Notes under the pieces: model-generated
The model's input: the letters and a program-made list of their open reading frames with translations, nothing else
Databases searched by the model: none
Told to the model about the DNA's origin: nothing
Translations under genes and position numbers: made by a program
Part shown: positions 1 through 64,000 of the stretch, piece after piece
How positions within the stretch are numbered: position 1 is the first letter of the stretch
Layout: each line of letters begins with the position of its first letter
Assembly: GCF_900103785.1 (NCBI RefSeq)
Contig: NZ_FNHE01000001.1
Location: forward strand, 310,001 to 374,000
Length of the DNA: 64,000 nt
Reading direction: 5' to 3'
From: Geodermatophilus siccatus
GTDB lineage: Bacteria > Actinomycetota > Actinomycetes > Mycobacteriales > Geodermatophilaceae

Positions 1-2445
1 GTCCGGCCGCACCTGGTTGTTGGTGATGAACGACTGCTGCACCTGCTGGGGGCCTCGGAACGGCGTGTTGCCCGGCAGGGTCAGCACCTGGATCTGCCCG
101 TAGGTGTCCGGCGCGCTGGAGGCCGACACGAACGACGACAGGTTCTCCCGGCGGAAGGCGTTGAGCGCGCTGGTCAGCTGGAAGCTCGCCTCCGGGTCGC
201 CCGGCCGCTGGGCCAGGATGTAGTACGGCGGCTGCGGCTCCTGGGTGTCCTGCGTCGGGTCGGCCGGGACCGCCCAGCGGTCGTTGCCGCTGTAGAAGTC
301 GCCCGGGTCGCTGACGTGGTAGCGGGTCAGGATGTCCCGCTGCACCTTGAAGAGGTCCTCCGGGTAGCGCACGTGGCTGACCAGGTCCGCGGACATGTCC
401 TCACGCGGCTCGACCAGGCCGGGGAAGGCCTTCATGTAGGTCTGCAGGACCGGGTCCCCGGTGTCCCACTCGTAGAGCGTGACCGTGCCGTCGTAGGCGT
501 CGACGGTGGCCTTCACCGAGTTGCGGATGTAGTTGAAGGTCTCGTTCGGCAGCGCCGTCGTCCCGGTGCCGGTCAGCGCGTCAGCGGCCGCCTCGCCCAG
601 CTCCATCTGCTCGGAGTACGGGTAGGAGCCCGAGGTGGTGTAGCCGTCGAGGATCCACGTCACCCGGCCGTCGATGACCGCGGGGTACGGGTCGCCGTCC
701 ACCGTGAGGAAGGGCGCGGCCTTCTCCACCCGGTCCAGCGGGTCGCGGACGTAGAGGACCTTGGAGGCGTCGTTGACGGCGCTGGAGAGCAGGAAGTTCC
801 GCTCCCGGTAGAAGATCGCGAAGGTCAGCTGCCGGAAGAAGCTGCCGATCTCGACGCCGCCCCGGCCGTCGTAGGTGTTGTTGATCTGGCCCTCGCCGTC
901 GCTGCCCTCGGGCAGGTCGAACTCCCGCGGCTCGGACCCCTCGGGGGCGCCGACGACCGAGTAGTCCCGCATCAGCTCGCCGTAGTAGATCCGCGCGCCG
1001 TCGTCGCTGACCTCGATGTTGCCGCGGGTCGGCAGGTCCCGGGTGGTGAAGCGGGGCTCGCCGCCCTCCTGGCCGGCGACGACCTCGTTGGCCGGCGCGG
1101 CCACGAACCCGTTGCCGTGGGTGTAGACGGTGTGCCGGTTGATCCAGGTGTCCTGGTTCTCGCTGAGCCCCTGGCTGTTGAGCTCGCGGACCGCCACCAC
1201 GTAGTCCTGCGTCTCGCCGTCGACCGTGTAGCGGTCGATGTCGAGCTTCTCGGGGAAGCCGTAGACGTTGCGGATCTGCTGGCGCGCCGTGAACGTGTCC
1301 GACAGGACGTTGGGGTCCAGCAGCCGGGCGTTGGGGATCGTCTCGGTGTCGTTGCGCAGCTCGGCCAGGGCGGCGGCCGGGTCGACCTGCTCGCCGGTCT
1401 CCTGCTGGGCGTACTGGACGTACTCCACGTCCGTCAGGTCGTAGGCCTCGCGGGTCGACTCGATCGCGCGGGCGATGTAGTCGGCCTCGCGCTGGTCGGC
1501 GCTGGGCCGGACGATGAACTGCTGCACGATGGCCGGGTAGGCCACGCCGATCACCAGGCTGGAGATGAGCAGCAGCACCAGCGCCGCGGCCGGCAGCCGG
1601 AAGTTCCGGACGACGATGTTGGCGAAGAACGCGATCGCGCAGACGGCGGCGGCGAAGACCAGGATCGTCTTGGCCGGCAGCAGCGCGTTGACGTCGGTGT
1701 AGCTGGCGCCGGTGAACAGGCCGCCGCGGTCGGAGTAGACCAGCGCGTAGCGGTCCAGCCAGTAGGCGACCGCCTTGAGCGCGACGAACAGCCCGAGCAG
1801 CACCGACAGCTGCACCATGGCCGCGCCGGTCAGCTTCTGCCCCGGGGTCTGCAGCCGCAGGCCGCCGAACACGTAGTGGGTGAGCAGCGAGCCGATCAGC
1901 GCGAGGATCACGATCGCGAAGCCGAAGCTCAGCAGCAGCCGGTAGAAGGGGTAGTCGAAGACGAAGAACGAGACGTCCAGGCCGAACTGGGGGTCGGTCC
2001 GGCCGAAGTCGGTGCTGTTGCGGAACTGCAGCCAGGTCTCCCAGCTGCCCTGCGCGGTGAACCCGGCGAACAGGCCCAGCACGACGGCGACCGAGGTGAG
2101 CACCAGGATGCGGCGCGGCTCGATCGACTGCCGGTAGCGCTCGAGGTTCTGCTGCTCCAGCGACATCGGCCGGAACGTGGGGCGGAACCGGTAGGCCAGG
2201 TAGATCGCCAGCGCGGTGAGGCCGCCGGTGGCCACCCCGGCCACGGCGAAGAGCAGCGCGCGGGTCTGCAGCTCGGTCCAGAAGACCTCGGTGAACCCGG
2301 TCTCGTCGAACCAGAGGTAGTCGACGTAGACGTTGGTGAGCGTCCCGATGGCCGTGAAGAGCACCAGCAGGACGGCGATGGCCCCGATGACCACCTTCGC
2401 GCGCCGCGACAGGGTCGGCACGGACACGGGGGGCCGCATGGCCAC
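1..2445 (-). CDS. UPF0182 family membrane protein (3' end outside window)
   Basis: The minus strand reads without a stop from a GTG at 2445 to the window edge, giving 815 residues. The N-terminal third has about seven hydrophobic segments (for example around VVIGAIAVLLVLFTAIG), with the conserved block YVDYLWFDETGFTEVFW between the first two. A large hydrophilic, probably extracytoplasmic part follows, with the family signatures NRHTVYTHGNGFVAAPAN and YYGELMRDYSVV. This is the UPF0182/COG1615 family, normally near 1000 residues, so roughly 150-200 C-terminal residues are missing. The GTG is preferred to the ATG at 2439 because AAGGAGA lies at proper distance before it. The biochemical function is unknown. 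The next gene upstream on the same strand is a YlbL-like protease, the same neighbour as in mycobacteria (Rv3193c/Rv3194c). Confidence 0.93.
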   Translation of the reverse strand, partial: MAMRPPVSVPTLSRRAKVVIGAIAVLLVLFTAIGTLTNVYVDYLWFDETGFTEVFWTELQTRALLFAVAGVATGGLTALAIYLAYRFRPTFRPMSLEQQNLERYRQSIEPRRILVLTSVAVVLGLFAGFTAQGSWETWLQFRNSTDFGRTDPQFGLDVSFFVFDYPFYRLLLSFGFAIVILALIGSLLTHYVFGGLRLQTPGQKLTGAAMVQLSVLLGLFVALKAVAYWLDRYALVYSDRGGLFTGASYTDVNALLPAKTILVFAAAVCAIAFFANIVVRNFRLPAAALVLLLISSLVIGVAYPAIVQQFIVRPSADQREADYIARAIESTREAYDLTDVEYVQYAQQETGEQVDPAAALAELRNDTETIPNARLLDPNVLSDTFTARQQIRNVYGFPEKLDIDRYTVDGETQDYVVAVRELNSQGLSENQDTWINRHTVYTHGNGFVAAPANEVVAGQEGGEPRFTTRDLPTRGNIEVSDDGARIYYGELMRDYSVVGAPEGSEPREFDLPEGSDGEGQINNTYDGRGGVEIGSFFRQLTFAIFYRERNFLLSSAVNDASKVLYVRDPLDRVEKAAPFLTVDGDPYPAVIDGRVTWILDGYTTSGSYPYSEQMELGEAAADALTGTGTTALPNETFNYIRNSVKATVDAYDGTVTLYEWDTGDPVLQTYMKAFPGLVEPREDMSADLVSHVRYPEDLFKVQRDILTRYHVSDPGDFYSGNDRWAVPADPTQDTQEPQPPYYILAQRPGDPEASFQLTSALNAFRRENLSSFVSASSAPDTYGQIQVLTLPGNTPFRGPQQVQQSFITNNQVRPD

Positions 2446-2644
2446 GAGGGTCTCCTTCAGTTGCGGTCGTGACGGAGCGCCACGGACGGTGTCGGCCACG
2501 GTCGGTCGGGCCGGCTCCGGCTCGGGCCCCCGGGCACCGATCCGGTCGATCAGACCAACGCTCGGGGCCGTGCCGGGTTCCCCGGACGCCCGCTCCGGCC
2601 GACAGCTTCCCCCACCCGGGGACGGTTGTGTCGCCGGGGCGGCG

Positions 2645-3667
2645 TCAGCAGGTCTGCGGGGTCCGCCCGGCGCGGAAGTCCTCGAGCGCGGTCATGGCCT
2701 GGTCGAGGTCGGACACCCGGGCGAGGGTGAGGCCCGGCTGCGGGGCGGCGAGGGCGTCGGCGCAGTTGTCGGCCGGGACGAGGAACAGCTCCGCGCCGAT
2801 CTCCTCGGCGGCGATCATCTTCAGCTGGATGCCGCCGATCGGGCCGACCCGCCCGTTGGCGTCGATCGTCCCGGTGCCGGCCACCGTCGCCCCGCCGGTC
2901 AGGTCGGTGTCACCGACCAGGTCGAGGATGCCGAGGGTCAGCATCAGCCCGGCCGAGGGGCCACCGACGTCCTCGACGGCGATGTCGACGTCGAAGGGTG
3001 CCGTGGGCTGCTCGCGGACCAGGACGCCCAGCAGCGAGCCCTCCCTGTCGTCCGCGGCCCGCGTGGTGACCGTCGCCGTCCCCGGCTGCCCCAGGCGCGT
3101 GTACGCGACCGGCACCGTCGTGCCGCCGGGGATGGACCGCAGGACGGCGTCCAGCGTCGCGAGGTCGGGCGTCGGCCGGCCGCCGACGCTCTCGATCGCG
3201 TCCCCCTCCTGGAGCCGCCCCTCGGCCGGCGAGTCGTCGGACAACCCGCGCACGGCCACCTTCACGGGGTAGCCGAGCTGGGCCAGCGCTGCGGCCTCGG
3301 CCGCCTCCTCCGAGGTGAGGAAGGCCTGCCGGTTGGCGTCGCGGGTCTCCTGCTCGCTGCGCCCCGGCGGGTAGACGGTCTCCTCGGGGACGACGCTGAC
3401 CTCGCTGTCGAACCAGCCCTGCACCGCCTCCACCAGGCTGAGCCCGGCCCGGCTGACACCGACGGTGGTGAGGACCAGCTCTCCCTCGGCCTCGTTCCGG
3501 TCGCGGCCCTCGACGCTGATGATCGGCTCGCCCTCGACCTCGCCCAGCGTGTCGAACGTGGGCCCGGGGACCTGCGCGACGTAGGGCACCGGTACCGCTG
3601 CGCCGAGCACGCCGAACACCACCAGCAGCACCACGCCGACGCTGAGGACGGCCATCCGACGGGTCAC
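2645..3667 (-). CDS. YlbL-like PDZ and Lon-type (S16) serine protease
   Basis: The protein has 340 residues. An N-terminal hydrophobic segment (MAVLSVGVVLLVVFGVLG) anchors it with the bulk outside the membrane. A PDZ domain spans about residues 130-210 (GLSDDSPAEGRLQEGDAIES), and a Lon-like S16 domain follows, with the nucleophile in GGPSAGL (Ser238) and the partner lysine in GGIQLKM (Lys283), the usual 45-residue spacing. The family is tied to membrane quality control, but no substrate can be read here. The GTG at 3667 is chosen because the minus strand has TAAGCT 8 nt before it and no Shine-Dalgarno, fitting leaderless translation; an upstream in-frame start at 3724 would add 19 Pro/Arg-rich residues. 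It is divergent from the DUF2342 gene. Confidence 0.9.
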   Translation of the reverse strand: MTRRMAVLSVGVVLLVVFGVLGAAVPVPYVAQVPGPTFDTLGEVEGEPIISVEGRDRNEAEGELVLTTVGVSRAGLSLVEAVQGWFDSEVSVVPEETVYPPGRSEQETRDANRQAFLTSEEAAEAAALAQLGYPVKVAVRGLSDDSPAEGRLQEGDAIESVGGRPTPDLATLDAVLRSIPGGTTVPVAYTRLGQPGTATVTTRAADDREGSLLGVLVREQPTAPFDVDIAVEDVGGPSAGLMLTLGILDLVGDTDLTGGATVAGTGTIDANGRVGPIGGIQLKMIAAEEIGAELFLVPADNCADALAAPQPGLTLARVSDLDQAMTALEDFRAGRTPQTC

Positions 3668-3675
3668 GACCGGCG

Positions 3676-3776
3676 AGCTTATGTGGCCCCCTGGGCGGAG
3701 CCGTCGCTGCGGCGGGACCTGCACCGTTGCGCTCCCGGCGGACGGGGCGTCCGCTGAGGGACTGCGCGGCTACCGT
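3676..3776. promoter_or_regulatory. Divergent promoter pair for the PDZ protease and DUF2342 genes
   Basis: On the plus strand TACCGT (3771-3776) lies 6 nt before the ATG at 3783. On the minus strand TAAGCT (3676-3681 on the plus strand) lies 8 nt before the GTG at 3667. Neither start has a Shine-Dalgarno. The TAnnnT spacing matches leaderless actinobacterial -10 elements. No convincing -35 is visible for either gene. Confidence 0.55.
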
Positions 3777-3782
3777 GGTGGC

Positions 3783-5150
3783 ATGAGCGATCTCCCGTTC
3801 GGCTTCGGCCTCCCCGACCGCGACCCCGAGCGTCGCGACCAGCCCGGGCCCGGCGCCGGCAACGACCCCTTCGGGTTCGGTGCTCTGTTCGGCGGCGCCG
3901 GCGCCGGCGGCGGGGGGACGCCGGAGGAGCTGCTCGCCAAGATGCCGCTGTTCGCCGAGCTGCAGAAGCTGATGACCTGGTCCGGCGGGCCGGTGAACTG
4001 GGACCTGGCGCGGCAGGGCGCGATCAGCTCGCTGGCCGCCGGGTCGCAGCCGACGTCGGACGCCGAGCGCGCCGCCGTCGCCGACGCCCTGCGCTTGGCC
4101 GACCTGTGGCTGGACCAGGTCACCGAGCTGCCCTCCGGCGTCGACCGGCCGCTCGCCTGGTCCCGGGTGGAGTGGGTGGAGCAGACGCTGCCCGCCTGGA
4201 GCAGCCTCATCGACCCGCTCGCCGAGCGCGTCGTCGGCGCCATGACCAGCGCCCTCCCCGCCGAGGCGGCCGCGATGGCCGGCCCGCTGGCCGGGATCAT
4301 GGGCCGGATGGGCGGCCTGATGTTCGGCGCCCAGGTCGGCCAGGCCCTCGGCCGGCTCTCCGGTGAGGTGCTCACCAGCAGTGAGATCGGCATCCCGCTG
4401 GCCCCGGCCGGCGCCGGTGTCCTGCTGCCGCAGAACGTGTCCGAGTTCGCCGCCGGCCTCGACCGCCCGGCCGACGAGGTGCGGCTGTTCCTCGCGCTGC
4501 GCGAGGCCGCCTCACAGCGGCTGTTTGTGCACGTGCCGTGGCTGCGCCAGCAGCTGCACGACGCCGTCCACGCCTACGCGCGGGGCATCCACGTCGACCG
4601 CGAGGCGATCGAGCGCGGCATCAACGAGGCGATGGGCTCGATGGGCGGGATCGACCCCACCAACCCCGAGGGCATCCAGGCGTTGCTGGGCAGCGGGCTG
4701 CTCGAGCCCGAGGAGACCCCCGAGCAGCAGGCCGCGCTGCGCCGGCTGGAGACGCTGCTGGCCCTGGTCGAGGGCTGGGTCGACAGCGTGGTGGCCCAGG
4801 CCGCCGGCGACCGGCTGCCCGGACACGGCGCACTGGCCGAGACGATGCGCCGCCGCCGGGCCTCCGGCGGCCCGGCCGAGCAGACCTTCGCCACCCTCGT
4901 GGGCCTCGAGCTGCGGCCGCGGCGGCTGCGCGACGCGGCCACCGTGTGGGGCGCGATGGTGCAGCAGCACGGCAGCGCCGAGCGCGACCGCCTGTGGTCG
5001 CACCCCGACCTGCTGCCGACGTCGGAGGACCTCGACGAGCCGTTGGACTTCGTCGCCCGTCAGGGCGCCGACGACGAGCTGCGCACCCTCACCGCCGACG
5101 ACGCCGGGAAGCCGGAGACGGAGGACGACGGCGACAACACGGGGTCCTGA
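3783..5150 (+). CDS. DUF2342 zincin-like protein (Rv3195 type)
   Basis: The product has 455 residues. A Gly/Pro/Phe-rich N-terminus (about residues 1-45) precedes an alpha-helical body. The family core is recognisable at REAASQRLFVHVPWLRQQL (around 240) and LVEGWVDSVV (around 335). These match the DUF2342 / Zincin_2 group, described as zinc-dependent metalloprotease-like and related to F420-biosynthesis-associated proteins. Where relatives carry a His after REAA, this copy has Ser (codon TCA) followed closely by a TTT codon, both rare in this DNA, so one expected metal ligand is absent. The C-terminus is acidic. It is leaderless by appearance (TACCGT 6 nt upstream) and converges on the YgjP-like gene. 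The cellular role is unknown. Confidence 0.85.
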   Translation: MSDLPFGFGLPDRDPERRDQPGPGAGNDPFGFGALFGGAGAGGGGTPEELLAKMPLFAELQKLMTWSGGPVNWDLARQGAISSLAAGSQPTSDAERAAVADALRLADLWLDQVTELPSGVDRPLAWSRVEWVEQTLPAWSSLIDPLAERVVGAMTSALPAEAAAMAGPLAGIMGRMGGLMFGAQVGQALGRLSGEVLTSSEIGIPLAPAGAGVLLPQNVSEFAAGLDRPADEVRLFLALREAASQRLFVHVPWLRQQLHDAVHAYARGIHVDREAIERGINEAMGSMGGIDPTNPEGIQALLGSGLLEPEETPEQQAALRRLETLLALVEGWVDSVVAQAAGDRLPGHGALAETMRRRRASGGPAEQTFATLVGLELRPRRLRDAATVWGAMVQQHGSAERDRLWSHPDLLPTSEDLDEPLDFVARQGADDELRTLTADDAGKPETEDDGDNTGS

Positions 5151-5216
5151 GTCCGAGGGCGGGCACGCAGGGTCCCGGATCGGGACACGGGCAGCGGCTC
5201 ATCGGTAGCCGGCGAC

Positions 5217-5363
5217 GGCACCTGGCCACGGTGGCGACAGGAGCCGCCCCGCGAGGGTCGTGCCCGGTGGCGGGCCCGGAGGGTCCCCGCCGGGTGCGAC
5301 GCGAGGGCTCGGCGCCGGCCGAGACGGCCCGTGGCCGCGGTGTCGGCCGGTAGGCCGACGATG
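5217..5363. repeat. Intergenic repeat array, diverged copy (GACGGCACGTGG family)
   Basis: Two units begin with GGCACCTGGCCACGGTGG (5217) and GGCCCGTGGCCGCGGTG (5326), about 109 bp apart. The second ends in GGCCGGTAGGCCGACGATGT, the same end sequence as the array near 18549-18587. The segment includes small GC hairpins such as CGGCC-GGTA-GGCCG. The array sits between two convergent genes and abuts the 3' end of the minus-strand gene that stops at 5384. It is the most diverged of three related arrays in the window. Confidence 0.6.
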
Positions 5364-5397
5364 TACTCAGACCAGCTCGGTACTCAGACCAGCTCGT
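5364..5397. repeat. 17-bp tandem duplication at a stop codon
   Basis: TACTCAGACCAGCTCG occurs twice with a 17-bp period (5364-5380 and 5381-5397), differing only in the last base of the period. The second copy contains the TGA stop and the last codons (Asp-Glu-Leu-Val) of the minus-strand metallopeptidase; the first repeats that end just past the stop. It looks like a recent slippage duplication at the boundary of the repeat array. Confidence 0.8.
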
Positions 5398-6043
5398 CCC
5401 CGGCGAGCGGCGGGCCGTGCGCGGCGCCCACCTCGACGCCCTCGAGGAACCCGCGCGCCCGCTCGGCGCGCGGGTAGCGCGCCACCAGGGACCAGAAGCG
5501 CGCGTCGTGGCTCGGCTCCACCAGGTGCGCCAGCTCGTGCACGAGCACGTAGTCGACGACGTACTCGGGCATCGCACGCAGCCGGCTGGAGAGCCGGATG
5601 GTGCCGTCGGCGGGCGTGCACGACCCCCAGCGGCGGTTCTGGTTGTCCACCCAGCGCACGCTGGCCGGCTGCGGCACCCCGTCGAGGTGGGCCGCCGACA
5701 GCGCCCGCGCGCGGGCCATCAACTCGTCGTCCCCACCGAGGGACCGGCGCCGCCGCTCCTCGCGGGTCTGCAGCTTGGCGACCATCTGCGCCACCCAGCG
5801 CTGCTCCTCGGCCCGGCTGAACGCCGCCGGGATCAGCACGACCGTGCGCCCGGACTCCCGGTAGGCGGTCACCGTCCGCCGCCGCCGGCTGCTGCGCCGG
5901 ACCTCGACGGCCCCCTCGGGCCCCGCGGCGCGCGCCGCCCGCACCGACCCGTCTTCGGGGACGGCGCGGGTGCCCCGCACGTCCTCCCGCGCCGCGGGGT
6001 CGGGGACGGGGCCACGCTGGGTGTCGGGAGGCGTTCCGGGCAC
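5384..6043 (-). CDS. YgjP/WLM-like zinc metallopeptidase (DUF45)
   Basis: The product has 219 residues. The catalytic motif is HELAH (169-173) with a third His in PSHDARF (179), followed by the RRWGSCTP-type block upstream ([14 protein letters not shown]), which together identify the YgjP/DUF45 family of M48-clan metallopeptidases. The first 45-50 residues are disordered and Pro/Arg-rich. The GTG at 6043 is preferred because TACGGT lies 7 nt before it on the minus strand, fitting a leaderless start; a shorter protein from the GTG at 5944 would still keep the whole domain. It converges on the DUF2342 gene. No signal peptide is seen, so a cytoplasmic role is likely. The substrate is unknown. 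Confidence 0.85.
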
Positions 6044-6428
6044 GGGGGGAACCGTAGTTCCCACGGTGCGGGTGCGCTCCGGCGGCCACACCCTCGCGGG
6101 CGCATGTCGCACGGACGGTGGACACGGGCCCGCCCGGTCCGGGGACGGGCCCCACGGGCCGTCGTCCACAGGGGCGCCACGGGCGTCACCGCAGGTGGGA
6201 AGGCCCTTTCCCCACTTCCCCCGGATGGGGCCCGGAGAGCTGTCCCCCGGCCGCGCACAGCGACACGCCACCCGGTCCCCACGTGTTCCACAGGCCTGTC
6301 CACAGGCTGTGGGAAGTGGGCCGGGTCGAGGCGGCCGCCCTACGGGGAACCGCGGTGCGCCCCGGTAGCGTTCGGCAGGACGGCACCCCGCGCGGGGACG
6401 CCGAGCGGACCGGAGACGAGGAGGCACC
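6044..6428. other. 385-bp intergenic region between divergent genes
   Basis: No convincing gene is present. It contains a TACGGT -10-like box for the minus-strand metallopeptidase (6051-6056 on the plus strand), a TAGCGT box (6366-6371) probably driving the plus-strand DUF5679 gene about 60 nt downstream, and three TCCACA motifs between 6168 and 6305 inside local inverted repeats (CCTGTCCACAGGCTGTGG). C-runs such as CTTTCCCCACTTCCCCC are also notable. The purpose of the extra length is not evident. Confidence 0.5.
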
Positions 6429-6581
6429 GTGGCGGAGAGCTACAACGGCTACTGCGTGAAGTGCAAGGAGAAGCGCGACTTCGACGGCGAGGTCAAGGTC
6501 AGCGAGTCCGGCCGTCGCATGGCGCAGGGCACCTGCCCCGTCTGCGGCACCAAGATGAACCGGATCCTCGGCAAGGCCTGA
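6429..6581 (+). CDS. DUF5679 zinc-ribbon protein
   Basis: This is a 50-residue protein starting at GTG with a strong GAGGAGG ribosome site 5 nt upstream. Two CxxC knuckles, CVKC (9-12) and CPVC (36-39), form a probable zinc ribbon with a basic middle. It matches the small actinobacterial DUF5679 family, thought of as nucleic-acid or protein binding but uncharacterised. A hairpin element begins 3 nt after the stop and a strong terminator follows, so it is probably a monocistronic transcript. The following ThiF-like and ABC1 kinase genes on the same strand are its conserved neighbours (Rv3196A region in mycobacteria). Confidence 0.85.
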
Positions 6582-6584
6582 AAG

Positions 6585-6639
6585 AGGACCCCGTCCTCGT
6601 GACCGCTCGCACGCTCGCGGCGAGCCTCTGGACGGGGCC
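6585..6639. repeat. Hairpin element copy 1 (outer arms CCCCGTCC/GGACGGGG)
   Basis: Outer arms at 6589-6596 and 6630-6637 are perfectly complementary. The interior holds a variant of the shared core (GACCGCTCGCACGCTCGCGG). The element starts 4 nt after the DUF5679 stop codon and is followed by an independent 18-bp terminator. Confidence 0.75.
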
Positions 6640-6671
6640 GACCCGGCTCGGGGTGGGCCCGGCAGGGGGCC

Positions 6672-6710
6672 ACGGACGGCGGCGCCCGCACCGCGGGCGC
6701 CGCCGTCCGT
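6672..6710 (+). terminator. Strong hairpin terminator after DUF5679
   Basis: A perfect 18-bp stem (6672-6689 with 6693-6710) closes a 3-nt loop. There is no U-tract, as usual in very high-GC actinobacteria. It should stop transcription before the ThiF-like gene. Confidence 0.75.
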
Positions 6711-6750
6711 CGTCTCCGGCGCCTGTGGACGGACGGAGCGCGCCGGGTCG

Positions 6751-7962
6751 GTGGGCTGGCACCCTGCGCCGGTGGCCGACACCGCGCACCCCCTGCTGCC
6801 CCCGGGCGTCCCGCTGCTGCGCCTCGCCGGGCCGGACGGTGCCGAGGACGTCCAGATCGGCGGTGCCGACTCCACCGACGGGTTGCTCGTCTCCCCCGGT
6901 GCCGCCGGGCTCACCACCCTGCTGCGCGACCTGGACGGCCGCCGCACCGAGCGTGCCGTCCTCGCCGAGGCAGCCCTCGCCGGCCACGACGCCGCGGCGC
7001 TGAGCGCCGTCCTCGACGGTCTGCGCACCACCGGGCTGCTGGTCGACCTCGACCCCGCCGACCTGCTGGCCTCCGCCGTCGGGCCGGCCGCAGCCGCCCG
7101 CACGCGGACCGAGCTGCCCACCGCCACGGGCCGGGAGTCCGGCTCGCGCTGGCGCACCCGCCGGGCAGCGACCGTCGTCGTCGACGGCGCGACGCGGGTC
7201 GGCGTCCCGCTCGCCGCCGTGCTCGCCGCCAGCGGCGTGGGCCGGGTGAGCGTCCGGGACGACGGGCTGACCACGGCCGGGGACGCCGTCGTCGGTGGGC
7301 TCGGCGCCGACGACGAGGGCCGCCCGCGCGCGCTGGCCGCCGCGGACGCCGTGCGCCGCGTCAGCCCGCTCACCGACCTGCGGCCCCTGCCGGCCGGCAC
7401 TCCGGTCGACCTGGTGGTGCTGACCCGGCCCTGGGCGGCGTCGGACCCGCTCGCGGCCGACCTGCAGCGGCGCGGGGTGCCGCACCTGGTGGCGACGGTC
7501 CGCGGGGAGACCGGCGTGGTGGGGCCGCTGGTCGTGCCCGGGGCGACGGGCTGCCTGCGCTGCGCGGACCTGCACCGCCGGGACGTCGACCCGCGGTGGC
7601 CGGCGGTGGCCGCCCAGCTCACCGCGGCCGAGGCGCCACCAGGTGGGGCCACGGTGACCTGCCTGGCGACCGTGGTCACGGCGACGGTGCAGGTCCTGGC
7701 GCTGCTCGACGGCACAGGGGCGCCGCTCGCCGTCGGGGCGACGGTGGAGCTGAGCCCGCCGGACCTGCTGCCCCGCACCCGCCGGTGGCCGGCCCACCCC
7801 GACTGCGGGTGCGTGCCCGACGGTGACGAGGGGGTCCTGACCGCTCCGTCAGCGGTACCGGCGCCGATCGGGGGACAATGGTCGGCGAGTGCGCCTCCGG
7901 GCCCGGACGGGGCCGGTGCCGCCGCGACCGCGGACGACTGGACGCCGAGGAGGAGTACGTGA
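6751..7962 (+). CDS. ThiF-like / TOMM cyclodehydratase-type protein
   Basis: The 403-residue product has a winged-helix-like N-terminal part (roughly 1-110) and a degenerate ThiF/E1-like Rossmann region with RAATVVVDGATRVGVPLAAV in place of the usual GxGxxG. CLRCADLHRRD and HPDCGC near the C-terminus could bind zinc. This architecture matches bacteriocin/TOMM cyclodehydratase-domain proteins that hold a leader peptide; no precursor peptide gene or YcaO is nearby, so the role is probably different. The GTG at 6772 is an alternative start and neither start has a Shine-Dalgarno. The stop overlaps the start of the ABC1 kinase gene (GTGA), so the two are translationally coupled. Confidence is good for the gene and modest for the function. 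Confidence 0.75.
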   Translation: MGWHPAPVADTAHPLLPPGVPLLRLAGPDGAEDVQIGGADSTDGLLVSPGAAGLTTLLRDLDGRRTERAVLAEAALAGHDAAALSAVLDGLRTTGLLVDLDPADLLASAVGPAAAARTRTELPTATGRESGSRWRTRRAATVVVDGATRVGVPLAAVLAASGVGRVSVRDDGLTTAGDAVVGGLGADDEGRPRALAAADAVRRVSPLTDLRPLPAGTPVDLVVLTRPWAASDPLAADLQRRGVPHLVATVRGETGVVGPLVVPGATGCLRCADLHRRDVDPRWPAVAAQLTAAEAPPGGATVTCLATVVTATVQVLALLDGTGAPLAVGATVELSPPDLLPRTRRWPAHPDCGCVPDGDEGVLTAPSAVPAPIGGQWSASAPPGPDGAGAAATADDWTPRRST

Positions 7963-9281
7963 CCGAGCCTGGCCGGGGCATCCCACGAGGCTCGGTCTCA
8001 CGGACCGCACGACTGGCCTCGCTGCCGCTGGGGGCGGCCGGTCGGGCCACCCTGGGCATCGGCAAACGGCTGTCCGGCCGCCCCGCCGATGCGGTGACCG
8101 CGGAGCTGCAGCAGCGCACCGCCGAGCAGCTGTTCGCCGTCCTCGGGCAGCTCAAGGGCGGGGCGATGAAGCTCGGGCAGACGCTCTCGGTGTTCGAGGC
8201 GGCCGTGCCCGAGGAGGTCGCCGCCCCGTACCGGGAAGCGCTGGTCAAGCTGCAGGAGGAGGCGCCGCCGATGCCGGCGCGCACCGTCCACGCGGTGCTC
8301 GCGCAGCAGCTCGGCGGCTCGTGGCGCACGCGCTTCAAGGAGTTCGACGACGCGCCGGCGGCCGCGGCCAGCATCGGGCAGGTGCACCGGGCGACCTGGC
8401 GGGACGGCCGGGACGTCGCCGTGAAGATCCAGTACCCGGGTGCGGCGACCGCGCTGATGGCCGACCTGAACCAGCTGGCCCGCTTCGCCCGGCTGTTCGC
8501 CGCGCTGTTCCCCGGCCTGGACGTGAAGCCGCTCATCACCGAGCTCAAGGCCCGGGTGGTCGAGGAGCTGGACTACGGCCTGGAGGCCGACTCGCAGCGG
8601 ACCTTCGCCGCCGCGTACGCCGACGACCCCGAGATCGTCGTCCCCCGGGTGGTGGCCAGCGCGCCGAAGGTGATCGTCTCGGAGTGGCTCGAGGGGACGC
8701 CGCTGTCCCGGATCATCGCGACCGGGACCCGCGAGCAGCGGGACCGGGCCGGCCACCTCATGGCGGTGCTCAACTTCTCCGGACCGCAGCGCGCCCGGCT
8801 GCTGCACGCCGACCCGCACCCGGGCAACTTCCGGCTGCTGGAGGACGGACGGCTCGGCGTCATCGACTTCGGCGCCACCGCGCGCCTGCCCGACGGCCTC
8901 CCCGAGCCGATCGGGCGGTTGGTGCGCTGGGCGCTGGAGGGCCGGGCGGAAGACGTGCTCGCCGACCTGCGGGTCGAGGGCTTCGTCCGGCCCGGCGTCG
9001 AGGTGGACGCCCAGGGTGTCCTCGACTACCTGCTGCCGCTGCTGGAGCCCATCCAGAGCCCCTACTTCCGCTTCACCCGCGCCTGGATGCAGGAGCAGGC
9101 CGCCCGCCTGGCCGATCCGCGCAGCGAGGCCAACCGGCTGGGCCGGATGCTCAACCTGCCGCCCGCCTACCTGCTCATCCACCGGGTGACCATCGGGTCG
9201 ATCGGGGTGCTCTGCCAGCTCGACGCGGGTGACGACTACCGCAGCGTGCTCGAGGCGTGGTTGCCCGGCTTCACCGACTGA
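7959..9281 (+). CDS. ABC1/UbiB-family atypical kinase
   Basis: The product has 440 residues and belongs to the AarF/UbiB/ADCK family. Visible motifs are the KxGQ signature (KLGQTLSV, near 70), the Ala-rich loop and lysine (VAVKIQYPG), the catalytic loop HADPHPGNF and the metal-binding VIDFGATARL. Family members are atypical kinase/ATPases that support isoprenoid lipid or quinone metabolism; in menaquinone-using actinobacteria the target is unknown. It starts at GTG 7959 with GAGGAGGAG upstream and overlaps the ThiF-like gene by 4 nt. The pair lies beside whiB7, as Rv3197 lies beside Rv3197A. A perfect terminator follows at 9300-9342. Confidence 0.9.
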   Translation: MTEPGRGIPRGSVSRTARLASLPLGAAGRATLGIGKRLSGRPADAVTAELQQRTAEQLFAVLGQLKGGAMKLGQTLSVFEAAVPEEVAAPYREALVKLQEEAPPMPARTVHAVLAQQLGGSWRTRFKEFDDAPAAAASIGQVHRATWRDGRDVAVKIQYPGAATALMADLNQLARFARLFAALFPGLDVKPLITELKARVVEELDYGLEADSQRTFAAAYADDPEIVVPRVVASAPKVIVSEWLEGTPLSRIIATGTREQRDRAGHLMAVLNFSGPQRARLLHADPHPGNFRLLEDGRLGVIDFGATARLPDGLPEPIGRLVRWALEGRAEDVLADLRVEGFVRPGVEVDAQGVLDYLLPLLEPIQSPYFRFTRAWMQEQAARLADPRSEANRLGRMLNLPPAYLLIHRVTIGSIGVLCQLDAGDDYRSVLEAWLPGFTD

Positions 9282-9299
9282 CCTCCCCGGAGACGACAG

Positions 9300-9342
9300 G
9301 AGGCCGGGTCCGGACGCACCGGGAGCGTCCGGACCCGGCCTC
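9300..9342. terminator. Bidirectional terminator after the ABC1 kinase gene
   Basis: A perfect 18-bp stem (9300-9317 with 9325-9342) closes the 7-nt loop ACCGGGA. It lies between convergent genes (ABC1 kinase on plus, small basic protein on minus) and can serve both. Confidence 0.85.
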
Positions 9343-9398
9343 GATCGGGATGGCCCCGCCGCACGGGCCCTTCCGTGGTGGGGCAGCGGGCCCTCACT

Positions 9399-9563
9399 TC
9401 AGCGGACGGCGGCGCTGGCCCGTGCGGCACGCCGGGTGGCGTACTCGGCACGGCGGGCCCAGCGGCGGGCGGCGCGCAACCGGCGGGCGCGCGCCGCGGT
9501 GTCGGCCTCGGCGCGCAGGTCGCGCAACCGGTCGACGGCCAGGTCGTACTCGAAGCTGTACAC
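9399..9563 (-). CDS. Small basic protein downstream of whiB7
   Basis: A 54-residue reading frame starts at GTG 9563 with GAGGAC at ribosome-site distance. It begins VYSFEYDLAVDRLRDLRAEA and continues as a highly charged Arg/Ala helix ending RAARASAAVR. Similar short proteins with an N-terminal Y-x-F-E-Y are common in actinobacteria and unassigned. It lies 115 bp downstream of whiB7 on the same strand, separated by a hairpin element, and ends at a strong terminator. The function is unknown; the helix could bind nucleic acid. Confidence 0.65.
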   Translation of the reverse strand: MYSFEYDLAVDRLRDLRAEADTAARARRLRAARRWARRAEYATRRAARASAAVR

Positions 9564-9626
9564 GTCAGGTCCTCACGTCGTCGTGGACGGCCCGCTCCTG
9601 CGGATCCGTACTCGGTGGACTCGTAT

Positions 9627-9676
9627 GGCCCCTGCCTCCCACCGCTCGCGAGCTCGCGGTGGGAGGCAGGGGGTCC
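9627..9676. repeat. Hairpin element copy 2 (17-bp perfect stem) after whiB7
   Basis: The arms 9629-9645 and 9656-9672 pair perfectly over 17 bp, closing the loop TCGCGAGCTC. In the minus orientation the element begins 2 nt after the whiB7 stop codon. It is the longest uninterrupted stem of the nine copies and should act as a terminator or RNA 3'-end. Confidence 0.8.
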
Positions 9677-9678
9677 TC

Positions 9679-10014
9679 CTACGCCACCTTGCGGGGGCGA
9701 CCCCGCGGGCGCTTGCGCGGGATGACCACACCCCGCTCGAAGATCTCCCCGCCCCAGACGCCCCACGGCTCGCCGCGGCGGAGCGCCCCGGCCAGGCAGG
9801 CGTCGCGGACCGGGCACTCCGTGCAGCGGACCTTGGCCTCCTCCAGCCCTGCCGGGGTGTCGGCGAACCAGAGGTCGGGGTCGGTCCGGCACGGCAGGGG
9901 ACGCCGCACCGGTGCCGGCGCCAACGAGGGCGCCGGCCGTCGGGGAAGGGAGCCGCCGGTCCGGGGGAGCCCGGTTCGGCGGTGGGACGTCGGACGGTCG
10001 GCCGTCGACTGCAC
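9679..10014 (-). CDS. whiB7: WhiB7-type transcription factor
   Basis: The product has 111 residues. The four iron-sulfur cluster cysteines are in LPCRTD and CTECPVRDAC, followed by the family G(V/I)WGG turn (EPWGVWGGEIFERG). The C-terminal RPRGRPRK is the AT-hook that distinguishes WhiB7 from other WhiB proteins. WhiB7 binds sigma-A at promoters with an AT-rich box just before the -35 and induces intrinsic antibiotic resistance. The first 40 residues are a Pro/Arg-rich extension. The start is GTG 10014 with GAGGAGG 7 nt before it. It lies behind a roughly 540-nt leader with its own ORF and attenuator-like hairpins, and next to uvrD2 as in mycobacteria. Confidence 0.92.
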   Translation of the reverse strand: MQSTADRPTSHRRTGLPRTGGSLPRRPAPSLAPAPVRRPLPCRTDPDLWFADTPAGLEEAKVRCTECPVRDACLAGALRRGEPWGVWGGEIFERGVVIPRKRPRGRPRKVA

Positions 10015-10099
10015 TGCCGCTCCTCCTCGTACTCGTCGTCTGCGACCGGCGGGGGCCCGCCGACCGGGAGTCGGGGCGGGTGCCGCGGCGGAGATGAGA

Positions 10100-10134
10100 G
10101 AGGCCGCGGAACCCGGTTCGGGTTCCGCGGCCTC
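10100..10134 (-). terminator. Attenuator hairpin upstream of whiB7
   Basis: A perfect 15-bp stem (10100-10114 with 10120-10134) closes a 5-nt loop. On the minus strand it comes after the stop of the 104-residue leader ORF and before the whiB7 start, so transcription must pass it to reach whiB7. The arm shares 4 nt with an upstream alternative hairpin. Confidence 0.75.
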
Positions 10135-10177
10135 GAGGAGGTCCTGTCGAGCGCTAGCTCGAGGGTCTCCTCGAGGA
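10131..10177 (-). promoter_or_regulatory. Alternative hairpin overlapping leader-ORF stop and attenuator
   Basis: CCTCGAGGAG (10131-10140) pairs with CTCCTCGAGG (10168-10177), and TCGAG/CTCGA form an inner stem (10147-10151 with 10158-10162). The TAG stop of the leader ORF (10154-10156) sits in the loop. The outer arm covers 10131-10134, which are also part of the attenuator stem, so a ribosome at the stop codon would decide which structure forms. The mechanism is inferred; the complementarity is seen directly. Confidence 0.6.
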
Positions 10178-10468
10178 GTGGATCCCGAGGGTGGTGCCGT
10201 TGTGCTCGGTGGTGGTGCGCGTGCCGACCTGCTGCGCGTAGCCGGTGGTGCCGAAGGCGCCGGTCGCCGGGGTCACGAAGACGTCGATGCCCGAGAAGTC
10301 GAGGCCGGGGACACGGGTGCCGGGGCGCGTGGGAACGGCCGGGATAGCCGGGAGGGCGCGCAGACGCGCGACCACGGGCGACTCGACGGCGCAGGCAGCC
10401 GGGGGCACGGCGAGGCCCACCGGGCCACGAGCCCCGGCGGGGGCGAGGGTCCACATGGTGCTGATCAC
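10154..10468 (-). CDS. whiB7 leader ORF, 104 residues, unknown function
   Basis: The frame starts at GTG 10468 with GGAGGAGGT 8 nt upstream, one of the best ribosome sites in the window, and ends at TAG 10154-10156. The product begins VISTMWTLAPAGARGPVGLA, is rich in Pro, Val and Thr, and ends TTTEHNGTTLGIHSSRRPSS. I recognise no domain. Its position between a WhiB7-box promoter and an attenuator before whiB7 suggests a regulatory upstream ORF rather than an enzyme, although it is longer than the short uORFs known in mycobacteria and Streptomyces. Whether the peptide itself acts cannot be told. Confidence 0.65.
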   Translation of the reverse strand: MISTMWTLAPAGARGPVGLAVPPAACAVESPVVARLRALPAIPAVPTRPGTRVPGLDFSGIDVFVTPATGAFGTTGYAQQVGTRTTTEHNGTTLGIHSSRRPSS

Positions 10469-10557
10469 GTCGCCCACCTCCTCCGGGGGTCGGATCACGG
10501 CCGTGCGGCCGGTCTCGGGTCCTGGCGCGCTCGAGGTGTCCTGCGAGCGCGATCAGG

Positions 10558-10596
10558 ACAGTAGGGGGCCGCCGCGGAGGCGGTCAACGCAATTAA
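10558..10596 (-). promoter_or_regulatory. whiB7 autoregulated promoter (AT box, -35, -10)
   Basis: Read on the minus strand: TTAATT (10596-10591), 3 bp, -35 TTGACC (10587-10582), an 18-bp spacer, and -10 TACTGT (10563-10558). The AT-rich hexamer exactly 3 bp before the -35 is the published WhiB7-dependent promoter layout. It is one of very few AT-rich spots here. Transcription would start near 10551, about 80 nt before the leader ORF. Confidence 0.8.
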
Positions 10597-10652
10597 CCGG
10601 CCCGGGTCCGGGCGGCTGCGGACGTCCGGCCGCCGTGACCGAGGGCAACGAC

Positions 10653-12677
10653 TCAGGAGCCGAGGGTGCTCAGCACGTCCTCGCCGTAGAGCTCGAGCTT
10701 GCGAGCGCCGATGCCCGGCAGGGCGGCCAGTTCGCGCAGCGACGCCGGCCGGGTCTCCGCGATGGCCTGCAGCGTGGCGTCGGTGAAGACGACGTAGGCG
10801 GGGACCGACGCCGACGCGGCCGTCTCGCTGCGCCAGGCGCGCAGCCGCTCGAACAGCTCCCCCGCCTCGCCCTCGAGCACCACCTTGGCGCGCTTCTGCC
10901 GCCGCTGCGGGGGTGCCGCGGTCGGCGTGGACCCGGGGACCAGCCCGTCGAGGAACCGGCTGCGCGGCCGGGACCGGCGGCCGCCGGGGTTGCGGGCCAG
11001 CGACCACGACAGCGTCAGCTGCTCCCGGGCGCGGGTGACGGCGACGTAGAGCAGCCGCCGCTCCTCCTCCACCGCGTCCGGCCGGGACAGCGACTGCGAG
11101 ATCGGCAGCACGCCGTCGACCAGGCCGACGACGAAGACGGCGTCCCACTCCAGGCCCTTGGCCGCGTGCATCGAGGCCAGCGTGACGCCCTGCACGGTGG
11201 GGGCGTGCTGCGCGTCGGCGCGGGCGGCCAGGTGCGACACGAAGCCGGCGAGGTCCATCGTCGGGTCCTCGGCGACCAGGTCGACGGCGAGGTCGACCAG
11301 CGCGGCGAGGGATTGCCAGCGGTCCCGGGCCGCTCCCCCGGGCGGCGGGCGGTGCTCGACCCAGCCGGTGGAGGCCAGCACGTCGCGCACGGTGGGCACC
11401 AGTGCGCCCGGCTCGGTGCCGCCTGCTGCGGCGCCGCGCAGCAGCAGGATGGCCTCGCGCACCTCCGGGCGCTCGAAGAACCGCTCGCCGCCGCGCAGCA
11501 CGTAGGGCACGCCCACCGCGGCGAGCGCGTTCTCGTAGACCTCGGACTGCGCGTTGATCCGGAACAGGACGGCGATCTCCGCGGCCGGCGTCCCGGCCTC
11601 GACGAGTGCTCGGCAGGCCTGGGCGACCGCCGCGGCCTCGGTGGGCTCGTCGGGGTGCTCGAAGAAGCGGGGCGCGGGGCCGTCGGCGCGCTGGCCCAGC
11701 AGCCGGAGCCCCGGCAGTCCCTTGCGCGGCGGCGCCTGCCCGATCAGCTTGTTGGCCAGGGCCACGACCTGCGGCGTCGAGCGGTAGTCGCGCTCCAGCT
11801 TGACCACCTCGGCGTCCGGGTACCGGTCGGCGAAGCCCAGCAGGTAGTCGGGGTCGGCGCCGGTGAACGAGTAGATGGTCTGGTTGGGGTCGCCGACCAC
11901 GCAGACGTCGGCGCGGCCACCGAGCCAGGCGTCGAGCAGCCGCTGCTGCAACGGGTTGACGTCCTGGTACTCGTCCACCACGAAATGCCGGTACTGCCCG
12001 CGCACCTGGCGGGCGACGTCCGGGTGCTCCTCGAGGGCGAAGGCGGTGACCAGCAGCAGGTCCTCGAAGTCCAGCGCGCCGTCGCGCTGCTTGGCCGACT
12101 CGTAGCTCGCGTAGACCCGCGCCACCGCCGCGGACTCGAACGGGGGCTCGCGGCCGGCGGCCTGGGCGCGGGCCGGGTAGTCGTCGGGCGTGGCCAGCGT
12201 GGTCTTGGCCCACTCGATCTCGCTGGCGAGGTCGCGCAGGCTGGTGCGGTCGGTGGACAGCCGGGACCGGGAGGCGGCCGCCGCCACCAGCCGCAGCTTG
12301 TTCTCGACGAGCTCCGGCATCGGCCCGCCGAGCACCCGGGGTGCGAAGTAGCGCAGCTGGCGCATGGCCGCGGCGTGGAAGGTGCGGGCCTGGACACCGC
12401 CCACCCCCAGCCCGGCCAGCCGGGACCGCAGTTCGCCCGCGGCGCGGGCGGTGAAGGTGACGGCGAGGACCTGCTCGGGCACGAACGCCCCGGTGTGCAC
12501 GCCGTAGGCGATCCGGTGGGTGATCGTGCGGGTCTTGCCGGTGCCCGCACCGGCGAGGATGCAGACCGGGCCGGACACCGCCTGCGCCGCGGCGCGCTGC
12601 TCGTCGTCCAGCTGCGCGAGCACCGCCTCGGCGCCCTGCACCCGGACGTCCCCGGGCGCACCGGCGATCTGCGACAT
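10653..12677 (-). CDS. uvrD2: UvrD-like DNA helicase UvrD2 with HRDC domain
   Basis: The 674-residue protein has the superfamily 1A motifs: Walker A GAGTGKT (near 45), Walker B VVDEYQDVNP, QTIYSFTGAD, and VTLASMHAAKGLEWDAV and VAVTRAREQL near the end of the motor. After a basic linker the C-terminus carries an HRDC domain (LRELAALPGIGARKLELYG). This is the mycobacterial UvrD2 arrangement, a 3'-5' helicase. The tetracysteine block found between motor and HRDC in M. tuberculosis UvrD2 is not visible. The start is ATG 12677 with GGGGAGG 4 nt before it. It is divergent from mrx1 and lies directly upstream of the whiB7 locus on the same strand. Confidence 0.93.
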   Translation of the reverse strand: MSQIAGAPGDVRVQGAEAVLAQLDDEQRAAAQAVSGPVCILAGAGTGKTRTITHRIAYGVHTGAFVPEQVLAVTFTARAAGELRSRLAGLGVGGVQARTFHAAAMRQLRYFAPRVLGGPMPELVENKLRLVAAAASRSRLSTDRTSLRDLASEIEWAKTTLATPDDYPARAQAAGREPPFESAAVARVYASYESAKQRDGALDFEDLLLVTAFALEEHPDVARQVRGQYRHFVVDEYQDVNPLQQRLLDAWLGGRADVCVVGDPNQTIYSFTGADPDYLLGFADRYPDAEVVKLERDYRSTPQVVALANKLIGQAPPRKGLPGLRLLGQRADGPAPRFFEHPDEPTEAAAVAQACRALVEAGTPAAEIAVLFRINAQSEVYENALAAVGVPYVLRGGERFFERPEVREAILLLRGAAAGGTEPGALVPTVRDVLASTGWVEHRPPPGGAARDRWQSLAALVDLAVDLVAEDPTMDLAGFVSHLAARADAQHAPTVQGVTLASMHAAKGLEWDAVFVVGLVDGVLPISQSLSRPDAVEEERRLLYVAVTRAREQLTLSWSLARNPGGRRSRPRSRFLDGLVPGSTPTAAPPQRRQKRAKVVLEGEAGELFERLRAWRSETAASASVPAYVVFTDATLQAIAETRPASLRELAALPGIGARKLELYGEDVLSTLGS

Positions 12678-12780
12678 CGGCCTCCCCGTCTCCCGTCGAT
12701 GGCCGTGACCCATCCTCCCAGCCCCCAGCGACAGACGGGGGAAGCATCCCCAGGGGCGCGGCGTTGTGGCCCCGTGACGG

Positions 12781-12798
12781 CCGGGCACGCGTGCCCGG
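12781..12798. promoter_or_regulatory. 18-bp perfect palindrome upstream of mrx1
   Basis: CCGGGCACGCGTGCCCGG is perfectly self-complementary and ends 29 nt before the mrx1 ATG, in the region shared with divergent uvrD2. It could be an operator or a leader hairpin. GC-rich palindromes are frequent here, so the call is tentative. Confidence 0.4.
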
Positions 12799-12827
12799 AC
12801 CCCCGACCGACCAGGAGGAACGCCTCG

Positions 12828-13091
12828 ATGACCGCCGCTCCCGCCGCCGTGACCATGTACACCACCCCCTGGTGCGGGTACTGCGTGCGGCTCAAGAAGC
12901 TGATGCAGCGCGAGGGCATCGAGTACGCCGAGGTCGACATCGAGCGCGACCCGGCCGCGGCCGAGCTGGTGATGCAGGCCAACGGGGGCAACCGCACCGT
13001 CCCGACGCTGCTCTTCCCCGACGGCAGCGCCCTGACCAACCCCAGCATCGACCAGGTGAAGGCCCAGCTGGAGCAGTCCGCAGAGGCATGA
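12828..13091 (+). CDS. mrx1: Mycoredoxin (glutaredoxin-like)
   Basis: An 87-residue glutaredoxin-fold protein. The active site is TPWCGYC (Cys16, Cys19), the cis-proline block GNRTVPTLLF and the Gly-rich C-terminal SALTNPS region follow. The CGYC motif and position beside uvrD2 match mycoredoxin-1, which reduces S-mycothiolated proteins with mycothiol as electron donor. The start is ATG 12828 with AGGAGG 9 nt before it. It is transcribed divergently from uvrD2. Confidence 0.92.
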   Translation: MTAAPAAVTMYTTPWCGYCVRLKKLMQREGIEYAEVDIERDPAAAELVMQANGGNRTVPTLLFPDGSALTNPSIDQVKAQLEQSAEA

Positions 13092-13150
13092 CGGCGGGTG
13101 GTCCCTCCGCTGCGCTGCGCGAGGGGGCATAGTCGTCGAGGACGGCTCGT

Positions 13151-13156
13151 TACCGT
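13151..13156 (+). promoter_or_regulatory. -10-like box for the ANTAR gene
   Basis: TACCGT lies 53 nt before the GTG at 13210, in the otherwise unfeatured 118-bp gap after mrx1. A GGAGG ribosome site precedes the GTG, so a short 5' UTR is expected. No clear -35 is seen. Confidence 0.4.
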
Positions 13157-13209
13157 AGCCCCCTGCCCCCGGCTACCCGCCGGGCCCAGCCCCTCGCGGA
13201 GGCCGCCCA

Positions 13210-13878
13210 GTGAGTGAGCGCACCACCCCAGCGGAGTGTCCCCCGACACCGCCGTCGTCCGGGCCCGGGGGCGACCTCGTGAGTTCCGCCCTGGAGCAGG
13301 CAACGGCGGGGGGTGCCCCGTCGGGCGGGGAGTCCACCGTGGTGGTCGCCCGGACCGTACGCGGCTGGTCGGTGTTCGCCCCCGGCCGGGCCGAGGACGT
13401 CGACGACCTCGTCGAGGGCATGACCCTCGCCGACCTGGTCAGCGAGGAGCTGGGCGCGCGGGTCGAGCCCGACCGCCGCGCGCGGCGGGCCGCCCGTGGT
13501 GCCGCCGGGGACGCCGACCCCGACGCCGACCCGCGGGACGCCCGGCTGGCCTCGCTCGAGCGCACCGTCGCCCAGCTCGAGCACGCCCTGGCCGCGCGGG
13601 TCTCCACCGAGCGCGCCATCGGGGTGCTCGCCGAGCGGCAGGGCGCGACGCCGCAGGCCGCCTTCGAGCAACTGCGGCGCAACGCCCGCTCGCAGGGGCG
13701 GCCGGTGCCAGAGCTCGCCCGCGAGGTGCTCGACGACCTGGTGGCCCGTTCCGCCCCGACGGGCACCGAGGTCCCGGCCGCGCCGGCGCCGGCGCCGCGC
13801 ACCCTGGTGCGGGAGGCCGGCCGGGCGCCCCGCACCCGCAGCCGGGCCGGACGCGGCCCCGCGGAGGGCCGGTCCTGA
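13210..13878 (+). CDS. ANTAR-domain protein
   Basis: The product has 222 residues. The N-terminal 110 residues are variable (WSVFAPGRAEDVDDLVEGM). About residues 112-178 form a coiled segment plus three-helix ANTAR domain (RVSTERAIGVLAERQGATPQ then ELAREVLDDLV). ANTAR domains bind tandem RNA hexaloop hairpins to prevent termination; no receiver or GAF domain is present, so the input signal is not evident. The C-terminal tail is Ala/Pro/Arg-rich. The start is GTG 13210 with GGAGG 8 nt upstream. The TGA overlaps the likely CTG start of the next gene (CTGA). Confidence 0.85.
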   Translation: MSERTTPAECPPTPPSSGPGGDLVSSALEQATAGGAPSGGESTVVVARTVRGWSVFAPGRAEDVDDLVEGMTLADLVSEELGARVEPDRRARRAARGAAGDADPDADPRDARLASLERTVAQLEHALAARVSTERAIGVLAERQGATPQAAFEQLRRNARSQGRPVPELAREVLDDLVARSAPTGTEVPAAPAPAPRTLVREAGRAPRTRSRAGRGPAEGRS

Positions 13879-14618
13879 CCCGACCGGAGCCGCTCACCCC
13901 CGAGGCACTGGCCGACCGGCTGGCCGCACTGCTCGCCGCCACCGACCCCGAGCCCGGGGCGACCGCCCTGCGCGTGGCGGTGGACGGGCCCGACGTCGCC
14001 GCGCCGGCCGAGCTGGCGGCCGCGGTCGCCGAGCGGTTGCCGCCGCTGGGGCGCCCCGCCGTCGTGGTCCCCGCCGGCGGGTTCCTGCGTCCGGCGTCCC
14101 TGCGCTTCGAGCACGGCCGCACCGACCCCGACGCCCGCTACACCGACTGGCTGGACTCCGGCGCGCTGTCCCGCGAGGTGCTCGGCCCGGTCGGTCCCGG
14201 CGGCTCCGGGGAGTACCTGCCGGTGCTCTGGGACGTCGACCGCGACCGGGCCGCCCGCGCCGTCCCCCGGCCGATGCCGCCCCGCGGCGTGCTGCTGGTC
14301 CCGGGGGCGCTGCTGCAAGGGGTCGGGTTGGCCTTCGACGTCGTCGTCCACCTGCGGGTAGCCCCGGCGGCCCGTCGCCGCCGCACGCCCACCGAGCAGG
14401 CCTGGGAGCTGCCGGCGTTCGACCGGTACGACGACGAGGTGGATCCGGTGTCGCTGGCCGACGCCGTGGTGCTGGCCGACTCCCCCGACCACCCCGCTCT
14501 GGTGCTCCAGAACCGCTGGAGGAAGGACCCCTCTGCCCCCCACCGCTCGCAAGCTCGCGGCGGGACCCTGCAGAGGGGCCGGGAGTTCACAGATCCTGGG
14601 TCACCCAGCGGTCGATGA
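13875..14618 (+). CDS. Uridine-kinase-like protein with probable CTG start
   Basis: The frame begins after the ANTAR gene with LTRPEPLTPEALADRLAALL and contains TALRVAVDGPDVAAPAELAA, the position of the P-loop in uridine-kinase-like proteins, but the GxxGxGKS is not kept. EVLGPVGPGGSGEYLPVLWD and the R-rich lid (AARRRRTPTEQAWELPAFDRY) resemble the actinobacterial uridine kinase family. No ATG, GTG or TTG is available near the homologous N-terminus; CTG 13875 has GGAGGG 6 nt before it and overlaps the previous stop as CTGA. The last 30 codons read through a hairpin element, so the normal C-terminus (near LQNRWR) has probably been extended. It ends 32 bp inside convergent nudC. Confidence 0.7.
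   Translation: MTRPEPLTPEALADRLAALLAATDPEPGATALRVAVDGPDVAAPAELAAAVAERLPPLGRPAVVVPAGGFLRPASLRFEHGRTDPDARYTDWLDSGALSREVLGPVGPGGSGEYLPVLWDVDRDRAARAVPRPMPPRGVLLVPGALLQGVGLAFDVVVHLRVAPAARRRRTPTEQAWELPAFDRYDDEVDPVSLADAVVLADSPDHPALVLQNRWRKDPSAPHRSQARGGTLQRGREFTDPGSPSGR
14524..14580. repeat. Hairpin element copy 3 (arms CCCCTCTGC/GCAGAGGGG), inside a reading frame
   Basis: The outer arms 14528-14536 and 14570-14578 are perfectly complementary and differ from the other copies on both sides. The core is CACCGCTCGCAAGCTCGCGG. Unlike the other copies it lies before the stop, where it encodes about 19 residues of the kinase-like C-terminus. It separates that gene from convergent nudC. Confidence 0.8.
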
Positions 14619-15552
14619 TGTGCCGGGCGATGGAGACCGCCGGGGGCAGCGCCTGCGGGCCGGTACCCGAGCGCAGCTCGTCCCGGGTGAACCAGCGGGC
14701 CTCCTCGATCTCGGTCGGGTCCAGCCGCAGCGTCAGGTCGCCCTCGGCGCGAGCGGTGTAGCCGAGCATCAGCGACTGCGGGAACGGCCACGGCTGGCTG
14801 CCCGCGTAGCGGATGTCGGTGACCCGCAGGCCGACCTCCTCGGCCACCTCCCGCGCCACCGCGCCCTCGGCGGACTCCCCCGGCTCGACGAAGCCGGCGA
14901 GGATCGAGAAGCGCCCCGGCGGCCACACCGCCTGGCGGCCCAGCACGCAGCGGTCGCCGCCGTCGTGGACCAGCATGATCACGGCCGGGTCGGTGCGGGG
15001 GAACAGCTCCGCGCCGGTCTCCGGGTCGCGCTGCACCCAGCCGGCCCGTTCGATCGTCGTCCGCGCGCCGGACAGCGGGCTGAACCGGTGCCGCTCGTGC
15101 CACTCGACCATGGCGACCGCCTCGGCGAGCAGGCCGGCGTCGAGGTCGTCGAGGTCGGCGCCGAGGTCGCGCAGGCCGGCCCAGGTGTCCGCGGGGCGGC
15201 CACCGACGGTCAGCCGCCGGTCGCCGCGGACGGCGGCGTAGGGCACGCCGTCGGCCTCGCCGAGGTAGATCGCGCCCTCGGGCAGCCCGGTCCGCTCCTC
15301 CCAGAGCAGCCGCGGTCGGCCCCCGTCCTCCTCGACCGGCACGGTGCGCCGCTCGTCGACCGTGAGCACCCGCACCGGGCGGCCGCCGGTCGGGTCGGGC
15401 AGCGACCGGGCCAGGTGGCTGCGGTCGTGCGCGGAGCGCGACAGCACCGGGACCGCGCCGGCCGGTGAGGGGCTGCTCTCCGGCCAGGAGACGCCGTCGC
15501 CCGACGGCGGCGGGTTGTCCGCCGGCGTGCTGCCGCCGTCCGGGACGCTCAT
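14587..15552 (-). CDS. nudC: NAD(H) pyrophosphatase NudC, zinc cysteines lost
   Basis: A 321-residue Nudix hydrolase. The Nudix box GFVEPGESAEGAVA-REVAEEVGL is complete, and the NudC signature SQPWPFPQSLM is present 17 residues on, which identifies NADH pyrophosphatase/NAD-decapping enzymes. The usual zinc ribbon is gone: where relatives have FCPxCG the sequence is RFSPLSGART, and the second knuckle reads VQRDPETGAELFPRTDP, so all four cysteines are absent. The fold may be kept without metal. The ATG at 15552 overlaps the stop of the M16 gene (ATGA), placing nudC third in an operon with two proteases. Confidence 0.9.
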   Translation of the reverse strand: MSVPDGGSTPADNPPPSGDGVSWPESSPSPAGAVPVLSRSAHDRSHLARSLPDPTGGRPVRVLTVDERRTVPVEEDGGRPRLLWEERTGLPEGAIYLGEADGVPYAAVRGDRRLTVGGRPADTWAGLRDLGADLDDLDAGLLAEAVAMVEWHERHRFSPLSGARTTIERAGWVQRDPETGAELFPRTDPAVIMLVHDGGDRCVLGRQAVWPPGRFSILAGFVEPGESAEGAVAREVAEEVGLRVTDIRYAGSQPWPFPQSLMLGYTARAEGDLTLRLDPTEIEEARWFTRDELRSGTGPQALPPAVSIARHIIDRWVTQDL

Positions 15553-16904
15553 GCCGCGTCCGCCGACGAGACGACCTCGACCGGGCCGAACGCGCGCAGC
15601 GGCTCGGCCACCTGCCCGGAGTCGCCGACGACGACGGCGGTGAGCCCGCCGGGCTGCAGGAACCGGCGCGCGGCCTCCTGCACCTCCTCGACGGTGACCC
15701 GGGCCAGCGCCTGCTGGTGCTCGGCCAGCCACTGCGGCGCCAGGCCCGACCCCGTGAGCGCCGACAGCGTGCTGGCCAGCCCGGCGTGGGTGGCGGTGGA
15801 CAGCGCCATGCTGCCGAGCACGTAGCGACGGGCGGCGTCGAGCTCCTCCGCGCTGACCGGCGTCAGGGCCATGCGGCCGAGTTCGTACCAGGTCTCGAGG
15901 AACGCCGGCCCGGTGACCTCGGTGGCGACGTCGGCCTCGACGAGGAACGAGGAGGCGGCGGCGAGGTGGTCGACCGAGCTGCGCGGGCTGTAGCTGTAAC
16001 CACGCCGCTCGCGGATGTTCTCCACCAGCCGGGAGGAGAAGTAGCCGCCGTAGACCATGTTGGCCAGCCGGACCGCGGGCAGGTCGGGGTCGGTGCGGCC
16101 GGGCGCGGTGCCACCCAGGCGCAGGTTGGACTGCACGGCGCCGGGCCGGTCGACCACCTGGAGCGGCCCGGGGGCCAGCTGCGGCACCGGTGGGGCGGCG
16201 ACCGCCGTCCCCTCGCCGGTCCAGCCGGCCAGTGCGGTGCCGACGGCGTCGACGGCGGCGGCCGGGTCGAGGTCGCCGACCAGCACCAGCGTGCTGCCGG
16301 CGGGCAGCACCCGCTCGCGGTGCAGCTTGCGCAGCGCCTGGCTGCGCACCGCGGCGACCAGCTCGGCGGCGGGCAGCTGCTCGGCGTACGGGTGGGCGCC
16401 GTAGCGGCGGGCGGCCAAGGCGGTGCGCGCGATGACGCCCGGCTGGGAGCGGGCGATGGAGATCCGCTCGGCGACGCGCGCCCGCTCGGCCTCCACCCGG
16501 TCGGCCGGGTAGGTGGCGTCGGTGAGCACCTCGGCCAGCACGCCGAGCACGGGTGCGAGGCCCTCGGCGAGCAGCGTGGTGGCGAACAGCAGGCGGTCGG
16601 GGTCGGTGGAGACCGACAGCTCCCCGCCGTGGGCCTGCAGCGCCTCGGCGATGCCGGTGGCGTCGTGCGCGCCGGTGCCCAGCAGGACGGCGCCGGAGAG
16701 CACCGAGGCGCGGGCGGTGTGCTGGGCGGCGGCGCGCGCGGTCGCCGCGGCGAAGGGCACCCGCAGGCGCAGCTCGACCAGCGGGACACCGGGCCGCGGG
16801 ACGACGACGAGCCGCAGTCCGTTGGGCAGCGTCTCCTCGGTGACGGCCAGCTCCGGCTGCGGCCGGGGCTCGCCCAGCGGCGGGATCAGCACGGGGGCAC
16901 TCAT
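15549..16904 (-). CDS. M16 peptidase family, non-catalytic subunit
   Basis: The 451-residue protein has the paired M16 fold but no HxxEH zinc motif at the expected N-terminal site (AAQHTARASVLSGAVLLG). It keeps the arginine/tyrosine pair of the second subunit (NIRERRGYSYSPRS), which binds substrate. It therefore resembles the partner of a catalytic M16B subunit, like mitochondrial processing peptidase alpha. It is translated right after the catalytic gene with a 4-nt overlap (ATGA), and nudC overlaps its end in the same way. A secreted form is unlikely since no signal peptide is seen. Confidence 0.87.
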   Translation of the reverse strand: MSAPVLIPPLGEPRPQPELAVTEETLPNGLRLVVVPRPGVPLVELRLRVPFAAATARAAAQHTARASVLSGAVLLGTGAHDATGIAEALQAHGGELSVSTDPDRLLFATTLLAEGLAPVLGVLAEVLTDATYPADRVEAERARVAERISIARSQPGVIARTALAARRYGAHPYAEQLPAAELVAAVRSQALRKLHRERVLPAGSTLVLVGDLDPAAAVDAVGTALAGWTGEGTAVAAPPVPQLAPGPLQVVDRPGAVQSNLRLGGTAPGRTDPDLPAVRLANMVYGGYFSSRLVENIRERRGYSYSPRSSVDHLAAASSFLVEADVATEVTGPAFLETWYELGRMALTPVSAEELDAARRYVLGSMALSTATHAGLASTLSALTGSGLAPQWLAEHQQALARVTVEEVQEAARRFLQPGGLTAVVVGDSGQVAEPLRAFGPVEVVSSADAA

Positions 16905-18211
16905 CGACGTCCTCCCGTGGCACGCAGCTCGAGGACCGCGACGGTGCCGGGGTCCAGGCCCCGGGCGGCGGTCCGCACCTGCTCGGGGGTGACGGCCGCC
17001 AGCCGGGCGGCGAGCTCGCCGGCCAGCTCGGCGCGGCCGTGGATGAGCTCGGCGTTGGCGAAGGCCAGCGTGCGGCCGAGCACCGAGTCGGCCTGACGCA
17101 GCAGCTGGGCCTCGGTGCGGGCCTGCACCCGGGCGAGCTCGTCGGCGCCGACGCCGTCCTCGGCGATCCGGCCGATCTCCTCGTGCACCGCGGTGATCAC
17201 CTTCTCCGTCGGGACCGACGCCGGGTGGTGCACCTGCGTGGTGAGCAGCGTCGCGTCCCGGACGTCGAAGGGGTCGCCGAACAGGCCCACGTAGCTGCTC
17301 TGCGCGATGGCGAGCTGGTCGTCGTGGACCAGCCGCCGCTCCAGCCGGGAGGCGTCGCCCTCGCTGAGCAGCTCGGCCAGCAGCACCGTGCCGAGGTAGA
17401 AGTCGAGGTCGCCGACCGGGTCGGGCACCCGCCAGCCGAGGGCGACCGCGGGCGCGGGGGCGAGCGGGTCCTCGACCACGCCGGAGCGGACGGTGGTCGG
17501 CGAGGGTTCACCGGTGGGCGGCGTCGGCGGGACCTCGCGGGCGGTGATGGGGCCGAACCAGCGACGCACCAGCCGCTCGGCCTCCGCGACGTCGAGGTCG
17601 CCGCCGAGGCACAGGACGGCGTTGCCCGGCGCGTAGTAGCGGTGGGAGAAGTCCGCGGCGTCGTCGACGGTCGAGGACTCCAGGTCGACGAAGGAGCCGT
17701 AGCCGTCGTGGGTGTTGGCGAAGCTCTCGAAGGCGATCGCGGGCAGCTGCAGCCACGGGAAGGCGCCGTAGGGACGGTTGAGCACGTTGACCCGGATCTC
17801 CTCCTTCACCACGTCGATCTGGTTGCGGAGGTTCTCCTCGGTGATGGCCGGCGCCGCCATGCGGTCGGCCTCGAGGAAGAGGGCGCGTTCGAGGGCCTCG
17901 GCAGGGAGGGCCTCGTAGTAGTTGGTGTAGTCCTGGTGGGTCGAGCCGTTGAAGGTGCCGCCCGCGGCCTGGACCAGACGGGCGTGCTCCATCTTCGGGA
18001 CGTTGGCCGAGCCCTGGAACATCAGGTGCTCGAAGAGGTGGGCGAAACCGGTGCGGCCCTGGGGCTCGTTGCGCATCCCGACGTCGTAGGAGACGGTCAC
18101 GGCGACCACCGGGACGCTGCGGTCCGGCGCCAGCACGACACGCAGCCCGTTCTCGAGTCGGAAGCGCTCCACCGGGTGCCGGAGGGTGAGGTCGGCCCCA
18201 GCTGCAGTCAC
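16901..18211 (-). CDS. M16 zinc metallopeptidase, catalytic subunit
   Basis: The product has 436 residues. The inverted zinc motif HLFEH (58-62) and the distal glutamate in DVVKEEIR (Glu138) give an intact M16 active site. RRWFGPI and the C-terminal half domain follow the family. It should form a heterodimer with the HxxEH-less protein encoded just downstream, acting on peptides in the cytoplasm. The start is GTG 18211; TAGGGT lies 7 nt before it on the minus strand and no Shine-Dalgarno is seen, so it is probably leaderless. Upstream lies an array of intergenic repeats. Confidence 0.9.
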   Translation of the reverse strand: MTAAGADLTLRHPVERFRLENGLRVVLAPDRSVPVVAVTVSYDVGMRNEPQGRTGFAHLFEHLMFQGSANVPKMEHARLVQAAGGTFNGSTHQDYTNYYEALPAEALERALFLEADRMAAPAITEENLRNQIDVVKEEIRVNVLNRPYGAFPWLQLPAIAFESFANTHDGYGSFVDLESSTVDDAADFSHRYYAPGNAVLCLGGDLDVAEAERLVRRWFGPITAREVPPTPPTGEPSPTTVRSGVVEDPLAPAPAVALGWRVPDPVGDLDFYLGTVLLAELLSEGDASRLERRLVHDDQLAIAQSSYVGLFGDPFDVRDATLLTTQVHHPASVPTEKVITAVHEEIGRIAEDGVGADELARVQARTEAQLLRQADSVLGRTLAFANAELIHGRAELAGELAARLAAVTPEQVRTAARGLDPGTVAVLELRATGGRR

Positions 18212-18586
18212 GTGCCCGACCCTAACCGCGCCCTGGGACGCCGCGCCGGGCGACGCCGGAGGCTGCGACCTCGGCCACCGGCGGGCCTCCCGTTCTCGCG
18301 GCGGGTTCCTCGTGACCCTCGCGCGGTTGCCCTCGCGTTCGCGCTGGTGCAACGGCGTGGGAGCGGGTGCAACGGCGTGGGAGTGGAGGCACGTGGCCGC
18401 GGTGCGGGTCCCCCGAGCAGGGACCGGACTCACCGGCTCAACGGCGGCCGGGGACGGCACGTGGCCGCGGTGCGGGTCCCTGGGAGCGGGGGCCCGGAGG
18501 GTCCCCCGAGCAGGGACGGGACTCACCGGCTCAACGGCGGCCGGGGACGGCACGTGGCAACGGTGTCAGCCGGTAGGCCGACGATG
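18212..18586. repeat. Intergenic repeat array (units of 68 and 93 bp)
   Basis: Between two minus-strand genes lies an array with unit starts GGCACGTGGCCGCGGTGCGG at 18388 and 18456 and a partial one at 18549. Unit 1 (68 bp) equals unit 2 (93 bp) minus an internal 25-bp hairpin segment around GGAGCGGGGGCCC. Each ends ACCGGCTCAACGGCGGCCGG. A 20-bp duplication containing GTGCAACGGCGTGGGAG precedes them (about 18345-18384). The last partial unit ends CCGGTAGGCCGACGATGT at the stop of the DUF2510 gene, as in the array near 5363. The TAGGGT promoter box of the M16 operon is at 18219-18224. No gene is seen. Confidence 0.8.
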
Positions 18587-19450
18587 TCACAGCACGTCGA
18601 TGCCGTCGATGACGCGGTCGATCACCCCGTACAGCTCCGCGTGGGTGTTGGGGACGGAGAGGTAGAGCAGCGCGGGGGCGGGCCGGCCGACGTCGACGAG
18701 CAGCAGCGCGGCCCGCTCCCCCGTCGCCTCGTAGCCCCGGACGTCCCAGGAGAGGTCGAACTCCAGCAGGTGCGCGGGAGCGCCGTCGACGGTGCGGGCC
18801 TCGTCGCGCAGGACCTCCCGCTCGTTGGGTCCCGGGTAGTAGTTCAGCCGCACGCTGTCGGCCACCTGGGCGAGGGTCGACTGCAGGCCGCCGGCGGGGT
18901 CGAACAGCGGCGACAGCGGCCCGGAGGTGCACTGGGCGATGAACGGCCCGCCGTCGGGCGTGACCTCCTGGGTGACCGTGTACTGCCCGGCGACCGAGGT
19001 CGTCTCGGCGACGTCCTGCAGGTCGTACTCGAGCCAGCCCTGGCCCAGGTAGGGGTAGGCGATCCCGGCGGCCTCGTCGACGATCCGGAGCGTGCCGGGC
19101 GGGAAGGCCGAGCCGCTGGGCGGCGGCAGCGCGGTCGGGCCCGTGTCGTCGACGGAGCTGCTCGGCCGGCCGACGAGGAAGCCGATCAGGACGACGAGCA
19201 CCAGCCCGAGCACCGACAGCCCGACCACCCACCCGGTGCGCCGCGGGGGCCGTCCCGGGCCGGGCGGCGGGGTCGGCGCGGCCGGCTCGGGCACGGGAGC
19301 CGGTGCGGTGGCGGGCGCCTGCACGGCCACGCCCGGACCGACGGGGGTGGTGACGTCGGACCACCCACCGCCGTTCCACCACCGCACCATCCCGGGGACG
19401 CCGTCGGGGTCGGGGTACCACCCCGGTGGCGCGCTCGACGTACCGGTCAC
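18587..19450 (-). CDS. DUF2510 single-pass membrane protein
   Basis: The product has 287 residues. It starts with the DUF2510 motif (APPGWYPDPDGVPGMVRWWN), a short Trp-rich cytoplasmic domain, then a Pro/Ala linker, one membrane segment around residues 73-95 (VVGLSVLGLVLVVLIGFLVG) and a 190-residue extracytoplasmic domain with two cysteines at most. The outer domain is not recognised. TAGGGT lies 6 nt before the GTG start on the minus strand, so it is likely leaderless. Its neighbour upstream is a one-pass Ser/Thr kinase, and the two could share a signalling role, which is only a guess. Confidence 0.8.
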   Translation of the reverse strand: MTGTSSAPPGWYPDPDGVPGMVRWWNGGGWSDVTTPVGPGVAVQAPATAPAPVPEPAAPTPPPGPGRPPRRTGWVVGLSVLGLVLVVLIGFLVGRPSSSVDDTGPTALPPPSGSAFPPGTLRIVDEAAGIAYPYLGQGWLEYDLQDVAETTSVAGQYTVTQEVTPDGGPFIAQCTSGPLSPLFDPAGGLQSTLAQVADSVRLNYYPGPNEREVLRDEARTVDGAPAHLLEFDLSWDVRGYEATGERAALLLVDVGRPAPALLYLSVPNTHAELYGVIDRVIDGIDVL

Positions 19451-19485
19451 GGCGTCACCCTAGGTGCGGCGGCCGGGAGCCCCCG

Positions 19486-21087
19486 TCAGCGACGGTCCGC
19501 GGCGTCGTCCCACCACGAGACCAGCTCGCGCAGGCCGTCGTCCCCGCCGCCGCGCACCTCGGCGACGGCGAGGGTGCCGGTGTCGTCCCAGGTCCAGCGC
19601 AGCTGCGCATCCCCCTCGGCGTCGAGGGAGCAGGCCAACCGGCCCACCACCCGGTCGTCGTCGCGCAGCTGCAGCCAGCCCTCCGGGTCCGCACCGCGGC
19701 CGCACTCGCGCTCGCTGTCGAGCAGCCGCAACCCCCGGGACTCGACGTGCGCGGCGAACGCGGCGGCCGCGCCGTCCCCGGCGTAGAGCGTGTGGGTGCT
19801 CGCCGGGGCGCCGTCCTCGTCGGGGTCCCCGGGCGGGCAGTCGAGCCGTCCCAGGGCCCGGCCGTCCCCGGGCGCGGCCGTGCAGTCGGCGGGGTCGACC
19901 TGGTCGGGCAGGCCCAGGGCGAGCAGGCGCTCGGCGACGCCGGAGACGTCGCCGGCGGCCGCGTCGGCCCGGCGGTCGGCGGCGACGAGGAGCCCGGCGA
20001 GCACCAGCGCCGCGACCGTCGCGGCCGCGGCGAGCACCCACGGCAGCCAGCCGGACCGGCGCCGGGGCCGAGCGGCGGGAGGAGCGCCGAGGTCCGGCGC
20101 GGGCGGCGCCGGGACGGCGACCGGCACCTGCCGGGTGGTCGAGCGGCCACCGTCCGCCGGGAGGGGGCCGACCGCCGTCGGGGCGTCGTCCGGCCGGGGC
20201 ACCGGGACGCCGCTGCCCGTCAACGCTCCCCGCGCCGCCTCGGCCAGGTCGCCGGCGCGCTGCCAGCGCCGGTCCGGGTCCTTGGCCAGGCCGCGCAGGA
20301 CGACCTCGTCGAGGGCCGCGGGCAGCCCCGGGCGCAGGGACGACGGCGGCGGCGGGGGCTCGTGCAGGTGCGCGGCCATCACCCGCGCTGGGTCGCCGGG
20401 GCCGAACGGACGGCGGCCGGTGAGCAGCTCGAACAGCAGGCAGGCCAGGGAGTAGACGTCGGCGCGGGCGTCCGGTGGGGTCGGGCCGAACCGCTCGGGG
20501 GCCATGTACTCGGTGCTGCCGACCGCGGTGCCGACGGCGGTCAGGGCCGGCCCGGGGCCGTCGTCGGCACCGCGGGCGACGCCGAAGTCGGCGAGGTAGG
20601 CGAAGTCCTCGCCGGCGGCCGAGGTGGCCAGGTCGCGCCCGTCGGCGCGGCCGACGAGCAGCACGTTGGACGGCTTGACGTCGCGGTGCACCAGTCCCCC
20701 GGCGTGGGCGGCGTCGAGCGCGCGGGCGACCTGGCCGACCAGGTCGACGGCGCGGGCGGGGTCCACCGGGCCGGTGCGCCGCAGCAGCGAGTCCAGGTCC
20801 TCGCCCTCGACCAGCCGCATGTCGAGGAAGAGCTGGCCGTCGATCTCCCCGTAGCGGTGGATGGGGACGACGTGCGGCTCGGTCAGGCGGGCGGCGATGC
20901 GGGCCTCGCGGCGGAAGCGGTCGCGGTATCCCTCGTCCTGGGCCCACTGCGGGTGCAGCACCTTCAGGGCGACGTCCCGCTCGTGGTCGTCGTCGTGCGC
21001 CCGCAGCACCTGCCCCATGCCGCCGCGGCCGAGCACGCCGAGGACCCGGTAGGGGCCGAACCGGCCGCCGTCCTGCTGCGCCGTCAC
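19486..21087 (-). CDS. PknB-type Ser/Thr protein kinase, membrane anchored
   Basis: The 533-residue protein carries a complete Hanks-type kinase domain in residues 10-275: glycine loop LGRGGMGQV, lysine VALKVL, catalytic loop VHRDVKPSNV, DFG in YLADFGVARG, and the APE-like MAPERF. A Pro-rich juxtamembrane stretch follows, then one membrane segment near 355-378 (WVLAAAATVAALVLAGLLV) and an extracytoplasmic domain of about 150 residues with several cysteines (DCTAAPG, LDCPPG, ECGRG, ACSLD). No PASTA repeats are present, so the sensor differs from PknB proper. The GTG start overlaps the stop of the M20 gene by 4 nt (GTGA), implying coupled translation. Confidence 0.9.
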   Translation of the reverse strand: MTAQQDGGRFGPYRVLGVLGRGGMGQVLRAHDDDHERDVALKVLHPQWAQDEGYRDRFRREARIAARLTEPHVVPIHRYGEIDGQLFLDMRLVEGEDLDSLLRRTGPVDPARAVDLVGQVARALDAAHAGGLVHRDVKPSNVLLVGRADGRDLATSAAGEDFAYLADFGVARGADDGPGPALTAVGTAVGSTEYMAPERFGPTPPDARADVYSLACLLFELLTGRRPFGPGDPARVMAAHLHEPPPPPSSLRPGLPAALDEVVLRGLAKDPDRRWQRAGDLAEAARGALTGSGVPVPRPDDAPTAVGPLPADGGRSTTRQVPVAVPAPPAPDLGAPPAARPRRRSGWLPWVLAAAATVAALVLAGLLVAADRRADAAAGDVSGVAERLLALGLPDQVDPADCTAAPGDGRALGRLDCPPGDPDEDGAPASTHTLYAGDGAAAAFAAHVESRGLRLLDSERECGRGADPEGWLQLRDDDRVVGRLACSLDAEGDAQLRWTWDDTGTLAVAEVRGGGDDGLRELVSWWDDAADRR

Positions 21088-22502
21088 CGTGGGCGCAGCG
21101 GCACGGCCGCGAGCTCCCGCCACAGGTGCGCGGCCGCCTCGGCGCCGCGGTGCAGCATCGGCAGCAGCACCCGCTCGTTCGGCGAGTGGATGCGGTCGGT
21201 GGGCAGCCCGGCGCCGAGGAAGAGCAGCGGAGCGCCGAGGACGTCGACCAGGTCGGCCTCCGGTCCGCTGCCACCCTCCCGGGTGAACAGCACGTCGGCG
21301 GGGTCGCGGTCGAACGCCAGCCCGATCGCGGTCAGCAGGGCGGCCATCGCCGGGGAGTCCAGGTCGCTGGCGCAGGGCGAGACGCCGCCGGCCGGGACGT
21401 GCACGTCGGCCTGGATGCCCCCGGGCAGGTTGGCCGCCACCCAGCCGCGCACCTGGTCGGCGAGGTCGGCGGGGCGCTGGTCGGCCACCAGCCGGAAGGT
21501 GATCTTGGCGTGCGCCTCGGCCGGGATGATCGTCTTGTGCCCGGGGCCGGTGTAGCCGCCCCACATGCCGTTGACCTCCGCGGTGGGCCGCGCGCCGATC
21601 CGCTCCAGGGTGGTGAAGCCCTCCTCGCCGGTGGCGACGCGGGAGGCGGCGGGCCCGGCCAGCCAGGCGGCCTCGTCGAAGGGAACGCGGGCCATGAGCT
21701 CGCGCTCGCGGTCGGTCAGCGGCCGGACCTCGTCGTAGAAGCCGGGCAGGGTGACCCGCCCGTGCTCGTCGTGCAGGCTCGCCAGCAGGGTGGCCATGGC
21801 GTGCAGCGGGTTGGGGACGCCGCCGCCGAAGGAGCCCGAGTGCAGGTCGACGGCCGGCCCGCGCAGGGTGATCTCGGCGTCGGCGAGCCCGCGCATGGCG
21901 ACCACGGCGCTGGGGACGTCGGGGGCGGCCATCCCGGTGTCGCTGACCACGACGACGTCGCAGCGCAGCCGGTCGGCGCGCTCGCGCAGCAGTGCGGCGA
22001 AGTGCGGCGACCCGGACTCCTCCTCGCCCTCGACCAGCACCTTCACGGTCACCGCCGGGGTGTCCCGGCCGGTGGCGGCCAGGTGCGCGCGCATGCCGAG
22101 CAGGTGCATCGCGACGTTGCCCTTGTCGTCGATGGCGCCGCGGGCGTGCAGCTCCGGACCGTCGGGGCCCTCCACGCGGGTCGGCTCGAACGGCGGGTGC
22201 TCCCACAGCTCCAGCGGGTCGACCGGCTGCACGTCGTGGTGGCCGTAGACGAGGGCGACCGGCGCGCCGTCGTCCGCCGACGGCCACTCCGCGTAGACGG
22301 CCGGCGCCCCGGCGGTCTCCCACACCTCCACGACCGGGAAGCCGGTGCGGCGCAGCGCGTCGGCCAGCCACGCCGCACTCGCGGCGACGTGGGGCGCGTG
22401 GGCCGGGTCGGCGGAGATCGACGGGATGCGCAACCACGCGTCGAGGTCGGCGTGCAGGTCGCCTGAGTGTGCGGTGACGAAGTCGCGTTCCGGGCTGCTC
22501 AC
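21084..22502 (-). CDS. M20/M25/M40 family dipeptidase
   Basis: The product has 472 residues. Metal ligands are visible in order: GHHDVQPVDP (His and Asp), GAIDDKGN, EGEEESGSP (catalytic Glu pair), SDTG and the final His in RIHSPNE. A dimerisation lid separates the halves. The pattern is that of the carnosinase/CNDP-like dipeptidases of the M20 family. The start is placed at GTG 22502; no Shine-Dalgarno is seen, and TACCGT lies 8 nt upstream on the minus strand in a palindrome shared with the divergent hydrolase gene. It is cotranscribed with the downstream kinase (4-nt overlap). Confidence 0.9.
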   Translation of the reverse strand: MSSPERDFVTAHSGDLHADLDAWLRIPSISADPAHAPHVAASAAWLADALRRTGFPVVEVWETAGAPAVYAEWPSADDGAPVALVYGHHDVQPVDPLELWEHPPFEPTRVEGPDGPELHARGAIDDKGNVAMHLLGMRAHLAATGRDTPAVTVKVLVEGEEESGSPHFAALLRERADRLRCDVVVVSDTGMAAPDVPSAVVAMRGLADAEITLRGPAVDLHSGSFGGGVPNPLHAMATLLASLHDEHGRVTLPGFYDEVRPLTDRERELMARVPFDEAAWLAGPAASRVATGEEGFTTLERIGARPTAEVNGMWGGYTGPGHKTIIPAEAHAKITFRLVADQRPADLADQVRGWVAANLPGGIQADVHVPAGGVSPCASDLDSPAMAALLTAIGLAFDRDPADVLFTREGGSGPEADLVDVLGAPLLFLGAGLPTDRIHSPNERVLLPMLHRGAEAAAHLWRELAAVPLRPR

Positions 22503-22527
22503 GGCTGCCGACGGTAGCGTCGGCAGC
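22503..22527. promoter_or_regulatory. Palindromic divergent leaderless promoter
   Basis: GCTGCCGAC (22505-22513) and GTCGGCAGC (22519-22527) form an inverted repeat around GGTAG. TAGCGT (22515-22520) reads toward the ATG at 22528 with a 7-nt gap, and TACCGT (complement of 22511-22516) reads toward the GTG at 22502 with an 8-nt gap. Only 25 bp separate the two start codons, and the two -10 boxes overlap. Confidence 0.65.
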
Positions 22528-23364
22528 ATGCCGGGACAGCTGCTGCGGGTGGACGTCGGCGACCTCACCTTCGACGTGCGGGCCGACGGGCCGGACGACG
22601 GCCGCCCGGTGCTGCTGCTGCACGGCTTCCCGGAGACGTCGGCGTCGTGGGCCGCGGTGACGCCCCGGCTGACCGAGGCGGGGCTGCGCACCTACGCCGT
22701 CGACCAGCTGGGCTACTCCCCCGGCGCCCGCCCGGCCGAGGTCGACGCCTACGCGCTGACCAACCTGGCGCAGGTCACCGCCGACCTGATGACCGCCATG
22801 GACGTGCCGGTGGCCGACGTCGTCGGGCACGACTGGGGCGCGAACGTCGCCTGGGCGCTGGCCGCGTGGCACGAGGACCGGGTGCGCTCGCTGACCGCCG
22901 TCTCGGTGCCGCACCCCACGGCGTTCACCACGGCCTTCCGCTCCGACCCGGAGCAGAAGGAGCGCTCGGCCTACATCCGGCTGTTCTGGCAGCAGGGCAA
23001 GGCCGAGGAGGTGCTGCTCGCCGACGACGCCCGGCGGCTGCGGCGGATGTTCGGGGACGTCGTCCCGGCCGAGGCCGTCGACGAGTACGTGGCCGTGCTG
23101 TCGGCGCCGGGCGCGCTGACCGCCGCGCTCAACTGGTACCGGGCGATGAGCTCGGCCACGCCGGTCGACGACGTGACCGTGCCGACCACCTACGTCTGGA
23201 GCGACGACGACGTCGCGATCGGACGACGGGCCGCGGAGGGCTGCGCCGAGCACGTCACCGGCGACTACCGCTTCGTCGAGCTGGCCGGGATCTCCCACTG
23301 GGTCCCCGAGCAGGCCCCGGACCAGCTGGCCGTGGCGGTCCTGGACCGCATCGCCTCGACCTGA
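22528..23364 (+). CDS. Alpha/beta hydrolase, epoxide hydrolase-like
   Basis: The product has 278 residues. The oxyanion motif HGFPETSASW, nucleophile elbow GHDWGAN (Asp102) and catalytic His in GISHWVPEQAP (His257) match soluble epoxide hydrolases and haloalkane dehalogenases, which use an Asp nucleophile. The acid is probably Asp near VWSDDDVAIG. The natural substrate is not known. It is leaderless by appearance and divergent from the M20 dipeptidase; its stop is 3 nt from the end of convergent adnB. Confidence 0.88.
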   Translation: MPGQLLRVDVGDLTFDVRADGPDDGRPVLLLHGFPETSASWAAVTPRLTEAGLRTYAVDQLGYSPGARPAEVDAYALTNLAQVTADLMTAMDVPVADVVGHDWGANVAWALAAWHEDRVRSLTAVSVPHPTAFTTAFRSDPEQKERSAYIRLFWQQGKAEEVLLADDARRLRRMFGDVVPAEAVDEYVAVLSAPGALTAALNWYRAMSSATPVDDVTVPTTYVWSDDDVAIGRRAAEGCAEHVTGDYRFVELAGISHWVPEQAPDQLAVAVLDRIAST

Positions 23365-23367
23365 GGC

Positions 23368-26300
23368 TCAGTCCTCCTCCGGCGGAGGGGGCAGGTCGTC
23401 GTCCGGCGGCTCGGGCGGCAGGTCGTCGTCCCGGCCGGTGACCAGGGCGAGCAGGCCGGCCTCGTCGAGCAGGTCGACCGGGCGCACGGTGACGCCGGCG
23501 GCGACGTGGTGGAACCCGGCGCTGACCCGCCCGACCGGGACGCCGGTCAGCCGTGACCAGCCCAGCCGGTAGGCGGCCAGCTGGACCGCCGCGGCGGCGA
23601 GCTCCGCGCCCGACGGGGGCGGGCCGGTCTTCCAGTCGACGACCTCGAAGCCGCCGTCGCCGTCGTCGAAGACCGCGTCGATGCGCCCGCGCAGGGTGAG
23701 CGGGCCCAGAGGCGTCTCGAAGGGCACCTCGACCTCGACCGGCTGCCGGTCGGCCCAGGGGCTGGCCAGGAACGCCTCCTGCAGCGCGGCCAGCGCGCCG
23801 TCGGGGGCGGCGGACTCGTCACCGGAGCCGGGCAGCTCGTCGAGGTCGAGCAGCCGGGCGACGCCGAAGCGCTCCTCCAGCCAGGCGTGGAAGGCGGTGC
23901 CGCGGCGGGCCAGCGGTGCGGGCGCGGCGGGCATCGGCCGGCGCAGCCGCCGGGCGAGCTCGGCCGGGTCGCGGCGCAGCGTGACCAGCTCGGACACCGA
24001 CAGGTGGCTGGGCAGCGGCACCTCGACGGTCGGGGAGGCGGTGCGGCTCCGCTCGCGCAGCAGCAGGTCGGCGTCGCGCACCCACCGCTCCACCTCCGGG
24101 TCGCCCGTGCCGAGCGCGGCCGCGGCGTCCAGCGGGTGCGGAGCGGCGCCGGCCACCAGCTCGGCGGCGGCGGTGAGCGCCCGGCGGCGCGGCGGCGAGA
24201 GCGGGTCGGCCGGCCACACGCCGACCGGCCACTCCTCCAGCGCCGGGTTGGGAGCGCCCTCGTCGGGGCGCTCGGCCCACGCGACGACGACACCGGCCCC
24301 GGCGCCGCACGCGCGGCGGACGGTGTCGAGCAGCACCGAGGGCCCGCACGGCTTGACGCCGTCGCGCCACCAGCTGCCCGAGCACAGCAGCAGGTGCTTG
24401 GCGCGGGTGACCGCGACGTAGCCGAGCCGGATCTCCTCGGCCTCGCCGAAGCGCTTCCACTCCTCGACGTAGTCCTCGAGCGCGGCGCGCACCGCGGCCT
24501 GGTCGCCGGAGCCGGGCACCGGCAGGCGCAGCTGGGGCAGCTCCGCGCGGTCGGTGGTGCGCAGGTCGACCGGGACCGCGCCGGGGTCCTTGACCCACGA
24601 GTCGCTGGTGTCGGTGCGGGCCGGGAACTGGTCGGCCGTCATCCCCGGCACGGCGACGACGTCCCACTCCAGGCCCTTGGCCGAGTGGCCGGTGAGCAGC
24701 TGGATCGACTCGGGGTCGACCGCGACCTCCCCCGGCTCGAGGCCCCGCTCGCGCTCCTCGGCGTCGCGCAGGTAGCCGAGGAAGGCCGGCAGCGAGGGCA
24801 GCTCGGCCAGCTCGGTGAACTCCGCGGCGACCGCGTGCAGCGCGTCGAGGTGGGCCCGGGCCGAGCCGGGGCTGACGCCGGGCGCGCTGGCCAGCTCGGT
24901 CTCCAGGCCCAGCACCCGCGCGACGTCGTCCACCAGGTCGGGCAGCGACTCCCCCAGCCGGCCGCGCAGGTGCGCCAGCTCCGCGCCGAGACGGCGCAGC
25001 CGCCGAAAGGCCGCGGGCGAGTAGGCCGACGGGTCCCCGAGGTCGTCGAGCGCCTCGACGAGGCTGCCGCGCTCGGACGGGCGGGGAGCGGGATCGTCGT
25101 CGTCCTCGCGACCGGGGCGGCGGGAGTGCACCAGCGCGCGGGCGCGGGACTCGAGCGCGGCGAGGTCGCGGGGACCGATCCGCCAGCGCGCTCCGGTGAG
25201 CAGCCGGCCCATCGCGTCGCCGGCGGTGGGGTCGACGAGCACGGTCAGCGTCGCGACCACGTCGGAGACCTCGGGCACCTCCAGCAGCCCGCCCAGGCCG
25301 ACGACGGTCACCGGCAGGCCGCGGGCGCGCAGCGCGGCGGCGATGCCGGGCAGCTGCTTGCGCGTGCGCACCAGCACCGCCGTCGTCGGGGGGCGGCCGT
25401 CGGCGCGCGGCGGCAGCGCCGGGTCCTCGCCGCGCCAGCAGGCGGCCAGCCGGTCGGCCAGCGCCTCGGTCTCCTCGGCCACGGTCGCGTACAGGCCGGC
25501 GGTGACCAGCCCGTGCCCGGCGGTGGGTGCCGGCGCGAGGTCGGGCAGCGGCACCTCGGGCGCCGGCAGCAGCCCGGCGACGTCGTTGGCGACGGCGAGC
25601 ACCGCGCCGTCGTTGCGCCAGCTGGTGGCCAGGGTGAGCCGCTGCGCCGCCCGGCCGCGGACGCCCGGGAAGGTGCGGTCGAAGCGCTCGATCGTCCCCG
25701 CCGACGCGCCGCGCCAGCCGTAGATCGACTGCCTCGGGTCCCCGACGGCGAGCACCGCGTGCCCGGTGGTGCGGCCGAACAGCGCCTCGAGCATCCGCAG
25801 CTGACCGACGCTGGTGTCCTGGTACTCGTCGAGCAGCACGATCCGCCAGCGGGCGCGCTCGCGGCGGCCGACCTCGGGCGCGCTGACGGCGACCCGCGCG
25901 GCCAGCGCCACCTGGTCGGAGTGGTCGATCGCCCCGGCGGCCCGCTTGCGCGCCTCGAACGCCTCGACCAGCGGCAGCAGCGCCACGCGGGCGCGCTGGC
26001 GGGCCAGCATGTCGACCACCGGCTTGTACGGGCCGCGCTTGCCCTTCGCGTCGGGGTAGCCGGCGATCTGCCGCTCCAGCTGCGCGGTCCACGCGCGCAG
26101 CCGGTCGGCGGAGACGTCGTGCTCGCCGAGCTCGCCGGCCAGCGCCAGCACGTCCTCGACGGTGGTCAGCGGACTCAGCTGGACGTCGTTCATGTCGCCG
26201 GTCCAGCCGGAGACGACGGAGGACGCCTGCCCCCAGCACATGGCCGGGCCGAGCACGCCGGCGCCGGGCTCCACGCCGATCCGCAGCCCGTGCTCGCTGA

Positions 26301-26754
26301 CCAGCGAGGCGGCGTAGCCGTGGTAGGTCGACACCGTCGGCATCGCGACGGCCAGCCGCTCCTTCAGCCCCGGATCGGTCTCCGGGTGCCGCGCCAGCGC
26401 GCCCAGCCGGATCCGGATGCGCTCGGCCAGCTCGCTGGCCGCCTTGCGGGTGAAGGTCAGCCCGAGGATCGCGTCGGGGGCGACCAGCTCGTTGGCCACC
26501 AGCCAGCAGACGCGGGCGGCCATCGTCTCGGTCTTGCCCGACCCGGCCCCGGCGACGACGACCAGCGGCCGGTCGGCAGGCGCCGACACCACCCGCGCCT
26601 GCTCGTCGGAGGGCGCGTAGGACAGTCCGCAGCGGGCGGCGACCTCGGCCGGGGTGAGCAGCCGGCGCTCCTGGACCGGTTCGGGTGCGGCACCGAACAG
26701 CGCGTCGTCGAAGGAGAGCTGTTCCTCGGCCGGCACCGGAGCCCGACGACTCAC
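23368..26754 (-). CDS. adnB: AdnB, motor-nuclease subunit of the AdnAB resection complex
   Basis: The 1128-residue protein has a UvrD-like motor at the N-terminus (Walker A VVAGAGSGKTE, Walker B VLLDEYQDTS, RQSIYGWRGA, LTGHSAKGLEWDVV, GYVAVTRAKHLL) and a RecB-type nuclease at the C-terminus (GRIDAVFDDGDGGFEVVDWKTG, catalytic Asp and Lys). AdnA and AdnB form the mycobacterial-type helicase-nuclease that resects double-strand breaks in place of RecBCD; the AdnB motor drives translocation in M. smegmatis. No four-cysteine cluster is visible in this subunit, unlike AdnA. The GTG start overlaps the adnA stop (GTGA). The C-terminus ends in an acidic/Pro tail. Confidence 0.93.
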   Translation of the reverse strand: MSRRAPVPAEEQLSFDDALFGAAPEPVQERRLLTPAEVAARCGLSYAPSDEQARVVSAPADRPLVVVAGAGSGKTETMAARVCWLVANELVAPDAILGLTFTRKAASELAERIRIRLGALARHPETDPGLKERLAVAMPTVSTYHGYAASLVSEHGLRIGVEPGAGVLGPAMCWGQASSVVSGWTGDMNDVQLSPLTTVEDVLALAGELGEHDVSADRLRAWTAQLERQIAGYPDAKGKRGPYKPVVDMLARQRARVALLPLVEAFEARKRAAGAIDHSDQVALAARVAVSAPEVGRRERARWRIVLLDEYQDTSVGQLRMLEALFGRTTGHAVLAVGDPRQSIYGWRGASAGTIERFDRTFPGVRGRAAQRLTLATSWRNDGAVLAVANDVAGLLPAPEVPLPDLAPAPTAGHGLVTAGLYATVAEETEALADRLAACWRGEDPALPPRADGRPPTTAVLVRTRKQLPGIAAALRARGLPVTVVGLGGLLEVPEVSDVVATLTVLVDPTAGDAMGRLLTGARWRIGPRDLAALESRARALVHSRRPGREDDDDPAPRPSERGSLVEALDDLGDPSAYSPAAFRRLRRLGAELAHLRGRLGESLPDLVDDVARVLGLETELASAPGVSPGSARAHLDALHAVAAEFTELAELPSLPAFLGYLRDAEERERGLEPGEVAVDPESIQLLTGHSAKGLEWDVVAVPGMTADQFPARTDTSDSWVKDPGAVPVDLRTTDRAELPQLRLPVPGSGDQAAVRAALEDYVEEWKRFGEAEEIRLGYVAVTRAKHLLLCSGSWWRDGVKPCGPSVLLDTVRRACGAGAGVVVAWAERPDEGAPNPALEEWPVGVWPADPLSPPRRRALTAAAELVAGAAPHPLDAAAALGTGDPEVERWVRDADLLLRERSRTASPTVEVPLPSHLSVSELVTLRRDPAELARRLRRPMPAAPAPLARRGTAFHAWLEERFGVARLLDLDELPGSGDESAAPDGALAALQEAFLASPWADRQPVEVEVPFETPLGPLTLRGRIDAVFDDGDGGFEVVDWKTGPPPSGAELAAAAVQLAAYRLGWSRLTGVPVGRVSAGFHHVAAGVTVRPVDLLDEAGLLALVTGRDDDLPPEPPDDDLPPPPEED

Positions 26755-29700
26755 GAGGTGACCTGCCGGCCGCGCTCGTGCAGCGGGCAGCTTCGCCGGG
26801 CCGGGCACCGGGAGCAGTGGCTGCCGGTGCGCACCTCGAAGGTGGCCGCGCCCATGCCGTCGCCGACCTGCGCCACCAGCTCCCCGGCCCAGGTCTCCCC
26901 CACCGGGACGTCGGCGGGGAGCGGCTCCTGCGCCTGCTCCTTGGCCTTGGCCCCGGAGCCGACCTGCAGCAGCGCCGCCCCGCCGGGGGCGTCGCCGTGC
27001 GCACCGAACGCGCCGGCGGCGACGGCCACCTGGTAGGCGGCCAGCTGCCCGTGGGTGTCGATGTCGCGCGCGGCGCTGCGGCCGGTCTTGAGGTCGACGA
27101 CGACCAGCCGGCCGGCGCCGTCGCGCTCCAGCCGGTCGACCTGGCCGCGGATGCGGGCCCGCCCCACGGTGACGTCGAAGTCGGCCTCGGCGGCCACCAG
27201 CTCGCGGCCGTTGGCGGCGTGCCAGCGCAGGAACCGGTCGAGCATGTCGCGGGCGGCGGCCCGCTGCCGCTGGTCGGCCCAGCCCGGTCCGAGGTCGAGC
27301 TGGTCGAGCTCCTCGGCCAGCGCGGCGGGCGCTTCGGCGGCGGGCAGCCCCTCGGCCACCTGCTGCGCGACGGCGTGCACCGCTGAGCCGACGGTGCGCG
27401 TGGCGTCCGGCGAGGCCTCCGCGCCGACTGCGCCGAGCACCCACTTCAGCGGGCAGCGCTGGAAGGTCTCGATCGCCGACGGGCGCACCCGCACCGCCTC
27501 GCCGTCGGGCACCAGCGGGGCGTCGTCGGACAGCGGCGCCAGCCCCCACCAGTCGGCCGGGGAGGCGCCGGGCACGCCCTCGTCGGCCAACCGCCGCAGC
27601 ACCGCGGCGGCGGCCGACCGGCGGGCCGGCTCGGTCTGCGGGTCGCTGACCGCCCGCCGCAGCTCGGCGACCAGCGCCGGCAGCGTGAGCGAGCGCGGGA
27701 GCGGTGTCAGCGGCCGGCCCTCGTCGGGCGGGGCGACGACGAGGTCGAGGAACCGGGAGGCGGTGGCGCCGGCGTCGGGACCGTCCAGGGCACCCTCGAC
27801 GGCGGTGACCACCAGCCGGCGGCGGGCCCGGGTGCAGGCGACGTAGAACAGCCGCCGCTCCTCGGCCAGCATCTGCACGCGCCGGTCGATCACGGCGCCG
27901 TCGATGCCCGCCACCCGCTCGACCAGCAGCTCCGTGCCGAGCAGGGTGCCGCGGTCGCGGAGGTCGGGCCAGACGCCCTCCTGCACGCCGGCCACGCAGA
28001 CGACGTCCCACTCCAGACCCTTGGACGCGTGCGCGGTGAGCAGCCGGACGGCGTCGGTCGCCGACTCGCGGCCCGCGCCGGTGACGCCGGGCAGCTCCTG
28101 TGCCGACAGGTGCTCGACGAACGCGCCGACGGTGGCCGAGGGCAGCCGGTCGACGAAGCCCGCCGCGGCGTCGAACAGCGCGACGACGGCGTCCAGGTCG
28201 CGGTCGGCGACCGCTCCGGCCGCCCCACCCGCAGCGCTGGCCCGCGCCCACCGGCCGGCCAGGCCGCTGCGCTGCCACATCGCCCACAGCACGTCCTCCG
28301 CGGAGCCGTCGCGGGCCAGCGCCACCCGGCCGGCGGCCAGCGCGTCCGCGACCCGGCGCGCGGGGCGGGCGACGGCCTCGGGCAGCTCCTCGAGCAGCGC
28401 CTCGTCGGTGAGCGCGGTGGCCAGCGGCGCGCCCCGCTCGTCGGCGTCGACCCCGCGCCGGGCCTGCGCGATCCGCACCGCCCGGCGCAGCCGGCGCAGG
28501 TCGAGCACGGTCGCGCCGCCCAGCGCGGAGGTCAGCAGCGCCTCGGCGCCGGGCTCGTCGAGGGCCGGCGTGCCCGGCTCGGCGCCCGGCTGCGGCAGCA
28601 GCGCGCCGAGCGCGGCCAGCAGCGGCGCGACGGCCGGCTGGGCGGCCAGCGGCAGGTCGTCGGTGCCGACCTCGACCGGGACGCCGGCGGAGGTGAGCGC
28701 CCGCCGCAGCGGCCCGATCGCCAGCGCGGCGCGGACGACGACGGCCATCTCCGACCACGGGACGCCGTCGACCAGGTGCGCGCGGCGCAGGGTGTCGGCG
28801 ACGTAGGCGGCCTCGACCGCCGCCGAGCCGAAGACGTGCACCTCGGCGGCGCCCTCCTCGACACCCTCGACCGCGGCCAGCCGGCGGTGCTCCCACGGGC
28901 CGGGCAGCGCCTCGGCGACCCTCCGGCTGACCGCCAGCAGCCCCGGGCCCGAGCGCCGGCACACGCCCAGCGACAGCCGCGGTGCGGGCCGGCCGGCAAC
29001 GGTGCGGAACCGCTCCGGGAACTCGACGATGCCGCGCGGCTCGGCGCCGCGGAAGGCGTAGACGGCCTGGTCGGGGTCGCCGACGACGACCAGGTCGCCC
29101 CCGCCGCCGGCGAGCAGCTGCAGCAGCTCCACCTGGGCGGGGTCGGTGTCCTGGTACTCGTCGACGAACAGCCAGCGGGCCCGCTCGCGCTCGGCGCGCA
29201 GCAGCTCCGGGTCGTCCTCGAGCTCGGCGATCGCGGCCCGGACCAGCTCGGCGGGGTCGTAGCCCGACGCGTCACCGCCGCCGGCGGTGGAGAAGGCGGT
29301 GACCGCCTCGTACTGCTCCTGGAAGGCGGCGGCGTGCAGCCACGCCTCGTTGCCGGTCTCGCGGCTCCAGGCGGCCAGCAGCTCGGGGTCGACCCCGCGC
29401 TCGGTGGCCCGCAGCAGCAGGTCCCGCAGCTCGCCGCGGAAACCGGCGGTGGTCAGCGCCGGCAGCAGCGACTCCGGCCAGCGCACCGCACCCTCCCCGG
29501 CCAGGTCACCGCGCAGCAGCTCGGCGACGACGGCGTCCTGCTCGGCGGCGGTGAGCAGCCGCGGGGGCGCCTCGCCGCGCAGCAGCGCCGCCCGCCGCAG
29601 CACGCCGTAGGCGTAGGAGTGGAAGGTGCGGGCCAGCGGCTCACGGATGGTGCGCGCCACCCGCGCGGCGACGCGGTCGCGCAGCTCGGCCGCGGCCCGG

Positions 29701-29939
29701 CGGCTGAAGGTCAGGACGAGGATCTGCTCGGGGTCGACGCCGCGGGCGATCCGCGCCGCGACCGCCTCGACGATCGTCGTCGTCTTGCCCGTGCCGGGGC
29801 CGGCGAGCACCAGCAGCGGGCCGCCCGGGTGGTCGACGACGGCCTGCTGGGTGGGGTCGAGCCGAGGCCGCCGAACCGACGGCACGGCCGGCTGCACGAG
29901 GCGGTAGACCGGCGCTGACTCGTCCCCCCGCAGTGCCAC
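26751..29939 (-). CDS. adnA: AdnA, motor-nuclease subunit of the AdnAB resection complex
   Basis: The product has 1062 residues. The N-terminal motor has Walker A GPGTGKTT (47-54), Walker B LFVDEYQDTDP, QAVYAFRGAE and LLTAHASKGLEWDVV, all apparently intact. The C-terminal RecB-like nuclease has GQVDRLERDGAGRLVVVDLKTG and an iron-sulfur type cysteine set: one in FQRCPLKW and three in CSRCPARRSC. It is the upstream partner of adnB and overlaps it by 4 nt, the same order as Rv3202c-Rv3201c. GTG 29939 is my choice of start; there is no clear Shine-Dalgarno or -10 box, so the exact N-terminus is uncertain by a few codons. Confidence 0.92.
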   Translation of the reverse strand: MALRGDESAPVYRLVQPAVPSVRRPRLDPTQQAVVDHPGGPLLVLAGPGTGKTTTIVEAVAARIARGVDPEQILVLTFSRRAAAELRDRVAARVARTIREPLARTFHSYAYGVLRRAALLRGEAPPRLLTAAEQDAVVAELLRGDLAGEGAVRWPESLLPALTTAGFRGELRDLLLRATERGVDPELLAAWSRETGNEAWLHAAAFQEQYEAVTAFSTAGGGDASGYDPAELVRAAIAELEDDPELLRAERERARWLFVDEYQDTDPAQVELLQLLAGGGGDLVVVGDPDQAVYAFRGAEPRGIVEFPERFRTVAGRPAPRLSLGVCRRSGPGLLAVSRRVAEALPGPWEHRRLAAVEGVEEGAAEVHVFGSAAVEAAYVADTLRRAHLVDGVPWSEMAVVVRAALAIGPLRRALTSAGVPVEVGTDDLPLAAQPAVAPLLAALGALLPQPGAEPGTPALDEPGAEALLTSALGGATVLDLRRLRRAVRIAQARRGVDADERGAPLATALTDEALLEELPEAVARPARRVADALAAGRVALARDGSAEDVLWAMWQRSGLAGRWARASAAGGAAGAVADRDLDAVVALFDAAAGFVDRLPSATVGAFVEHLSAQELPGVTGAGRESATDAVRLLTAHASKGLEWDVVCVAGVQEGVWPDLRDRGTLLGTELLVERVAGIDGAVIDRRVQMLAEERRLFYVACTRARRRLVVTAVEGALDGPDAGATASRFLDLVVAPPDEGRPLTPLPRSLTLPALVAELRRAVSDPQTEPARRSAAAAVLRRLADEGVPGASPADWWGLAPLSDDAPLVPDGEAVRVRPSAIETFQRCPLKWVLGAVGAEASPDATRTVGSAVHAVAQQVAEGLPAAEAPAALAEELDQLDLGPGWADQRQRAAARDMLDRFLRWHAANGRELVAAEADFDVTVGRARIRGQVDRLERDGAGRLVVVDLKTGRSAARDIDTHGQLAAYQVAVAAGAFGAHGDAPGGAALLQVGSGAKAKEQAQEPLPADVPVGETWAGELVAQVGDGMGAATFEVRTGSHCSRCPARRSCPLHERGRQVTS

Positions 29940-30462
29940 ACCTCGATGACACCACGAGCGGCCGACGATCTCCGGATGGGTCGGGTCACACGGCGCGGCC
30001 CGCGCCGCGCAGCGACCGTGGACTCCCCCGTCGTCGGTGCCGGGCGCTGCGCCGGAAAGGGATGGCGACCAGGACGCGGTCCCGGCAGTCCGTCCGCCCC
30101 CGCGTGGCCGGCGGCGTCCCGCCCGGTGCAGGAGCGGCACCGGCGCCTGCACCTGCTGCTCGACGCCTACGGGTACGACGACGACCGCTCCGCGCTGCGG
30201 GCAGCCATGGCCACGCGCGCCCGGCGGAACGCGGAGGTGACCCGTCGGCTCGCCGACGGCGGCGGCCCCCGTCGGACCCCGCACCCCGGCGACGGGAGTC
30301 ACCGGCGGGCGGGGCACGGAGACCGGGTGAGCGGCCGCCACCCGCCCGAGGTCCTCACGGGCTGCGACCGTGACCGGGACCGCATCGGGTGACGGCCGCC
30401 GCGCGCTCACCGAGCCGGACGCCACCGCCTCATCGGGGGCACCCGCTGCTGACCGACCGCGC
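29940..30462. other. 523-bp region with a degraded gene fragment
   Basis: The region lies between adnA (divergent) and the alkyltransferase-like gene. Apart from the short phosphotransferase-like fragment at 30120-30275 I see no gene. An open frame spans 29946-30392, but its flanks are unstructured Arg/Gly/Pro translations. Promoter boxes for adnA are not evident. Confidence 0.5.
30120..30275 (+). pseudogene. C-terminal fragment resembling an aminoglycoside phosphotransferase-family protein
   Basis: In frame with 29946, residues from RPVQERHRRLHLLLDAYGYD through RARRNAEVTRRLADGG read as natural protein with two amphipathic helices and resemble the last 50 residues of APH-family phosphotransferases (LRLFLDAYGYxGDR then RARxNAxxIRRLA). 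No kinase core is found upstream and the downstream frame is not protein-like. It is best read as a decaying remnant, or possibly a chance frame. Confidence 0.35.
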
Positions 30463-30804
30463 TCAGGGCCAGCCGACCGCGGCCAGGTCGACCCGGCCGT
30501 TGCGCACCGGCACGCCCTCGGCGGCGAGCAGGGCCAGCTGCTCGACCCGGACCGGCCCGGCGGCCGAGCCGTCGGCGCGGACCACCCGGTGCCAGGGCAC
30601 CGCTCCCCCGCCCTGGGACAGCGCGCGGGCGACCCGCCGCGGCCCGACGCCGACCAGCCGGCCGATCGCGCCGTAGGTGCTCACCCGCCCCGGCGGGATG
30701 CGCTCCACGACGTCGAACACCGCCTCGTCGACGTCCAGCGGCGAGGCACCCGGGGAGAGCGGCCCACCGCTGCCGCGGGTACGGGGCCGCGGGTCGTCGT
30801 CCAC
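30463..30804 (-). CDS. Alkyltransferase-like (ATL) protein
   Basis: The product has about 113 residues and matches the DNA-binding domain of O6-alkylguanine-DNA alkyltransferase: VFDVVERIPPGRVSTYGAIG, GPRRVARALSQG and the active-site loop VPWHRVVRADG. The catalytic Cys of the PCHR motif is Trp, which defines alkyltransferase-like proteins; these bind alkylated guanine without transferring the alkyl group and hand the lesion to nucleotide excision repair. The start at GTG 30804 is tentative because no ribosome site is clear. Position after adnAB matches Rv3204 in mycobacteria. Confidence 0.87.
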   Translation of the reverse strand: MDDDPRPRTRGSGGPLSPGASPLDVDEAVFDVVERIPPGRVSTYGAIGRLVGVGPRRVARALSQGGGAVPWHRVVRADGSAAGPVRVEQLALLAAEGVPVRNGRVDLAAVGWP

Positions 30805-30826
30805 CCCTCTCGCCGACCGGCCGGGG

Positions 30827-31405
30827 TCAGCCCCGGCGGCCGTACCTGCCCAGCAGCCGGGCCTGCGGCGAGGCGGTCCGCGGCACGTCCAGCGGCGGGT
30901 CGAACAAGCCGGGCACACCGTCGACGGGGAGCCGGTCGGCGACCACCAGGGCCGCGGTGACCAGCGCCGGGTCCAGCTCGGTGTCGCCGTCGGTGGCGCG
31001 GGCGAGGTCCCAGGAGTGCACCGTGAGGTCGGCGGTCAGCTCCTCGATGTACTCGGCCGCCGAGGTGGGGCCGCGCTGCAGGTGCACGGTGTGCAACAAC
31101 GCGCGGTCCTGCGCGAAGGCGGCCAGTGCACCGTCGGCGGCGGTCTCCCAGCCGGTCAGGGGGTCGTCGCCGAGCAGGTCGCTGGTGTCGTCGGGGAAGC
31201 GGCCGTCGATGTACGGCTCGCCGGCCAGCAGCGGCGGCGCCCAGAGCGCCTCGGTCACCAGGTGCGCGACCAGGTCGGCGACGGTCCAGCCGGGCAGCGC
31301 CTCGTCGTCCCACTGCTCCGGTTTCACCGCGTCGACGCGGTCGGTGAACGCAGCCTGTGCGCGCTGGAACAGCGCGAGCAGCTCGGTGGGGGCGAAGTCG
31401 GCCAT
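30827..31405 (-). CDS. Mycothiol-dependent maleylpyruvate isomerase-family protein (TIGR03086-like)
   Basis: The 192-residue product has the DinB-like four-helix metal site of this family: FTDRVDAVKPEQWDDEALPG, then GWTVADLVAHLVTEALW, and a later YIEELTADLTVHSWDLARAT carrying the expected His and Asp ligands. Such proteins act with or near mycothiol, and few have known substrates. Start ATG 31405. It lies 22 bp upstream of the ATL gene and may be cotranscribed; a hairpin element separates it from moeZ. Confidence 0.85.
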   Translation of the reverse strand: MADFAPTELLALFQRAQAAFTDRVDAVKPEQWDDEALPGWTVADLVAHLVTEALWAPPLLAGEPYIDGRFPDDTSDLLGDDPLTGWETAADGALAAFAQDRALLHTVHLQRGPTSAAEYIEELTADLTVHSWDLARATDGDTELDPALVTAALVVADRLPVDGVPGLFDPPLDVPRTASPQARLLGRYGRRG

Positions 31406-31463
31406 GCGATCAGTAGACAGCGGAAGGGCCCGGTCCGCCCGCGAACGGGAGCGGACCGGCGGG

Positions 31464-31538
31464 AGGACCACCCCGCCCCCCCACCGGTGGCAGGCTCGCG
31501 GCGGGACCCTGCAGGGCGGCCGGGGGGAGGGTGGTCCT
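31464..31538. repeat. Hairpin element copy 4 (arms AGGACCACCC/GGGTGGTCCT)
   Basis: Outer arms 31464-31473 and 31529-31538 are perfectly complementary and unlike any other copy; an inner CCGCCC/GGGCGG pair (31473-31478, 31514-31519) follows. The core CAGGCTCGCGGCGGGACC is shared. It begins 4 nt after the moeZ stop on the minus strand and is longer than the rest. Confidence 0.75.
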
Positions 31539-31542
31539 CCGC

Positions 31543-32703
31543 TCAGTAGGTGGGCAGCGTCTTGTCGATGCGCGTGGCCCAGGCCGTCACGCCACCCTGC
31601 ACGTGGACGGCGTCGGAGAAGCCCGCGTTCTTGACCGCGGCGAGCACCTCGGCCGAGCGGACGCCGGTCTTGCAGTGCAGCACGATCGGCTTGTCCTGCG
31701 GCAGCTGCGACAGCGCCCGGCCGGAGAGGATCTCGTCCTTGGGGATGAGCTTCGCGCCGGGGATCGACACGATCTCGTACTCGTTGGGCTCCCGGACGTC
31801 GATCAGCTCGAAGTCCTTGCCGGCGTCCATCATGTCCTTGAGCTCGTCGACGGTGATCGTCGAGCCCGCGGCGGCCTGCTGGGCCTCGTCGGAGACGACC
31901 CCGCAGAAGGTCTCGTAGTCGATGAGCCCGGTGATCGGCTCGGCCTCCGGGTCCTTGCGCACCTTGATGGTGCGGAAGGTCATCTCCAGGGCGTCGTAGA
32001 CCATCAGCCGGCCGAGCAGCGTCTCACCGATGCCGGTGATCAGCTTGACCGCCTCGGTGGCCTGGATGGCGCCGATGGTCGCGCACAGGACGCCGAGCAC
32101 GCCGCCCTCGGCGCAGCTGGGCACCATGCCGGGAGGCGGCGGCACCGGGTACAGGTCGCGGTAGTTCGGGCCGTGCTCGTTCCAGAAGACCGAGACCTGG
32201 CCGTCGAACCGGTAGATCGAGCCCCACACGTACGGCTTGCCCAGCAGCACGCAGGCGTCGTTGACCAGGTAGCGCGTGGCGAAGTTGTCGGTGCCGTCGA
32301 CGATGAGGTCGTACTGGCTGAAGATCTCCATCACGTTGTCGCTGTCCAGCCGCGTCTCGTGCAGGCGGACGTCGACGTAGGGGTTGATCTCCGTGATGGA
32401 GTCGCGCGCGCTCTCGGCCTTGGACCGGCCGACGTCGGACTTGCCGTGGATGATCTGGCGCTGCAGGTTCGACTCGTCGACGACGTCGAACTCGACGATG
32501 CCCAGCGTGCCGACCCCGGCCGCGGCCAGGTACATCAGCACGGGCGAGCCGAGGCCGCCGGCGCCGACGGCGAGCACCTTGGCGTTCTTCAGCCGCTTCT
32601 GCCCGTCCATCCCGACGTCGGGGATGATCAGGTGACGGCTGTACCGGCGGACCTCGTCGATCGTCAGGTCCTCGGCGGGCTCCACCAGGGGTGGCAGGGA
32701 CAC
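31543..32703 (-). CDS. moeZ: Adenylyltransferase/sulfurtransferase MoeZ
   Basis: The 386-residue fusion has a ThiF/MoeB E1-like domain (residues 15-260; nucleotide loop VGAGGLGSPV, adenylation Asp in IVDGTDNFATRY) and a C-terminal rhodanese domain whose active-site loop is HCKTGVRS. MoeZ activates the C-terminal glycine of ubiquitin-like sulfur carriers (CysO, MoaD2) and passes sulfur to them for cysteine and molybdopterin synthesis. The two-CxxC zinc site of E. coli MoeB is missing, as in other actinobacterial MoeZ. The GTG at 32703 has AGGAG 8 nt before it. Its codon use is less extreme in GC than that of its neighbours, as expected of a highly expressed gene. Confidence 0.94.
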   Translation of the reverse strand: MSLPPLVEPAEDLTIDEVRRYSRHLIIPDVGMDGQKRLKNAKVLAVGAGGLGSPVLMYLAAAGVGTLGIVEFDVVDESNLQRQIIHGKSDVGRSKAESARDSITEINPYVDVRLHETRLDSDNVMEIFSQYDLIVDGTDNFATRYLVNDACVLLGKPYVWGSIYRFDGQVSVFWNEHGPNYRDLYPVPPPPGMVPSCAEGGVLGVLCATIGAIQATEAVKLITGIGETLLGRLMVYDALEMTFRTIKVRKDPEAEPITGLIDYETFCGVVSDEAQQAAAGSTITVDELKDMMDAGKDFELIDVREPNEYEIVSIPGAKLIPKDEILSGRALSQLPQDKPIVLHCKTGVRSAEVLAAVKNAGFSDAVHVQGGVTAWATRIDKTLPTY

Positions 32704-33008
32704 GAGCTGCTCCTCAGTACTCGACAGCGGCCCAGGCGCAGGCCGGCGTTCGTCGGGTCAACAGCCTGGCACGTCCGGCTGATTCCCCATCGGGGAGTCG
32801 CCCTGCGAGACGCGTGCGAGGAGTGGGGGACGCAGGCTCCTCGACGAGTGCGCGGGACGGGCTCAGCGCGACGGAGGGACGGCACGTGGCCGCGGCGCGG
32901 TCCCTGCGAGCGGGGGCCGCAGGCTCCCCCGAGCAGGGACGGGTGTCCGGGGCTCGACGGCAGCCGGGGACGGCACGTGGCCGCGGTGCGGTCCGGAGGA
33001 CCGCCGTG
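32704..33008. repeat. Intergenic repeat array (91-bp unit)
   Basis: GGCACGTGGCCGCGG occurs at 32881 and 32972, 91 bp apart, in the 305-bp gap between moeZ and the DUF3152 gene, both on the minus strand. The unit contains GAGCGGGGGCCGCAGGC with hairpin potential and ends CAGCCGGGGAC, as in the array near 18456. A diverged earlier unit covers about 32821-32880. The final partial unit ends at the stop codon of the DUF3152 gene. The stretch 32704-32820 holds the moeZ ribosome site and no visible gene. Confidence 0.75.
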
Positions 33009-34169
33009 TCACGGGTAGGGCCAGGCGTTCTTGGCGCAGCCCTCGAGCCCGAGGGTCTGCTGCTGCATGACGGGGGCCGGCTGGCCGGGACCGGGGCACT
33101 GCTGGTGGCCGTTGCCGAGAGCGTGGCCCACCTCGTGGTTGACCACGTAGTGCCGGTAGGTGGGGATGTCGCCCTGGTAGTCGGGGACGGCGGTCGCCCA
33201 GCGGGCCAGGTTGATGACGGCGCGGTCGCCGTAGCGGCAGGAGGTGTAGCCGCCGGTGCCCACGCCCGGGCAGTACCGCTCCATGTTACCGGGGCTGATC
33301 AGGGTCACCTTGAACGCGAAGTCCCCGGCCGCGGCCTCGGCCTCACCCACCCGCTGGAACGACATCCGCCCGCCGTTGCCCCACGAGCGCGGGTCGCCCA
33401 GCGTCTCCTCGACCGCGGCGGCGAACGAGGGCCCGTCCACCTCGATGCCGTCCTCGACCTCGACGACGAAGCGCTGCAGCGGCCCGGTGCCGTAGACCTG
33501 GGAGCTGCCGGGGACGACGGTCACGCTGCCCGCGCCCTGCTGGACGAAGCCGGGGGCTCCGGCGGCGGTCTCCGGCGCCTCGGTCGGTGCGGCGTCGACC
33601 TCGACCGGCGCCGTGGGCGTCACCGTGGGCGTCGCCGAGGGCTCGACGGCGCCAGGGGCCACGGCGGCGACGGACGGCTCCGGCGCGGCGGTGGCCGACC
33701 CGCTCGTACCGGTGTCGCCGAGCACCAGGTCCACGAGGGTGACCACGGTGGCGAGGGCCAGCAGCGGGATGGCGTAGGCACGCCATCCCCAGCGGGTCAC
33801 GAAGCGGCGGAACCGGCCGCCTCCGCCGCTCGGGGGTCCCGACCGGGTGCGGTCGCGGACGACGACGCGGGTGCCGCCGGTGCGCGGCGCGTCCGGTCCC
33901 TGCCCCGGCGCGGTACCGGTCGCCGCGGGACGACGGCCCTGCGGACGGTCGGTGCGGCTCGCGGACCCCGACCGGGTCAGGACCGGGTTGGTGTCGGCGA
34001 ACCGCGGGGACTCGTGCGGCTGGGCGCGGCGGGCCGCGGGCGGGGGCACGCGCGGCAGCCCGCGCACGGGTTCCTCGGCACGGGCAGGACGACCGGGCGG
34101 GCCGGCGTCCGGGGCCGGTCGCGTGCGCCCGTTCGGTCCGCGGCCGGAGGAGGCGTCCGCGGGACTCAC
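33009..34169 (-). CDS. DUF3152 membrane-anchored metzincin-like protein
   Basis: The product has 386 residues: a long Pro/Arg/Gly-rich cytoplasmic N-terminus (1-125), one membrane segment (YAIPLLALATVVTLVDLVLG), a Ser/Thr/Pro-rich stalk and a C-terminal extracytoplasmic domain. That domain has the full zinc motif HEVGHALGNGH (His345, Glu346, His349, His355), exactly HExxHxxGxxH, and a Met-turn-like APVMQQQT (Met368), with paired cysteines around it. DUF3152 proteins (Rv3207c) are annotated as uncharacterised; the motif predicts a metzincin-like protease outside the cell. The start GTG 34169 lacks a clear ribosome site. Confidence 0.85.
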   Translation of the reverse strand: MSPADASSGRGPNGRTRPAPDAGPPGRPARAEEPVRGLPRVPPPAARRAQPHESPRFADTNPVLTRSGSASRTDRPQGRRPAATGTAPGQGPDAPRTGGTRVVVRDRTRSGPPSGGGGRFRRFVTRWGWRAYAIPLLALATVVTLVDLVLGDTGTSGSATAAPEPSVAAVAPGAVEPSATPTVTPTAPVEVDAAPTEAPETAAGAPGFVQQGAGSVTVVPGSSQVYGTGPLQRFVVEVEDGIEVDGPSFAAAVEETLGDPRSWGNGGRMSFQRVGEAEAAAGDFAFKVTLISPGNMERYCPGVGTGGYTSCRYGDRAVINLARWATAVPDYQGDIPTYRHYVVNHEVGHALGNGHQQCPGPGQPAPVMQQQTLGLEGCAKNAWPYP

Positions 34170-34237
34170 CTCAGCAGACTCTCACGCCCCGGCGGTCCCG
34201 GCGGAGACCGTGCGGGAACGGCGTGTACGCAGGTGGG

Positions 34238-35296
34238 TCAGGAGGCCCGGGCCTCGTCGCCGCGCTGCAGGACCGCCTCGGCGGCGTCCTCGGCCAGCCC
34301 CAGCACCGCCCGCGCCGTCGGCTCGGGCGCCTCGAGCATGGCGACGTGCCCGACCCCCTCGAGGACCAGCAGCCGCGCGTCGGGGACGGCGTCGGCCAGC
34401 CGCGGTGCGAGCGCCGGGTCGACGAGCCGGTCGCGGTCGCCCCAGACGACCAGGGTCGGCGGGCGCAGCGACCGCGCCAGCCGCCAGGCGTTGCGCGGGC
34501 CCACCCGCAGGTAGGAGGTGATCAGGCCGCGCATGCTGCGGGTCAGCGCCTGCGTCGCCCACGGCTGCCCGGCACGCTCGCGCATCTCCTCCAGCGCCTG
34601 CTCCAGCCGCACCCTCGGCACCCGGCGCGGGTCGCCGAAGCACATCTGCACCATCCCCCGGACCTGCCGCTCGGGCGTCACGCCGGAGAGCCGGCGCTCG
34701 GCCAGCGCGGGGATGCCGGGCAGCAGGAGCAGCAGCAGGGTGCGGTTGAAGGCGCCGGGCACGCGGTAGACCGGCATCGCCGGCGACACGAGCGTCAGGG
34801 TGGCCACCAGGTCGGGGCGGCCGGCGGCGACGAGCACCGAGACCAGGCCGCCGAGGGAGTTGCCCAGCAGGTGCACCGGCCGGCCGGCGGCCTCCCCGGG
34901 TTCGGCGACGATCCGCTCCAGGACGTCGACGACCGCCGCCACGTGCCCGCGCACCGAGTAGGAGGTGCGCGCCGGCGGCCGCGAGCGACCGAAGCCGGGC
35001 AGGTCGAGGGCCCAGCCGTCGAAGCGGACGGCGAGCAGGGCGGCCAGGTCGGTCCAGTTCGTCGAGGCGCCACCCAGCCCGTGCACGTAGAGCGCCCGCT
35101 CCCGCGGCGCACCCTCGCGGGGGCCGCCCACCGGGCCGGTCCACGGCGTCCGCCGGACGAAGACCTCACCCCCGCGGACGGCGACCTGCTCGCCGGGCCA
35201 CGGCGGCGGGACGGCGTCGGCGCCGGGCAGCGCGACCGTCGACAGCCGGGCCGGGCGCCTCTCCGGGGCGATGGGGGTTGCGGGACCCTCGGGCAC
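34238..35296 (-). CDS. Alpha/beta hydrolase
   Basis: The 352-residue product has the hydrolase fold with the oxyanion sequence YVHGLGGASTNW, nucleophile elbow LLGNSLGGLV (Ser), acid near VVWGDRDRLVDP and a catalytic His in GVGHVAMLEAPE. The 40-residue N-terminal extension is Pro-rich. The substrate is unknown; the fold group includes esterases and lipases (compare Rv3203/LipV in the equivalent mycobacterial region). TACCGT lies 7 nt before the GTG start on the minus strand, so leaderless translation is likely. It is divergent from a TetR regulator, a common regulator-target layout. Confidence 0.88.
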   Translation of the reverse strand: MPEGPATPIAPERRPARLSTVALPGADAVPPPWPGEQVAVRGGEVFVRRTPWTGPVGGPREGAPRERALYVHGLGGASTNWTDLAALLAVRFDGWALDLPGFGRSRPPARTSYSVRGHVAAVVDVLERIVAEPGEAAGRPVHLLGNSLGGLVSVLVAAGRPDLVATLTLVSPAMPVYRVPGAFNRTLLLLLLPGIPALAERRLSGVTPERQVRGMVQMCFGDPRRVPRVRLEQALEEMRERAGQPWATQALTRSMRGLITSYLRVGPRNAWRLARSLRPPTLVVWGDRDRLVDPALAPRLADAVPDARLLVLEGVGHVAMLEAPEPTARAVLGLAEDAAEAVLQRGDEARAS

Positions 35297-35303
35297 CCGG
35301 CCG

Positions 35304-35356
35304 ACGGTAGGTCAGGGCCCACGACGGCGCGCGAGCGGGTGACCGGTCGGTAACAT
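35304..35356. promoter_or_regulatory. Divergent promoter between hydrolase and TetR genes
   Basis: TACCGT (complement of 35304-35309) lies 7 nt before the GTG at 35296, and TAACAT (35351-35356) lies 9 nt before the ATG at 35366. The 69-bp gap contains no obvious long palindrome that would mark a TetR operator; GACCGGTC (35341-35348) is the only short one, and it overlaps the tetR promoter. Confidence 0.55.
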
Positions 35357-35365
35357 CTGCCCGCC

Positions 35366-36016
35366 ATGCACCCATCCCGCCCAGCTCCCGCGCCCGTCCG
35401 CCGCTCGTCCCGCCTGCCGCGGGGCGCCCGCCGGGCGCAGCTGCTGCAGGCTGCGCAGGAGGTGTTCGTCGCCAACGGCTTCCACGCCGCGGCGATGGAC
35501 GAGATCGCCGACCGGGCCGGGGTCAGCAAGCCGGTGCTCTACCAGCACTTCCCGGGCAAGCGCGAGCTGTACCTGGCGCTGCTGGAGCAGCAGGTCACCC
35601 TGCTCACCGACCGCGTGCGCGAGGCGATGGAGGGCACCGACGACAACCGCACCCGCGTCAACGGAGCCGTCGGTGCCTACTTCGACTTCATCAACGCCGA
35701 CGGCGCCGCCTTCCGGCTGGTCTTCGAGTCCGACCTCAACAACGACGACGACGTCCGCGAGCTCGCCGACCGCGGGCACCGGGCGTGCGTGGAGGCCATC
35801 GGCGAGGTCATCGCCGCCGACACCGGCCTCGACCGGGAGCGGGCCCTGCTGCTGGCCTCGGGCCTGACCGGGCTGTCCGAGACCAGCGCCCGCTGGTGGC
35901 TGCCCCGCAAGGGCACCGTCTCCCGCGACGAGGCGGTGGCCCTGCTCACGGCGCTGGCCTGGCGCGGCATCTCCGGCTTCCCGCGGGTCGAGGGCGGCGA
36001 GGGCCCACCGCGCTGA
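35366..36016 (+). CDS. TetR-family transcriptional regulator
   Basis: The 216-residue protein has an N-terminal helix-turn-helix (AMDEIADRAGVSKPVLYQHF then GKRELYLALL) of TetR type and an all-helical ligand domain. The equivalent mycobacterial gene (Rv3208) sits beside the DUF3107 gene. The start is ATG 35366 with TAACAT 9 nt upstream and no Shine-Dalgarno. It probably represses itself or the divergent hydrolase; the ligand is unknown. A hairpin element follows the stop codon. Confidence 0.9.
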   Translation: MHPSRPAPAPVRRSSRLPRGARRAQLLQAAQEVFVANGFHAAAMDEIADRAGVSKPVLYQHFPGKRELYLALLEQQVTLLTDRVREAMEGTDDNRTRVNGAVGAYFDFINADGAAFRLVFESDLNNDDDVRELADRGHRACVEAIGEVIAADTGLDRERALLLASGLTGLSETSARWWLPRKGTVSRDEAVALLTALAWRGISGFPRVEGGEGPPR

Positions 36017-36017
36017 C

Positions 36018-36071
36018 GAAGGCCCCGTGTCCCCACTGCTCGGGAGCTCGCGGCGGGCCCTGCAGGGGGCC
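36018..36071. repeat. Hairpin element copy 5 (degenerate)
   Basis: The element starts 2 nt after the TetR stop. Its arms are GGCCCC (36021-36026) and GGGGCC (36066-36071), with the core CTGCTCGGGAGCTCGCGGCG. The outer stem is shorter and less regular than in other copies. Confidence 0.6.
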
Positions 36072-36123
36072 GCGTTCGCTGACGGCGCACCTGCACCTCA
36101 GGTCGGCGGTTCTGCGGCTGCAC

Positions 36124-36129
36124 TAGCGT
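36124..36129 (+). promoter_or_regulatory. -10-like box for the DUF3107 gene
   Basis: TAGCGT lies about 36 nt before the GTG at 36166, with a strong GAGGAGG ribosome site between them. A -35 cannot be identified with confidence. Confidence 0.4.
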
Positions 36130-36165
36130 GGGGAACAGCCGCGCAACTCTGAGGAGGCATCCCCC

Positions 36166-36402
36166 GTGGAAGTCAAGATCGGTGTCCAACACTCCCCCCG
36201 GGAGCTGGTCATCGACAGCCCCCAGTCCCCCGACGAGATCGCCACCGAGGTGGCGAAGGCCATGTCCGGCGCGACCAAGGACGGCCTGCTGACCCTGGTC
36301 GACGAGCGCGGACGTCGGGTGCTCGTGCCCGTCGACCGCATCGCCTACGTGGAGATCGCGCAGGCCGACCAGCGGCGCGTGGGCTTCATCGCCGGCGCCT
36401 GA
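36166..36402 (+). CDS. DUF3107 small conserved protein (TB9.4 type)
   Basis: The 78-residue protein VEVKIGVQHSPRELVIDSPQ with the later block VPVDRIAYVEIAQADQRRVG matches the DUF3107 family, highly conserved in actinobacteria (Rv3208A/TB9.4). It is a compact beta-rich cytoplasmic protein of unknown function. The start is GTG 36166 with GAGGAGG 8 nt before it. A bidirectional terminator follows immediately. Confidence 0.92.
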   Translation: MEVKIGVQHSPRELVIDSPQSPDEIATEVAKAMSGATKDGLLTLVDERGRRVLVPVDRIAYVEIAQADQRRVGFIAGA

Positions 36403-36416
36403 CGGTCCGCACGTCC

Positions 36417-36454
36417 CGACGGGGCGCCCCCGCAGCAGCGGCGGCGCCCCGTCG
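36417..36454. terminator. Bidirectional terminator between DUF3107 and ferritin-like genes
   Basis: A perfect 12-bp stem (36417-36428 with 36443-36454) closes a 14-nt loop. It lies between convergent genes, 14 nt after one stop and 5 nt after the other. Confidence 0.8.
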
Positions 36455-36459
36455 TCGTG

Positions 36460-37110
36460 TCAGGGGTTGAGGCCGAGGGTCTTCATCCGCTCGGTGTGCG
36501 CGGTGGTGATGCGCTCGACCAACCGGCCGATGCCGGTCAGGTCGCCGGTGCCCTCCAGGATCAGCTCGGCGAGCTGGTCGCGCTCGGCGATGACCGCTTG
36601 CGCCTGCCGCATGGCCTCGCCCACCAGCCGCCGTCCCCACAGGGCCAGCCGGCCGGACAGCGTGCGGTCGGTGGCGATGGCCGCCCGCACCTCACGGACG
36701 GCGAAGTCGGCGTGCCCGGTGTCTGCGAGGACGTCGAGGATCAGCCCGCGGTCGGGGTCGGGCAGGAAGCCGGCGATCTCCCGGTAGAACTCCGAGGCCA
36801 GGCCGTCCCCGACGTAGGCCTTGACCAGGCCCTCCAGCCAGGTGCGCGGCCGGGTGCTCTCGTGGAAGGCGTCGAGCGCGGGGACGAACGGGCTCATCGC
36901 AGCGGTCGGCTCGGCGCCGAGCTCGGTGAGGCGCGCGGTCAGCCGGCAGTGGTGGTCGATCTCCGCGGCGGCCATCTGCGCCAGCGCGGCCCGGCCGTCC
37001 AGGGTGGGCGCCAGCCGGGCGTCCTCGGCCAGCCGGTCGAACGCGGTCAGCTCGGCGTAGGACAACACGCCCAGCAGGTCGATGACGGCCTGCTCGTCGA
37101 CGGTGTCCAC
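36460..37110 (-). CDS. Ferritin-like fold protein (MiaE_2-type, Rv3210c)
   Basis: The 216-residue protein is helical with carboxylate/His positions of a di-iron four-helix bundle: SYAELTAFDRLAEDAR, AQMAAAEIDHHCRLTARL (ExxH) and DTGHADFAVREVRAAI near the end. The group is related to tRNA hydroxylase MiaE and bears that domain name, but no tRNA-modifying role is shown in actinobacteria. The GTG at 37110 has GGGAG 8 nt before it; an upstream ATG would add 18 unconserved residues. It is divergent from rhlE and convergent with the DUF3107 gene. Confidence 0.87.
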   Translation of the reverse strand: MDTVDEQAVIDLLGVLSYAELTAFDRLAEDARLAPTLDGRAALAQMAAAEIDHHCRLTARLTELGAEPTAAMSPFVPALDAFHESTRPRTWLEGLVKAYVGDGLASEFYREIAGFLPDPDRGLILDVLADTGHADFAVREVRAAIATDRTLSGRLALWGRRLVGEAMRQAQAVIAERDQLAELILEGTGDLTGIGRLVERITTAHTERMKTLGLNP

Positions 37111-37211
37111 TGGCAGCTCCCGGGGTCGGTGGGACGGTCGGCGACTGCCCCGGACGGGTGGCACGGAGGGCCCGGACAGCGCGGCGGAGGGAGGCTAACC
37201 GCCGCGCACGG

Positions 37212-37437
37212 TAGACTGGGAATCGGCGAGCCCTTCGGTTCGCTGTGTATCTGTGCGCTGACGACCGCTGGAGACGACACCCCGAGGGGTCTCCTCCCGG
37301 GCCGACACCGAGGTGCGGCCCGGTTTCTGCTGGCCGCGTCGGCGCTGGAACCGATCCCGCGACACCCGACCGGGACAGTTCCGGAGCGGCGCGAGCGCGC
37401 CCCGGAGCCGGCCCCCAGCAGACCAGAGGCGAGAGCA
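37212..37437 (+). promoter_or_regulatory. rhlE promoter and long structured 5' leader
   Basis: TAGACT at 37212-37217 is a likely -10 element. From about 37224 to 37437 there is a leader of roughly 215 nt before the rhlE CTG start with no convincing ORF. It has lower GC in its first 50 nt (CTGTGTATCTGTGCGCTG), then a hairpin ACCCCGAGGGGT near 37279-37290 and several further short stems. DEAD-box helicase genes often carry cold-responsive leaders, but no known class is recognised here. Confidence 0.5.
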
Positions 37438-39069
37438 CTGACCTCCACCGAGAACACCCCCACCACCCCCGAGATCGAGCGCGCCGAGACCGGCGCCCCC
37501 GCGCCCGAGCAGCTCGAGCAGGCCGTCGAGGAGCTCGGCGGCGCCCCCGTGGCCGACGACGCCCCGCTGTTCAGCGACTTCGACGTCCACCCCGACGTCG
37601 TCGCGGCGCTGGCGGAGGCGGGCATCACCCGCACCTTCGCCATCCAGGAGCTCACCCTCCCCCTGGCGCTGGCCGGCCACGACCTCATCGGGCAGGCCCG
37701 CACCGGCACCGGCAAGACCCTCGGCTTCGGCGTCCCGATGCTGCAGCGCGTCGTCCCGCCGGCCGAGGGCGGCGACGGCGTCCCGCAGGCGCTGGTCGTC
37801 GTCCCCACCCGCGAGCTGTGCGTGCAGGTCGCCCGCGACCTGGCCACCGCCGGCAAGAAGCGCGGCACCCGCGTGCAGGCCATCTACGGCGGGCGCGCCT
37901 TCGAGCCGCAGGTCGCCGCGCTGCAGGCCGGCGTCGAGGTCGTCGTCGGCACCCCGGGGCGGCTGCTCGACCTGGCCCAGCAGGGCCACCTGATCCTCGG
38001 CAAGGTCCGCGTGCTGGTCCTCGACGAGGCCGACGAGATGCTCGACCTGGGCTTCCTGCCCGACATCGAGCGGATCCTCGCGATGGTCCCGGCGCAGCGG
38101 CAGACCATGCTGTTCTCCGCGACGATGCCCGGCCCGATCGTGACGCTGTCGCGGTCGTTCATGACCCAGCCCACGCACATCCGGGCGCACGGCAACGACG
38201 AGGGGTCGACGGTCCCGCAGACCACCCAGTTCGTCTACCGGGCGCACAACCTCGACAAGCCCGAGCTGCTCGCCCGGGTGCTGCAGGCCCGCGACCGCGG
38301 CCTGGCGATGGTCTTCTGCCGCACCAAGCGCACCGCGCAGAAGGTCGCCGACGAGCTGGTCGAGCGCGGGTTCGCCGCGGCCGCCGTGCACGGCGACCTC
38401 GGGCAGGGCGCCCGCGAGCAGGCGCTGCGCGCCTTCCGCAGCGGCAAGGTCGACGTCCTGGTCGCCACCGACGTCGCCGCCCGCGGCATCGACGTCACCG
38501 GCGTCAGCCACGTCGTCAACTACCAGTGCCCCGAGGACGAGAAGACCTACGTGCACCGGATCGGCCGCACCGGCCGCGCCGGCCGCGAGGGCGTCGCCGT
38601 CACGCTGGTCGACTGGGACGACATCCCGCGCTGGCAGCTGATCAACAAGGCGCTGGACCTGGAGTTCACCGACCCGCCGGAGACCTACTCGACCTCGCCG
38701 TGGGTCTACTCCGACCTGGACGTGCCCGAGGGCGCGACCGGCCGGCTGCCCCGCGCCCAGCGCACCCGCGAGGGCCTCGACGCCGAGGTGCTCGAGGACC
38801 TCGGCGAGACCGGCAAGCGCACCCGCTCCGGCGGCGGCCACGGGCCGGCCCGGTCGGACGGCGAGGAGCCCGCCGCGGCCCGCAAGAGCCGTCCGCGCCG
38901 GCGCACGCGAGGGGGCGGTGCGGCCACGACCGGTGCCGCCGCCGCGACCGACGCGCCCGTCGAGGCGTCCTCCGGTGAGGGCGCCGCGTCCGGCGAGGCC
39001 CCGGCCCGCAAGCGGCGCCGGCGTCGCCGCGGCGGCTCCGGTCCCAGCTCGGCCGAACCCGCCGCCTGA
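37438..39069 (+). CDS. rhlE: DEAD-box RNA helicase RhlE-like, probable CTG start
   Basis: The 543-residue protein contains all DEAD-box motifs: motif I ARTGTGKT, PTRELCVQV, TPGRLLDL, DEADEMLD, SAT in LFSATMP, VLVATDVAARGID and HRIGRTGRAG. The C-terminus is a basic, Arg/Lys-rich tail (RKRRRRRRGGSG) typical of cold-shock RNA helicases. In the family the protein starts with a short acidic extension (xTSTENTPTT); here that reads from CTG 37438, with AGAGG 8 nt upstream. No ATG, GTG or TTG occurs in frame nearby upstream. GTG 37549 would give a 506-residue protein but has no ribosome site. A long leader precedes it, and a hairpin element begins right after the stop. Confidence 0.92.
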   Translation: MTSTENTPTTPEIERAETGAPAPEQLEQAVEELGGAPVADDAPLFSDFDVHPDVVAALAEAGITRTFAIQELTLPLALAGHDLIGQARTGTGKTLGFGVPMLQRVVPPAEGGDGVPQALVVVPTRELCVQVARDLATAGKKRGTRVQAIYGGRAFEPQVAALQAGVEVVVGTPGRLLDLAQQGHLILGKVRVLVLDEADEMLDLGFLPDIERILAMVPAQRQTMLFSATMPGPIVTLSRSFMTQPTHIRAHGNDEGSTVPQTTQFVYRAHNLDKPELLARVLQARDRGLAMVFCRTKRTAQKVADELVERGFAAAAVHGDLGQGAREQALRAFRSGKVDVLVATDVAARGIDVTGVSHVVNYQCPEDEKTYVHRIGRTGRAGREGVAVTLVDWDDIPRWQLINKALDLEFTDPPETYSTSPWVYSDLDVPEGATGRLPRAQRTREGLDAEVLEDLGETGKRTRSGGGHGPARSDGEEPAAARKSRPRRRTRGGGAATTGAAAATDAPVEASSGEGAASGEAPARKRRRRRRGGSGPSSAEPAA

Positions 39070-39126
39070 AGGACCCCCTTGCCCCCCACCGCTCGCAAGC
39101 TCGCGGCGGGACCCTGCAAGGGGGCC
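39070..39126. repeat. Hairpin element copy 6 (arms CCCCCTTGC/GCAAGGGGG)
   Basis: The arms 39074-39082 and 39116-39124 pair perfectly and enclose CACCGCTCGCAAGCTCGCGG. It begins immediately after the rhlE TGA and probably ends the transcript. Confidence 0.85.
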
Positions 39127-39158
39127 GCCGTGCCCTCCTGCAGGAGGCCAGCCAGCCG

Positions 39159-40301
39159 ATGATGCGTCCGCCGCTGCGGGTGTGGGGATGGACGGCGGCC
39201 ACCCTGGCGCTCGTGGTCGTCGCCGCCCTGCTCTGGCGGGGCTCGGACGCGGCGGCCACCGACAGCACCACCGCAGCACCGGCCGACGTCCCCACCGGGA
39301 CGCCGGCCGGTGCCGTCTCCCCGGCCTGGACCGCGCCGACCACGGCGTCCGGCGGCGCGACCCGGGCCACCGTGGACGGCGGTCGCGTCGTCGTCGGCGA
39401 CGGGCACGGGGTGCGCGCGCTCGACGTGGTCACCGGTGAGGAGGCCTGGCGCTACACCCGCGCCAACGCCCGGCTCTGCGACTGGACCCTCGTCGGCGGC
39501 CGCGTCGTCGCCGTCTCCGGGACCGAGGGCCGCTGCGACGAGGCGGTCGCGCTGTCGGTCGACACCGGCGTCCGGCTCTGGACCCGCAACCTCGACCTGC
39601 GCCCCGACGCGGTGCTCACCAGCACCGAGGGCATCGTGCTGGCCACCAGCCCGACCGGCGTGCTCACCCTCGACCCGGTCGGCGACAGCATCCGCTGGCG
39701 AGCCGCCCCGGAGGAGGGCTGCACGTTCGCCGACGGGGACGTCGGCGGGGCCGGCGTGGCCGTCCTCGAGCAGTGCGGCGGGTCGACGCGGGTGCGCCTG
39801 CTCGACGGCTACGACGGCAGCCCGCGGTGGACCCGCGACACGGCCGAGGGGATGGCGCTGACCGGCGTCGAGCAGGCGGTCGTCGTCAGCGGGGACGACG
39901 GCGTGCAGCTGCTCGCCGGTACCGACGGCGCCCCGCTGGGCGCACCCGTCGCCACGTCCGTCGACGATCCGGCCGCCGGCGAGGTGCTCGTGACCGCGGT
40001 CGGCACCAGCGCGCTCGTGTGGGCCGACGGCACGCTCACCGTCGTCGACCAGGGCACCGGCTCGGTGTCCTGGCGCACCCCGGCCACCGGCCTGCCCGTC
40101 GGCACCGTCGACCGGGCGCTGCTCGACGTGGGGACGTCGGTGCCGGTGCCCGAGGGCGACGCCGTCGTCCTCCGCGACCTCGCCACCGGCGAGGAGCTGC
40201 AGCGCGTCGGCACCCCACCGCTGCCGGCCGGCGGGCTGCTCACCGTGGCCGGCCCGGTCGTCGTCCACCAGCTGCCCGACCGCGTCCTCGCCCACCGCTG
40301 A
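39159..40301 (+). CDS. PQQ-like beta-propeller protein, membrane anchored (Rv3212 type)
   Basis: The 380-residue protein has a membrane segment near the N-terminus (WTAATLALVVVAALLW) and an extracytoplasmic part of repeated beta-blades, each with the sequence style ALDVVTGEEAWRYTR and VDTGVRLWTRNL, as in PQQ_2 propeller proteins. No catalytic residues of the quinoprotein dehydrogenases are seen, so it is probably a structural or binding propeller. Several cysteines (LCDW, RCDE, GCTF, QCGG) may form disulfides. The start is ATG 39159 with AGGAGG 11 nt before it; the preceding rhlE matches the mycobacterial order. Confidence 0.85.
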   Translation: MMRPPLRVWGWTAATLALVVVAALLWRGSDAAATDSTTAAPADVPTGTPAGAVSPAWTAPTTASGGATRATVDGGRVVVGDGHGVRALDVVTGEEAWRYTRANARLCDWTLVGGRVVAVSGTEGRCDEAVALSVDTGVRLWTRNLDLRPDAVLTSTEGIVLATSPTGVLTLDPVGDSIRWRAAPEEGCTFADGDVGGAGVAVLEQCGGSTRVRLLDGYDGSPRWTRDTAEGMALTGVEQAVVVSGDDGVQLLAGTDGAPLGAPVATSVDDPAAGEVLVTAVGTSALVWADGTLTVVDQGTGSVSWRTPATGLPVGTVDRALLDVGTSVPVPEGDAVVLRDLATGEELQRVGTPPLPAGGLLTVAGPVVVHQLPDRVLAHR

Positions 40302-40361
40302 AACAGGCCCCCCTGCCCCCCACCACTCACAGGCTCGCGGCGGGTCGACTGCAGGGGGGCC
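40302..40361. repeat. Hairpin element copy 7 (arms GGCCCCCCTGC/GCAGGGGGGCC)
   Basis: The 11-bp arms 40306-40316 and 40351-40361 pair perfectly. The core reads CACCACTCACAGGCTCGCGG. It begins directly after the TGA of the propeller gene. Confidence 0.85.
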
Positions 40362-40378
40362 GCCGCCGAGGTTGACTG

Positions 40379-41332
40379 GTGGGCATGGTGATGCCCGGCG
40401 GCCCGGACGACCGCGCTCCTCTCTCGATCGCCCCCGACGACCTCCGCCAGCTCGCCGACCACGACGCCCGGCACCGCACCTTCGACGGCGGCGCGGGTCC
40501 GCTGACGGCGCTGGACACCGGGGGCGACGGCGGGCGCGGCACCGTCCTGCTGGTCCCGGGCTTCACCGGGAGCAAGGAGGACTTCGCGCCGCTGCTGCGC
40601 CCGCTGTGCGCCGCCGGCCACCGGGTCGTCGCGCTCGACCAGCGCGGCCAGTTCGAGTCCCCCGGCCCCGACGACCCGGCCCGCTACTCGGTCGCCGAGC
40701 TGGGCGAGGACCTGGTGGCCGTCGCCCGGCAGCTGCGCGCCGAGGGCGCCGGCGCGCTGCACCTGCTCGGGCACTCCTTCGGCGGGCTGGTCAGCCGGGC
40801 CGCCGTCCTGGCCGAGCCGGCGGCGTTCACCAGCCTCACCCTGCTCGGCTCCGGCCCGTCGCGGTTGGGCGGCGCCCGGGCGGAGCTGCTCGAGCACCTG
40901 GCCCCGCTGCTGGACGCCGGGGGCGTGCCGCTGGTGCACGAGACGCTCGAGCAGCTGGCGATGACCGACCCGAAGGCGCAGCTGGTGCCCGCGCGGACCC
41001 GCGAGTTCCTGGCCCGGCGGTTCCTCGCCACCAGCGCCGCGAGCCTGCGCGGCATGGCCGACGCGATGACCACCGAGCCCGACCGGGTCGCCGAGCTCGC
41101 GGCCACCGGCGTCCCGGTGCTGGTGGCGCACGGGGTGGCGGACGACGCGTGGACACCGGCCGTGCAGGAGGACATGGCGCACCGGCTCGGCGCCCGGCAC
41201 GAGGTCATCCCGGGCGCGATCCACTCCCCCGCCATCGAGAACCCGGCCCGCACGGTGGAGGTCCTGGTGGACTTCTGGGCCTCGGTCCCCGCTGCCGGCC
41301 GCTCCGCCGAGGACGCCGGGGCGCTGCGGTGA
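40379..41332 (+). CDS. Alpha/beta hydrolase
   Basis: The 317-residue hydrolase has oxyanion sequence VLLVPGFTGSKEDF, nucleophile GHSFGGLVSR (Ser), acid in VAHGVADDAWTP and a catalytic His in PGAIHSPAIENPA. The start is GTG 40379, with ATG 40385 as an alternative two codons on; no Shine-Dalgarno is clear. Its stop overlaps the start of the MpaB-like gene (GTGA), so the two are one transcription unit. The substrate is unknown. Confidence 0.87.
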   Translation: MGMVMPGGPDDRAPLSIAPDDLRQLADHDARHRTFDGGAGPLTALDTGGDGGRGTVLLVPGFTGSKEDFAPLLRPLCAAGHRVVALDQRGQFESPGPDDPARYSVAELGEDLVAVARQLRAEGAGALHLLGHSFGGLVSRAAVLAEPAAFTSLTLLGSGPSRLGGARAELLEHLAPLLDAGGVPLVHETLEQLAMTDPKAQLVPARTREFLARRFLATSAASLRGMADAMTTEPDRVAELAATGVPVLVAHGVADDAWTPAVQEDMAHRLGARHEVIPGAIHSPAIENPARTVEVLVDFWASVPAAGRSAEDAGALR

Positions 41333-42201
41333 ACCGGACGCCGTCGATCCGCGACTTCACCGCCGAGGAGGACCTGCTCGGCTTCTTCGGCCCCGACAGC
41401 GTCAGCTGGCGCATCCACGCCGACCCGGCCTTCTCCGTCGGCGGCATCCGGGCGCTGCTGCTGCAGGCCCTGCACCCGGTGGCGATGGACGGCGTCGCCC
41501 GCTTCTCCACCGCCTTCACCGACGATCCGTGGGCGCGGCTGACCCGCACGGCCGAGTACGTGGCCACGCTGACCTTCGGCACCCGCCGGGACGCGCTGCG
41601 CTCGGTGCGCCGGGTGCGCGGCATGCACCGCGGCAACACGGCGGTCGAGGAGACCACCGGCCGCAGCTACGCCGTCGACGACCCCGACCTGCTGCTGTGG
41701 GTGCACTGCTGCGAGGTCGACTCGCTGCTGTCGGTCGCCCGCCGCGCCGGGGTGCCGCTGACCGACGAGGACGCCGACCGCTACGTCGCCGAGCAGGTCA
41801 CCGCGGCGGTGCTCATCGGCTGCGAGGCCGGCGACGTGCCGGCCGGCGTGGCCGAGCTCGACGCCTACCTGCAGCGCACCCGCCCCCAGCTGGCGGTCAC
41901 CCCGGCGGCGCGGAACGCCTCGCTGTTCGTCCTGGTGCCCCCGATGCCGGGGTGGGTGCAGCTGCTGACCCCCGCACGGCCCGCGTGGAGCACCCTGGCC
42001 GCCATGGGTGCCGCGACGCTGCCCCGGTGGGCCCGCCGGTTGTACGGACTGCCGGGCTACGGCCTGACCGACACCGCCGCGACCGCCGCGGTGCGGGCGT
42101 TCCGCCGCGCGGCGCTGGCGGTGCCGGCACAGGTGCGGGAGTCGCCCATCGTGCGGACGGCCCGGGAGCGCGTCGCGTCCGCCGAACCGCTCACGGCCTG
42201 A
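41329..42201 (+). CDS. Oxygenase MpaB family protein (DUF2236)
   Basis: The 290-residue protein starts VNRTPSIRDFTAEEDLLGFF and has the family blocks LLQALHPVAMDGVARFS and TFGTRRDALRSVRRVRGMH, with His residues likely to bind haem or metal. DUF2236/MpaB relatives include latex-clearing protein Lcp and the fungal MpaB oxygenase, which cleave isoprenoid chains. It is coupled by a 4-nt overlap to an alpha/beta hydrolase, which could process the product. Substrate and electron donor are unknown. Two hairpin-like elements follow the stop. Confidence 0.85.
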   Translation: MNRTPSIRDFTAEEDLLGFFGPDSVSWRIHADPAFSVGGIRALLLQALHPVAMDGVARFSTAFTDDPWARLTRTAEYVATLTFGTRRDALRSVRRVRGMHRGNTAVEETTGRSYAVDDPDLLLWVHCCEVDSLLSVARRAGVPLTDEDADRYVAEQVTAAVLIGCEAGDVPAGVAELDAYLQRTRPQLAVTPAARNASLFVLVPPMPGWVQLLTPARPAWSTLAAMGAATLPRWARRLYGLPGYGLTDTAATAAVRAFRRAALAVPAQVRESPIVRTARERVASAEPLTA

Positions 42202-42203
42202 AC

Positions 42204-42282
42204 AAGGACCCGGCTGCCCCCTTGAAGGACCCCCTTGCCCCCCGCCACTCGCAGGCTCGCGGCGGGACCCTGCAAGGGGGCC
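42204..42282. repeat. Hairpin element copy 8 with preceding half-copy
   Basis: A full element has arms CCCCCTTGC (42230-42238) and GCAAGGGGG (42272-42280). A separate left half (AAGGACCCGGCTGCCCCCTTG, 42204-42224) precedes it directly after the stop codon. The half-copy suggests slippage or repeated insertion at the same target. Confidence 0.75.
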
Positions 42283-42315
42283 GTCAGAGCTCAGGACGGG
42301 GCCCCGGACGGGCCA

Positions 42316-43170
42316 TCAGGCGTCGGGCGGGGTCTCCTCGGCGAGGAAGCTCCACGTCTCCCGCGACGGGGTGGCCGCCCGGCCGACCGCGCAGCTGGGC
42401 CGGAAGTCGCACCAGCCGCACTGCCGGCCGGGGACCGCGGGGAACGCGGCGTCCGGGTCCACCCCGTCGTCGACGGCCGCGGTCGCCGCGGTGATGTCGG
42501 CGGCGACGTCCTCCGCTCGGCGGACGTGGTTGGCCAGCGACCGGTCGGTGTGCTCGAAGGCGGCCACCGTGCCCGACGGCAGGTGGTGCAGCTCGACCCG
42601 GCTGCACGGCCGGCGCAGGGTGCGCCGCACGCCCAGCACGTACGCGGCCAGGGCGGGTGAGCCGCGGGCCTCGTCGTCGGTGCAGACCGAACGCCCGGTC
42701 TTGTAGTCGACGACGACCAGCTCGTCGCCCCGCTGGTCGATCCGGTCGACCCGGCCGGACAGCGCCAGCCGCTCGGTGGTGGCGGCCACCTGCCGTTCGG
42801 TGCCGACCGGCTCGTCGGCGGGGTCGAGGTCGCTCACGTAGTCGGTGAGCCAGCCCGCGGCCCGGGCGCGCCACCGGTCGGACTGCTCGGCGTCGCGGAA
42901 GCCCGCGGTCGACCAGACCCCGTACAGCAGCTGGCGCGCCGCGGCCGGCGTGCGCTTGGGCAGTGGCAGCTCCCACCACGAGCGCAGCGCGGCGTGCACC
43001 GCCGAACCGACGCTGTTGTGCGCCCATGCCGGGCCCTTGGCCGGGGTGGGCCGGTCGACGTAGGCGTGCCGGTAGCGGCGCGGGCAGTCGCCGAAGGTGG
43101 CCAGCTTGCTCGGCGTCGCCGGGAACAGCCGCCGCGGCATGCCCGGCATCTCCAGCTGTGCGCCTCCCAC
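42316..43170 (-). CDS. RecB-like PD-(D/E)XK nuclease with Fe-S cluster cysteines
   Basis: The 284-residue protein has RLFPATPSKLATFGDCPRRY at the start, SGRVDRIDQRGDELVVVDYKTG (catalytic Asp/Lys) and a C-terminal CGWCDFRPSCA, giving a four-cysteine set like Cas4/AddB-type nucleases. It is a stand-alone RecB-family exonuclease widespread in actinobacteria; no cas genes or CRISPR repeats are near. TAGCGT lies 7 nt before the GTG at 43170 on the minus strand, fitting a leaderless start. It probably acts on DNA ends or flaps. Confidence 0.87.
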   Translation of the reverse strand: MGGAQLEMPGMPRRLFPATPSKLATFGDCPRRYRHAYVDRPTPAKGPAWAHNSVGSAVHAALRSWWELPLPKRTPAAARQLLYGVWSTAGFRDAEQSDRWRARAAGWLTDYVSDLDPADEPVGTERQVAATTERLALSGRVDRIDQRGDELVVVDYKTGRSVCTDDEARGSPALAAYVLGVRRTLRRPCSRVELHHLPSGTVAAFEHTDRSLANHVRRAEDVAADITAATAAVDDGVDPDAAFPAVPGRQCGWCDFRPSCAVGRAATPSRETWSFLAEETPPDA

Positions 43171-43180
43171 GCCGGTCACG

Positions 43181-44056
43181 CTAACCGGCGGCGCCACCGG
43201 TCCCGGGGAACGGCACGGCGCCCGTCCCGGCGGCCAGCAGCGCCTCGTACTGGTCCGGCGCGGTGGTGCAGGCGGCGATCGGCGTCGTCTTGTTGCTGCC
43301 GTGGTAGTCGCTGGAGCCGGTGACCAGCAGCCCGAGCTCGCCGGCCAGCCCCCGCATGTGGGCCCGCTCGTCCGGGTCGTGGTCGGGGTGGTCGACCTCC
43401 AGGCCGAGCAGCCCGGCCTCGGCCATCGCCGCGATCGCCTCGTCGCCGACCACCCGGCCGCGCCGGGTGGCCAGGCCGTGGGCGAACACCGGCACCCCGC
43501 CGGCCGCGCGCACCAGCGCGATGCCGGCGAGCACGTCGGTGTCGGCCTTGGCGACGTAGAAGGGGCTGCGGTGGTGCAGCAGCGTGGCGAAGGCCTGGTC
43601 GACCGAGTCGACGACGCCGGCCTCCACCAGGGCGCGGGCCACGTGCGGCCGCCCCACCACCCCGCCGCCGGCGCGCTCGACGATCTCGTCCCAGACGACC
43701 GGGTGCCCCGCCTCGGCGAGCCCGGCGACGATCCGCTCCCCGCGACCGAGCCGCTCCTCGCGCAGCCGTGCCCGCTCGGCGGCCAGGCCTGGGTGCTCGG
43801 GGTCGAACAGGTAGGCCAGCAGGTGCACGCTGATCGGCGGCGCCTGCGCCGGGAACCAGCGGCAGGACAGCTCCATGCCCGGGACGACGGTCAGCCCCTC
43901 GGGGCGGGTCCGCTGCGCCTCGGCCCACCCGGCGGTGGTGTCGTGGTCGGTGAGCGCGACGACGTCGAGGCCCGCGCCCCGCGCCGCGGCGAGCAGCTCG
44001 GCGGGACTGTCGGTGCCGTCGGACACCGACGAGTGGGTGTGCAGGTCGATCCGCAT
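43181..44056 (-). CDS. PHP-domain phosphoesterase
   Basis: The 291-residue protein has the PHP metal motifs MRIDLHTHSSVSDGTDSP (His6, His8), LTDHDT, ELSCRW and the final VTGSSDYHGSN. PHP proteins of this size hydrolyse phosphoesters such as 3',5'-nucleoside bisphosphates, 5' nucleotides or histidinol phosphate; the local HGLAT motif fits the TrpH/RNase-AM group. The ATG overlaps the stop of the PH-domain gene by 1 nt (TGATG), so the two are coupled. Confidence 0.87.
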   Translation of the reverse strand: MRIDLHTHSSVSDGTDSPAELLAAARGAGLDVVALTDHDTTAGWAEAQRTRPEGLTVVPGMELSCRWFPAQAPPISVHLLAYLFDPEHPGLAAERARLREERLGRGERIVAGLAEAGHPVVWDEIVERAGGGVVGRPHVARALVEAGVVDSVDQAFATLLHHRSPFYVAKADTDVLAGIALVRAAGGVPVFAHGLATRRGRVVGDEAIAAMAEAGLLGLEVDHPDHDPDERAHMRGLAGELGLLVTGSSDYHGSNKTTPIAACTTAPDQYEALLAAGTGAVPFPGTGGAAG

Positions 44057-44784
44057 CAGCGCCCAGCCTGCCGCATCCTGCGGCCGGCCACCCGCGGCGA
44101 GCGGGGACGCCGCGGCGGCAGCGGCGGGATCGGCTGGGTGTCCCGCCGTCCGTCGGCGGGGGCGTCCCGCGCGGGGCGGTCCGACGACGGGGGCGACGGC
44201 CGGCGGGGCCGCCGCGGCGACGGTTCGGCGTCGCCCTCGTCGTCCCCCTTGTCGGCGCCGTTGCCGCCGAACAGCAGGTCGCTCACGTCGCGGTAGAGCA
44301 GATCGGCCCGCGGCAGGTAGGTGATCTCCGAGAGCGCCTGCTGCTGGCCGGCCGACTCGAAGCGGAACGTGCCGTAGCCGAGCAGCTGGCCGAACAGCGT
44401 CTCCTTGTACGTCAGGTCGGTGATGCGGCGCAGCGGCAGCAGGGCCACGGTCCGGACGATGATCCCGCTGGTCAGCAGCACCCGGCGGTTGGTGACGATG
44501 AAGTGCCGCATCCACCACTCGCCGACCCGCAGCGCGAGGTACACCAGCGCGCCGACGAGCACGAGGAAGCCGGCGGTGGTCGGCAGTCGGCCGTCCGGGT
44601 CGAGCAGCATCAGCCAGAGACCGGCGACCAGCGCCGGGGCGGCCTTGGCCACGGGGACGGCGAGCACCGCCCAGTGCCGGCGGGTGGCGATGACGGGCGG
44701 CAACTCGTGCGGGAGCAGGTACTTGTCGGCGTCCTTGCTCCACCGCGGCCGGCGGCCGTCGGGAGGTGCCGCCGGGCCGCCCAC
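44056..44784 (-). CDS. PH domain-containing membrane protein
   Basis: The 242-residue protein has two hydrophobic segments (VPVAKAAPALVAGLWLMLL and GFLVLVGALVYLALRVG), then a bacterial PH (DUF304) domain: MRHFIVTNRRVLLTSGIIVR and RRITDLTYKETLFGQLLGYG. The C-terminal 75 residues are acidic then Pro/Arg-rich and likely disordered. Bacterial PH proteins of this type sit in the membrane with unknown partners. Start GTG 44784. Confidence 0.85.
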   Translation of the reverse strand: MGGPAAPPDGRRPRWSKDADKYLLPHELPPVIATRRHWAVLAVPVAKAAPALVAGLWLMLLDPDGRLPTTAGFLVLVGALVYLALRVGEWWMRHFIVTNRRVLLTSGIIVRTVALLPLRRITDLTYKETLFGQLLGYGTFRFESAGQQQALSEITYLPRADLLYRDVSDLLFGGNGADKGDDEGDAEPSPRRPRRPSPPSSDRPARDAPADGRRDTQPIPPLPPRRPRSPRVAGRRMRQAGR

Positions 44785-44790
44785 GCCGGC

Positions 44791-44943
44791 CTACGCGAGG
44801 GACTCGAAGAACTCGGCCAGCGAGGACGCCGCGTCGCCGAGGGCGTGGCCGGCGGTGCGGACGAAGTCGGCGGAGCTCTCGGGCGCCGAGATGACGTAGA
44901 AGACGACGAAGGCGAGTGCCAGCCAGGTGAGGACCTTCTTCAC
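44791..44943 (-). CDS. Small single-pass membrane protein
   Basis: The frame VKKVLTWLALAFVVFYVISA then ESSADFVRTAGHALGDAASS gives a 50-residue protein with one N-terminal membrane helix and a short amphipathic tail. GGAGG ends 7 nt before the GTG at 44943; the adjacent ATG at 44946 and GTG at 44949 are less well spaced. It ends 6 nt before the PH-domain gene, so they are probably cotranscribed. Similar proteins occur in many actinobacteria without an assigned role. Confidence 0.78.
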   Translation of the reverse strand: MKKVLTWLALAFVVFYVISAPESSADFVRTAGHALGDAASSLAEFFESLA

Positions 44944-45079
44944 CATCACCTCCGCGGTGGCTGTCGGGCGGACGCGCGGACGGGGGCGCCCGCACGGCGA
45001 GCCCCATGCGTAACACACGCCGCAGGACCCCCACCCGGGGACACGCCGCCGGGGATGCGGGTCGGTCCGGTCCGGTCCG

Positions 45080-45703
45080 TCACGGTCCGGGCAGCAGGTG
45101 CTCGCTGGGCGGACCGAGCGGCAGGTCGGGGTAGAGCCGCTCGCGCAGGTCGAGCAGCGTCAGCCGCTCGGCGAGCAGCCACGCGGCCGACATCGGCCAC
45201 ATGACCAGCCACAACCAGACGCCGTAGGCCTCCCCCACGAAGGCGGCGCGGTCGTCGGAGGTCGGCACCGCCCACAGCGGCGCGCGCTGCCCGGCGGCCT
45301 CGACGTCGGCCGACGAGGGGCCGGAGATGACGTCGCCGGGGTCGGGGCCGGGCAGCCCGGCGTATCCGCAGCCGACCCCGGTGCCCGGCTCCTCAGCGAC
45401 GAGCACCAGCTCGGCCGAGCCGCCGAGCGGCGCCGGTCCGGCGCAGTCGACGACGATCGCGCGCGCCCCGGGCTCCCCGCCCCACGCCAGGCCGGTGACC
45501 GTCCAGCCCGGTGGCATCGGGTCGGGCACCCACGCGGGCACCCGGGCGTCGGCGGTCACCGCGGCGATGGCGTCGTGCGCCACCAGCAGGGTGTGGTGCA
45601 GCGGCGTCACCGCACCGTGCACGTGGCACCAGGCCTGAGCCGAGTTCCCGGGGCGGACGACCACGCGTTCGCCGCAGCGGGGACAGACCGTGGTCGCAGT
45701 CAT
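45080..45703 (-). CDS. DUF6758 family protein
   Basis: The 207-residue protein begins with a Cys/His zinc knuckle (VCPRCGERVVVRPGNSAQAW then CHVHG), followed by a beta-rich domain with ADARVPAWVPDPMPPGW, GPAPLGGSAELVLVAEEPG and the conserved YAGLPGPDPGDV. It ends in a hydrophobic stretch with WPMSAAWLLAERLTLLDLRE. This matches the actinobacterial DUF6758 family (recalled), of unknown function. Start ATG 45703 with AGGACGG upstream. It is divergent from a Nudix gene. Confidence 0.78.
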   Translation of the reverse strand: MTATTVCPRCGERVVVRPGNSAQAWCHVHGAVTPLHHTLLVAHDAIAAVTADARVPAWVPDPMPPGWTVTGLAWGGEPGARAIVVDCAGPAPLGGSAELVLVAEEPGTGVGCGYAGLPGPDPGDVISGPSSADVEAAGQRAPLWAVPTSDDRAAFVGEAYGVWLWLVMWPMSAAWLLAERLTLLDLRERLYPDLPLGPPSEHLLPGP

Positions 45704-45779
45704 CGGGCATCACCGTCCTGTGACCGGACGGGTTCGTCAAGCGCTGGCCGCTGCCGGGTGCGTGCGTACCGTTCAGGGC

Positions 45780-46205
45780 GTGCTCCCCACCGCCGACGCC
45801 GCCCTGCCCGTGGTCGCCTGCGTCGGCGCGGTGGTGCTCGACGCCCGCGGCCGGCTGCTGCTGGTCCGGCGCGGCCACGAGCCCTCGCGCGGGCTGTGGT
45901 CGGTGCCCGGAGGCCGGGTCGAGACCGGGGAGTCGGTGGCCGCGGCGGTCGAGCGCGAGGTGCGCGAGGAGACCGGGCTGGCGGTGCAGGCCGGTGCCGA
46001 GGTGGGCCGCGTGCGGATCCCGGGCCAAGGTGTCGTCTACGACGTGGTGGACCTGGCCTGCACGCTGCTGGACCCGGCGGCCGTCCCGGTGGCCGGCGAC
46101 GACGCGGACGACGTCGTCTTCGCCGACGCGGCCGACCTCGAGCGGCTGACCTGCACGCCGCGGCTGCTGGAGACGCTGCGCGGCTGGGGCGTGCTGCCGT
46201 CCTGA
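45780..46205 (+). CDS. Nudix hydrolase
   Basis: The 141-residue protein has the Nudix box GGRVETGESVAAAVEREVRE-ETGL with RGLWSVPGG before it, typical of small ADP-ribose or nucleoside-diphosphate-linked pyrophosphatases (MutT/ADPRase style). The acidic segment VAGDDADDVVFADAADLERL follows. TACCGT lies 7 nt before the GTG start, so the mRNA is probably leaderless. The substrate cannot be told. Confidence 0.88.
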   Translation: MLPTADAALPVVACVGAVVLDARGRLLLVRRGHEPSRGLWSVPGGRVETGESVAAAVEREVREETGLAVQAGAEVGRVRIPGQGVVYDVVDLACTLLDPAAVPVAGDDADDVVFADAADLERLTCTPRLLETLRGWGVLPS

Positions 46206-46230
46206 GCCGGCCCGGCAGCACGCCCGCCGG

Positions 46231-46770
46231 TCAGCTGCGCGGCCTGGGCTCCGGGCGGCCGGGCTGCTCGCCGCCGCGGGCCTCGCCGTACGAGCGCTTG
46301 GGCACCATGACCTTGCGCCGGAAGACGCAGACGACGGTGCCGTCCTGCTTGTAGCCGATGGTCTCGACGTGGACGACGCCGCGGTCGTCCTTCGACCGCG
46401 ACTCGGTCTTGTCCAGCACCGTCGTCTCGCCGTAGATGGTGTCGCCGTGGAAGGTCGGCGCCACGTGCCGCAGCGACTCGATCTCCAGGTTGGCGATGGC
46501 CTTGCCCGACACGTCCGGGACGCTCATGCCGAGCAGCAGCGAGTAGACGTAGTTGCCGACGACGACGTTCTTCCCGAAGTCGGTGGTCTCCGCCGCGTAG
46601 TGGCTGTCCAGGTGCAGCGGGTGGTGGTTCATGGTGATGAGGCAGAACAGGTGGTCGTCGTACTCGGTGACGGTCTTGCCCGGCCAGTGCTTGTAGACCG
46701 CACCGACCTCGAACTCCTCGTAGTACCGACCGAACTGCACGTGCTGCCTCCGCGGTGTCGACGCTGACAT
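46231..46770 (-). CDS. MaoC-family dehydratase (hotdog fold)
   Basis: The 179-residue protein has the R-specific hydratase features: YYEEFEVGAVYKHWPGKTVT, LITMNHHPLHLDSHYAA with the catalytic Asp/His-containing segment, and VAPTFHGDTIYGETTVLD. It is the single-domain MaoC type (compare mesaconyl-CoA/enoyl-CoA hydratase-like proteins). The C-terminus is a short Pro/Arg tail. The start is ATG 46770; the 107 bp before it contain the divergent leaderless promoter of the next gene. Confidence 0.87.
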   Translation of the reverse strand: MSASTPRRQHVQFGRYYEEFEVGAVYKHWPGKTVTEYDDHLFCLITMNHHPLHLDSHYAAETTDFGKNVVVGNYVYSLLLGMSVPDVSGKAIANLEIESLRHVAPTFHGDTIYGETTVLDKTESRSKDDRGVVHVETIGYKQDGTVVCVFRRKVMVPKRSYGEARGGEQPGRPEPRPRS

Positions 46771-46877
46771 CGGGGCACCGGGCGGTCGCCGGACACGGGC
46801 CCACCACGCCCGGCGGGCCAGCTGCCCACCCCGCGTCGGTGACCCATCTGGACGGCCGCCGATCCTACGATGCGCCC

Positions 46878-47378
46878 GTGGTACCGGCTCCCCCCGTTCC
46901 GGACACCGGGGAGCCCGGTGTCCGGACGCTCTCGCCCACCGGCCGCCGGGTCCGGCTCGCCGCCACCGCGGTCGTGCTCGCGCTGCTGCTCGGCGGCACG
47001 CTGTGGGGCAACGACTCCGAGTTCCCGTTCGGCCCGTTCCGGATGTACTCGACCCGCGCCGACCCCGACCGCCCGGTGGTCTCCACCAGCGTGGTGGGCG
47101 TGACCGCCGGCGGCGACGAGGTGCGGCTTTCCGGCGGCGAGGTGGGGCTGCGCCGGGCCGAGTTCGAGGGGCAGCTGCCCCGCCTCGTCGAGGAGCCGCA
47201 GCTGCTGGGTCTGCTCGCCGAGTCCTACGCCGACCGCCACCCCGACGCCGCGCCGCTCGTGGCGGTGCGGGTGGTGCAGCGGCGGCACGCGCTCGACGGC
47301 GGCCGGCGCACCGGCGAGGTCACCGAGAGCGTGCTCGTCGACCACGCCGTGGCGACCGGCCAGGAGGGCACCCCGTGA
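46878..47378 (+). CDS. Membrane-anchored partner of the HTTM protein, unknown function
   Basis: The 166-residue product has one membrane segment (RLAATAVVLALLLGGTLWG) followed by an extracytoplasmic domain beginning NDSEFPFGPFRMYSTRADPD. The GPFRMYS motif recurs in proteins encoded next to HTTM/DoxX-like membrane proteins. TACGAT lies 6 nt before the GTG start, suggesting a leaderless mRNA. Its stop overlaps the HTTM start (GTGA), so the two are coupled and probably act together. I recognise no catalytic motif. Confidence 0.75.
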   Translation: MVPAPPVPDTGEPGVRTLSPTGRRVRLAATAVVLALLLGGTLWGNDSEFPFGPFRMYSTRADPDRPVVSTSVVGVTAGGDEVRLSGGEVGLRRAEFEGQLPRLVEEPQLLGLLAESYADRHPDAAPLVAVRVVQRRHALDGGRRTGEVTESVLVDHAVATGQEGTP

Positions 47379-48301
47379 GCACGACCGCCTCCCCCGCTGC
47401 GCCGTCCGTCTCGGGCCGCCGCGCGTGGTCGGACTGGTGGTTCCGGCCCGTCCCGCTGGCGCGCGTCGCCGTGTTCCGGACCATCGCCTACCTGTTCGTG
47501 CCGGTCGACGTCTTCCTGACCACGGCCTGGGTGCGGGCGCACGCCGACGTCCCCACCGAGTGGTACGCGCCGCTGACCATCGGCCGGCTGCTCCCCCTGC
47601 CGACGCCCACCCCGGCGGTCGTGTCCGTCGTGCAGTGGGCCCTCGTCGTCACCGCCCTGGTGGCGGCGACCGGCCGGGCGCCCCGCCTGCTGGGCACCGC
47701 GGTGTTCCTCCTCTACTTCGAGTGGATGGTCATCGCGATGAGCTACGGGAAGGTGGACCACGACCGGATCGCCTACCTCGTCGCGCTGGCGGTGCTGCCC
47801 ACCATCGGACGCGTGCGGTGGCGCGACAAGCGCTCCTCGGAGGCGGCCGGCTGGGCCATGGCGGCGGTCTTCATCACCGTCATGCTCACCTACTTCCTGG
47901 CCGCCTGGGCCAAGATGCGCTTCGGCGGCTGGGACTGGGCCACCGGCTCCACGCTGGCCCGGGCCATGGTGCGGCGCGGCACCGTGCTGTCGGACTGGAC
48001 CCTCGAGACGCCCGGCCTGCTCGTGGGTGCCCAGTGGGCGATGCTGGCGCTGGAGTTCGCCGCACCGCTCATGCTGCTGGTCTGGTCGGCCCGCGCGCGG
48101 ATCGCGCTGGTGATCTTCCTCCTCGGCTTCCACCTGGCCGTCTACGCCAGCGTGGCGATCATCTTCCTGCCGCACTGCGTCGCCATCCTGTCGGTCCTGC
48201 CGTGGGAGCGGCTGCCCGACGCCACCCGCCGGCTGCGCGCCCGGACCGGCGGCGGGCACCCGGCCGAGGTCTCCCCGGCCGGGGCCGCACCCCCGGGCTG
48301 A
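47375..48301 (+). CDS. HTTM-domain membrane protein (gamma-carboxylase-like)
   Basis: The 308-residue protein has about six to seven membrane helices, for example VVQWALVVTALVAATG, GTAVFLLYFEWMVIAMSYGK and IALVIFLLGFHLAVYASVAI. The layout matches the HTTM (horizontally transferred transmembrane) family related to the membrane part of vitamin-K-dependent gamma-carboxylase. Conserved polar residues (YGKVDHDR, AWAKMRFGGWDW) lie between helices. It is translationally coupled to a single-pass partner. The biochemical activity in bacteria is unknown. Confidence 0.83.
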   Translation: MSTTASPAAPSVSGRRAWSDWWFRPVPLARVAVFRTIAYLFVPVDVFLTTAWVRAHADVPTEWYAPLTIGRLLPLPTPTPAVVSVVQWALVVTALVAATGRAPRLLGTAVFLLYFEWMVIAMSYGKVDHDRIAYLVALAVLPTIGRVRWRDKRSSEAAGWAMAAVFITVMLTYFLAAWAKMRFGGWDWATGSTLARAMVRRGTVLSDWTLETPGLLVGAQWAMLALEFAAPLMLLVWSARARIALVIFLLGFHLAVYASVAIIFLPHCVAILSVLPWERLPDATRRLRARTGGGHPAEVSPAGAAPPG

Positions 48302-48335
48302 GCCGGCCCGCGGGCTGTGCCGGATCCGGGCCCGG

Positions 48336-48629
48336 TCAGATCAGCGCACCGATGCGGGCCGCCATGTCCGCCTCGTGCTGCTGGTAGGACGCCGCCACGC
48401 TGCTGAGCAGACCGCCCATGCCGGTGAGCGCGTCGCTGACCCCGTGCGCGCTGAGCCGCCACTGCTCGTAGAGCTCGGTGAACCGGGCCGCGGCCTGGCT
48501 GTCGGTCCACCCCTCGAGCACCGAGGCGTCCACGCTGCTCGACAGGGTGGTGTGCCGGGCGGTGGTCTCGGCGGCCTCGGCGCGGCACTGCCCGGCCAGC
48601 GACTCCAGGGTGGTGATCTCGACCTTCAC
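48336..48629 (-). CDS. WXG100-like (ESAT-6 superfamily) protein
   Basis: The 97-residue protein is all-helical with the hairpin turn at GWTDSQAAARFTELYEQW, where WTD takes the WxG position, and a long C-terminal helix VAASYQQHEADMAARIGAL. Size and pattern fit WXG100 proteins, substrates or scaffolds of type VII secretion. It starts at GTG 48629 with GAGGAGG 4 nt before. The gene is divergent from a large FtsK-type ATPase with FHA domain, the usual partner enzyme. The C-terminal YxxxD/E signal reads YQQHE, consistent with export. Confidence 0.82.
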   Translation of the reverse strand: MKVEITTLESLAGQCRAEAAETTARHTTLSSSVDASVLEGWTDSQAAARFTELYEQWRLSAHGVSDALTGMGGLLSSVAASYQQHEADMAARIGALI

Positions 48630-48779
48630 GTGTCCTCCTCTGGTCCGGGTCCCTCCCGGTCGGGGCGGACGGTAGGTGCTGGCCCTCTCCGGCCCACGCC
48701 GGTCGTCCACAGCGCATCCGCCGTCCACAGATCCGTGAGCGGGCCCCGAGCGGCGGAGCACGGGAGCCAGGGTCGAGAG

Positions 48780-51700
48780 GTGCCCGCCCCCTCCCCCGCC
48801 ACCCGCTGCTGGACCCTCGTCACGTCCGGCGGCGCCCTCGACGTGGCGGTCTCCGCCCGCGACGACGAGCGGCTCGGCGCGGTCCTGCCCCCGCTGGCCG
48901 CCGCGCTGCGCCTGCCGTCCGCAGAGCTCTGGTCCGGCAGCACCCGGTTGGCTCCCGACCTCCTGCTCACCGACCCGGCGCTGCTGCACGGGGCGCTGCT
49001 GGGCCTCGGCCGGCCCGGCCCCCGCCCGGGCGCCGCGGTGGGGGCCAGCGCGCTGGAACTGCACGTGATCGGCGGCCCGGACGCCGGGACGGCGCTGCCC
49101 CTGGACCGCGGCCGGCACGTCGTCGGCCGCGGCGGTGACGCCGCCGTCCGGCTGACCGACCCCGCCGTCTCCCGCCAGCACGTGCTCGTCGAGGTCGGCG
49201 CCGGGGACCTCACCGTCCGCGACCTCGGCTCCAGCAACGGCAGCCGGCTGGACGGCGCGCCCCTCGACGGACAGCCGCGGCCGTGGCCGTCCGGGGCACC
49301 GCTCCGGCTGGGGTCGAGCACGCTGCGGACGACGGGACCGGGCAGCGCCCGCGCCGCCGTCCGGCCCGGGGGTGGTGGACGGCTGCAGCTGCGTCCGCAC
49401 CCGCGCCTGCACCAGCCGCGCGAGGTCGTCGAGATCGCGCTCCCGGCCGCTCCCGTCCCCGCACCGCCTCGGCGGCTGGCGTGGGTGGCCGTGGCCCTCC
49501 CGGCGGTCGGTGGCGTGGCCCTCGCCTGGGTGCTCGACGCTCCGCACTTCCTCTTCCTCGCCCTGCTCAGTCCGGTGGTGGCGGTGGGCACGTGGCTCTC
49601 CGACCGGTGGTCGGGCCGGCGCACGACGCGGCGCGCCCGGGCAGCCCACGCCGCGGAGCTCGCCGAGGCGGAGGTGCGGCTGGCGGCCGCGCTCCGCGCC
49701 GACGAGCGCGCGGCCGAGGCCGCCTCCCCGGACCTGGCCGCCCTGGCCACCGCGGCCCGCCGCCGGTCCACCGACCTCTGGCACCGGCGCCGGGGGGACG
49801 CCGACGCGCTGGCCGTGCGGATCGGTACCGGCCCCGGGGAGTCCCGCGTGGTGCGGGTGGACCCCGACGGCTCCCGTGGCCGGGAGCGGTCGGACCGGCT
49901 GCCCGTCGTCGTCGAGCTGGCCGCCACCGGGGGGCTCGGCGTCGCCGGTCCGCGTGAGCCGGCGGTGGGCGTCCTCGCCGGCGTCCTGGGCCAGCTCGCG
50001 GCGCTGCACGCGCCCGGCGAGGTGGAGCTGGCCCTGCTCACCACACCCGACCGGCTGGCCGACTGGGCCTGGCTGCGGTGGCTGCCGCACCTCGCCGATG
50101 GGTCGGTGCACGTCCGCACCGCTCCCCAGGACGACCCCGACGAGGACACCCTCCGGTGGCTCACCGCCCTGGTGTCCCGCCGGGCGGGCGGCGAGGAGGG
50201 TGCCCTCGGCTGGGTCGCCGTGCTGGTCGACCGGCCCCTCGGGCCCCGCGTGCTGGCCGCGCTGCGCAGCGCGCACGCCGTCCGGGTCGTCGTCCTCGGC
50301 TGCGGCTCCTCGGCAGCGGACCTCCCCGGGCTCGGGGACGCCGTCCTGCTGCTCGGCGGTGAGACCGGCGAGCGGGCGACCCTGCTCCGGTCCGGTACGG
50401 GCGAGCAGCCGGTGGGGGCCGTCGACCGGCTGCCGCGGCGGGTGGCCGCACAGCTGGCGCGCGACCTGGCCGTGCTCGCGCCCGCCGCCTCCGGCGCCGC
50501 GCTCCCCCGCCAGGTCCGGCTGCTCGACCTGGCGGCCGCCGCGGTCGGCGGGTGGTCCCGGGCGCGCGACTCGCTGGTCGCGACGCTGGGCCGCACCGCG
50601 ACCGGGGACCTGTCGGTCGACCTGTGCCGGCACGGGCCGCACGCCCTGGTGGCCGGGACCACGGGTTCGGGCAAGTCCGAGCTGCTGCAGACGCTGATCG
50701 CCGCCCTGGCCCTGGCCCACCCGCCGGACCGGTGCTCGTTCCTGCTCGTCGACTACAAGGGCGGAGCGGCGTTCGCCGAGGCGGCCGAGCTCCCGCACAC
50801 CGTGGGGCTGCTGACCGACCTCGACGGCGCGACGACCGCCCGGGCGCTGCGGTCGCTCACCGCCGAGCTCACCCGCCGCGAGGCACTCCTCGCCGCTCAC
50901 GGCGTCCCCGACCTGGCGGCCCTGCCCGAGGCGGTCGAGCTGGCCCGCCTGGTGATCGTCGTGGACGAGTTCGCCGGGTTGGCCGAGGAACTGCCCGCCT
51001 TCCTGTCCGGACTCGTCGGCATCGCGCAGCGGGGGCGCTCGCTCGGCGTGCACCTGGTGCTGGCGACCCAGCGTCCCGGCGGCGTCGTCTCCCCGGAGAT
51101 CCGGGCCAACTGCACACTGCGCATCTGCCTGCGGACGACCGACGAGGCCGAGTCCCGCGACGTGCTCGGCTCGGCACACGCCGCCGTCCTGCCGGTCGAC
51201 GTCCCCGGCCGCGGCTACCTGCGGACCGGTGGCGGCGCGCCCGTGCCGTTCCAGGCGGCACGGGTCAGCGGCGGGCCGCACGGTGTCCGGGACGCCGGAC
51301 CGCGGGTGGCCCCGTGGGGTTGGCCGGTCCCCGTCGTCCCGGTGGCGGAGGAGGTGCCGGCCGGGTCCAGCGACCTGGCCCGGCTCACCGCGGAGCTGGC
51401 ACGCCGGGCCGTCGAGACGGGGCGGCCGCGGCCGCACCGACCGTGGCAGCCCGCCCTGCCCGACCACCTGACCGCCGTCGACCTGCGGGGCCTCGCGGGG
51501 GACGGTACGAGCCCCCGGCTCCGGCTGGGACTGCTCGACCGCCCGGACGCGCAGACGCAGGAGCCGCTGGAGCTGGACCTGGACCGAGCCGGCGGCTGGC
51601 TCGCGGTCGGCGGTCCGCGCAGCGGGCGGACGACGTTCCTGCGGGCTGCGCTCGCCGAGGCGGTCACCGCACTCGGCCCCGACCGGCTGCACCTGCACGT

Positions 51701-52946
51701 GCTCGACCACGGCGGCGGCGGGCTGGCCGCGGCAGGAACCGGCCTCCCGCACACCGGCACCGCGGTCGGTGGGGACGACGCCCTGCGGACCGTGCGGCTG
51801 CTGGACCGGCTGACGCAGGAGGTCGCGGCACGGCGCGCGGCACCGCCCGGTGGACCTCGCCCCCACCTGCTGCTGCTCGTCGACGGTGTGGAGTCGGTCA
51901 TGACGCAGCTCGACGAGTCCGATCCCGGCCGGGGGTCGGCGGCCCTGCTGCGCCTGGTCCGGGACGGCGGCGCGGCCGGGCTGACGTGCCTGCTCACCGC
52001 CGATCGCGCCGTCCCGGGCGGCCGGCTGGCCAACACCGTCGGCACCCGGCTGGTCCTGCCGCTGCCCGACCGCGCCGACTACGCCGTCGCGGGAATCCCG
52101 GCCCGCGACGTGCCCGGGCACCGGCCACCCGGTCGGGCGCTGGTCGGGGAGGAGGCCCGGGAGTGCCAGCTCGTCCTGCCCCGCGAGCTGCCCCGGACCT
52201 GGCCCGGCCCACCCCGCCACGGGGGTCCGCTGTCGATCCCCGAGCTGCCGACCGCCCCCGTGCTGCCGCTGCCGGAGCCGACCGACGGCGGGCCCCCGCT
52301 GCTGCTGCCGGTCGGGCCCGGCGGTGACGGCGGCGGCGTGCTGACCGTCGACCTGGCCCGCACCGGCGGCCTGCTCGTCGCCGGGCCGCCCGGCAGCGGA
52401 CGGACCACGGCGCTGGCGTGCGCGGCGCGCCACCTCGCCGCTGCGGGGGCCGCGGTCCTGCAGGTCGTCCGGGACCCGGACCGGGCGTCCGCGGGGAGCA
52501 CCGCCGCCCTCCCCCGGCTGGACGCCACGGACCTCGCCGGCTGGCAGGAGTGGCTCGCCGGGCTGCGCGGCACTCCCGGCGCGGTCGTCGTCGACGACCC
52601 CGCCGCCCTGGCGGACTCCGCCGTGTTCGGCGCGCTCACCGCGGCCGAGGCCGTGACGGACGTCGTCCTCCTCGTGGCCGGGACGGCGGCCGAGCTGTCA
52701 GCGGCCTACCGGGGCCCGGTGCCCGCGCTGCGGCGGCGGCGCAGCGGCCTGCTGCTGTCACCGGGGCCCGGGGACGCCGACCTGCTGGGCATCCGGCTCC
52801 CCCGCACACCGGTCCCGGCGCGCCCCGGCTCGGGTTGGCTGGTGGTGGCGGGTGCGGCGGAGCGGGTGCAGGTCGCCCGTCGCGATCCGCCGCTGGACCG
52901 CGTCCCGGCCGCGGTGGGCAGCGGAGCCTGCGGTGCAGCGTGGTGA
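48780..52946 (+). CDS. FHA-FtsK/SpoIIIE ATPase, EssC-like type VII secretion motor
   Basis: The 1388-residue protein has an FHA domain at about 90-180 (GRHVVGRGGDAAVRL, SRQHVLVEV, DLGSSNGSRLDG), a pair of membrane helices near 228-270 (LAWVAVALPAVGGVALAWVL), and three FtsK-type ATPase modules. The first has intact Walker A GTTGSGKSE (near 625) and Walker B LVIVVDEFAGL with ATQRPGG; the second (GGPRSGRTT near 945) and third (GPPGSGRTT near 1201) have Arg in place of the conserved Lys pair and are degenerate. This order matches EssC/EccC, with the FHA at the front as in Firmicutes EssC. GTG 48780 is chosen; GTG 48735 is also possible. Confidence 0.87.
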   Translation: MPAPSPATRCWTLVTSGGALDVAVSARDDERLGAVLPPLAAALRLPSAELWSGSTRLAPDLLLTDPALLHGALLGLGRPGPRPGAAVGASALELHVIGGPDAGTALPLDRGRHVVGRGGDAAVRLTDPAVSRQHVLVEVGAGDLTVRDLGSSNGSRLDGAPLDGQPRPWPSGAPLRLGSSTLRTTGPGSARAAVRPGGGGRLQLRPHPRLHQPREVVEIALPAAPVPAPPRRLAWVAVALPAVGGVALAWVLDAPHFLFLALLSPVVAVGTWLSDRWSGRRTTRRARAAHAAELAEAEVRLAAALRADERAAEAASPDLAALATAARRRSTDLWHRRRGDADALAVRIGTGPGESRVVRVDPDGSRGRERSDRLPVVVELAATGGLGVAGPREPAVGVLAGVLGQLAALHAPGEVELALLTTPDRLADWAWLRWLPHLADGSVHVRTAPQDDPDEDTLRWLTALVSRRAGGEEGALGWVAVLVDRPLGPRVLAALRSAHAVRVVVLGCGSSAADLPGLGDAVLLLGGETGERATLLRSGTGEQPVGAVDRLPRRVAAQLARDLAVLAPAASGAALPRQVRLLDLAAAAVGGWSRARDSLVATLGRTATGDLSVDLCRHGPHALVAGTTGSGKSELLQTLIAALALAHPPDRCSFLLVDYKGGAAFAEAAELPHTVGLLTDLDGATTARALRSLTAELTRREALLAAHGVPDLAALPEAVELARLVIVVDEFAGLAEELPAFLSGLVGIAQRGRSLGVHLVLATQRPGGVVSPEIRANCTLRICLRTTDEAESRDVLGSAHAAVLPVDVPGRGYLRTGGGAPVPFQAARVSGGPHGVRDAGPRVAPWGWPVPVVPVAEEVPAGSSDLARLTAELARRAVETGRPRPHRPWQPALPDHLTAVDLRGLAGDGTSPRLRLGLLDRPDAQTQEPLELDLDRAGGWLAVGGPRSGRTTFLRAALAEAVTALGPDRLHLHVLDHGGGGLAAAGTGLPHTGTAVGGDDALRTVRLLDRLTQEVAARRAAPPGGPRPHLLLLVDGVESVMTQLDESDPGRGSAALLRLVRDGGAAGLTCLLTADRAVPGGRLANTVGTRLVLPLPDRADYAVAGIPARDVPGHRPPGRALVGEEARECQLVLPRELPRTWPGPPRHGGPLSIPELPTAPVLPLPEPTDGGPPLLLPVGPGGDGGGVLTVDLARTGGLLVAGPPGSGRTTALACAARHLAAAGAAVLQVVRDPDRASAGSTAALPRLDATDLAGWQEWLAGLRGTPGAVVVDDPAALADSAVFGALTAAEAVTDVVLLVAGTAAELSAAYRGPVPALRRRRSGLLLSPGPGDADLLGIRLPRTPVPARPGSGWLVVAGAAERVQVARRDPPLDRVPAAVGSGACGAAW

Positions 52947-52965
52947 CCGGCCACCCGTCCCGGGA

Positions 52966-53478
52966 TCACAGCAGCTCGAGCAGCGTCCCGATCTCCTGGG
53001 TGGCGTACCAGGCGAGCTCGTGACCCTCGGCCTGGTCGACGACGAACTGGGCGTCCTCGCTGCCGAGGTCGGCCTCGAGCACCACGTCGACCGCCGCCCG
53101 GACGTCGTCCTCGGCCTCCGCGCCGTCGACGTGCGCGCTGGCGACCTCGGCCAGCGCGACGTCCCCGGTGATGCGGACGGCACCGCGGTCGGCGTCCGGG
53201 TCCTCGATCTCGGCGACCGCGGAGTCGGGGACGTCGGCGGCCAGCACGACCCGGCGGCGGGCGGCGGAGGGGTCGACGTCGACCAGCCGGAGGCTGGCCC
53301 GCGCGGCCGCGAGGAGGGCGGCGTACTCGAGTTCCTCGTCGTCGGCCCCGGCGTCACTGAGGGCGTAGAACTCACGCAGGCCCGGGGTGACCGCGAAGGC
53401 GGTGAACGGCCCGGTCAGGCGTCCCTCGTCCACGAGCGTCCGCAGGACGTTGGTCGTGGCGGGCAGGTACACACGCAC
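52966..53478 (-). CDS. DUF6912 family protein
   Basis: The 170-residue protein starts VRVYLPATTNVLRTLVDEGR and has TAFAVTPGLREFYALSDAGA and DEELEYAALLAAARASLRLV, followed by RRVVLAADVPDSAV and a helical end GHELAWYATQEIGTLLELL. These blocks match an actinobacterial family I recall as DUF6912, of unknown function. It is acidic and soluble. The GTG at 53478 has AAGGAG 8 nt before it. It converges on the FtsK ATPase gene with a 19-bp gap. Confidence 0.78.
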   Translation of the reverse strand: MRVYLPATTNVLRTLVDEGRLTGPFTAFAVTPGLREFYALSDAGADDEELEYAALLAAARASLRLVDVDPSAARRRVVLAADVPDSAVAEIEDPDADRGAVRITGDVALAEVASAHVDGAEAEDDVRAAVDVVLEADLGSEDAQFVVDQAEGHELAWYATQEIGTLLELL

Positions 53479-53550
53479 CGGGCTGGCTCCTTCGCGCCGA
53501 GGGGACGCACGACGGTATCCCGGCGCGGGGACGGCCCCGCGGGCCGCGGG

Positions 53551-54930
53551 TCAGCCCGCGGTCTCGACCAGGACGGCGAGCTCCTGCTCGATGAGGTCGG
53601 CGAGCACGTCGACGTCCCCGACGCCGTCGCGGTCGGCGTTCAGGCCGAAGTAGACGCACCCGTCGTAGCTGGTGATGCCCACCGACAGCCCCTGCCCCGG
53701 GGCGAGCGGGACCACCGGGAAGACCTCGAGCATCCGGGCGCCGGCGGCGTACAGGGGCACCTGCGGCCCCGGCACGTTGGTGACCACCAGGTTGGCCATC
53801 CGGCGGGACAGGCCGCGCGCCGCCCGGGCGCCGAGGGCGTGCAGCGTGGGCGGGGCGAAGCCGGTGAGCGCGATGAGCGCGTCCGCGCCGACCGACCGGC
53901 CGTGCTGGCTCACCCCGCGCATGGCGAAGCTCAGCCGGGTCAGCCGCACCCGCGGGTTGGGCTCGCCGACGGGGAGGTCCACCAGGTAGCTCGACACCCG
54001 GGTGCCGGGGGCCTCGTCCTCGTCGTCCTGCACCGACACCGGCACCAGCGCCCGCACCGAGGTGGACCCGACGACCGCCTGGCCCCGCGAGAGCAGCCAG
54101 TCCCGCAGTGCTCCGGTCACCACGGTCAGCAGCACGTCGTTGACCGTCCCGCCGTGCGCCTTGCGGACCCGCTTGACGTCGTCGAGGTCGGCCCGGGCGA
54201 CCGCCACACGACGCTGGCTGCCGTGCGTCGCGTCGAGGGGCGTGTGCGGAGCCGGGAACAGGGCCGACCGCGCCGCGCGCACGGCACCCTGCGCGGCGCC
54301 GGTCACCCGCGCGCCGGTGGCCCGCGCGTCGGTGACGGCGTGCCGCGCGGTCTCGACGACCGCCGTCGGGCGCGCCGCGTACTCCGCCACGGCCTCGCCC
54401 ACCAGCTGCAGCGCGCCGGGCAGCCGGCGGGGTCGCCACGGGCCGGGCGGGGGGACCGTCGCGTCCGGCGAGTCGTCCAGCAGGACCTGCCCGATGTCGA
54501 CGGTGCCCAGTCCGTCGACCAGCGCCGGGTGCGTCTTCGTGATGACCGCGACCCGGCCCTCGGCCAGGCCCTCCACGAGGTAGACCTCCCACAGCGGCCG
54601 CCCCCGGTCCAGCGGGCGGGCGACCACCCGGGAGACGAGGTCGAGCAGCTGGGCCTGCGTCCCCGGCCGGGGTACCGCGGACCGGCGGACGTGGTACTCG
54701 ATGTCGAAGTCCGGGTCGTCGGCCCACACCGGGTTGGCCAGGTGGCCCGGCACCTCGAGGACCCGCTGCCGGTAGCGCGGCACCAGCGGGAGCCGGGCCT
54801 CGATCAGAGCGGCGATCGCGTCCAGGCCGCCCGCCGGCGGCTCGAGCAGGAGGACGCCGGCCACGTGCATCGGGTTGTCCGGCTTCTCGAGGTAGAGGAA
54901 CGACGCGTCCAGGGTGGTCAGGCGCTCCAC
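53551..54930 (-). CDS. WS/DGAT-family O-acyltransferase, HHxxxDG changed
   Basis: The 459-residue protein is the wax ester synthase/diacylglycerol acyltransferase type: ERLTTLDASFLYLEKPDNPM at the start, PVWADDPDFDIEYHVRRSAV, GTVNDVLLTVVTGALRDWLL and NLVVTNVPGPQVPLYAAGAR. The active site normally reads HHxxxDG; here it is THPALVDG, so the second (catalytic) His is Pro. Such proteins may be inactive or have a changed reaction. The GTG at 54930 has GGAGGAG 7 nt before it. The family makes storage triacylglycerol and wax esters in actinobacteria. No lipid genes are adjacent. Confidence 0.88.
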   Translation of the reverse strand: MERLTTLDASFLYLEKPDNPMHVAGVLLLEPPAGGLDAIAALIEARLPLVPRYRQRVLEVPGHLANPVWADDPDFDIEYHVRRSAVPRPGTQAQLLDLVSRVVARPLDRGRPLWEVYLVEGLAEGRVAVITKTHPALVDGLGTVDIGQVLLDDSPDATVPPPGPWRPRRLPGALQLVGEAVAEYAARPTAVVETARHAVTDARATGARVTGAAQGAVRAARSALFPAPHTPLDATHGSQRRVAVARADLDDVKRVRKAHGGTVNDVLLTVVTGALRDWLLSRGQAVVGSTSVRALVPVSVQDDEDEAPGTRVSSYLVDLPVGEPNPRVRLTRLSFAMRGVSQHGRSVGADALIALTGFAPPTLHALGARAARGLSRRMANLVVTNVPGPQVPLYAAGARMLEVFPVVPLAPGQGLSVGITSYDGCVYFGLNADRDGVGDVDVLADLIEQELAVLVETAG

Positions 54931-55014
54931 CTTCGGTCTCCTCCCGGTCGGTGTGCTCACGCTACGGCGCGGCACCGCCTGACCGACAGCCCGCGTGGAG
55001 TGGCGCCCGTCGCC

Positions 55015-56313
55015 TCACCCGGCGCGTCGGCGCAGTCGCGGACGTCCCCGGCCGGACGCTGCCGGCACCGGCACGCCGGTGAGCGCGGCGGCCATCGCCC
55101 GCACCTCCGTGCGCAGCGGAGAGGACGGCGCGACCTCGGCCAACGTGCGTCCATCGGCCAGGGCCGCGTCGGTGGCGCGTCGATCGGCGGGCAGGAAGAA
55201 GCCCACCTCGCGGCCGGCGAAGCGCTCCAGAGCATCGCCGATCTCGCGGCGGGGGTCGCCGGGCACCGGTCCACGCCGCACCTGGTTGACGACCACCACC
55301 GGTTCGACATCGGGCAGCACGTCGCGCAGCTCGCCGAGGGCCCGGATGCTGCGCTGCAGCGCCACGGGGTCCGCCCCGCTGACGCACAGCACGGTGTCCG
55401 CGGCCTCCAGGACGGTGAGCGTCACGCCGTTGCGCCGGGGCGCCGCGGTGTCGAAGGAGAGCTCCTCGTCCTCCTCCAGGCTGAAGGCGCAGTCGACCAC
55501 GGTGAGCTCGGCGCTGCGGCGCACCTCCTCCAGGACGGCGGCCACGGCGCGCGGCCGCAGCTCGGGCCAGCGGTCCGCGCGCGCCAGCCCGGTGAGGACG
55601 CCCAGCCGCGGGCGCACCGCCCAGGCCAGCCGGCCGAGCGCTGCCTCGTCGAGGGTCCCGGCGGCTGCCTGCCGCGCCGCACCGGCCAGCCCGGGCGACT
55701 CGTCGAGCAGGCCGAGCACCTGGGCCACCACGCCGCCGTAGACGTCCGCGTCGACCAGCAGGGTCGACACGTCCAGCCGGGCGGCCTCGTCGGCGAGCCC
55801 CACGGCGACGGTGGTGCGGCCGGGTGCTCCGGTCGGCCCCCAGACCGCGATCACGCGGCCCCGGCCGGCCGACCGTTCCGGCGCCGGCGCCGGCAGCCCG
55901 GGCGCGGGCAGCGCGGCCCGCGGGTCGGCGATGTCCCGGCCGGCGGGCGGGCCACCGGCCACCGCCTCGCGCAGTGCCCGGGCGATGGCCTCGGGCTCGG
56001 CGTCGGCCGGCAGGACCCGCCCGATCCCCAGGCCGTGGAGCCGGTCGGTGGCGCGCTCGTCGCCCGGGTCGACCAGTCCCACGACGGCCACCCCGGCCGC
56101 CGCCAGCCGGGCGACGGCGTCCCCGTCGAGCCGGCGGAGGTCGGCCGACAGGAGCGCGGCCTGCGCGGTCCCCGTGGCCGCAGCGGCCAGCAGCTCGGAG
56201 ACGTCCACGCACCGGCGGACGACGGTGACGCCGTGGTCGGTCCGGTCGAGGGCGCCCACCAGCGCGGACTCCCACCCGGCACCGGTGACGGCGGTGAAGA
56301 CCTGCAGCGCCAT
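55015..56313 (-). CDS. CpaE-like ParA/MinD ATPase
   Basis: The 432-residue protein has a receiver-like N-terminal half (to about 150) and a ParA/MinD ATPase in the second half: RVIAVWGPTGAPGRTTVAVG (deviant Walker A region GAPGRTT), VSTLLVDADVYGGVVAQV (switch), and VVVVNQVRRGP. The layout is that of CpaE/TadZ, the localisation ATPase of type IV/Tad pilus systems. The Lys of the P-loop is Arg here. Its ATG overlaps the SAF-domain gene stop (TGATG). No CpaF, TadB/C or pilin genes lie in the window. Confidence 0.83.
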   Translation of the reverse strand: MALQVFTAVTGAGWESALVGALDRTDHGVTVVRRCVDVSELLAAAATGTAQAALLSADLRRLDGDAVARLAAAGVAVVGLVDPGDERATDRLHGLGIGRVLPADAEPEAIARALREAVAGGPPAGRDIADPRAALPAPGLPAPAPERSAGRGRVIAVWGPTGAPGRTTVAVGLADEAARLDVSTLLVDADVYGGVVAQVLGLLDESPGLAGAARQAAAGTLDEAALGRLAWAVRPRLGVLTGLARADRWPELRPRAVAAVLEEVRRSAELTVVDCAFSLEEDEELSFDTAAPRRNGVTLTVLEAADTVLCVSGADPVALQRSIRALGELRDVLPDVEPVVVVNQVRRGPVPGDPRREIGDALERFAGREVGFFLPADRRATDAALADGRTLAEVAPSSPLRTEVRAMAAALTGVPVPAASGRGRPRLRRRAG

Positions 56314-57317
56314 CAGGGGGTCCCGGCCGCCGGGACGCTGGGCGCCTGGGTGCCCTGCCGGGACGGCGGGACGGCGGAGGGCTCGACCGACGGCGGAGCC
56401 GCGCCGGGGGTCGGCCCGGCGGCCCCAGCCGCGGGCGGCGCGGACCGGGCCGGTGCGGCGGCCGGCGGGATCACCGCAGCGGCCGAGGGTGCAGCGGTCG
56501 ACGGCGCGGGCGCCGAGATCGAGGGCGAGGACCCGGAGGTCGAGGGCGTGGACCGGGAGGTCGAGGGCGTGACGGAGGGCGCGGCGGTCGCCGGGCCCGA
56601 CGCCGCACCGCCGGCGCCGTCCACCGAACCGTGCACGACGACCACCAGTGGGCGGCCACCGATCGCGCCGAGCACGGCCGGCGCCTGGTCGGCCGGTACC
56701 GAGACGACGACCTGCACGGTGGTCGTGGCGGTGGACAGCACCCCTTCCGTGCGGCCCGAGATCGCCTGCACCGGAGCCGCCGCCACGACGAGGGCCACGC
56801 TCCCGTCACCGGCTCCGGTGGCACCGGCCGCGGGGTCGGCGACGGCGTAGACGTCGACGACCTGTCCGCGGTCCAGCCCCGGCGGCACGTAGCCGGCCTG
56901 CACCGGCAGCGCCAGCTGCACCAGCTCGGCCGGCTCCTCCAGCGCCGTCCGGGGCAGCAGCTCCCCGCTGCGCACGGCCCGGGCGAGGGTCCGGCCCTCC
57001 GGTCGCGTGCTGGTCGCGAGGTAGGCGCCGGCGACGTCGTCCAGCCGGACGTCGACGGCCACGAGGTCCCCGGCGGTGAGCACCGTCCCGGCCGCGAGGT
57101 CGCCCGCGGCCGACCACACCGGCACCGTCGCGTCGGCGGCGGCGACCACGCGGGCGCCGAGCAGGACCGAGCCGAGCACCAGCAGGACGCCGAGCACCAG
57201 CCGGAGGTCGAGCCAGCGCGGCGGCCGGACCCGTCGCGGTGCCGGTGCCGGCACGGGGGCGGCGGTGCCCGGGGTGCTCGCCCCCCGGGCGGTGGGCACG
57301 GTGCGCGTGGCGCTCAC
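56313..57317 (-). CDS. SAF-domain (CpaB/RcpC-like) membrane protein
   Basis: The 334-residue protein has a membrane segment (LRLVLGVLLVLGSVLLGARV) and an extracytoplasmic SAF/beta-clip domain (VWSAAGDLAAGTVLTAGDLV, RTLARAVRSGELLPRTALEE and GLDRGQVVDVYAVAD), as in CpaB/RcpC of Tad pili. After about residue 230 it becomes a long low-complexity Ser/Thr/Pro/Ala tail with TPSTSRS, TPSTSGSS and APSTAAPS. The GTG at 57317 has GGAGG about 10 nt before it. It is the first gene of a pair with the CpaE-like ATPase. Confidence 0.83.
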   Translation of the reverse strand: MSATRTVPTARGASTPGTAAPVPAPAPRRVRPPRWLDLRLVLGVLLVLGSVLLGARVVAAADATVPVWSAAGDLAAGTVLTAGDLVAVDVRLDDVAGAYLATSTRPEGRTLARAVRSGELLPRTALEEPAELVQLALPVQAGYVPPGLDRGQVVDVYAVADPAAGATGAGDGSVALVVAAAPVQAISGRTEGVLSTATTTVQVVVSVPADQAPAVLGAIGGRPLVVVVHGSVDGAGGAASGPATAAPSVTPSTSRSTPSTSGSSPSISAPAPSTAAPSAAAVIPPAAAPARSAPPAAGAAGPTPGAAPPSVEPSAVPPSRQGTQAPSVPAAGTP

Positions 57318-57498
57318 AGCCGGCGGTCCTCCATCTGCGCGAGAGCCGTGGACGGCCCGGGTGGGCCCACGGTCGGACGGGAATGATGGGACAGGTGCGC
57401 CGCTGCGTGCAGGCGCTGTCCACACGTTCGGGGCTGTGGACGGCGCGCATGCCACCCGGACGGGGCTGCCAGACTGTCCGGGACCGGACGGAGACCTG

Positions 57499-57774
57499 AT
57501 GCCCACACCGCGGTTCCTGACCCTCGACGACGTCGCCGAGATCCTCAACGTCTCGTGGTCGCAGGCCTACGCGCTGGTGCGCCGCAAGGAGCTCATCGCC
57601 ATCCAGATCGGCGGCCGCGGCCAGTGGCGGGTCGAGAACGAGGAGCTCGAGCGCTTCATCGCCCAGAAGTACGCCGAGGCGCGCGCCGGCACCGTGCCCG
57701 CGGAGCCCGCCGCCGAGGAGCAGGCCGAGCAGGACGACGCGTCGACCAGCCCGGGAGGGCGCCGCCGGGGCTGA
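57499..57774 (+). CDS. Excisionase/MerR-like helix-turn-helix protein
   Basis: The 91-residue protein has a winged HTH of the excisionase family in its first 60 residues: RFLTLDDVAEILNVSWSQAY, ALVRRKELIAIQIGGRGQWR and ENEELERFIAQKY. The tail is acidic then Arg-rich. Such proteins bind DNA directly as regulators and are widespread in actinobacteria. Start ATG 57499 with GGAG before it. It is divergent from the SAF/CpaE pair (182-bp gap) and 700 bp from a set of 10-bp direct repeats that could be its sites. Confidence 0.85.
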   Translation: MPTPRFLTLDDVAEILNVSWSQAYALVRRKELIAIQIGGRGQWRVENEELERFIAQKYAEARAGTVPAEPAAEEQAEQDDASTSPGGRRRG

Positions 57775-57856
57775 GCCCGCACGGCACCGGGCAGAGCCCG
57801 ACCCCGCACGGCGCCCGGTCCGGTCCGGCTCGTGGTCCCCGGCGGGAGCCGACCGG

Positions 57857-58426
57857 TCAGTCCAGCCCGGGCGCCAGCGTCCGCACGACCGCCACCGCCG
57901 GCAGGGCGATCGCCCGCACTCCTCGCACGGCTGCCGCCCGGCGCGGCTGGTCGGCGGCGTGCTCGGCCAGCTCGACGTGGTCGGCACCGACGCCGTCCAC
58001 GGTGCCGACGTACGCCGCACCGTCGTCCAGGACGACCTGCACGACGCTGCGGTCGCGGGCCAGTCCGCGCAGCGCCCGCCGCAGGTCCAGCCGCGCACGC
58101 ACCGGGCCGGCGTCCGCGGCCGGAGCCGTCGCGCGTCCCAGCCCGGCGACCGTCCGCACGGTCGCCGTCGCCACGAGCACCTCCCGCCGGCTGTCGTCGG
58201 TCAGCAGCAGCCAGTCGGCGCCGACCTCGACGAGGACACCGGTCACGTCGCCGGCGCCGGAACACCGCAGGGCCAGCGGCCGGTCGAGGGCACCGGCCAG
58301 CCGGTCCACGAGCCGGACGGCGCCGGTCTCCACCCGCCGGCGTGAGGCGTCCTCGGCCCGCTCGGCCGCGGCCTCCGCCTCGTCGAACTCCGCCTGCAGG
58401 TCGGCGAAGAGCCGTTGCCACCGCAT
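57857..58426 (-). CDS. Unknown protein with Sm-like repeats
   Basis: The 189-residue protein starts MRWQRLFADLQAEFDEAEAA with a charged coiled segment, then two beta-rich repeats of Sm-like character: GDVTGVLVEVGADWLLLTDD and SVVQVVLDDGAAYVGTVDGV, each a strand-turn-strand with a DG or GAD turn. No catalytic motif is recognised; it could be RNA-binding or structural. ATG 58426 has GAGGAGG 5 nt before it and is far better than the upstream ATG at 58498. It is convergent with the HTH gene and divergent from the LysM gene across an AT-rich spacer. Confidence 0.72.
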   Translation of the reverse strand: MRWQRLFADLQAEFDEAEAAAERAEDASRRRVETGAVRLVDRLAGALDRPLALRCSGAGDVTGVLVEVGADWLLLTDDSRREVLVATATVRTVAGLGRATAPAADAGPVRARLDLRRALRGLARDRSVVQVVLDDGAAYVGTVDGVGADHVELAEHAADQPRRAAAVRGVRAIALPAVAVVRTLAPGLD

Positions 58427-58527
58427 CGCCACCTCCTCGGTTTCCACACTACTGGGCACTAGTTCTTGCATTTGCTTGCGTTTGCTTGCTTTAGTCACGA
58501 GGCGACATGACGAGTCGAGGAGGGGAC
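58427..58527. promoter_or_regulatory. AT-rich spacer with three 10-bp direct repeats
   Basis: TTTGCTTGC occurs at 58471-58479 and 58481-58489, and a diverged unit at 58461-58470 (AGTTCTTGCA) gives an exact 10-bp period. The stretch 58440-58500 is much lower in GC than anything around it. It lies between two divergent genes (58426 on minus, 58528 on plus). The helical spacing suggests cooperative binding of a regulator on one DNA face. Confidence 0.65.
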
Positions 58528-59256
58528 ATGTCGATCCGGCGCCTGTTCGGGACGGCGACGGCGATGGCCGCTGCCGCTGCCGGCCTCCGCGCGGTCACCC
58601 CGGACCTCGGGGCGGTCGCGGACGCCGGCCTGGACCTGCAGCGCGTCGTCGACACGGCCGGCGCCGAGACGGTCCTGCTCGCCGGCGTCGCGGCGCTCGC
58701 CTGGGCCGTCTGGCTGTGGGGCGCGCTGGGTCTGACCCTCACCGCGCTCTCCGCGCTGCCGGGGGTCGCCGGCACGATCGCGCGGACGCTCACCCGGTGC
58801 CTGCTGCCCGCCGGCGCCCGGCGGGCAGCTGCCCTCGCCCTGGGCGTCGGGCTGGTCACCGGCCCCCCGCTGGTGGCGGGCTGCACCCCGGTGTCGGGCG
58901 CACTCCCCCAGGCCGTCGCCGTCGCCTCCGCCGAGGGTCCCGTCGCTCCGGCGCACGGTCCCGTCGTCGACTGGCCGGAGACGCCCGCGCAGACGCCGGC
59001 TCCACCGGCACCGAGCGCCCCCGCCGCGGTGCCCGACTGGCCGGCACCGGTCCGGGACGAGCACGTCGTCCTGCGCGGCGAGTGCCTCTGGGACATCGCC
59101 GCCGCCGACCTCGCCCGGCAGACCGGCGTCAGCCCGACGGACGACGAGGTGGCCACGGCCGTCGACGCCTGGTGGCACGCCAACGCCGGAGTGATCGGCC
59201 CCGACCCCGACCTCCTGCGCCCGGGCCAGGTGCTGCGCCCGCCCCCGGCGTCCTGA
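58528..59256 (+). CDS. LysM-like domain membrane protein
   Basis: The 242-residue protein has two hydrophobic segments (TVLLAGVAALAWAVWLWGAL and ALALGVGLVTGPPLVAGC), a Pro/Ala linker of about 60 residues, and a C-terminal LysM-like module: EHVVLRGECLWDIAAADLAR then ANAGVIGPDPDLLRPGQVLR. LysM binds peptidoglycan. The ATG at 58528 has GAGGAGGGG 4-5 nt before it; the ATG at 58507 has none. It is followed 40 bp later by the Rv3235-like gene, probably in one transcript. Confidence 0.83.
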   Translation: MSIRRLFGTATAMAAAAAGLRAVTPDLGAVADAGLDLQRVVDTAGAETVLLAGVAALAWAVWLWGALGLTLTALSALPGVAGTIARTLTRCLLPAGARRAAALALGVGLVTGPPLVAGCTPVSGALPQAVAVASAEGPVAPAHGPVVDWPETPAQTPAPPAPSAPAAVPDWPAPVRDEHVVLRGECLWDIAAADLARQTGVSPTDDEVATAVDAWWHANAGVIGPDPDLLRPGQVLRPPPAS

Positions 59257-59296
59257 CGCCGCCCGCCCTCGCCCACCCCGGACCCCGGAGCCCCTG

Positions 59297-59884
59297 ATGA
59301 CCGCCCCCGTCCGCCCCGCCGCCACCGACACCGCAACCGACACCCCGCCCGGGGCCGGCCCGCAGCCGCCGCACGCTGCTCCGCTGCGGCTCACCGTCGT
59401 CCCGACGCCGCAGCCGCCGCTGGACCCGCAGCCGGTGCTGCGGCTGGTGCTCCCGGGCGTCGCCGTCCCGCGGGCACCGCACCGGCCGGGTCCACGGCCG
59501 CGTCCGGAGGAGCCCCTCACGGAGTTCGTGCCGGGCTTCGAGCCGACCTGGTCGGCCCGGACGGACCTCCCCGACCCGCGCGTCGCCGGACGCCGACTGC
59601 TGCTGCTCACCCTCGAGGGGCTGGCCGGCCACCGTCCGCTGAGCCAGGTGCAGCCGCTCGCCGCTCTCGGCGTCTACGCGGCGCTCACCAGCGGCCGCCG
59701 ACCCCGGTGGTGCGCCGGCGGCACCGCCCCGGTGCTGCTCGGCCCGGTGCACGTCTGCGAGCCGGTCGACGGGGTCGCCGAGGTCAGCGCGGTGGCCCGC
59801 CGGTCCGGCCGCGCGCACGCCGTCGCCGCGCGACTCGAGGGCATCGACGGCCGGTGGCGGTGCACCGCACTGCAGATCGGGTGA
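59297..59884 (+). CDS. Rv3235-family protein (DUF6459)
   Basis: The 195-residue protein has a Pro/Arg-rich N-terminal half and a conserved C-terminal domain: VAGRRLLLLTLEGLAGHRPL, SQVQPLAALGVYAALTSGRR and the closing GIDGRWRCTALQIG. This is the Rv3235/DUF6459 family, typically encoded just before secA. The function is unknown. The start is ATG 59297 with GGAG about 6 nt before it. It converges on secA, separated by a hairpin element and a terminator. Confidence 0.83.
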   Translation: MTAPVRPAATDTATDTPPGAGPQPPHAAPLRLTVVPTPQPPLDPQPVLRLVLPGVAVPRAPHRPGPRPRPEEPLTEFVPGFEPTWSARTDLPDPRVAGRRLLLLTLEGLAGHRPLSQVQPLAALGVYAALTSGRRPRWCAGGTAPVLLGPVHVCEPVDGVAEVSAVARRSGRAHAVAARLEGIDGRWRCTALQIG

Positions 59885-59963
59885 AGGAGCCCCCTGCCCC
59901 GCCATGGGAGGACCCCGTCCTCCCCACCACTCGCAAGCTCGGGGCGGGACCCGGGACGGGGCC
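59883..59963. repeat. Hairpin element copy 9 with preceding half-copy
   Basis: Arms CCCCGTCC (59913-59920) and GGACGGGG (59954-59961) pair perfectly and equal those of copy 1. The core is CACCACTCGCAAGCTCGGGG. A left half-copy (AAGGAGCCCCCTGCCCCGCC, 59883-59902) sits right at the stop codon, as in copy 8. Confidence 0.8.
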
Positions 59964-59970
59964 GCACGCG

Positions 59971-60009
59971 ACGACGCCCCCTCCGGCAGGCATCCGGAGG
60001 GGGCGTCGT
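59971..60009. terminator. Terminator of secA and the Rv3235-like gene
   Basis: A perfect 16-bp stem (59971-59986 with 59994-60009) closes a 7-nt loop. It is 11 nt past the secA stop on the minus strand and serves both convergent genes. Confidence 0.85.
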
Positions 60010-60019
60010 CGCGGGTCGC

Positions 60020-63184
<3,165 letters not shown>

Positions 63185-63218
63185 CCGTCCAGAGTAGGCG
63201 GCGGAGCCGGTCACCCGG

Positions 63219-63249
63219 GGCTGCCCACAGCGACCCGCCGTGGGCAGCC
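63219..63249 (-). terminator. Terminator of the short-chain dehydrogenase gene
   Basis: GGCTGCCCAC (63219-63228) and GTGGGCAGCC (63240-63249) form a 10-bp stem with an 11-nt loop. It lies 7 nt after the SDR stop and just upstream of the secA promoter box. Confidence 0.65.
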
Positions 63250-63255
63250 GGGCCC

Positions 63256-63957
63256 TCAGCGGCGGACCAGTCGCTTCGTCCCCGCGTCGAGCACGATCTC
63301 CCGGCCTCCCTCCCGGATCCCCTCGAGCACCGCCTCGACCACCTCCGACCGGTCGTGTCCCCGGGGCAGGCGCGGCGGGTCCCCGGCGAGGGCACGGTCG
63401 ACCAGGCCGGTGTCCATGTGCGGCGGCTTGACGTCGAGCACGGTGATCGACCGGGGTCGCAGCTCGCGGCGCAGCACCCCGGCCCAGGCCGACAGCGCCG
63501 CCTTGCTCGCCGAGTACTCGGCCATCTGGAGGGTCGGGGCGTCGGCCACGATCGCCGAGAGCAGCACGACCGCGCCGCCGTCCGCCAGGTGCGGCAGCGC
63601 AGCGCGGACCAGGCTCATGGGCGCCAGCGTGTTGACGGCGAACAGCTCCTCGGTGACCGCGTCGTCGGCCTCGGCCGCCGGGCCGAACGCCACCACACCC
63701 CAGGCGACCACCACGACGTCGAGCCCGCCCAGTCCCTCCGCGGCCGCGTCGACCGCCCGGCGCAGCGCCTCGGCGTCGACCGCGCCGACCGCGCCGGCCG
63801 GCACTCCCCCGAGCGACTCGGCCAGCTCGCGCAGCCGCCCCTCGTCCCGCCCGGTCAGCGCCACGCGGCAGCCGGCACGGGCGAACGCACCCGCCAGCTC
63901 CCCGCCCAGCACACCGGTCGCCCCCGCCACCAGCACCCGCGCGCCCTCGAGCTCCAC
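63256..63957 (-). CDS. Short-chain dehydrogenase/reductase
   Basis: The 233-residue protein has the SDR nucleotide motif [15 protein letters not shown], the NxxG-region [12 protein letters not shown] and the active-site Tyr/Lys pair in [13 protein letters not shown], with Ser in [12 protein letters not shown]. The size is that of a classical SDR, and an Arg in [11 protein letters not shown] favours NADPH. The substrate is unknown. The start GTG 63957 is 43 bp from the window edge and lacks a clear ribosome site. Its terminator separates it from secA downstream. Confidence 0.87.
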
Positions 63958-64000
63958 GGGCGCCGGATGCCCTCGTTGTGCCGACCTAACCTCGGGTCCG

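What the first reader, a model, noticed from the sequence alone, without database searches (positions are those of the whole stretch)
6585..59963. Nine-copy hairpin element with a conserved core and covarying outer stem
Copies at 6585, 9627, 14524, 31464, 36018, 39070, 40302, 42224 and 59909 share the core CTCGCAAGCTCGCGGCGGG, yet the outer arms differ: CCCCGTCC/GGACGGGG, CCCCTCTGC/GCAGAGGGG, CCCCCTTGC/GCAAGGGGG, AGGACCACCC/GGGTGGTCCT. Each stays complementary, so the structure is under selection or copied with target-specific arms. Most begin 0-4 nt after a stop codon. It could be a family of high-GC terminators or RNA 3'-end elements, or a REP-like mobile palindrome. I recognise no described family.
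Basis: seen in the sequence. Interest (0 to 1): 0.8.

Follow-up and report, generated by a model that had tools for sequence, protein, structure and literature searches.

The report
Mobile hairpin repeat abutting stop codons
The nine hairpins belong to a family of short, apparently mobile DNA repeats, hundreds of copies per genome in one family of soil actinobacteria, that often lie directly behind stop codons and inside one another, and for which no transposase could be found.

Summary
The nine copies are real (0 of 100 shuffles reach nine) and belong to a large family: 111 model matches in 854 kb of this 5.2 Mb genome, present in 101 of 112 Geodermatophilaceae genomes, rare outside (3 genomes in a 298-genome sample of the order; none in a class sample). 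Stem covariation is strong (266 doubly changed cells, 81 in shuffles), but outer-stem mismatches are G.U 49, A.C 51: no sign of selection on the sense RNA. Congeners show presence/absence at orthologous stop codons, different subtypes at one site, and copies nested in each other: a non-autonomous, REP-like mobile hairpin. With strict criteria 48 of 104 gene-end copies start exactly behind the stop; all 48 follow TGA, 45 of them C-TGA. CTGA alone does not explain this: 35 of 824 CTGA stops carry a copy, but only 4 of 724 other noncoding CTGA sites, so gene ends are favoured for a further, unknown reason. A terminator role is not supported (no U tract; 18 of 64 codirectional copies within 40 nt of the next gene) but not excluded. 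Y1 transposases: 0 of 108 genomes; no reverse transcriptase in the own genome.

The parts
6582..6639 (+). Copy 1, directly behind the TGA of the gene 6429-6581 (DUF5679); arms CCCCGTCC/GGACGGGG
9627..9678 (-). Copy 2, nearly symmetric; on the - strand 2 nt behind the TAG stop of the gene 9679-9909 (WhiB). The + strand scores higher with the model (60.5 against 33.8 bits)
14521..14580 (+). Copy 3, type A, preceded by CTGGA where CTGA is usual; the called ORF 13974-14618 reads through it
31464..31540 (-). Copy 4: read as a host copy behind the stop of the - strand ThiF/rhodanese gene 31543-32703 (arms GGACCACCC/GGGTGGTCC) with a type A copy inserted inverted (+ strand) in its interior
36017..36071 (+). 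Copy 5, type A, directly behind the TGA of the TetR gene 35366-36016
39070..39126 (+). Copy 6, type A, directly behind the TGA of the DEAD-box helicase gene 37549-39069 (TGA-A-GGACC class)
40302..40361 (+). Copy 7, type A, directly behind the TGA of the gene 39159-40301 (PQQ_2); next called start 40379
42202..42221 (+). 5' remnant of a host copy directly behind the TGA of the MPAB gene 41329-42201
42222..42282 (+). Copy 8, type A, inserted in that host
59885..59903 (+). 5' remnant of a host copy directly behind the TGA of the DUF6459 gene 59297-59884
59904..59963 (+). Copy 9, arms CCCCGTCC/GGACGGGG, inserted in that host; a separate palindromic hairpin follows

Best explanation
The element is a non-autonomous mobile hairpin of about 55-60 nt: an unpaired 5' tag of about 4 nt (mostly NGRA), an outer stem GG-A-CC... 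with one bulged A, an inner stem, the loop TCGCnnGCTC, and on many copies a 3' tail GTTCCAGCACGTCACC. It spreads in Geodermatophilaceae by insertion of a folded, probably single-stranded, hairpin, with no target duplication seen, directly 3' of CTGA at gene ends and in the loops of older copies. The letters CTGA are preferred but do not suffice: other noncoding CTGA sites are nearly empty, so the state of gene ends (transcribed, translated, or simply where copies are tolerated or useful) must add to it. The stem covaries because copies that fold well are the ones that move, or because one arm is copied from the other. Shown: family, spread, turnover between species, nesting, the spike behind C-TGA stops, covariation, no G.U excess. 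Inferred: single-stranded intermediate, structure recognition, an unknown enzyme acting in trans.
For: Presence/absence at orthologous stops of own, G009 and G001: of 206 genes compared 130 have no element in any, 16 a sense element in all three, the rest are mixed; subtypes differ at shared sites (for example genes 128, 149, 156). The stop is mostly native: C-termini end at the same place in 10 of 15 filled/empty pairs (8 of 13 without two doubtful elements), against 345 of 401 pairs where both are empty. By eye, clean junctions without duplication at genes 158 and 242. Seventeen nested copies, my reading of 27 candidates. Distance to stop: 48 of 104 at exactly 4 nt (to GG of GGACC), 48 of 48 TGA (background 0.873, P 0.0015), 45 of 48 C before it (background 0.596, P 1e-7); the spike and the C preference recur in each of three genomes, the TGA excess only when pooled (orthologous sites not removed). 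TAG stops occur at spacings other than 4. Codirectional gaps: 64 sense, 10 antisense; convergent 25, divergent 2. Covariation 266 against 81; G.U 49, A.C 51.
Against: No mobiliser is known: Y1 0 of 108, Y2 1 of 104, RT absent from the own genome; no ORF-bearing version recognised in 1.65 Mb. Movement was not watched. CTGA alone fails to explain the position: 35 of 824 CTGA stops but 4 of 724 other noncoding CTGA sites are occupied (P 2e-6; some of the 4 may be gene ends my caller missed). Of 121 elements in that set 82 follow another tetramer; nested copies follow CTCG or ACCG, others often CAG. Sixteen sites with an element in all three species could mean demand for a hairpin. Only two junctions are clean.
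Confidence: 0.56

Rival explanations
1. A family of transcription terminators, or of elements acting on mRNA 3' ends or on the terminating ribosome, selected as RNA at gene ends; the sequences move or convert, but sites keep a hairpin because it is useful directly behind the stop.
For: Sense orientation and exact spacing to the stop; stops favoured 8-fold over other noncoding CTGA sites (odds ratio); covariation; 16 of 206 genes carry a sense element in all three species, several with different subtypes.
Against: Outer-stem mismatches G.U 49, A.C 51; no U tract; 18 of 64 codirectional sense copies within 40 nt and 24 of 64 within 60 nt of the next called start; a separate perfect hairpin at 22 of 114 convergent ends with and 51 of 198 without an element, 23 of 144 and 50 of 492 codirectional, so it does not clearly replace one; fast turnover; two near-complete genomes of carrying genera have none.
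Confidence: 0.2
2. A true REP/RAYT system whose Y1 transposase is too divergent for the Pfam model, or has been lost.
For: Same anatomy: unpaired 5' tag, hairpin with a conserved bulge, gene-end position, short preferred target, no duplication seen.
Against: PF01797 rings in 5 of 14 control genomes and in 0 of 108 family genomes; no GTAG or CGTC tag at the hairpin foot.
Confidence: 0.13
3. Spread by recombination, gene conversion or capture of hairpin fragments during break repair, with palindrome correction keeping the arms complementary; no transposase at all.
For: Insertion in loops with loss of about 8 nt of the host loop; mismatch parity; no enzyme found.
Against: A fixed spacing to TGA with a C preference points to a sequence-specific step; palindrome correction should also have removed the bulged A and the internal loops (inference).
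Confidence: 0.11

Closest known systems
GTAG-tagged REPs and their RAYT (TnpA_REP) transposases
   Same: Short palindrome in high copy, behind genes, unpaired tag at the 5' foot, bulge in the stem, dimers and mosaics; recognised as folded single strands (PMC8266576, passages; PMC3733652, abstract and passages).
   Different: No GTAG tag; no Y1_Tnp in 108 family genomes; variable outer stem with constant loop; spacing locked to TGA stops.
CGTC-tagged REPs
   Same: REP-like repeats said to lack a dedicated transposase (PMC3733652, abstract and passages).
   Different: No CGTC tag at the foot, longer two-part stem; the paper's main text has 0 occurrences of 'actinobacteria', 'geodermatophilus' or 'blastococcus'.
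IS200/IS605 elements and their palindrome-only derivatives
   Same: Insertion 3' of a short target, no duplication, subterminal hairpins (largely recalled; in part passages of PMC8266576).
   Different: No transposase gene, no long version recognised.
Integron attC sites
   Same: Structure-recognised folded DNA with variable sequence and extrahelical bases, behind stop codons (recalled).
   Different: Integrase not searched for; constant core with variable outer arm rather than the reverse (recalled).
Hairpin terminators of GC-rich bacteria without a U tract
   Same: GC-rich hairpin behind the stop.
   Different: Loop sequence shared by hundreds of copies, presence/absence between species, other hairpins beside some copies.

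Membership tests
REP (GTAG, RAYT-mobilised) | High-copy extragenic palindrome behind genes | tested here: met
REP (GTAG, RAYT-mobilised) | Unpaired GTAG at the 5' foot | tested here: not met
   in 54 copies the four bases before GG are mainly G or A (last one A in 49); no GTAG consensus
REP (GTAG, RAYT-mobilised) | RAYT / Y1 transposase in the genome | tested here: not met
   PF01797 in 0 of 108 genomes; 5 of 14 controls ring
REP (CGTC) | Unpaired CGTC at the foot | tested here: not met
Intrinsic terminator | Hairpin followed by a U tract | tested here: not met
   GC-rich stretches behind the nine copies; one search finds no terminator-like site at the three copies in 1-20000
Intrinsic terminator | RNA-level pairing kept (G.U tolerated, A.C not) | tested here: not met
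   G.U 49, A.C 51 in outer stems
Intrinsic terminator | RNA 3' ends at the element | not testable with these tools
   no transcript data
Non-autonomous mobile repeat | Presence/absence at orthologous sites | tested here: met
Non-autonomous mobile repeat | Autonomous partner with related ends | tested here: inconclusive
   none recognised in 1.65 Mb (60 of 115 long arm pairs were listed); the rest of the genomes not examined
Rfam families | Match at gathering score | tested here: not met
   0 matches in the window

The most novel reading that the evidence does not exclude
An undescribed mobilising enzyme, neither Y1 or Y2 HUH nor reverse transcriptase, recognises folded single-stranded hairpins by shape (bulged A, constant loop, covarying outer stem) and joins them behind C-TGA at gene ends, guided not by the letters alone but by transcription or translation of the site; a second, unrelated stop-abutting hairpin repeat in the same genomes may use the same machinery.
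Probability: 0.28. Interest if true: 0.82.

Novelty: new variant of a known kind. Interest (0 to 1): 0.58.

Why it matters
By scaling, about 680 hairpins lie in a 5.2 Mb genome, many touching the stop codon of a gene, where a terminating ribosome would meet them. If they move without a RAYT, the origin of REP-like repeats that lack a transposase (as reported for CGTC REPs) becomes testable in culturable Geodermatophilus, Blastococcus and Modestobacter. The excess at stops over equal letters elsewhere asks for a new targeting or selection step. The case also shows that stem covariation alone does not prove an RNA function.

Tried and rejected
Rfam: no match in the window at gathering score; four chance-like matches at lax threshold in 4900-33300. 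Target-specific arms: rejected; within what I saw, arms go with core subtypes (by eye). Stop brought by the element: rejected for most sites examined. CTGA letters as the whole explanation of position: I held this until, which speak against it; I lowered the best explanation from 0.62 to 0.56 and raised the RNA-level rival from 0.17 to 0.2 for that reason. Long ORF-bearing version: 115 long arm pairs in 1.65 Mb, of which the first 60 were printed; they look like chance. Reverse transcriptase as mobiliser: absent from the own genome, in 46 of the 104 genomes searched. Tail as tRNA-like or attC-like: considered, not tested. Separate-hairpin test: rates alike with and without an element, so weak evidence. 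Literature: searches list no paper that I recognise as describing this repeat (some listings were cut at 10-12 papers); PMC9686282 on Geodermatophilaceae mentions palindromic repeats only as CRISPR candidates in the passages found. 'Not in print' rests on these nine searches.

Results against my reading: sites outside stops are mostly not CTGA; G021 (same genus) has only 15-20 copies and two near-complete genomes of carrying genera none, which fits mobility but also loss; the scan (130 gene ends) includes some false elements (2 of 15 examined), so repeats it more strictly (104). Genes were called by my own codon-position script, not a standard caller. In one search I went from 118 matches to 115 (duplicates) and 111 (overlaps); matches up to E = 1 are included, so a few weak ones may be chance. 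In one search only 224 elements passed the arm filter, so badly decayed ones are missing. Output was cut.
Full report
Observation. The core occurs nine times in the window, all on the + strand (9 found, 0.50 expected, 0 of 100 shuffles). A model from the nine copies (R1) finds the same nine with 52-86 bits, which they must by construction; apart from the reverse strands of copies the next match has 15.6 bits. In 854 kb of the own genome it gives 118 matches at E up to 1, 111 after removal of duplicates and overlaps; scaled to 5.2 Mb about 680. The whole-genome figure of 152 is capped by the 150 candidates scored.

Spread. The exact 33-base core lies in 47 stretches of the named genome collection, all Geodermatophilaceae by title: Blastococcus, Geodermatophilus, Modestobacter, Trujillonella and one member named only to the family. 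R1 rings in 26 of 26 genomes of the genus, own included, in 101 of 112 family genomes (the 11 others are 9 fragmented genomes of three genera, and G026 and G054 inside carrying genera) and in 53 of 298 genomes of the order, 50 of them in the family and 3 outside with 1-2 copies. R2, built from 138 matches in G009 and G001, rings in 2 of 394 genomes of the class, both in the family (only 13 candidates a genome scored, strict filters). G026 and G054 stay at 0 with R2; G042 has 2, G032 4, G075 5, G046 11, G021 18.

Anatomy. Reading 5' to 3': an unpaired tag, mostly NGRA; GG, a bulged base (A in 134 of 162), CC and a variable stretch, paired with the mirror stretch and GGCC; an inner stem; the loop TCGCnnGCTC. 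By eye I see about five core types whose inner stems covary (CCGC/GCGG, CCCC/GGGG, CGCC/GGCG). Many copies carry the tail GTTCCAGCACGTCACC, sometimes in tandem with the 3' half. As single-stranded DNA both strands of copy 6 fold as hairpins (z -2.8 and -2.5), copy 3 too (z -3.4); copy 9 does not stand out (z -0.73).

Covariation. On A4 the structure has 93.6% paired cells, 266 doubly changed cells (shuffled 80.8, sd 6.2) and covariation score 0.357 (shuffled 0.118); slid structures reach at most 0.062. A4 is fitted to the structure, which favours it. Among 224 elements with a recognisable outer stem 114 are perfect over 8 pairs, with 25 different arms; mismatches are G.U/U.G 49 and A.C/C.A 51 (P 0.92). 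Selection on the sense RNA should leave many more G.U than A.C; parity is what decay of a DNA palindrome gives. It tells about resident copies, not about the copies that move.

Mobility. At orthologous stops of 40 relatives the element is present, absent, of another subtype, or nested. For 206 genes with reciprocal best hits in both G009 and G001, 130 have no element within reach in any of the three genomes, 16 have a sense element in all three, 4 an antisense one in all three, and the rest are mixed. At some all-three sites the subtype differs (genes 128, 149, 156). Gene 158 (G009 filled, G001 empty) and gene 242 (G001 filled, own empty) show insertion directly behind TGA with the downstream sequence continuing; gene 160 shows it inside a gap of about 28 nt, with altered flank. 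Nested copies: 27 candidates, of which I accept 17; same-orientation inserts mostly lie between host CTCG or ACCG and GCGG, with about 8 nt of loop lost, and inverted inserts replace the inner hairpin (by eye).

Target. With strict criteria 104 of 1509 gene ends carry an element whose GG can be placed; 48 are exactly 4 nt behind the stop and 13 at 1 nt, where the stop overlaps the tag. All 48 have TGA (background 0.873, P 0.0015 pooled; not significant in any single genome) and 45 have C before it (background 0.596, P 1e-7; below 0.03 in each genome); the spike recurs in own (14 of 39), G009 (15 of 31) and G001 (19 of 34). Orthologous sites are not independent. TAG stops appear at spacings 1, 2, 5, 8, 15 and 21, not at 4, so letters matter. 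Empty orthologues end at the same residue in 10 of 15 filled/empty pairs (8 of 13 without two doubtful elements), so the stop is mostly native. But letters do not suffice: in 1.65 Mb, 35 of 824 CTGA stops carry an element directly behind, against 4 of 724 other noncoding CTGA sites away from starts (odds ratio 8, P 2e-6). Either insertion is guided to gene ends in some further way, or copies elsewhere are removed, or copies at stops are kept.

Function. I find no support for a terminator: no U tract, 18 of 64 codirectional sense copies within 40 nt of the next called start, and separate palindromic hairpins behind some copies (by eye, own genes 128, 149, 156, 231, 285, 334). The last point is weak as a statistic: 22 of 114 convergent ends with and 51 of 198 without an element have a separate hairpin, codirectional 23 of 144 and 50 of 492. 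An effect on translation termination or mRNA decay, as reported for REPs (recalled), was not tested and would fit the excess at stops.

Mobiliser. PF01797 0 of 108, with 5 of 14 controls ringing; PF04986 1 of 104, with no control ringing; PF00078 46 of 104 but not in the own genome. Other transposase families were not searched.

Known kinds. REPs are the closest. PMC3733652 (abstract and passages seen) divides most of them in GTAG and CGTC tagged families, the latter without dedicated transposase; PMC8266576 (passages seen) describes recognition of folded REPs by tag, bulge and stem. This family works like a REP but fails the tag and transposase tests, so I file it as a REP-like variant, not as a member.

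Noticed in passing
window 5314-5364, 18396-18587, 32912-33010; other places in the own genome, G009 and G001: A second, unrelated repeat family: a conserved block like ACCGCGGCCAGGTGCCGTCC preceded by a hairpin whose arms vary together (GTCGGCC/GGCCGAC, GTCGTCC/GGACGAC, GCGGTCC/GGACCGC), often in tandem; in 7 of 26 hits the block lies 20-22 nt behind a stop, so the hairpin abuts it; 5 of 26 hits lie inside called genes.
   Followed up: partly
window 14521-14618: Copy 3 is preceded by CTGGA instead of CTGA and the called ORF runs through the element to 14618; perhaps a lost stop with the element now translated.
   Followed up: no
G001 C8:237413-237551 (L219): Tandem array of 3' half plus tail (GGCTCGCGGCGGGGCCC...GGCCGTTCCAGTACGTCACCG), about 46 nt period.
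   Followed up: no
L230, L233, L236, L242, L246 (G248, G164, G173): One or two copies in genomes of other families; the three shown in the scan lie directly behind a CTGA stop. Horizontal transfer with genes, or contaminating contigs.
   Followed up: partly
ThiF and MiaE stops in congeners (L148-L167): At the ThiF stop most congeners shown carry an element, with differing arms; at the MiaE stop the carriers mostly share the arm CCCCGGTGC.
   Followed up: no
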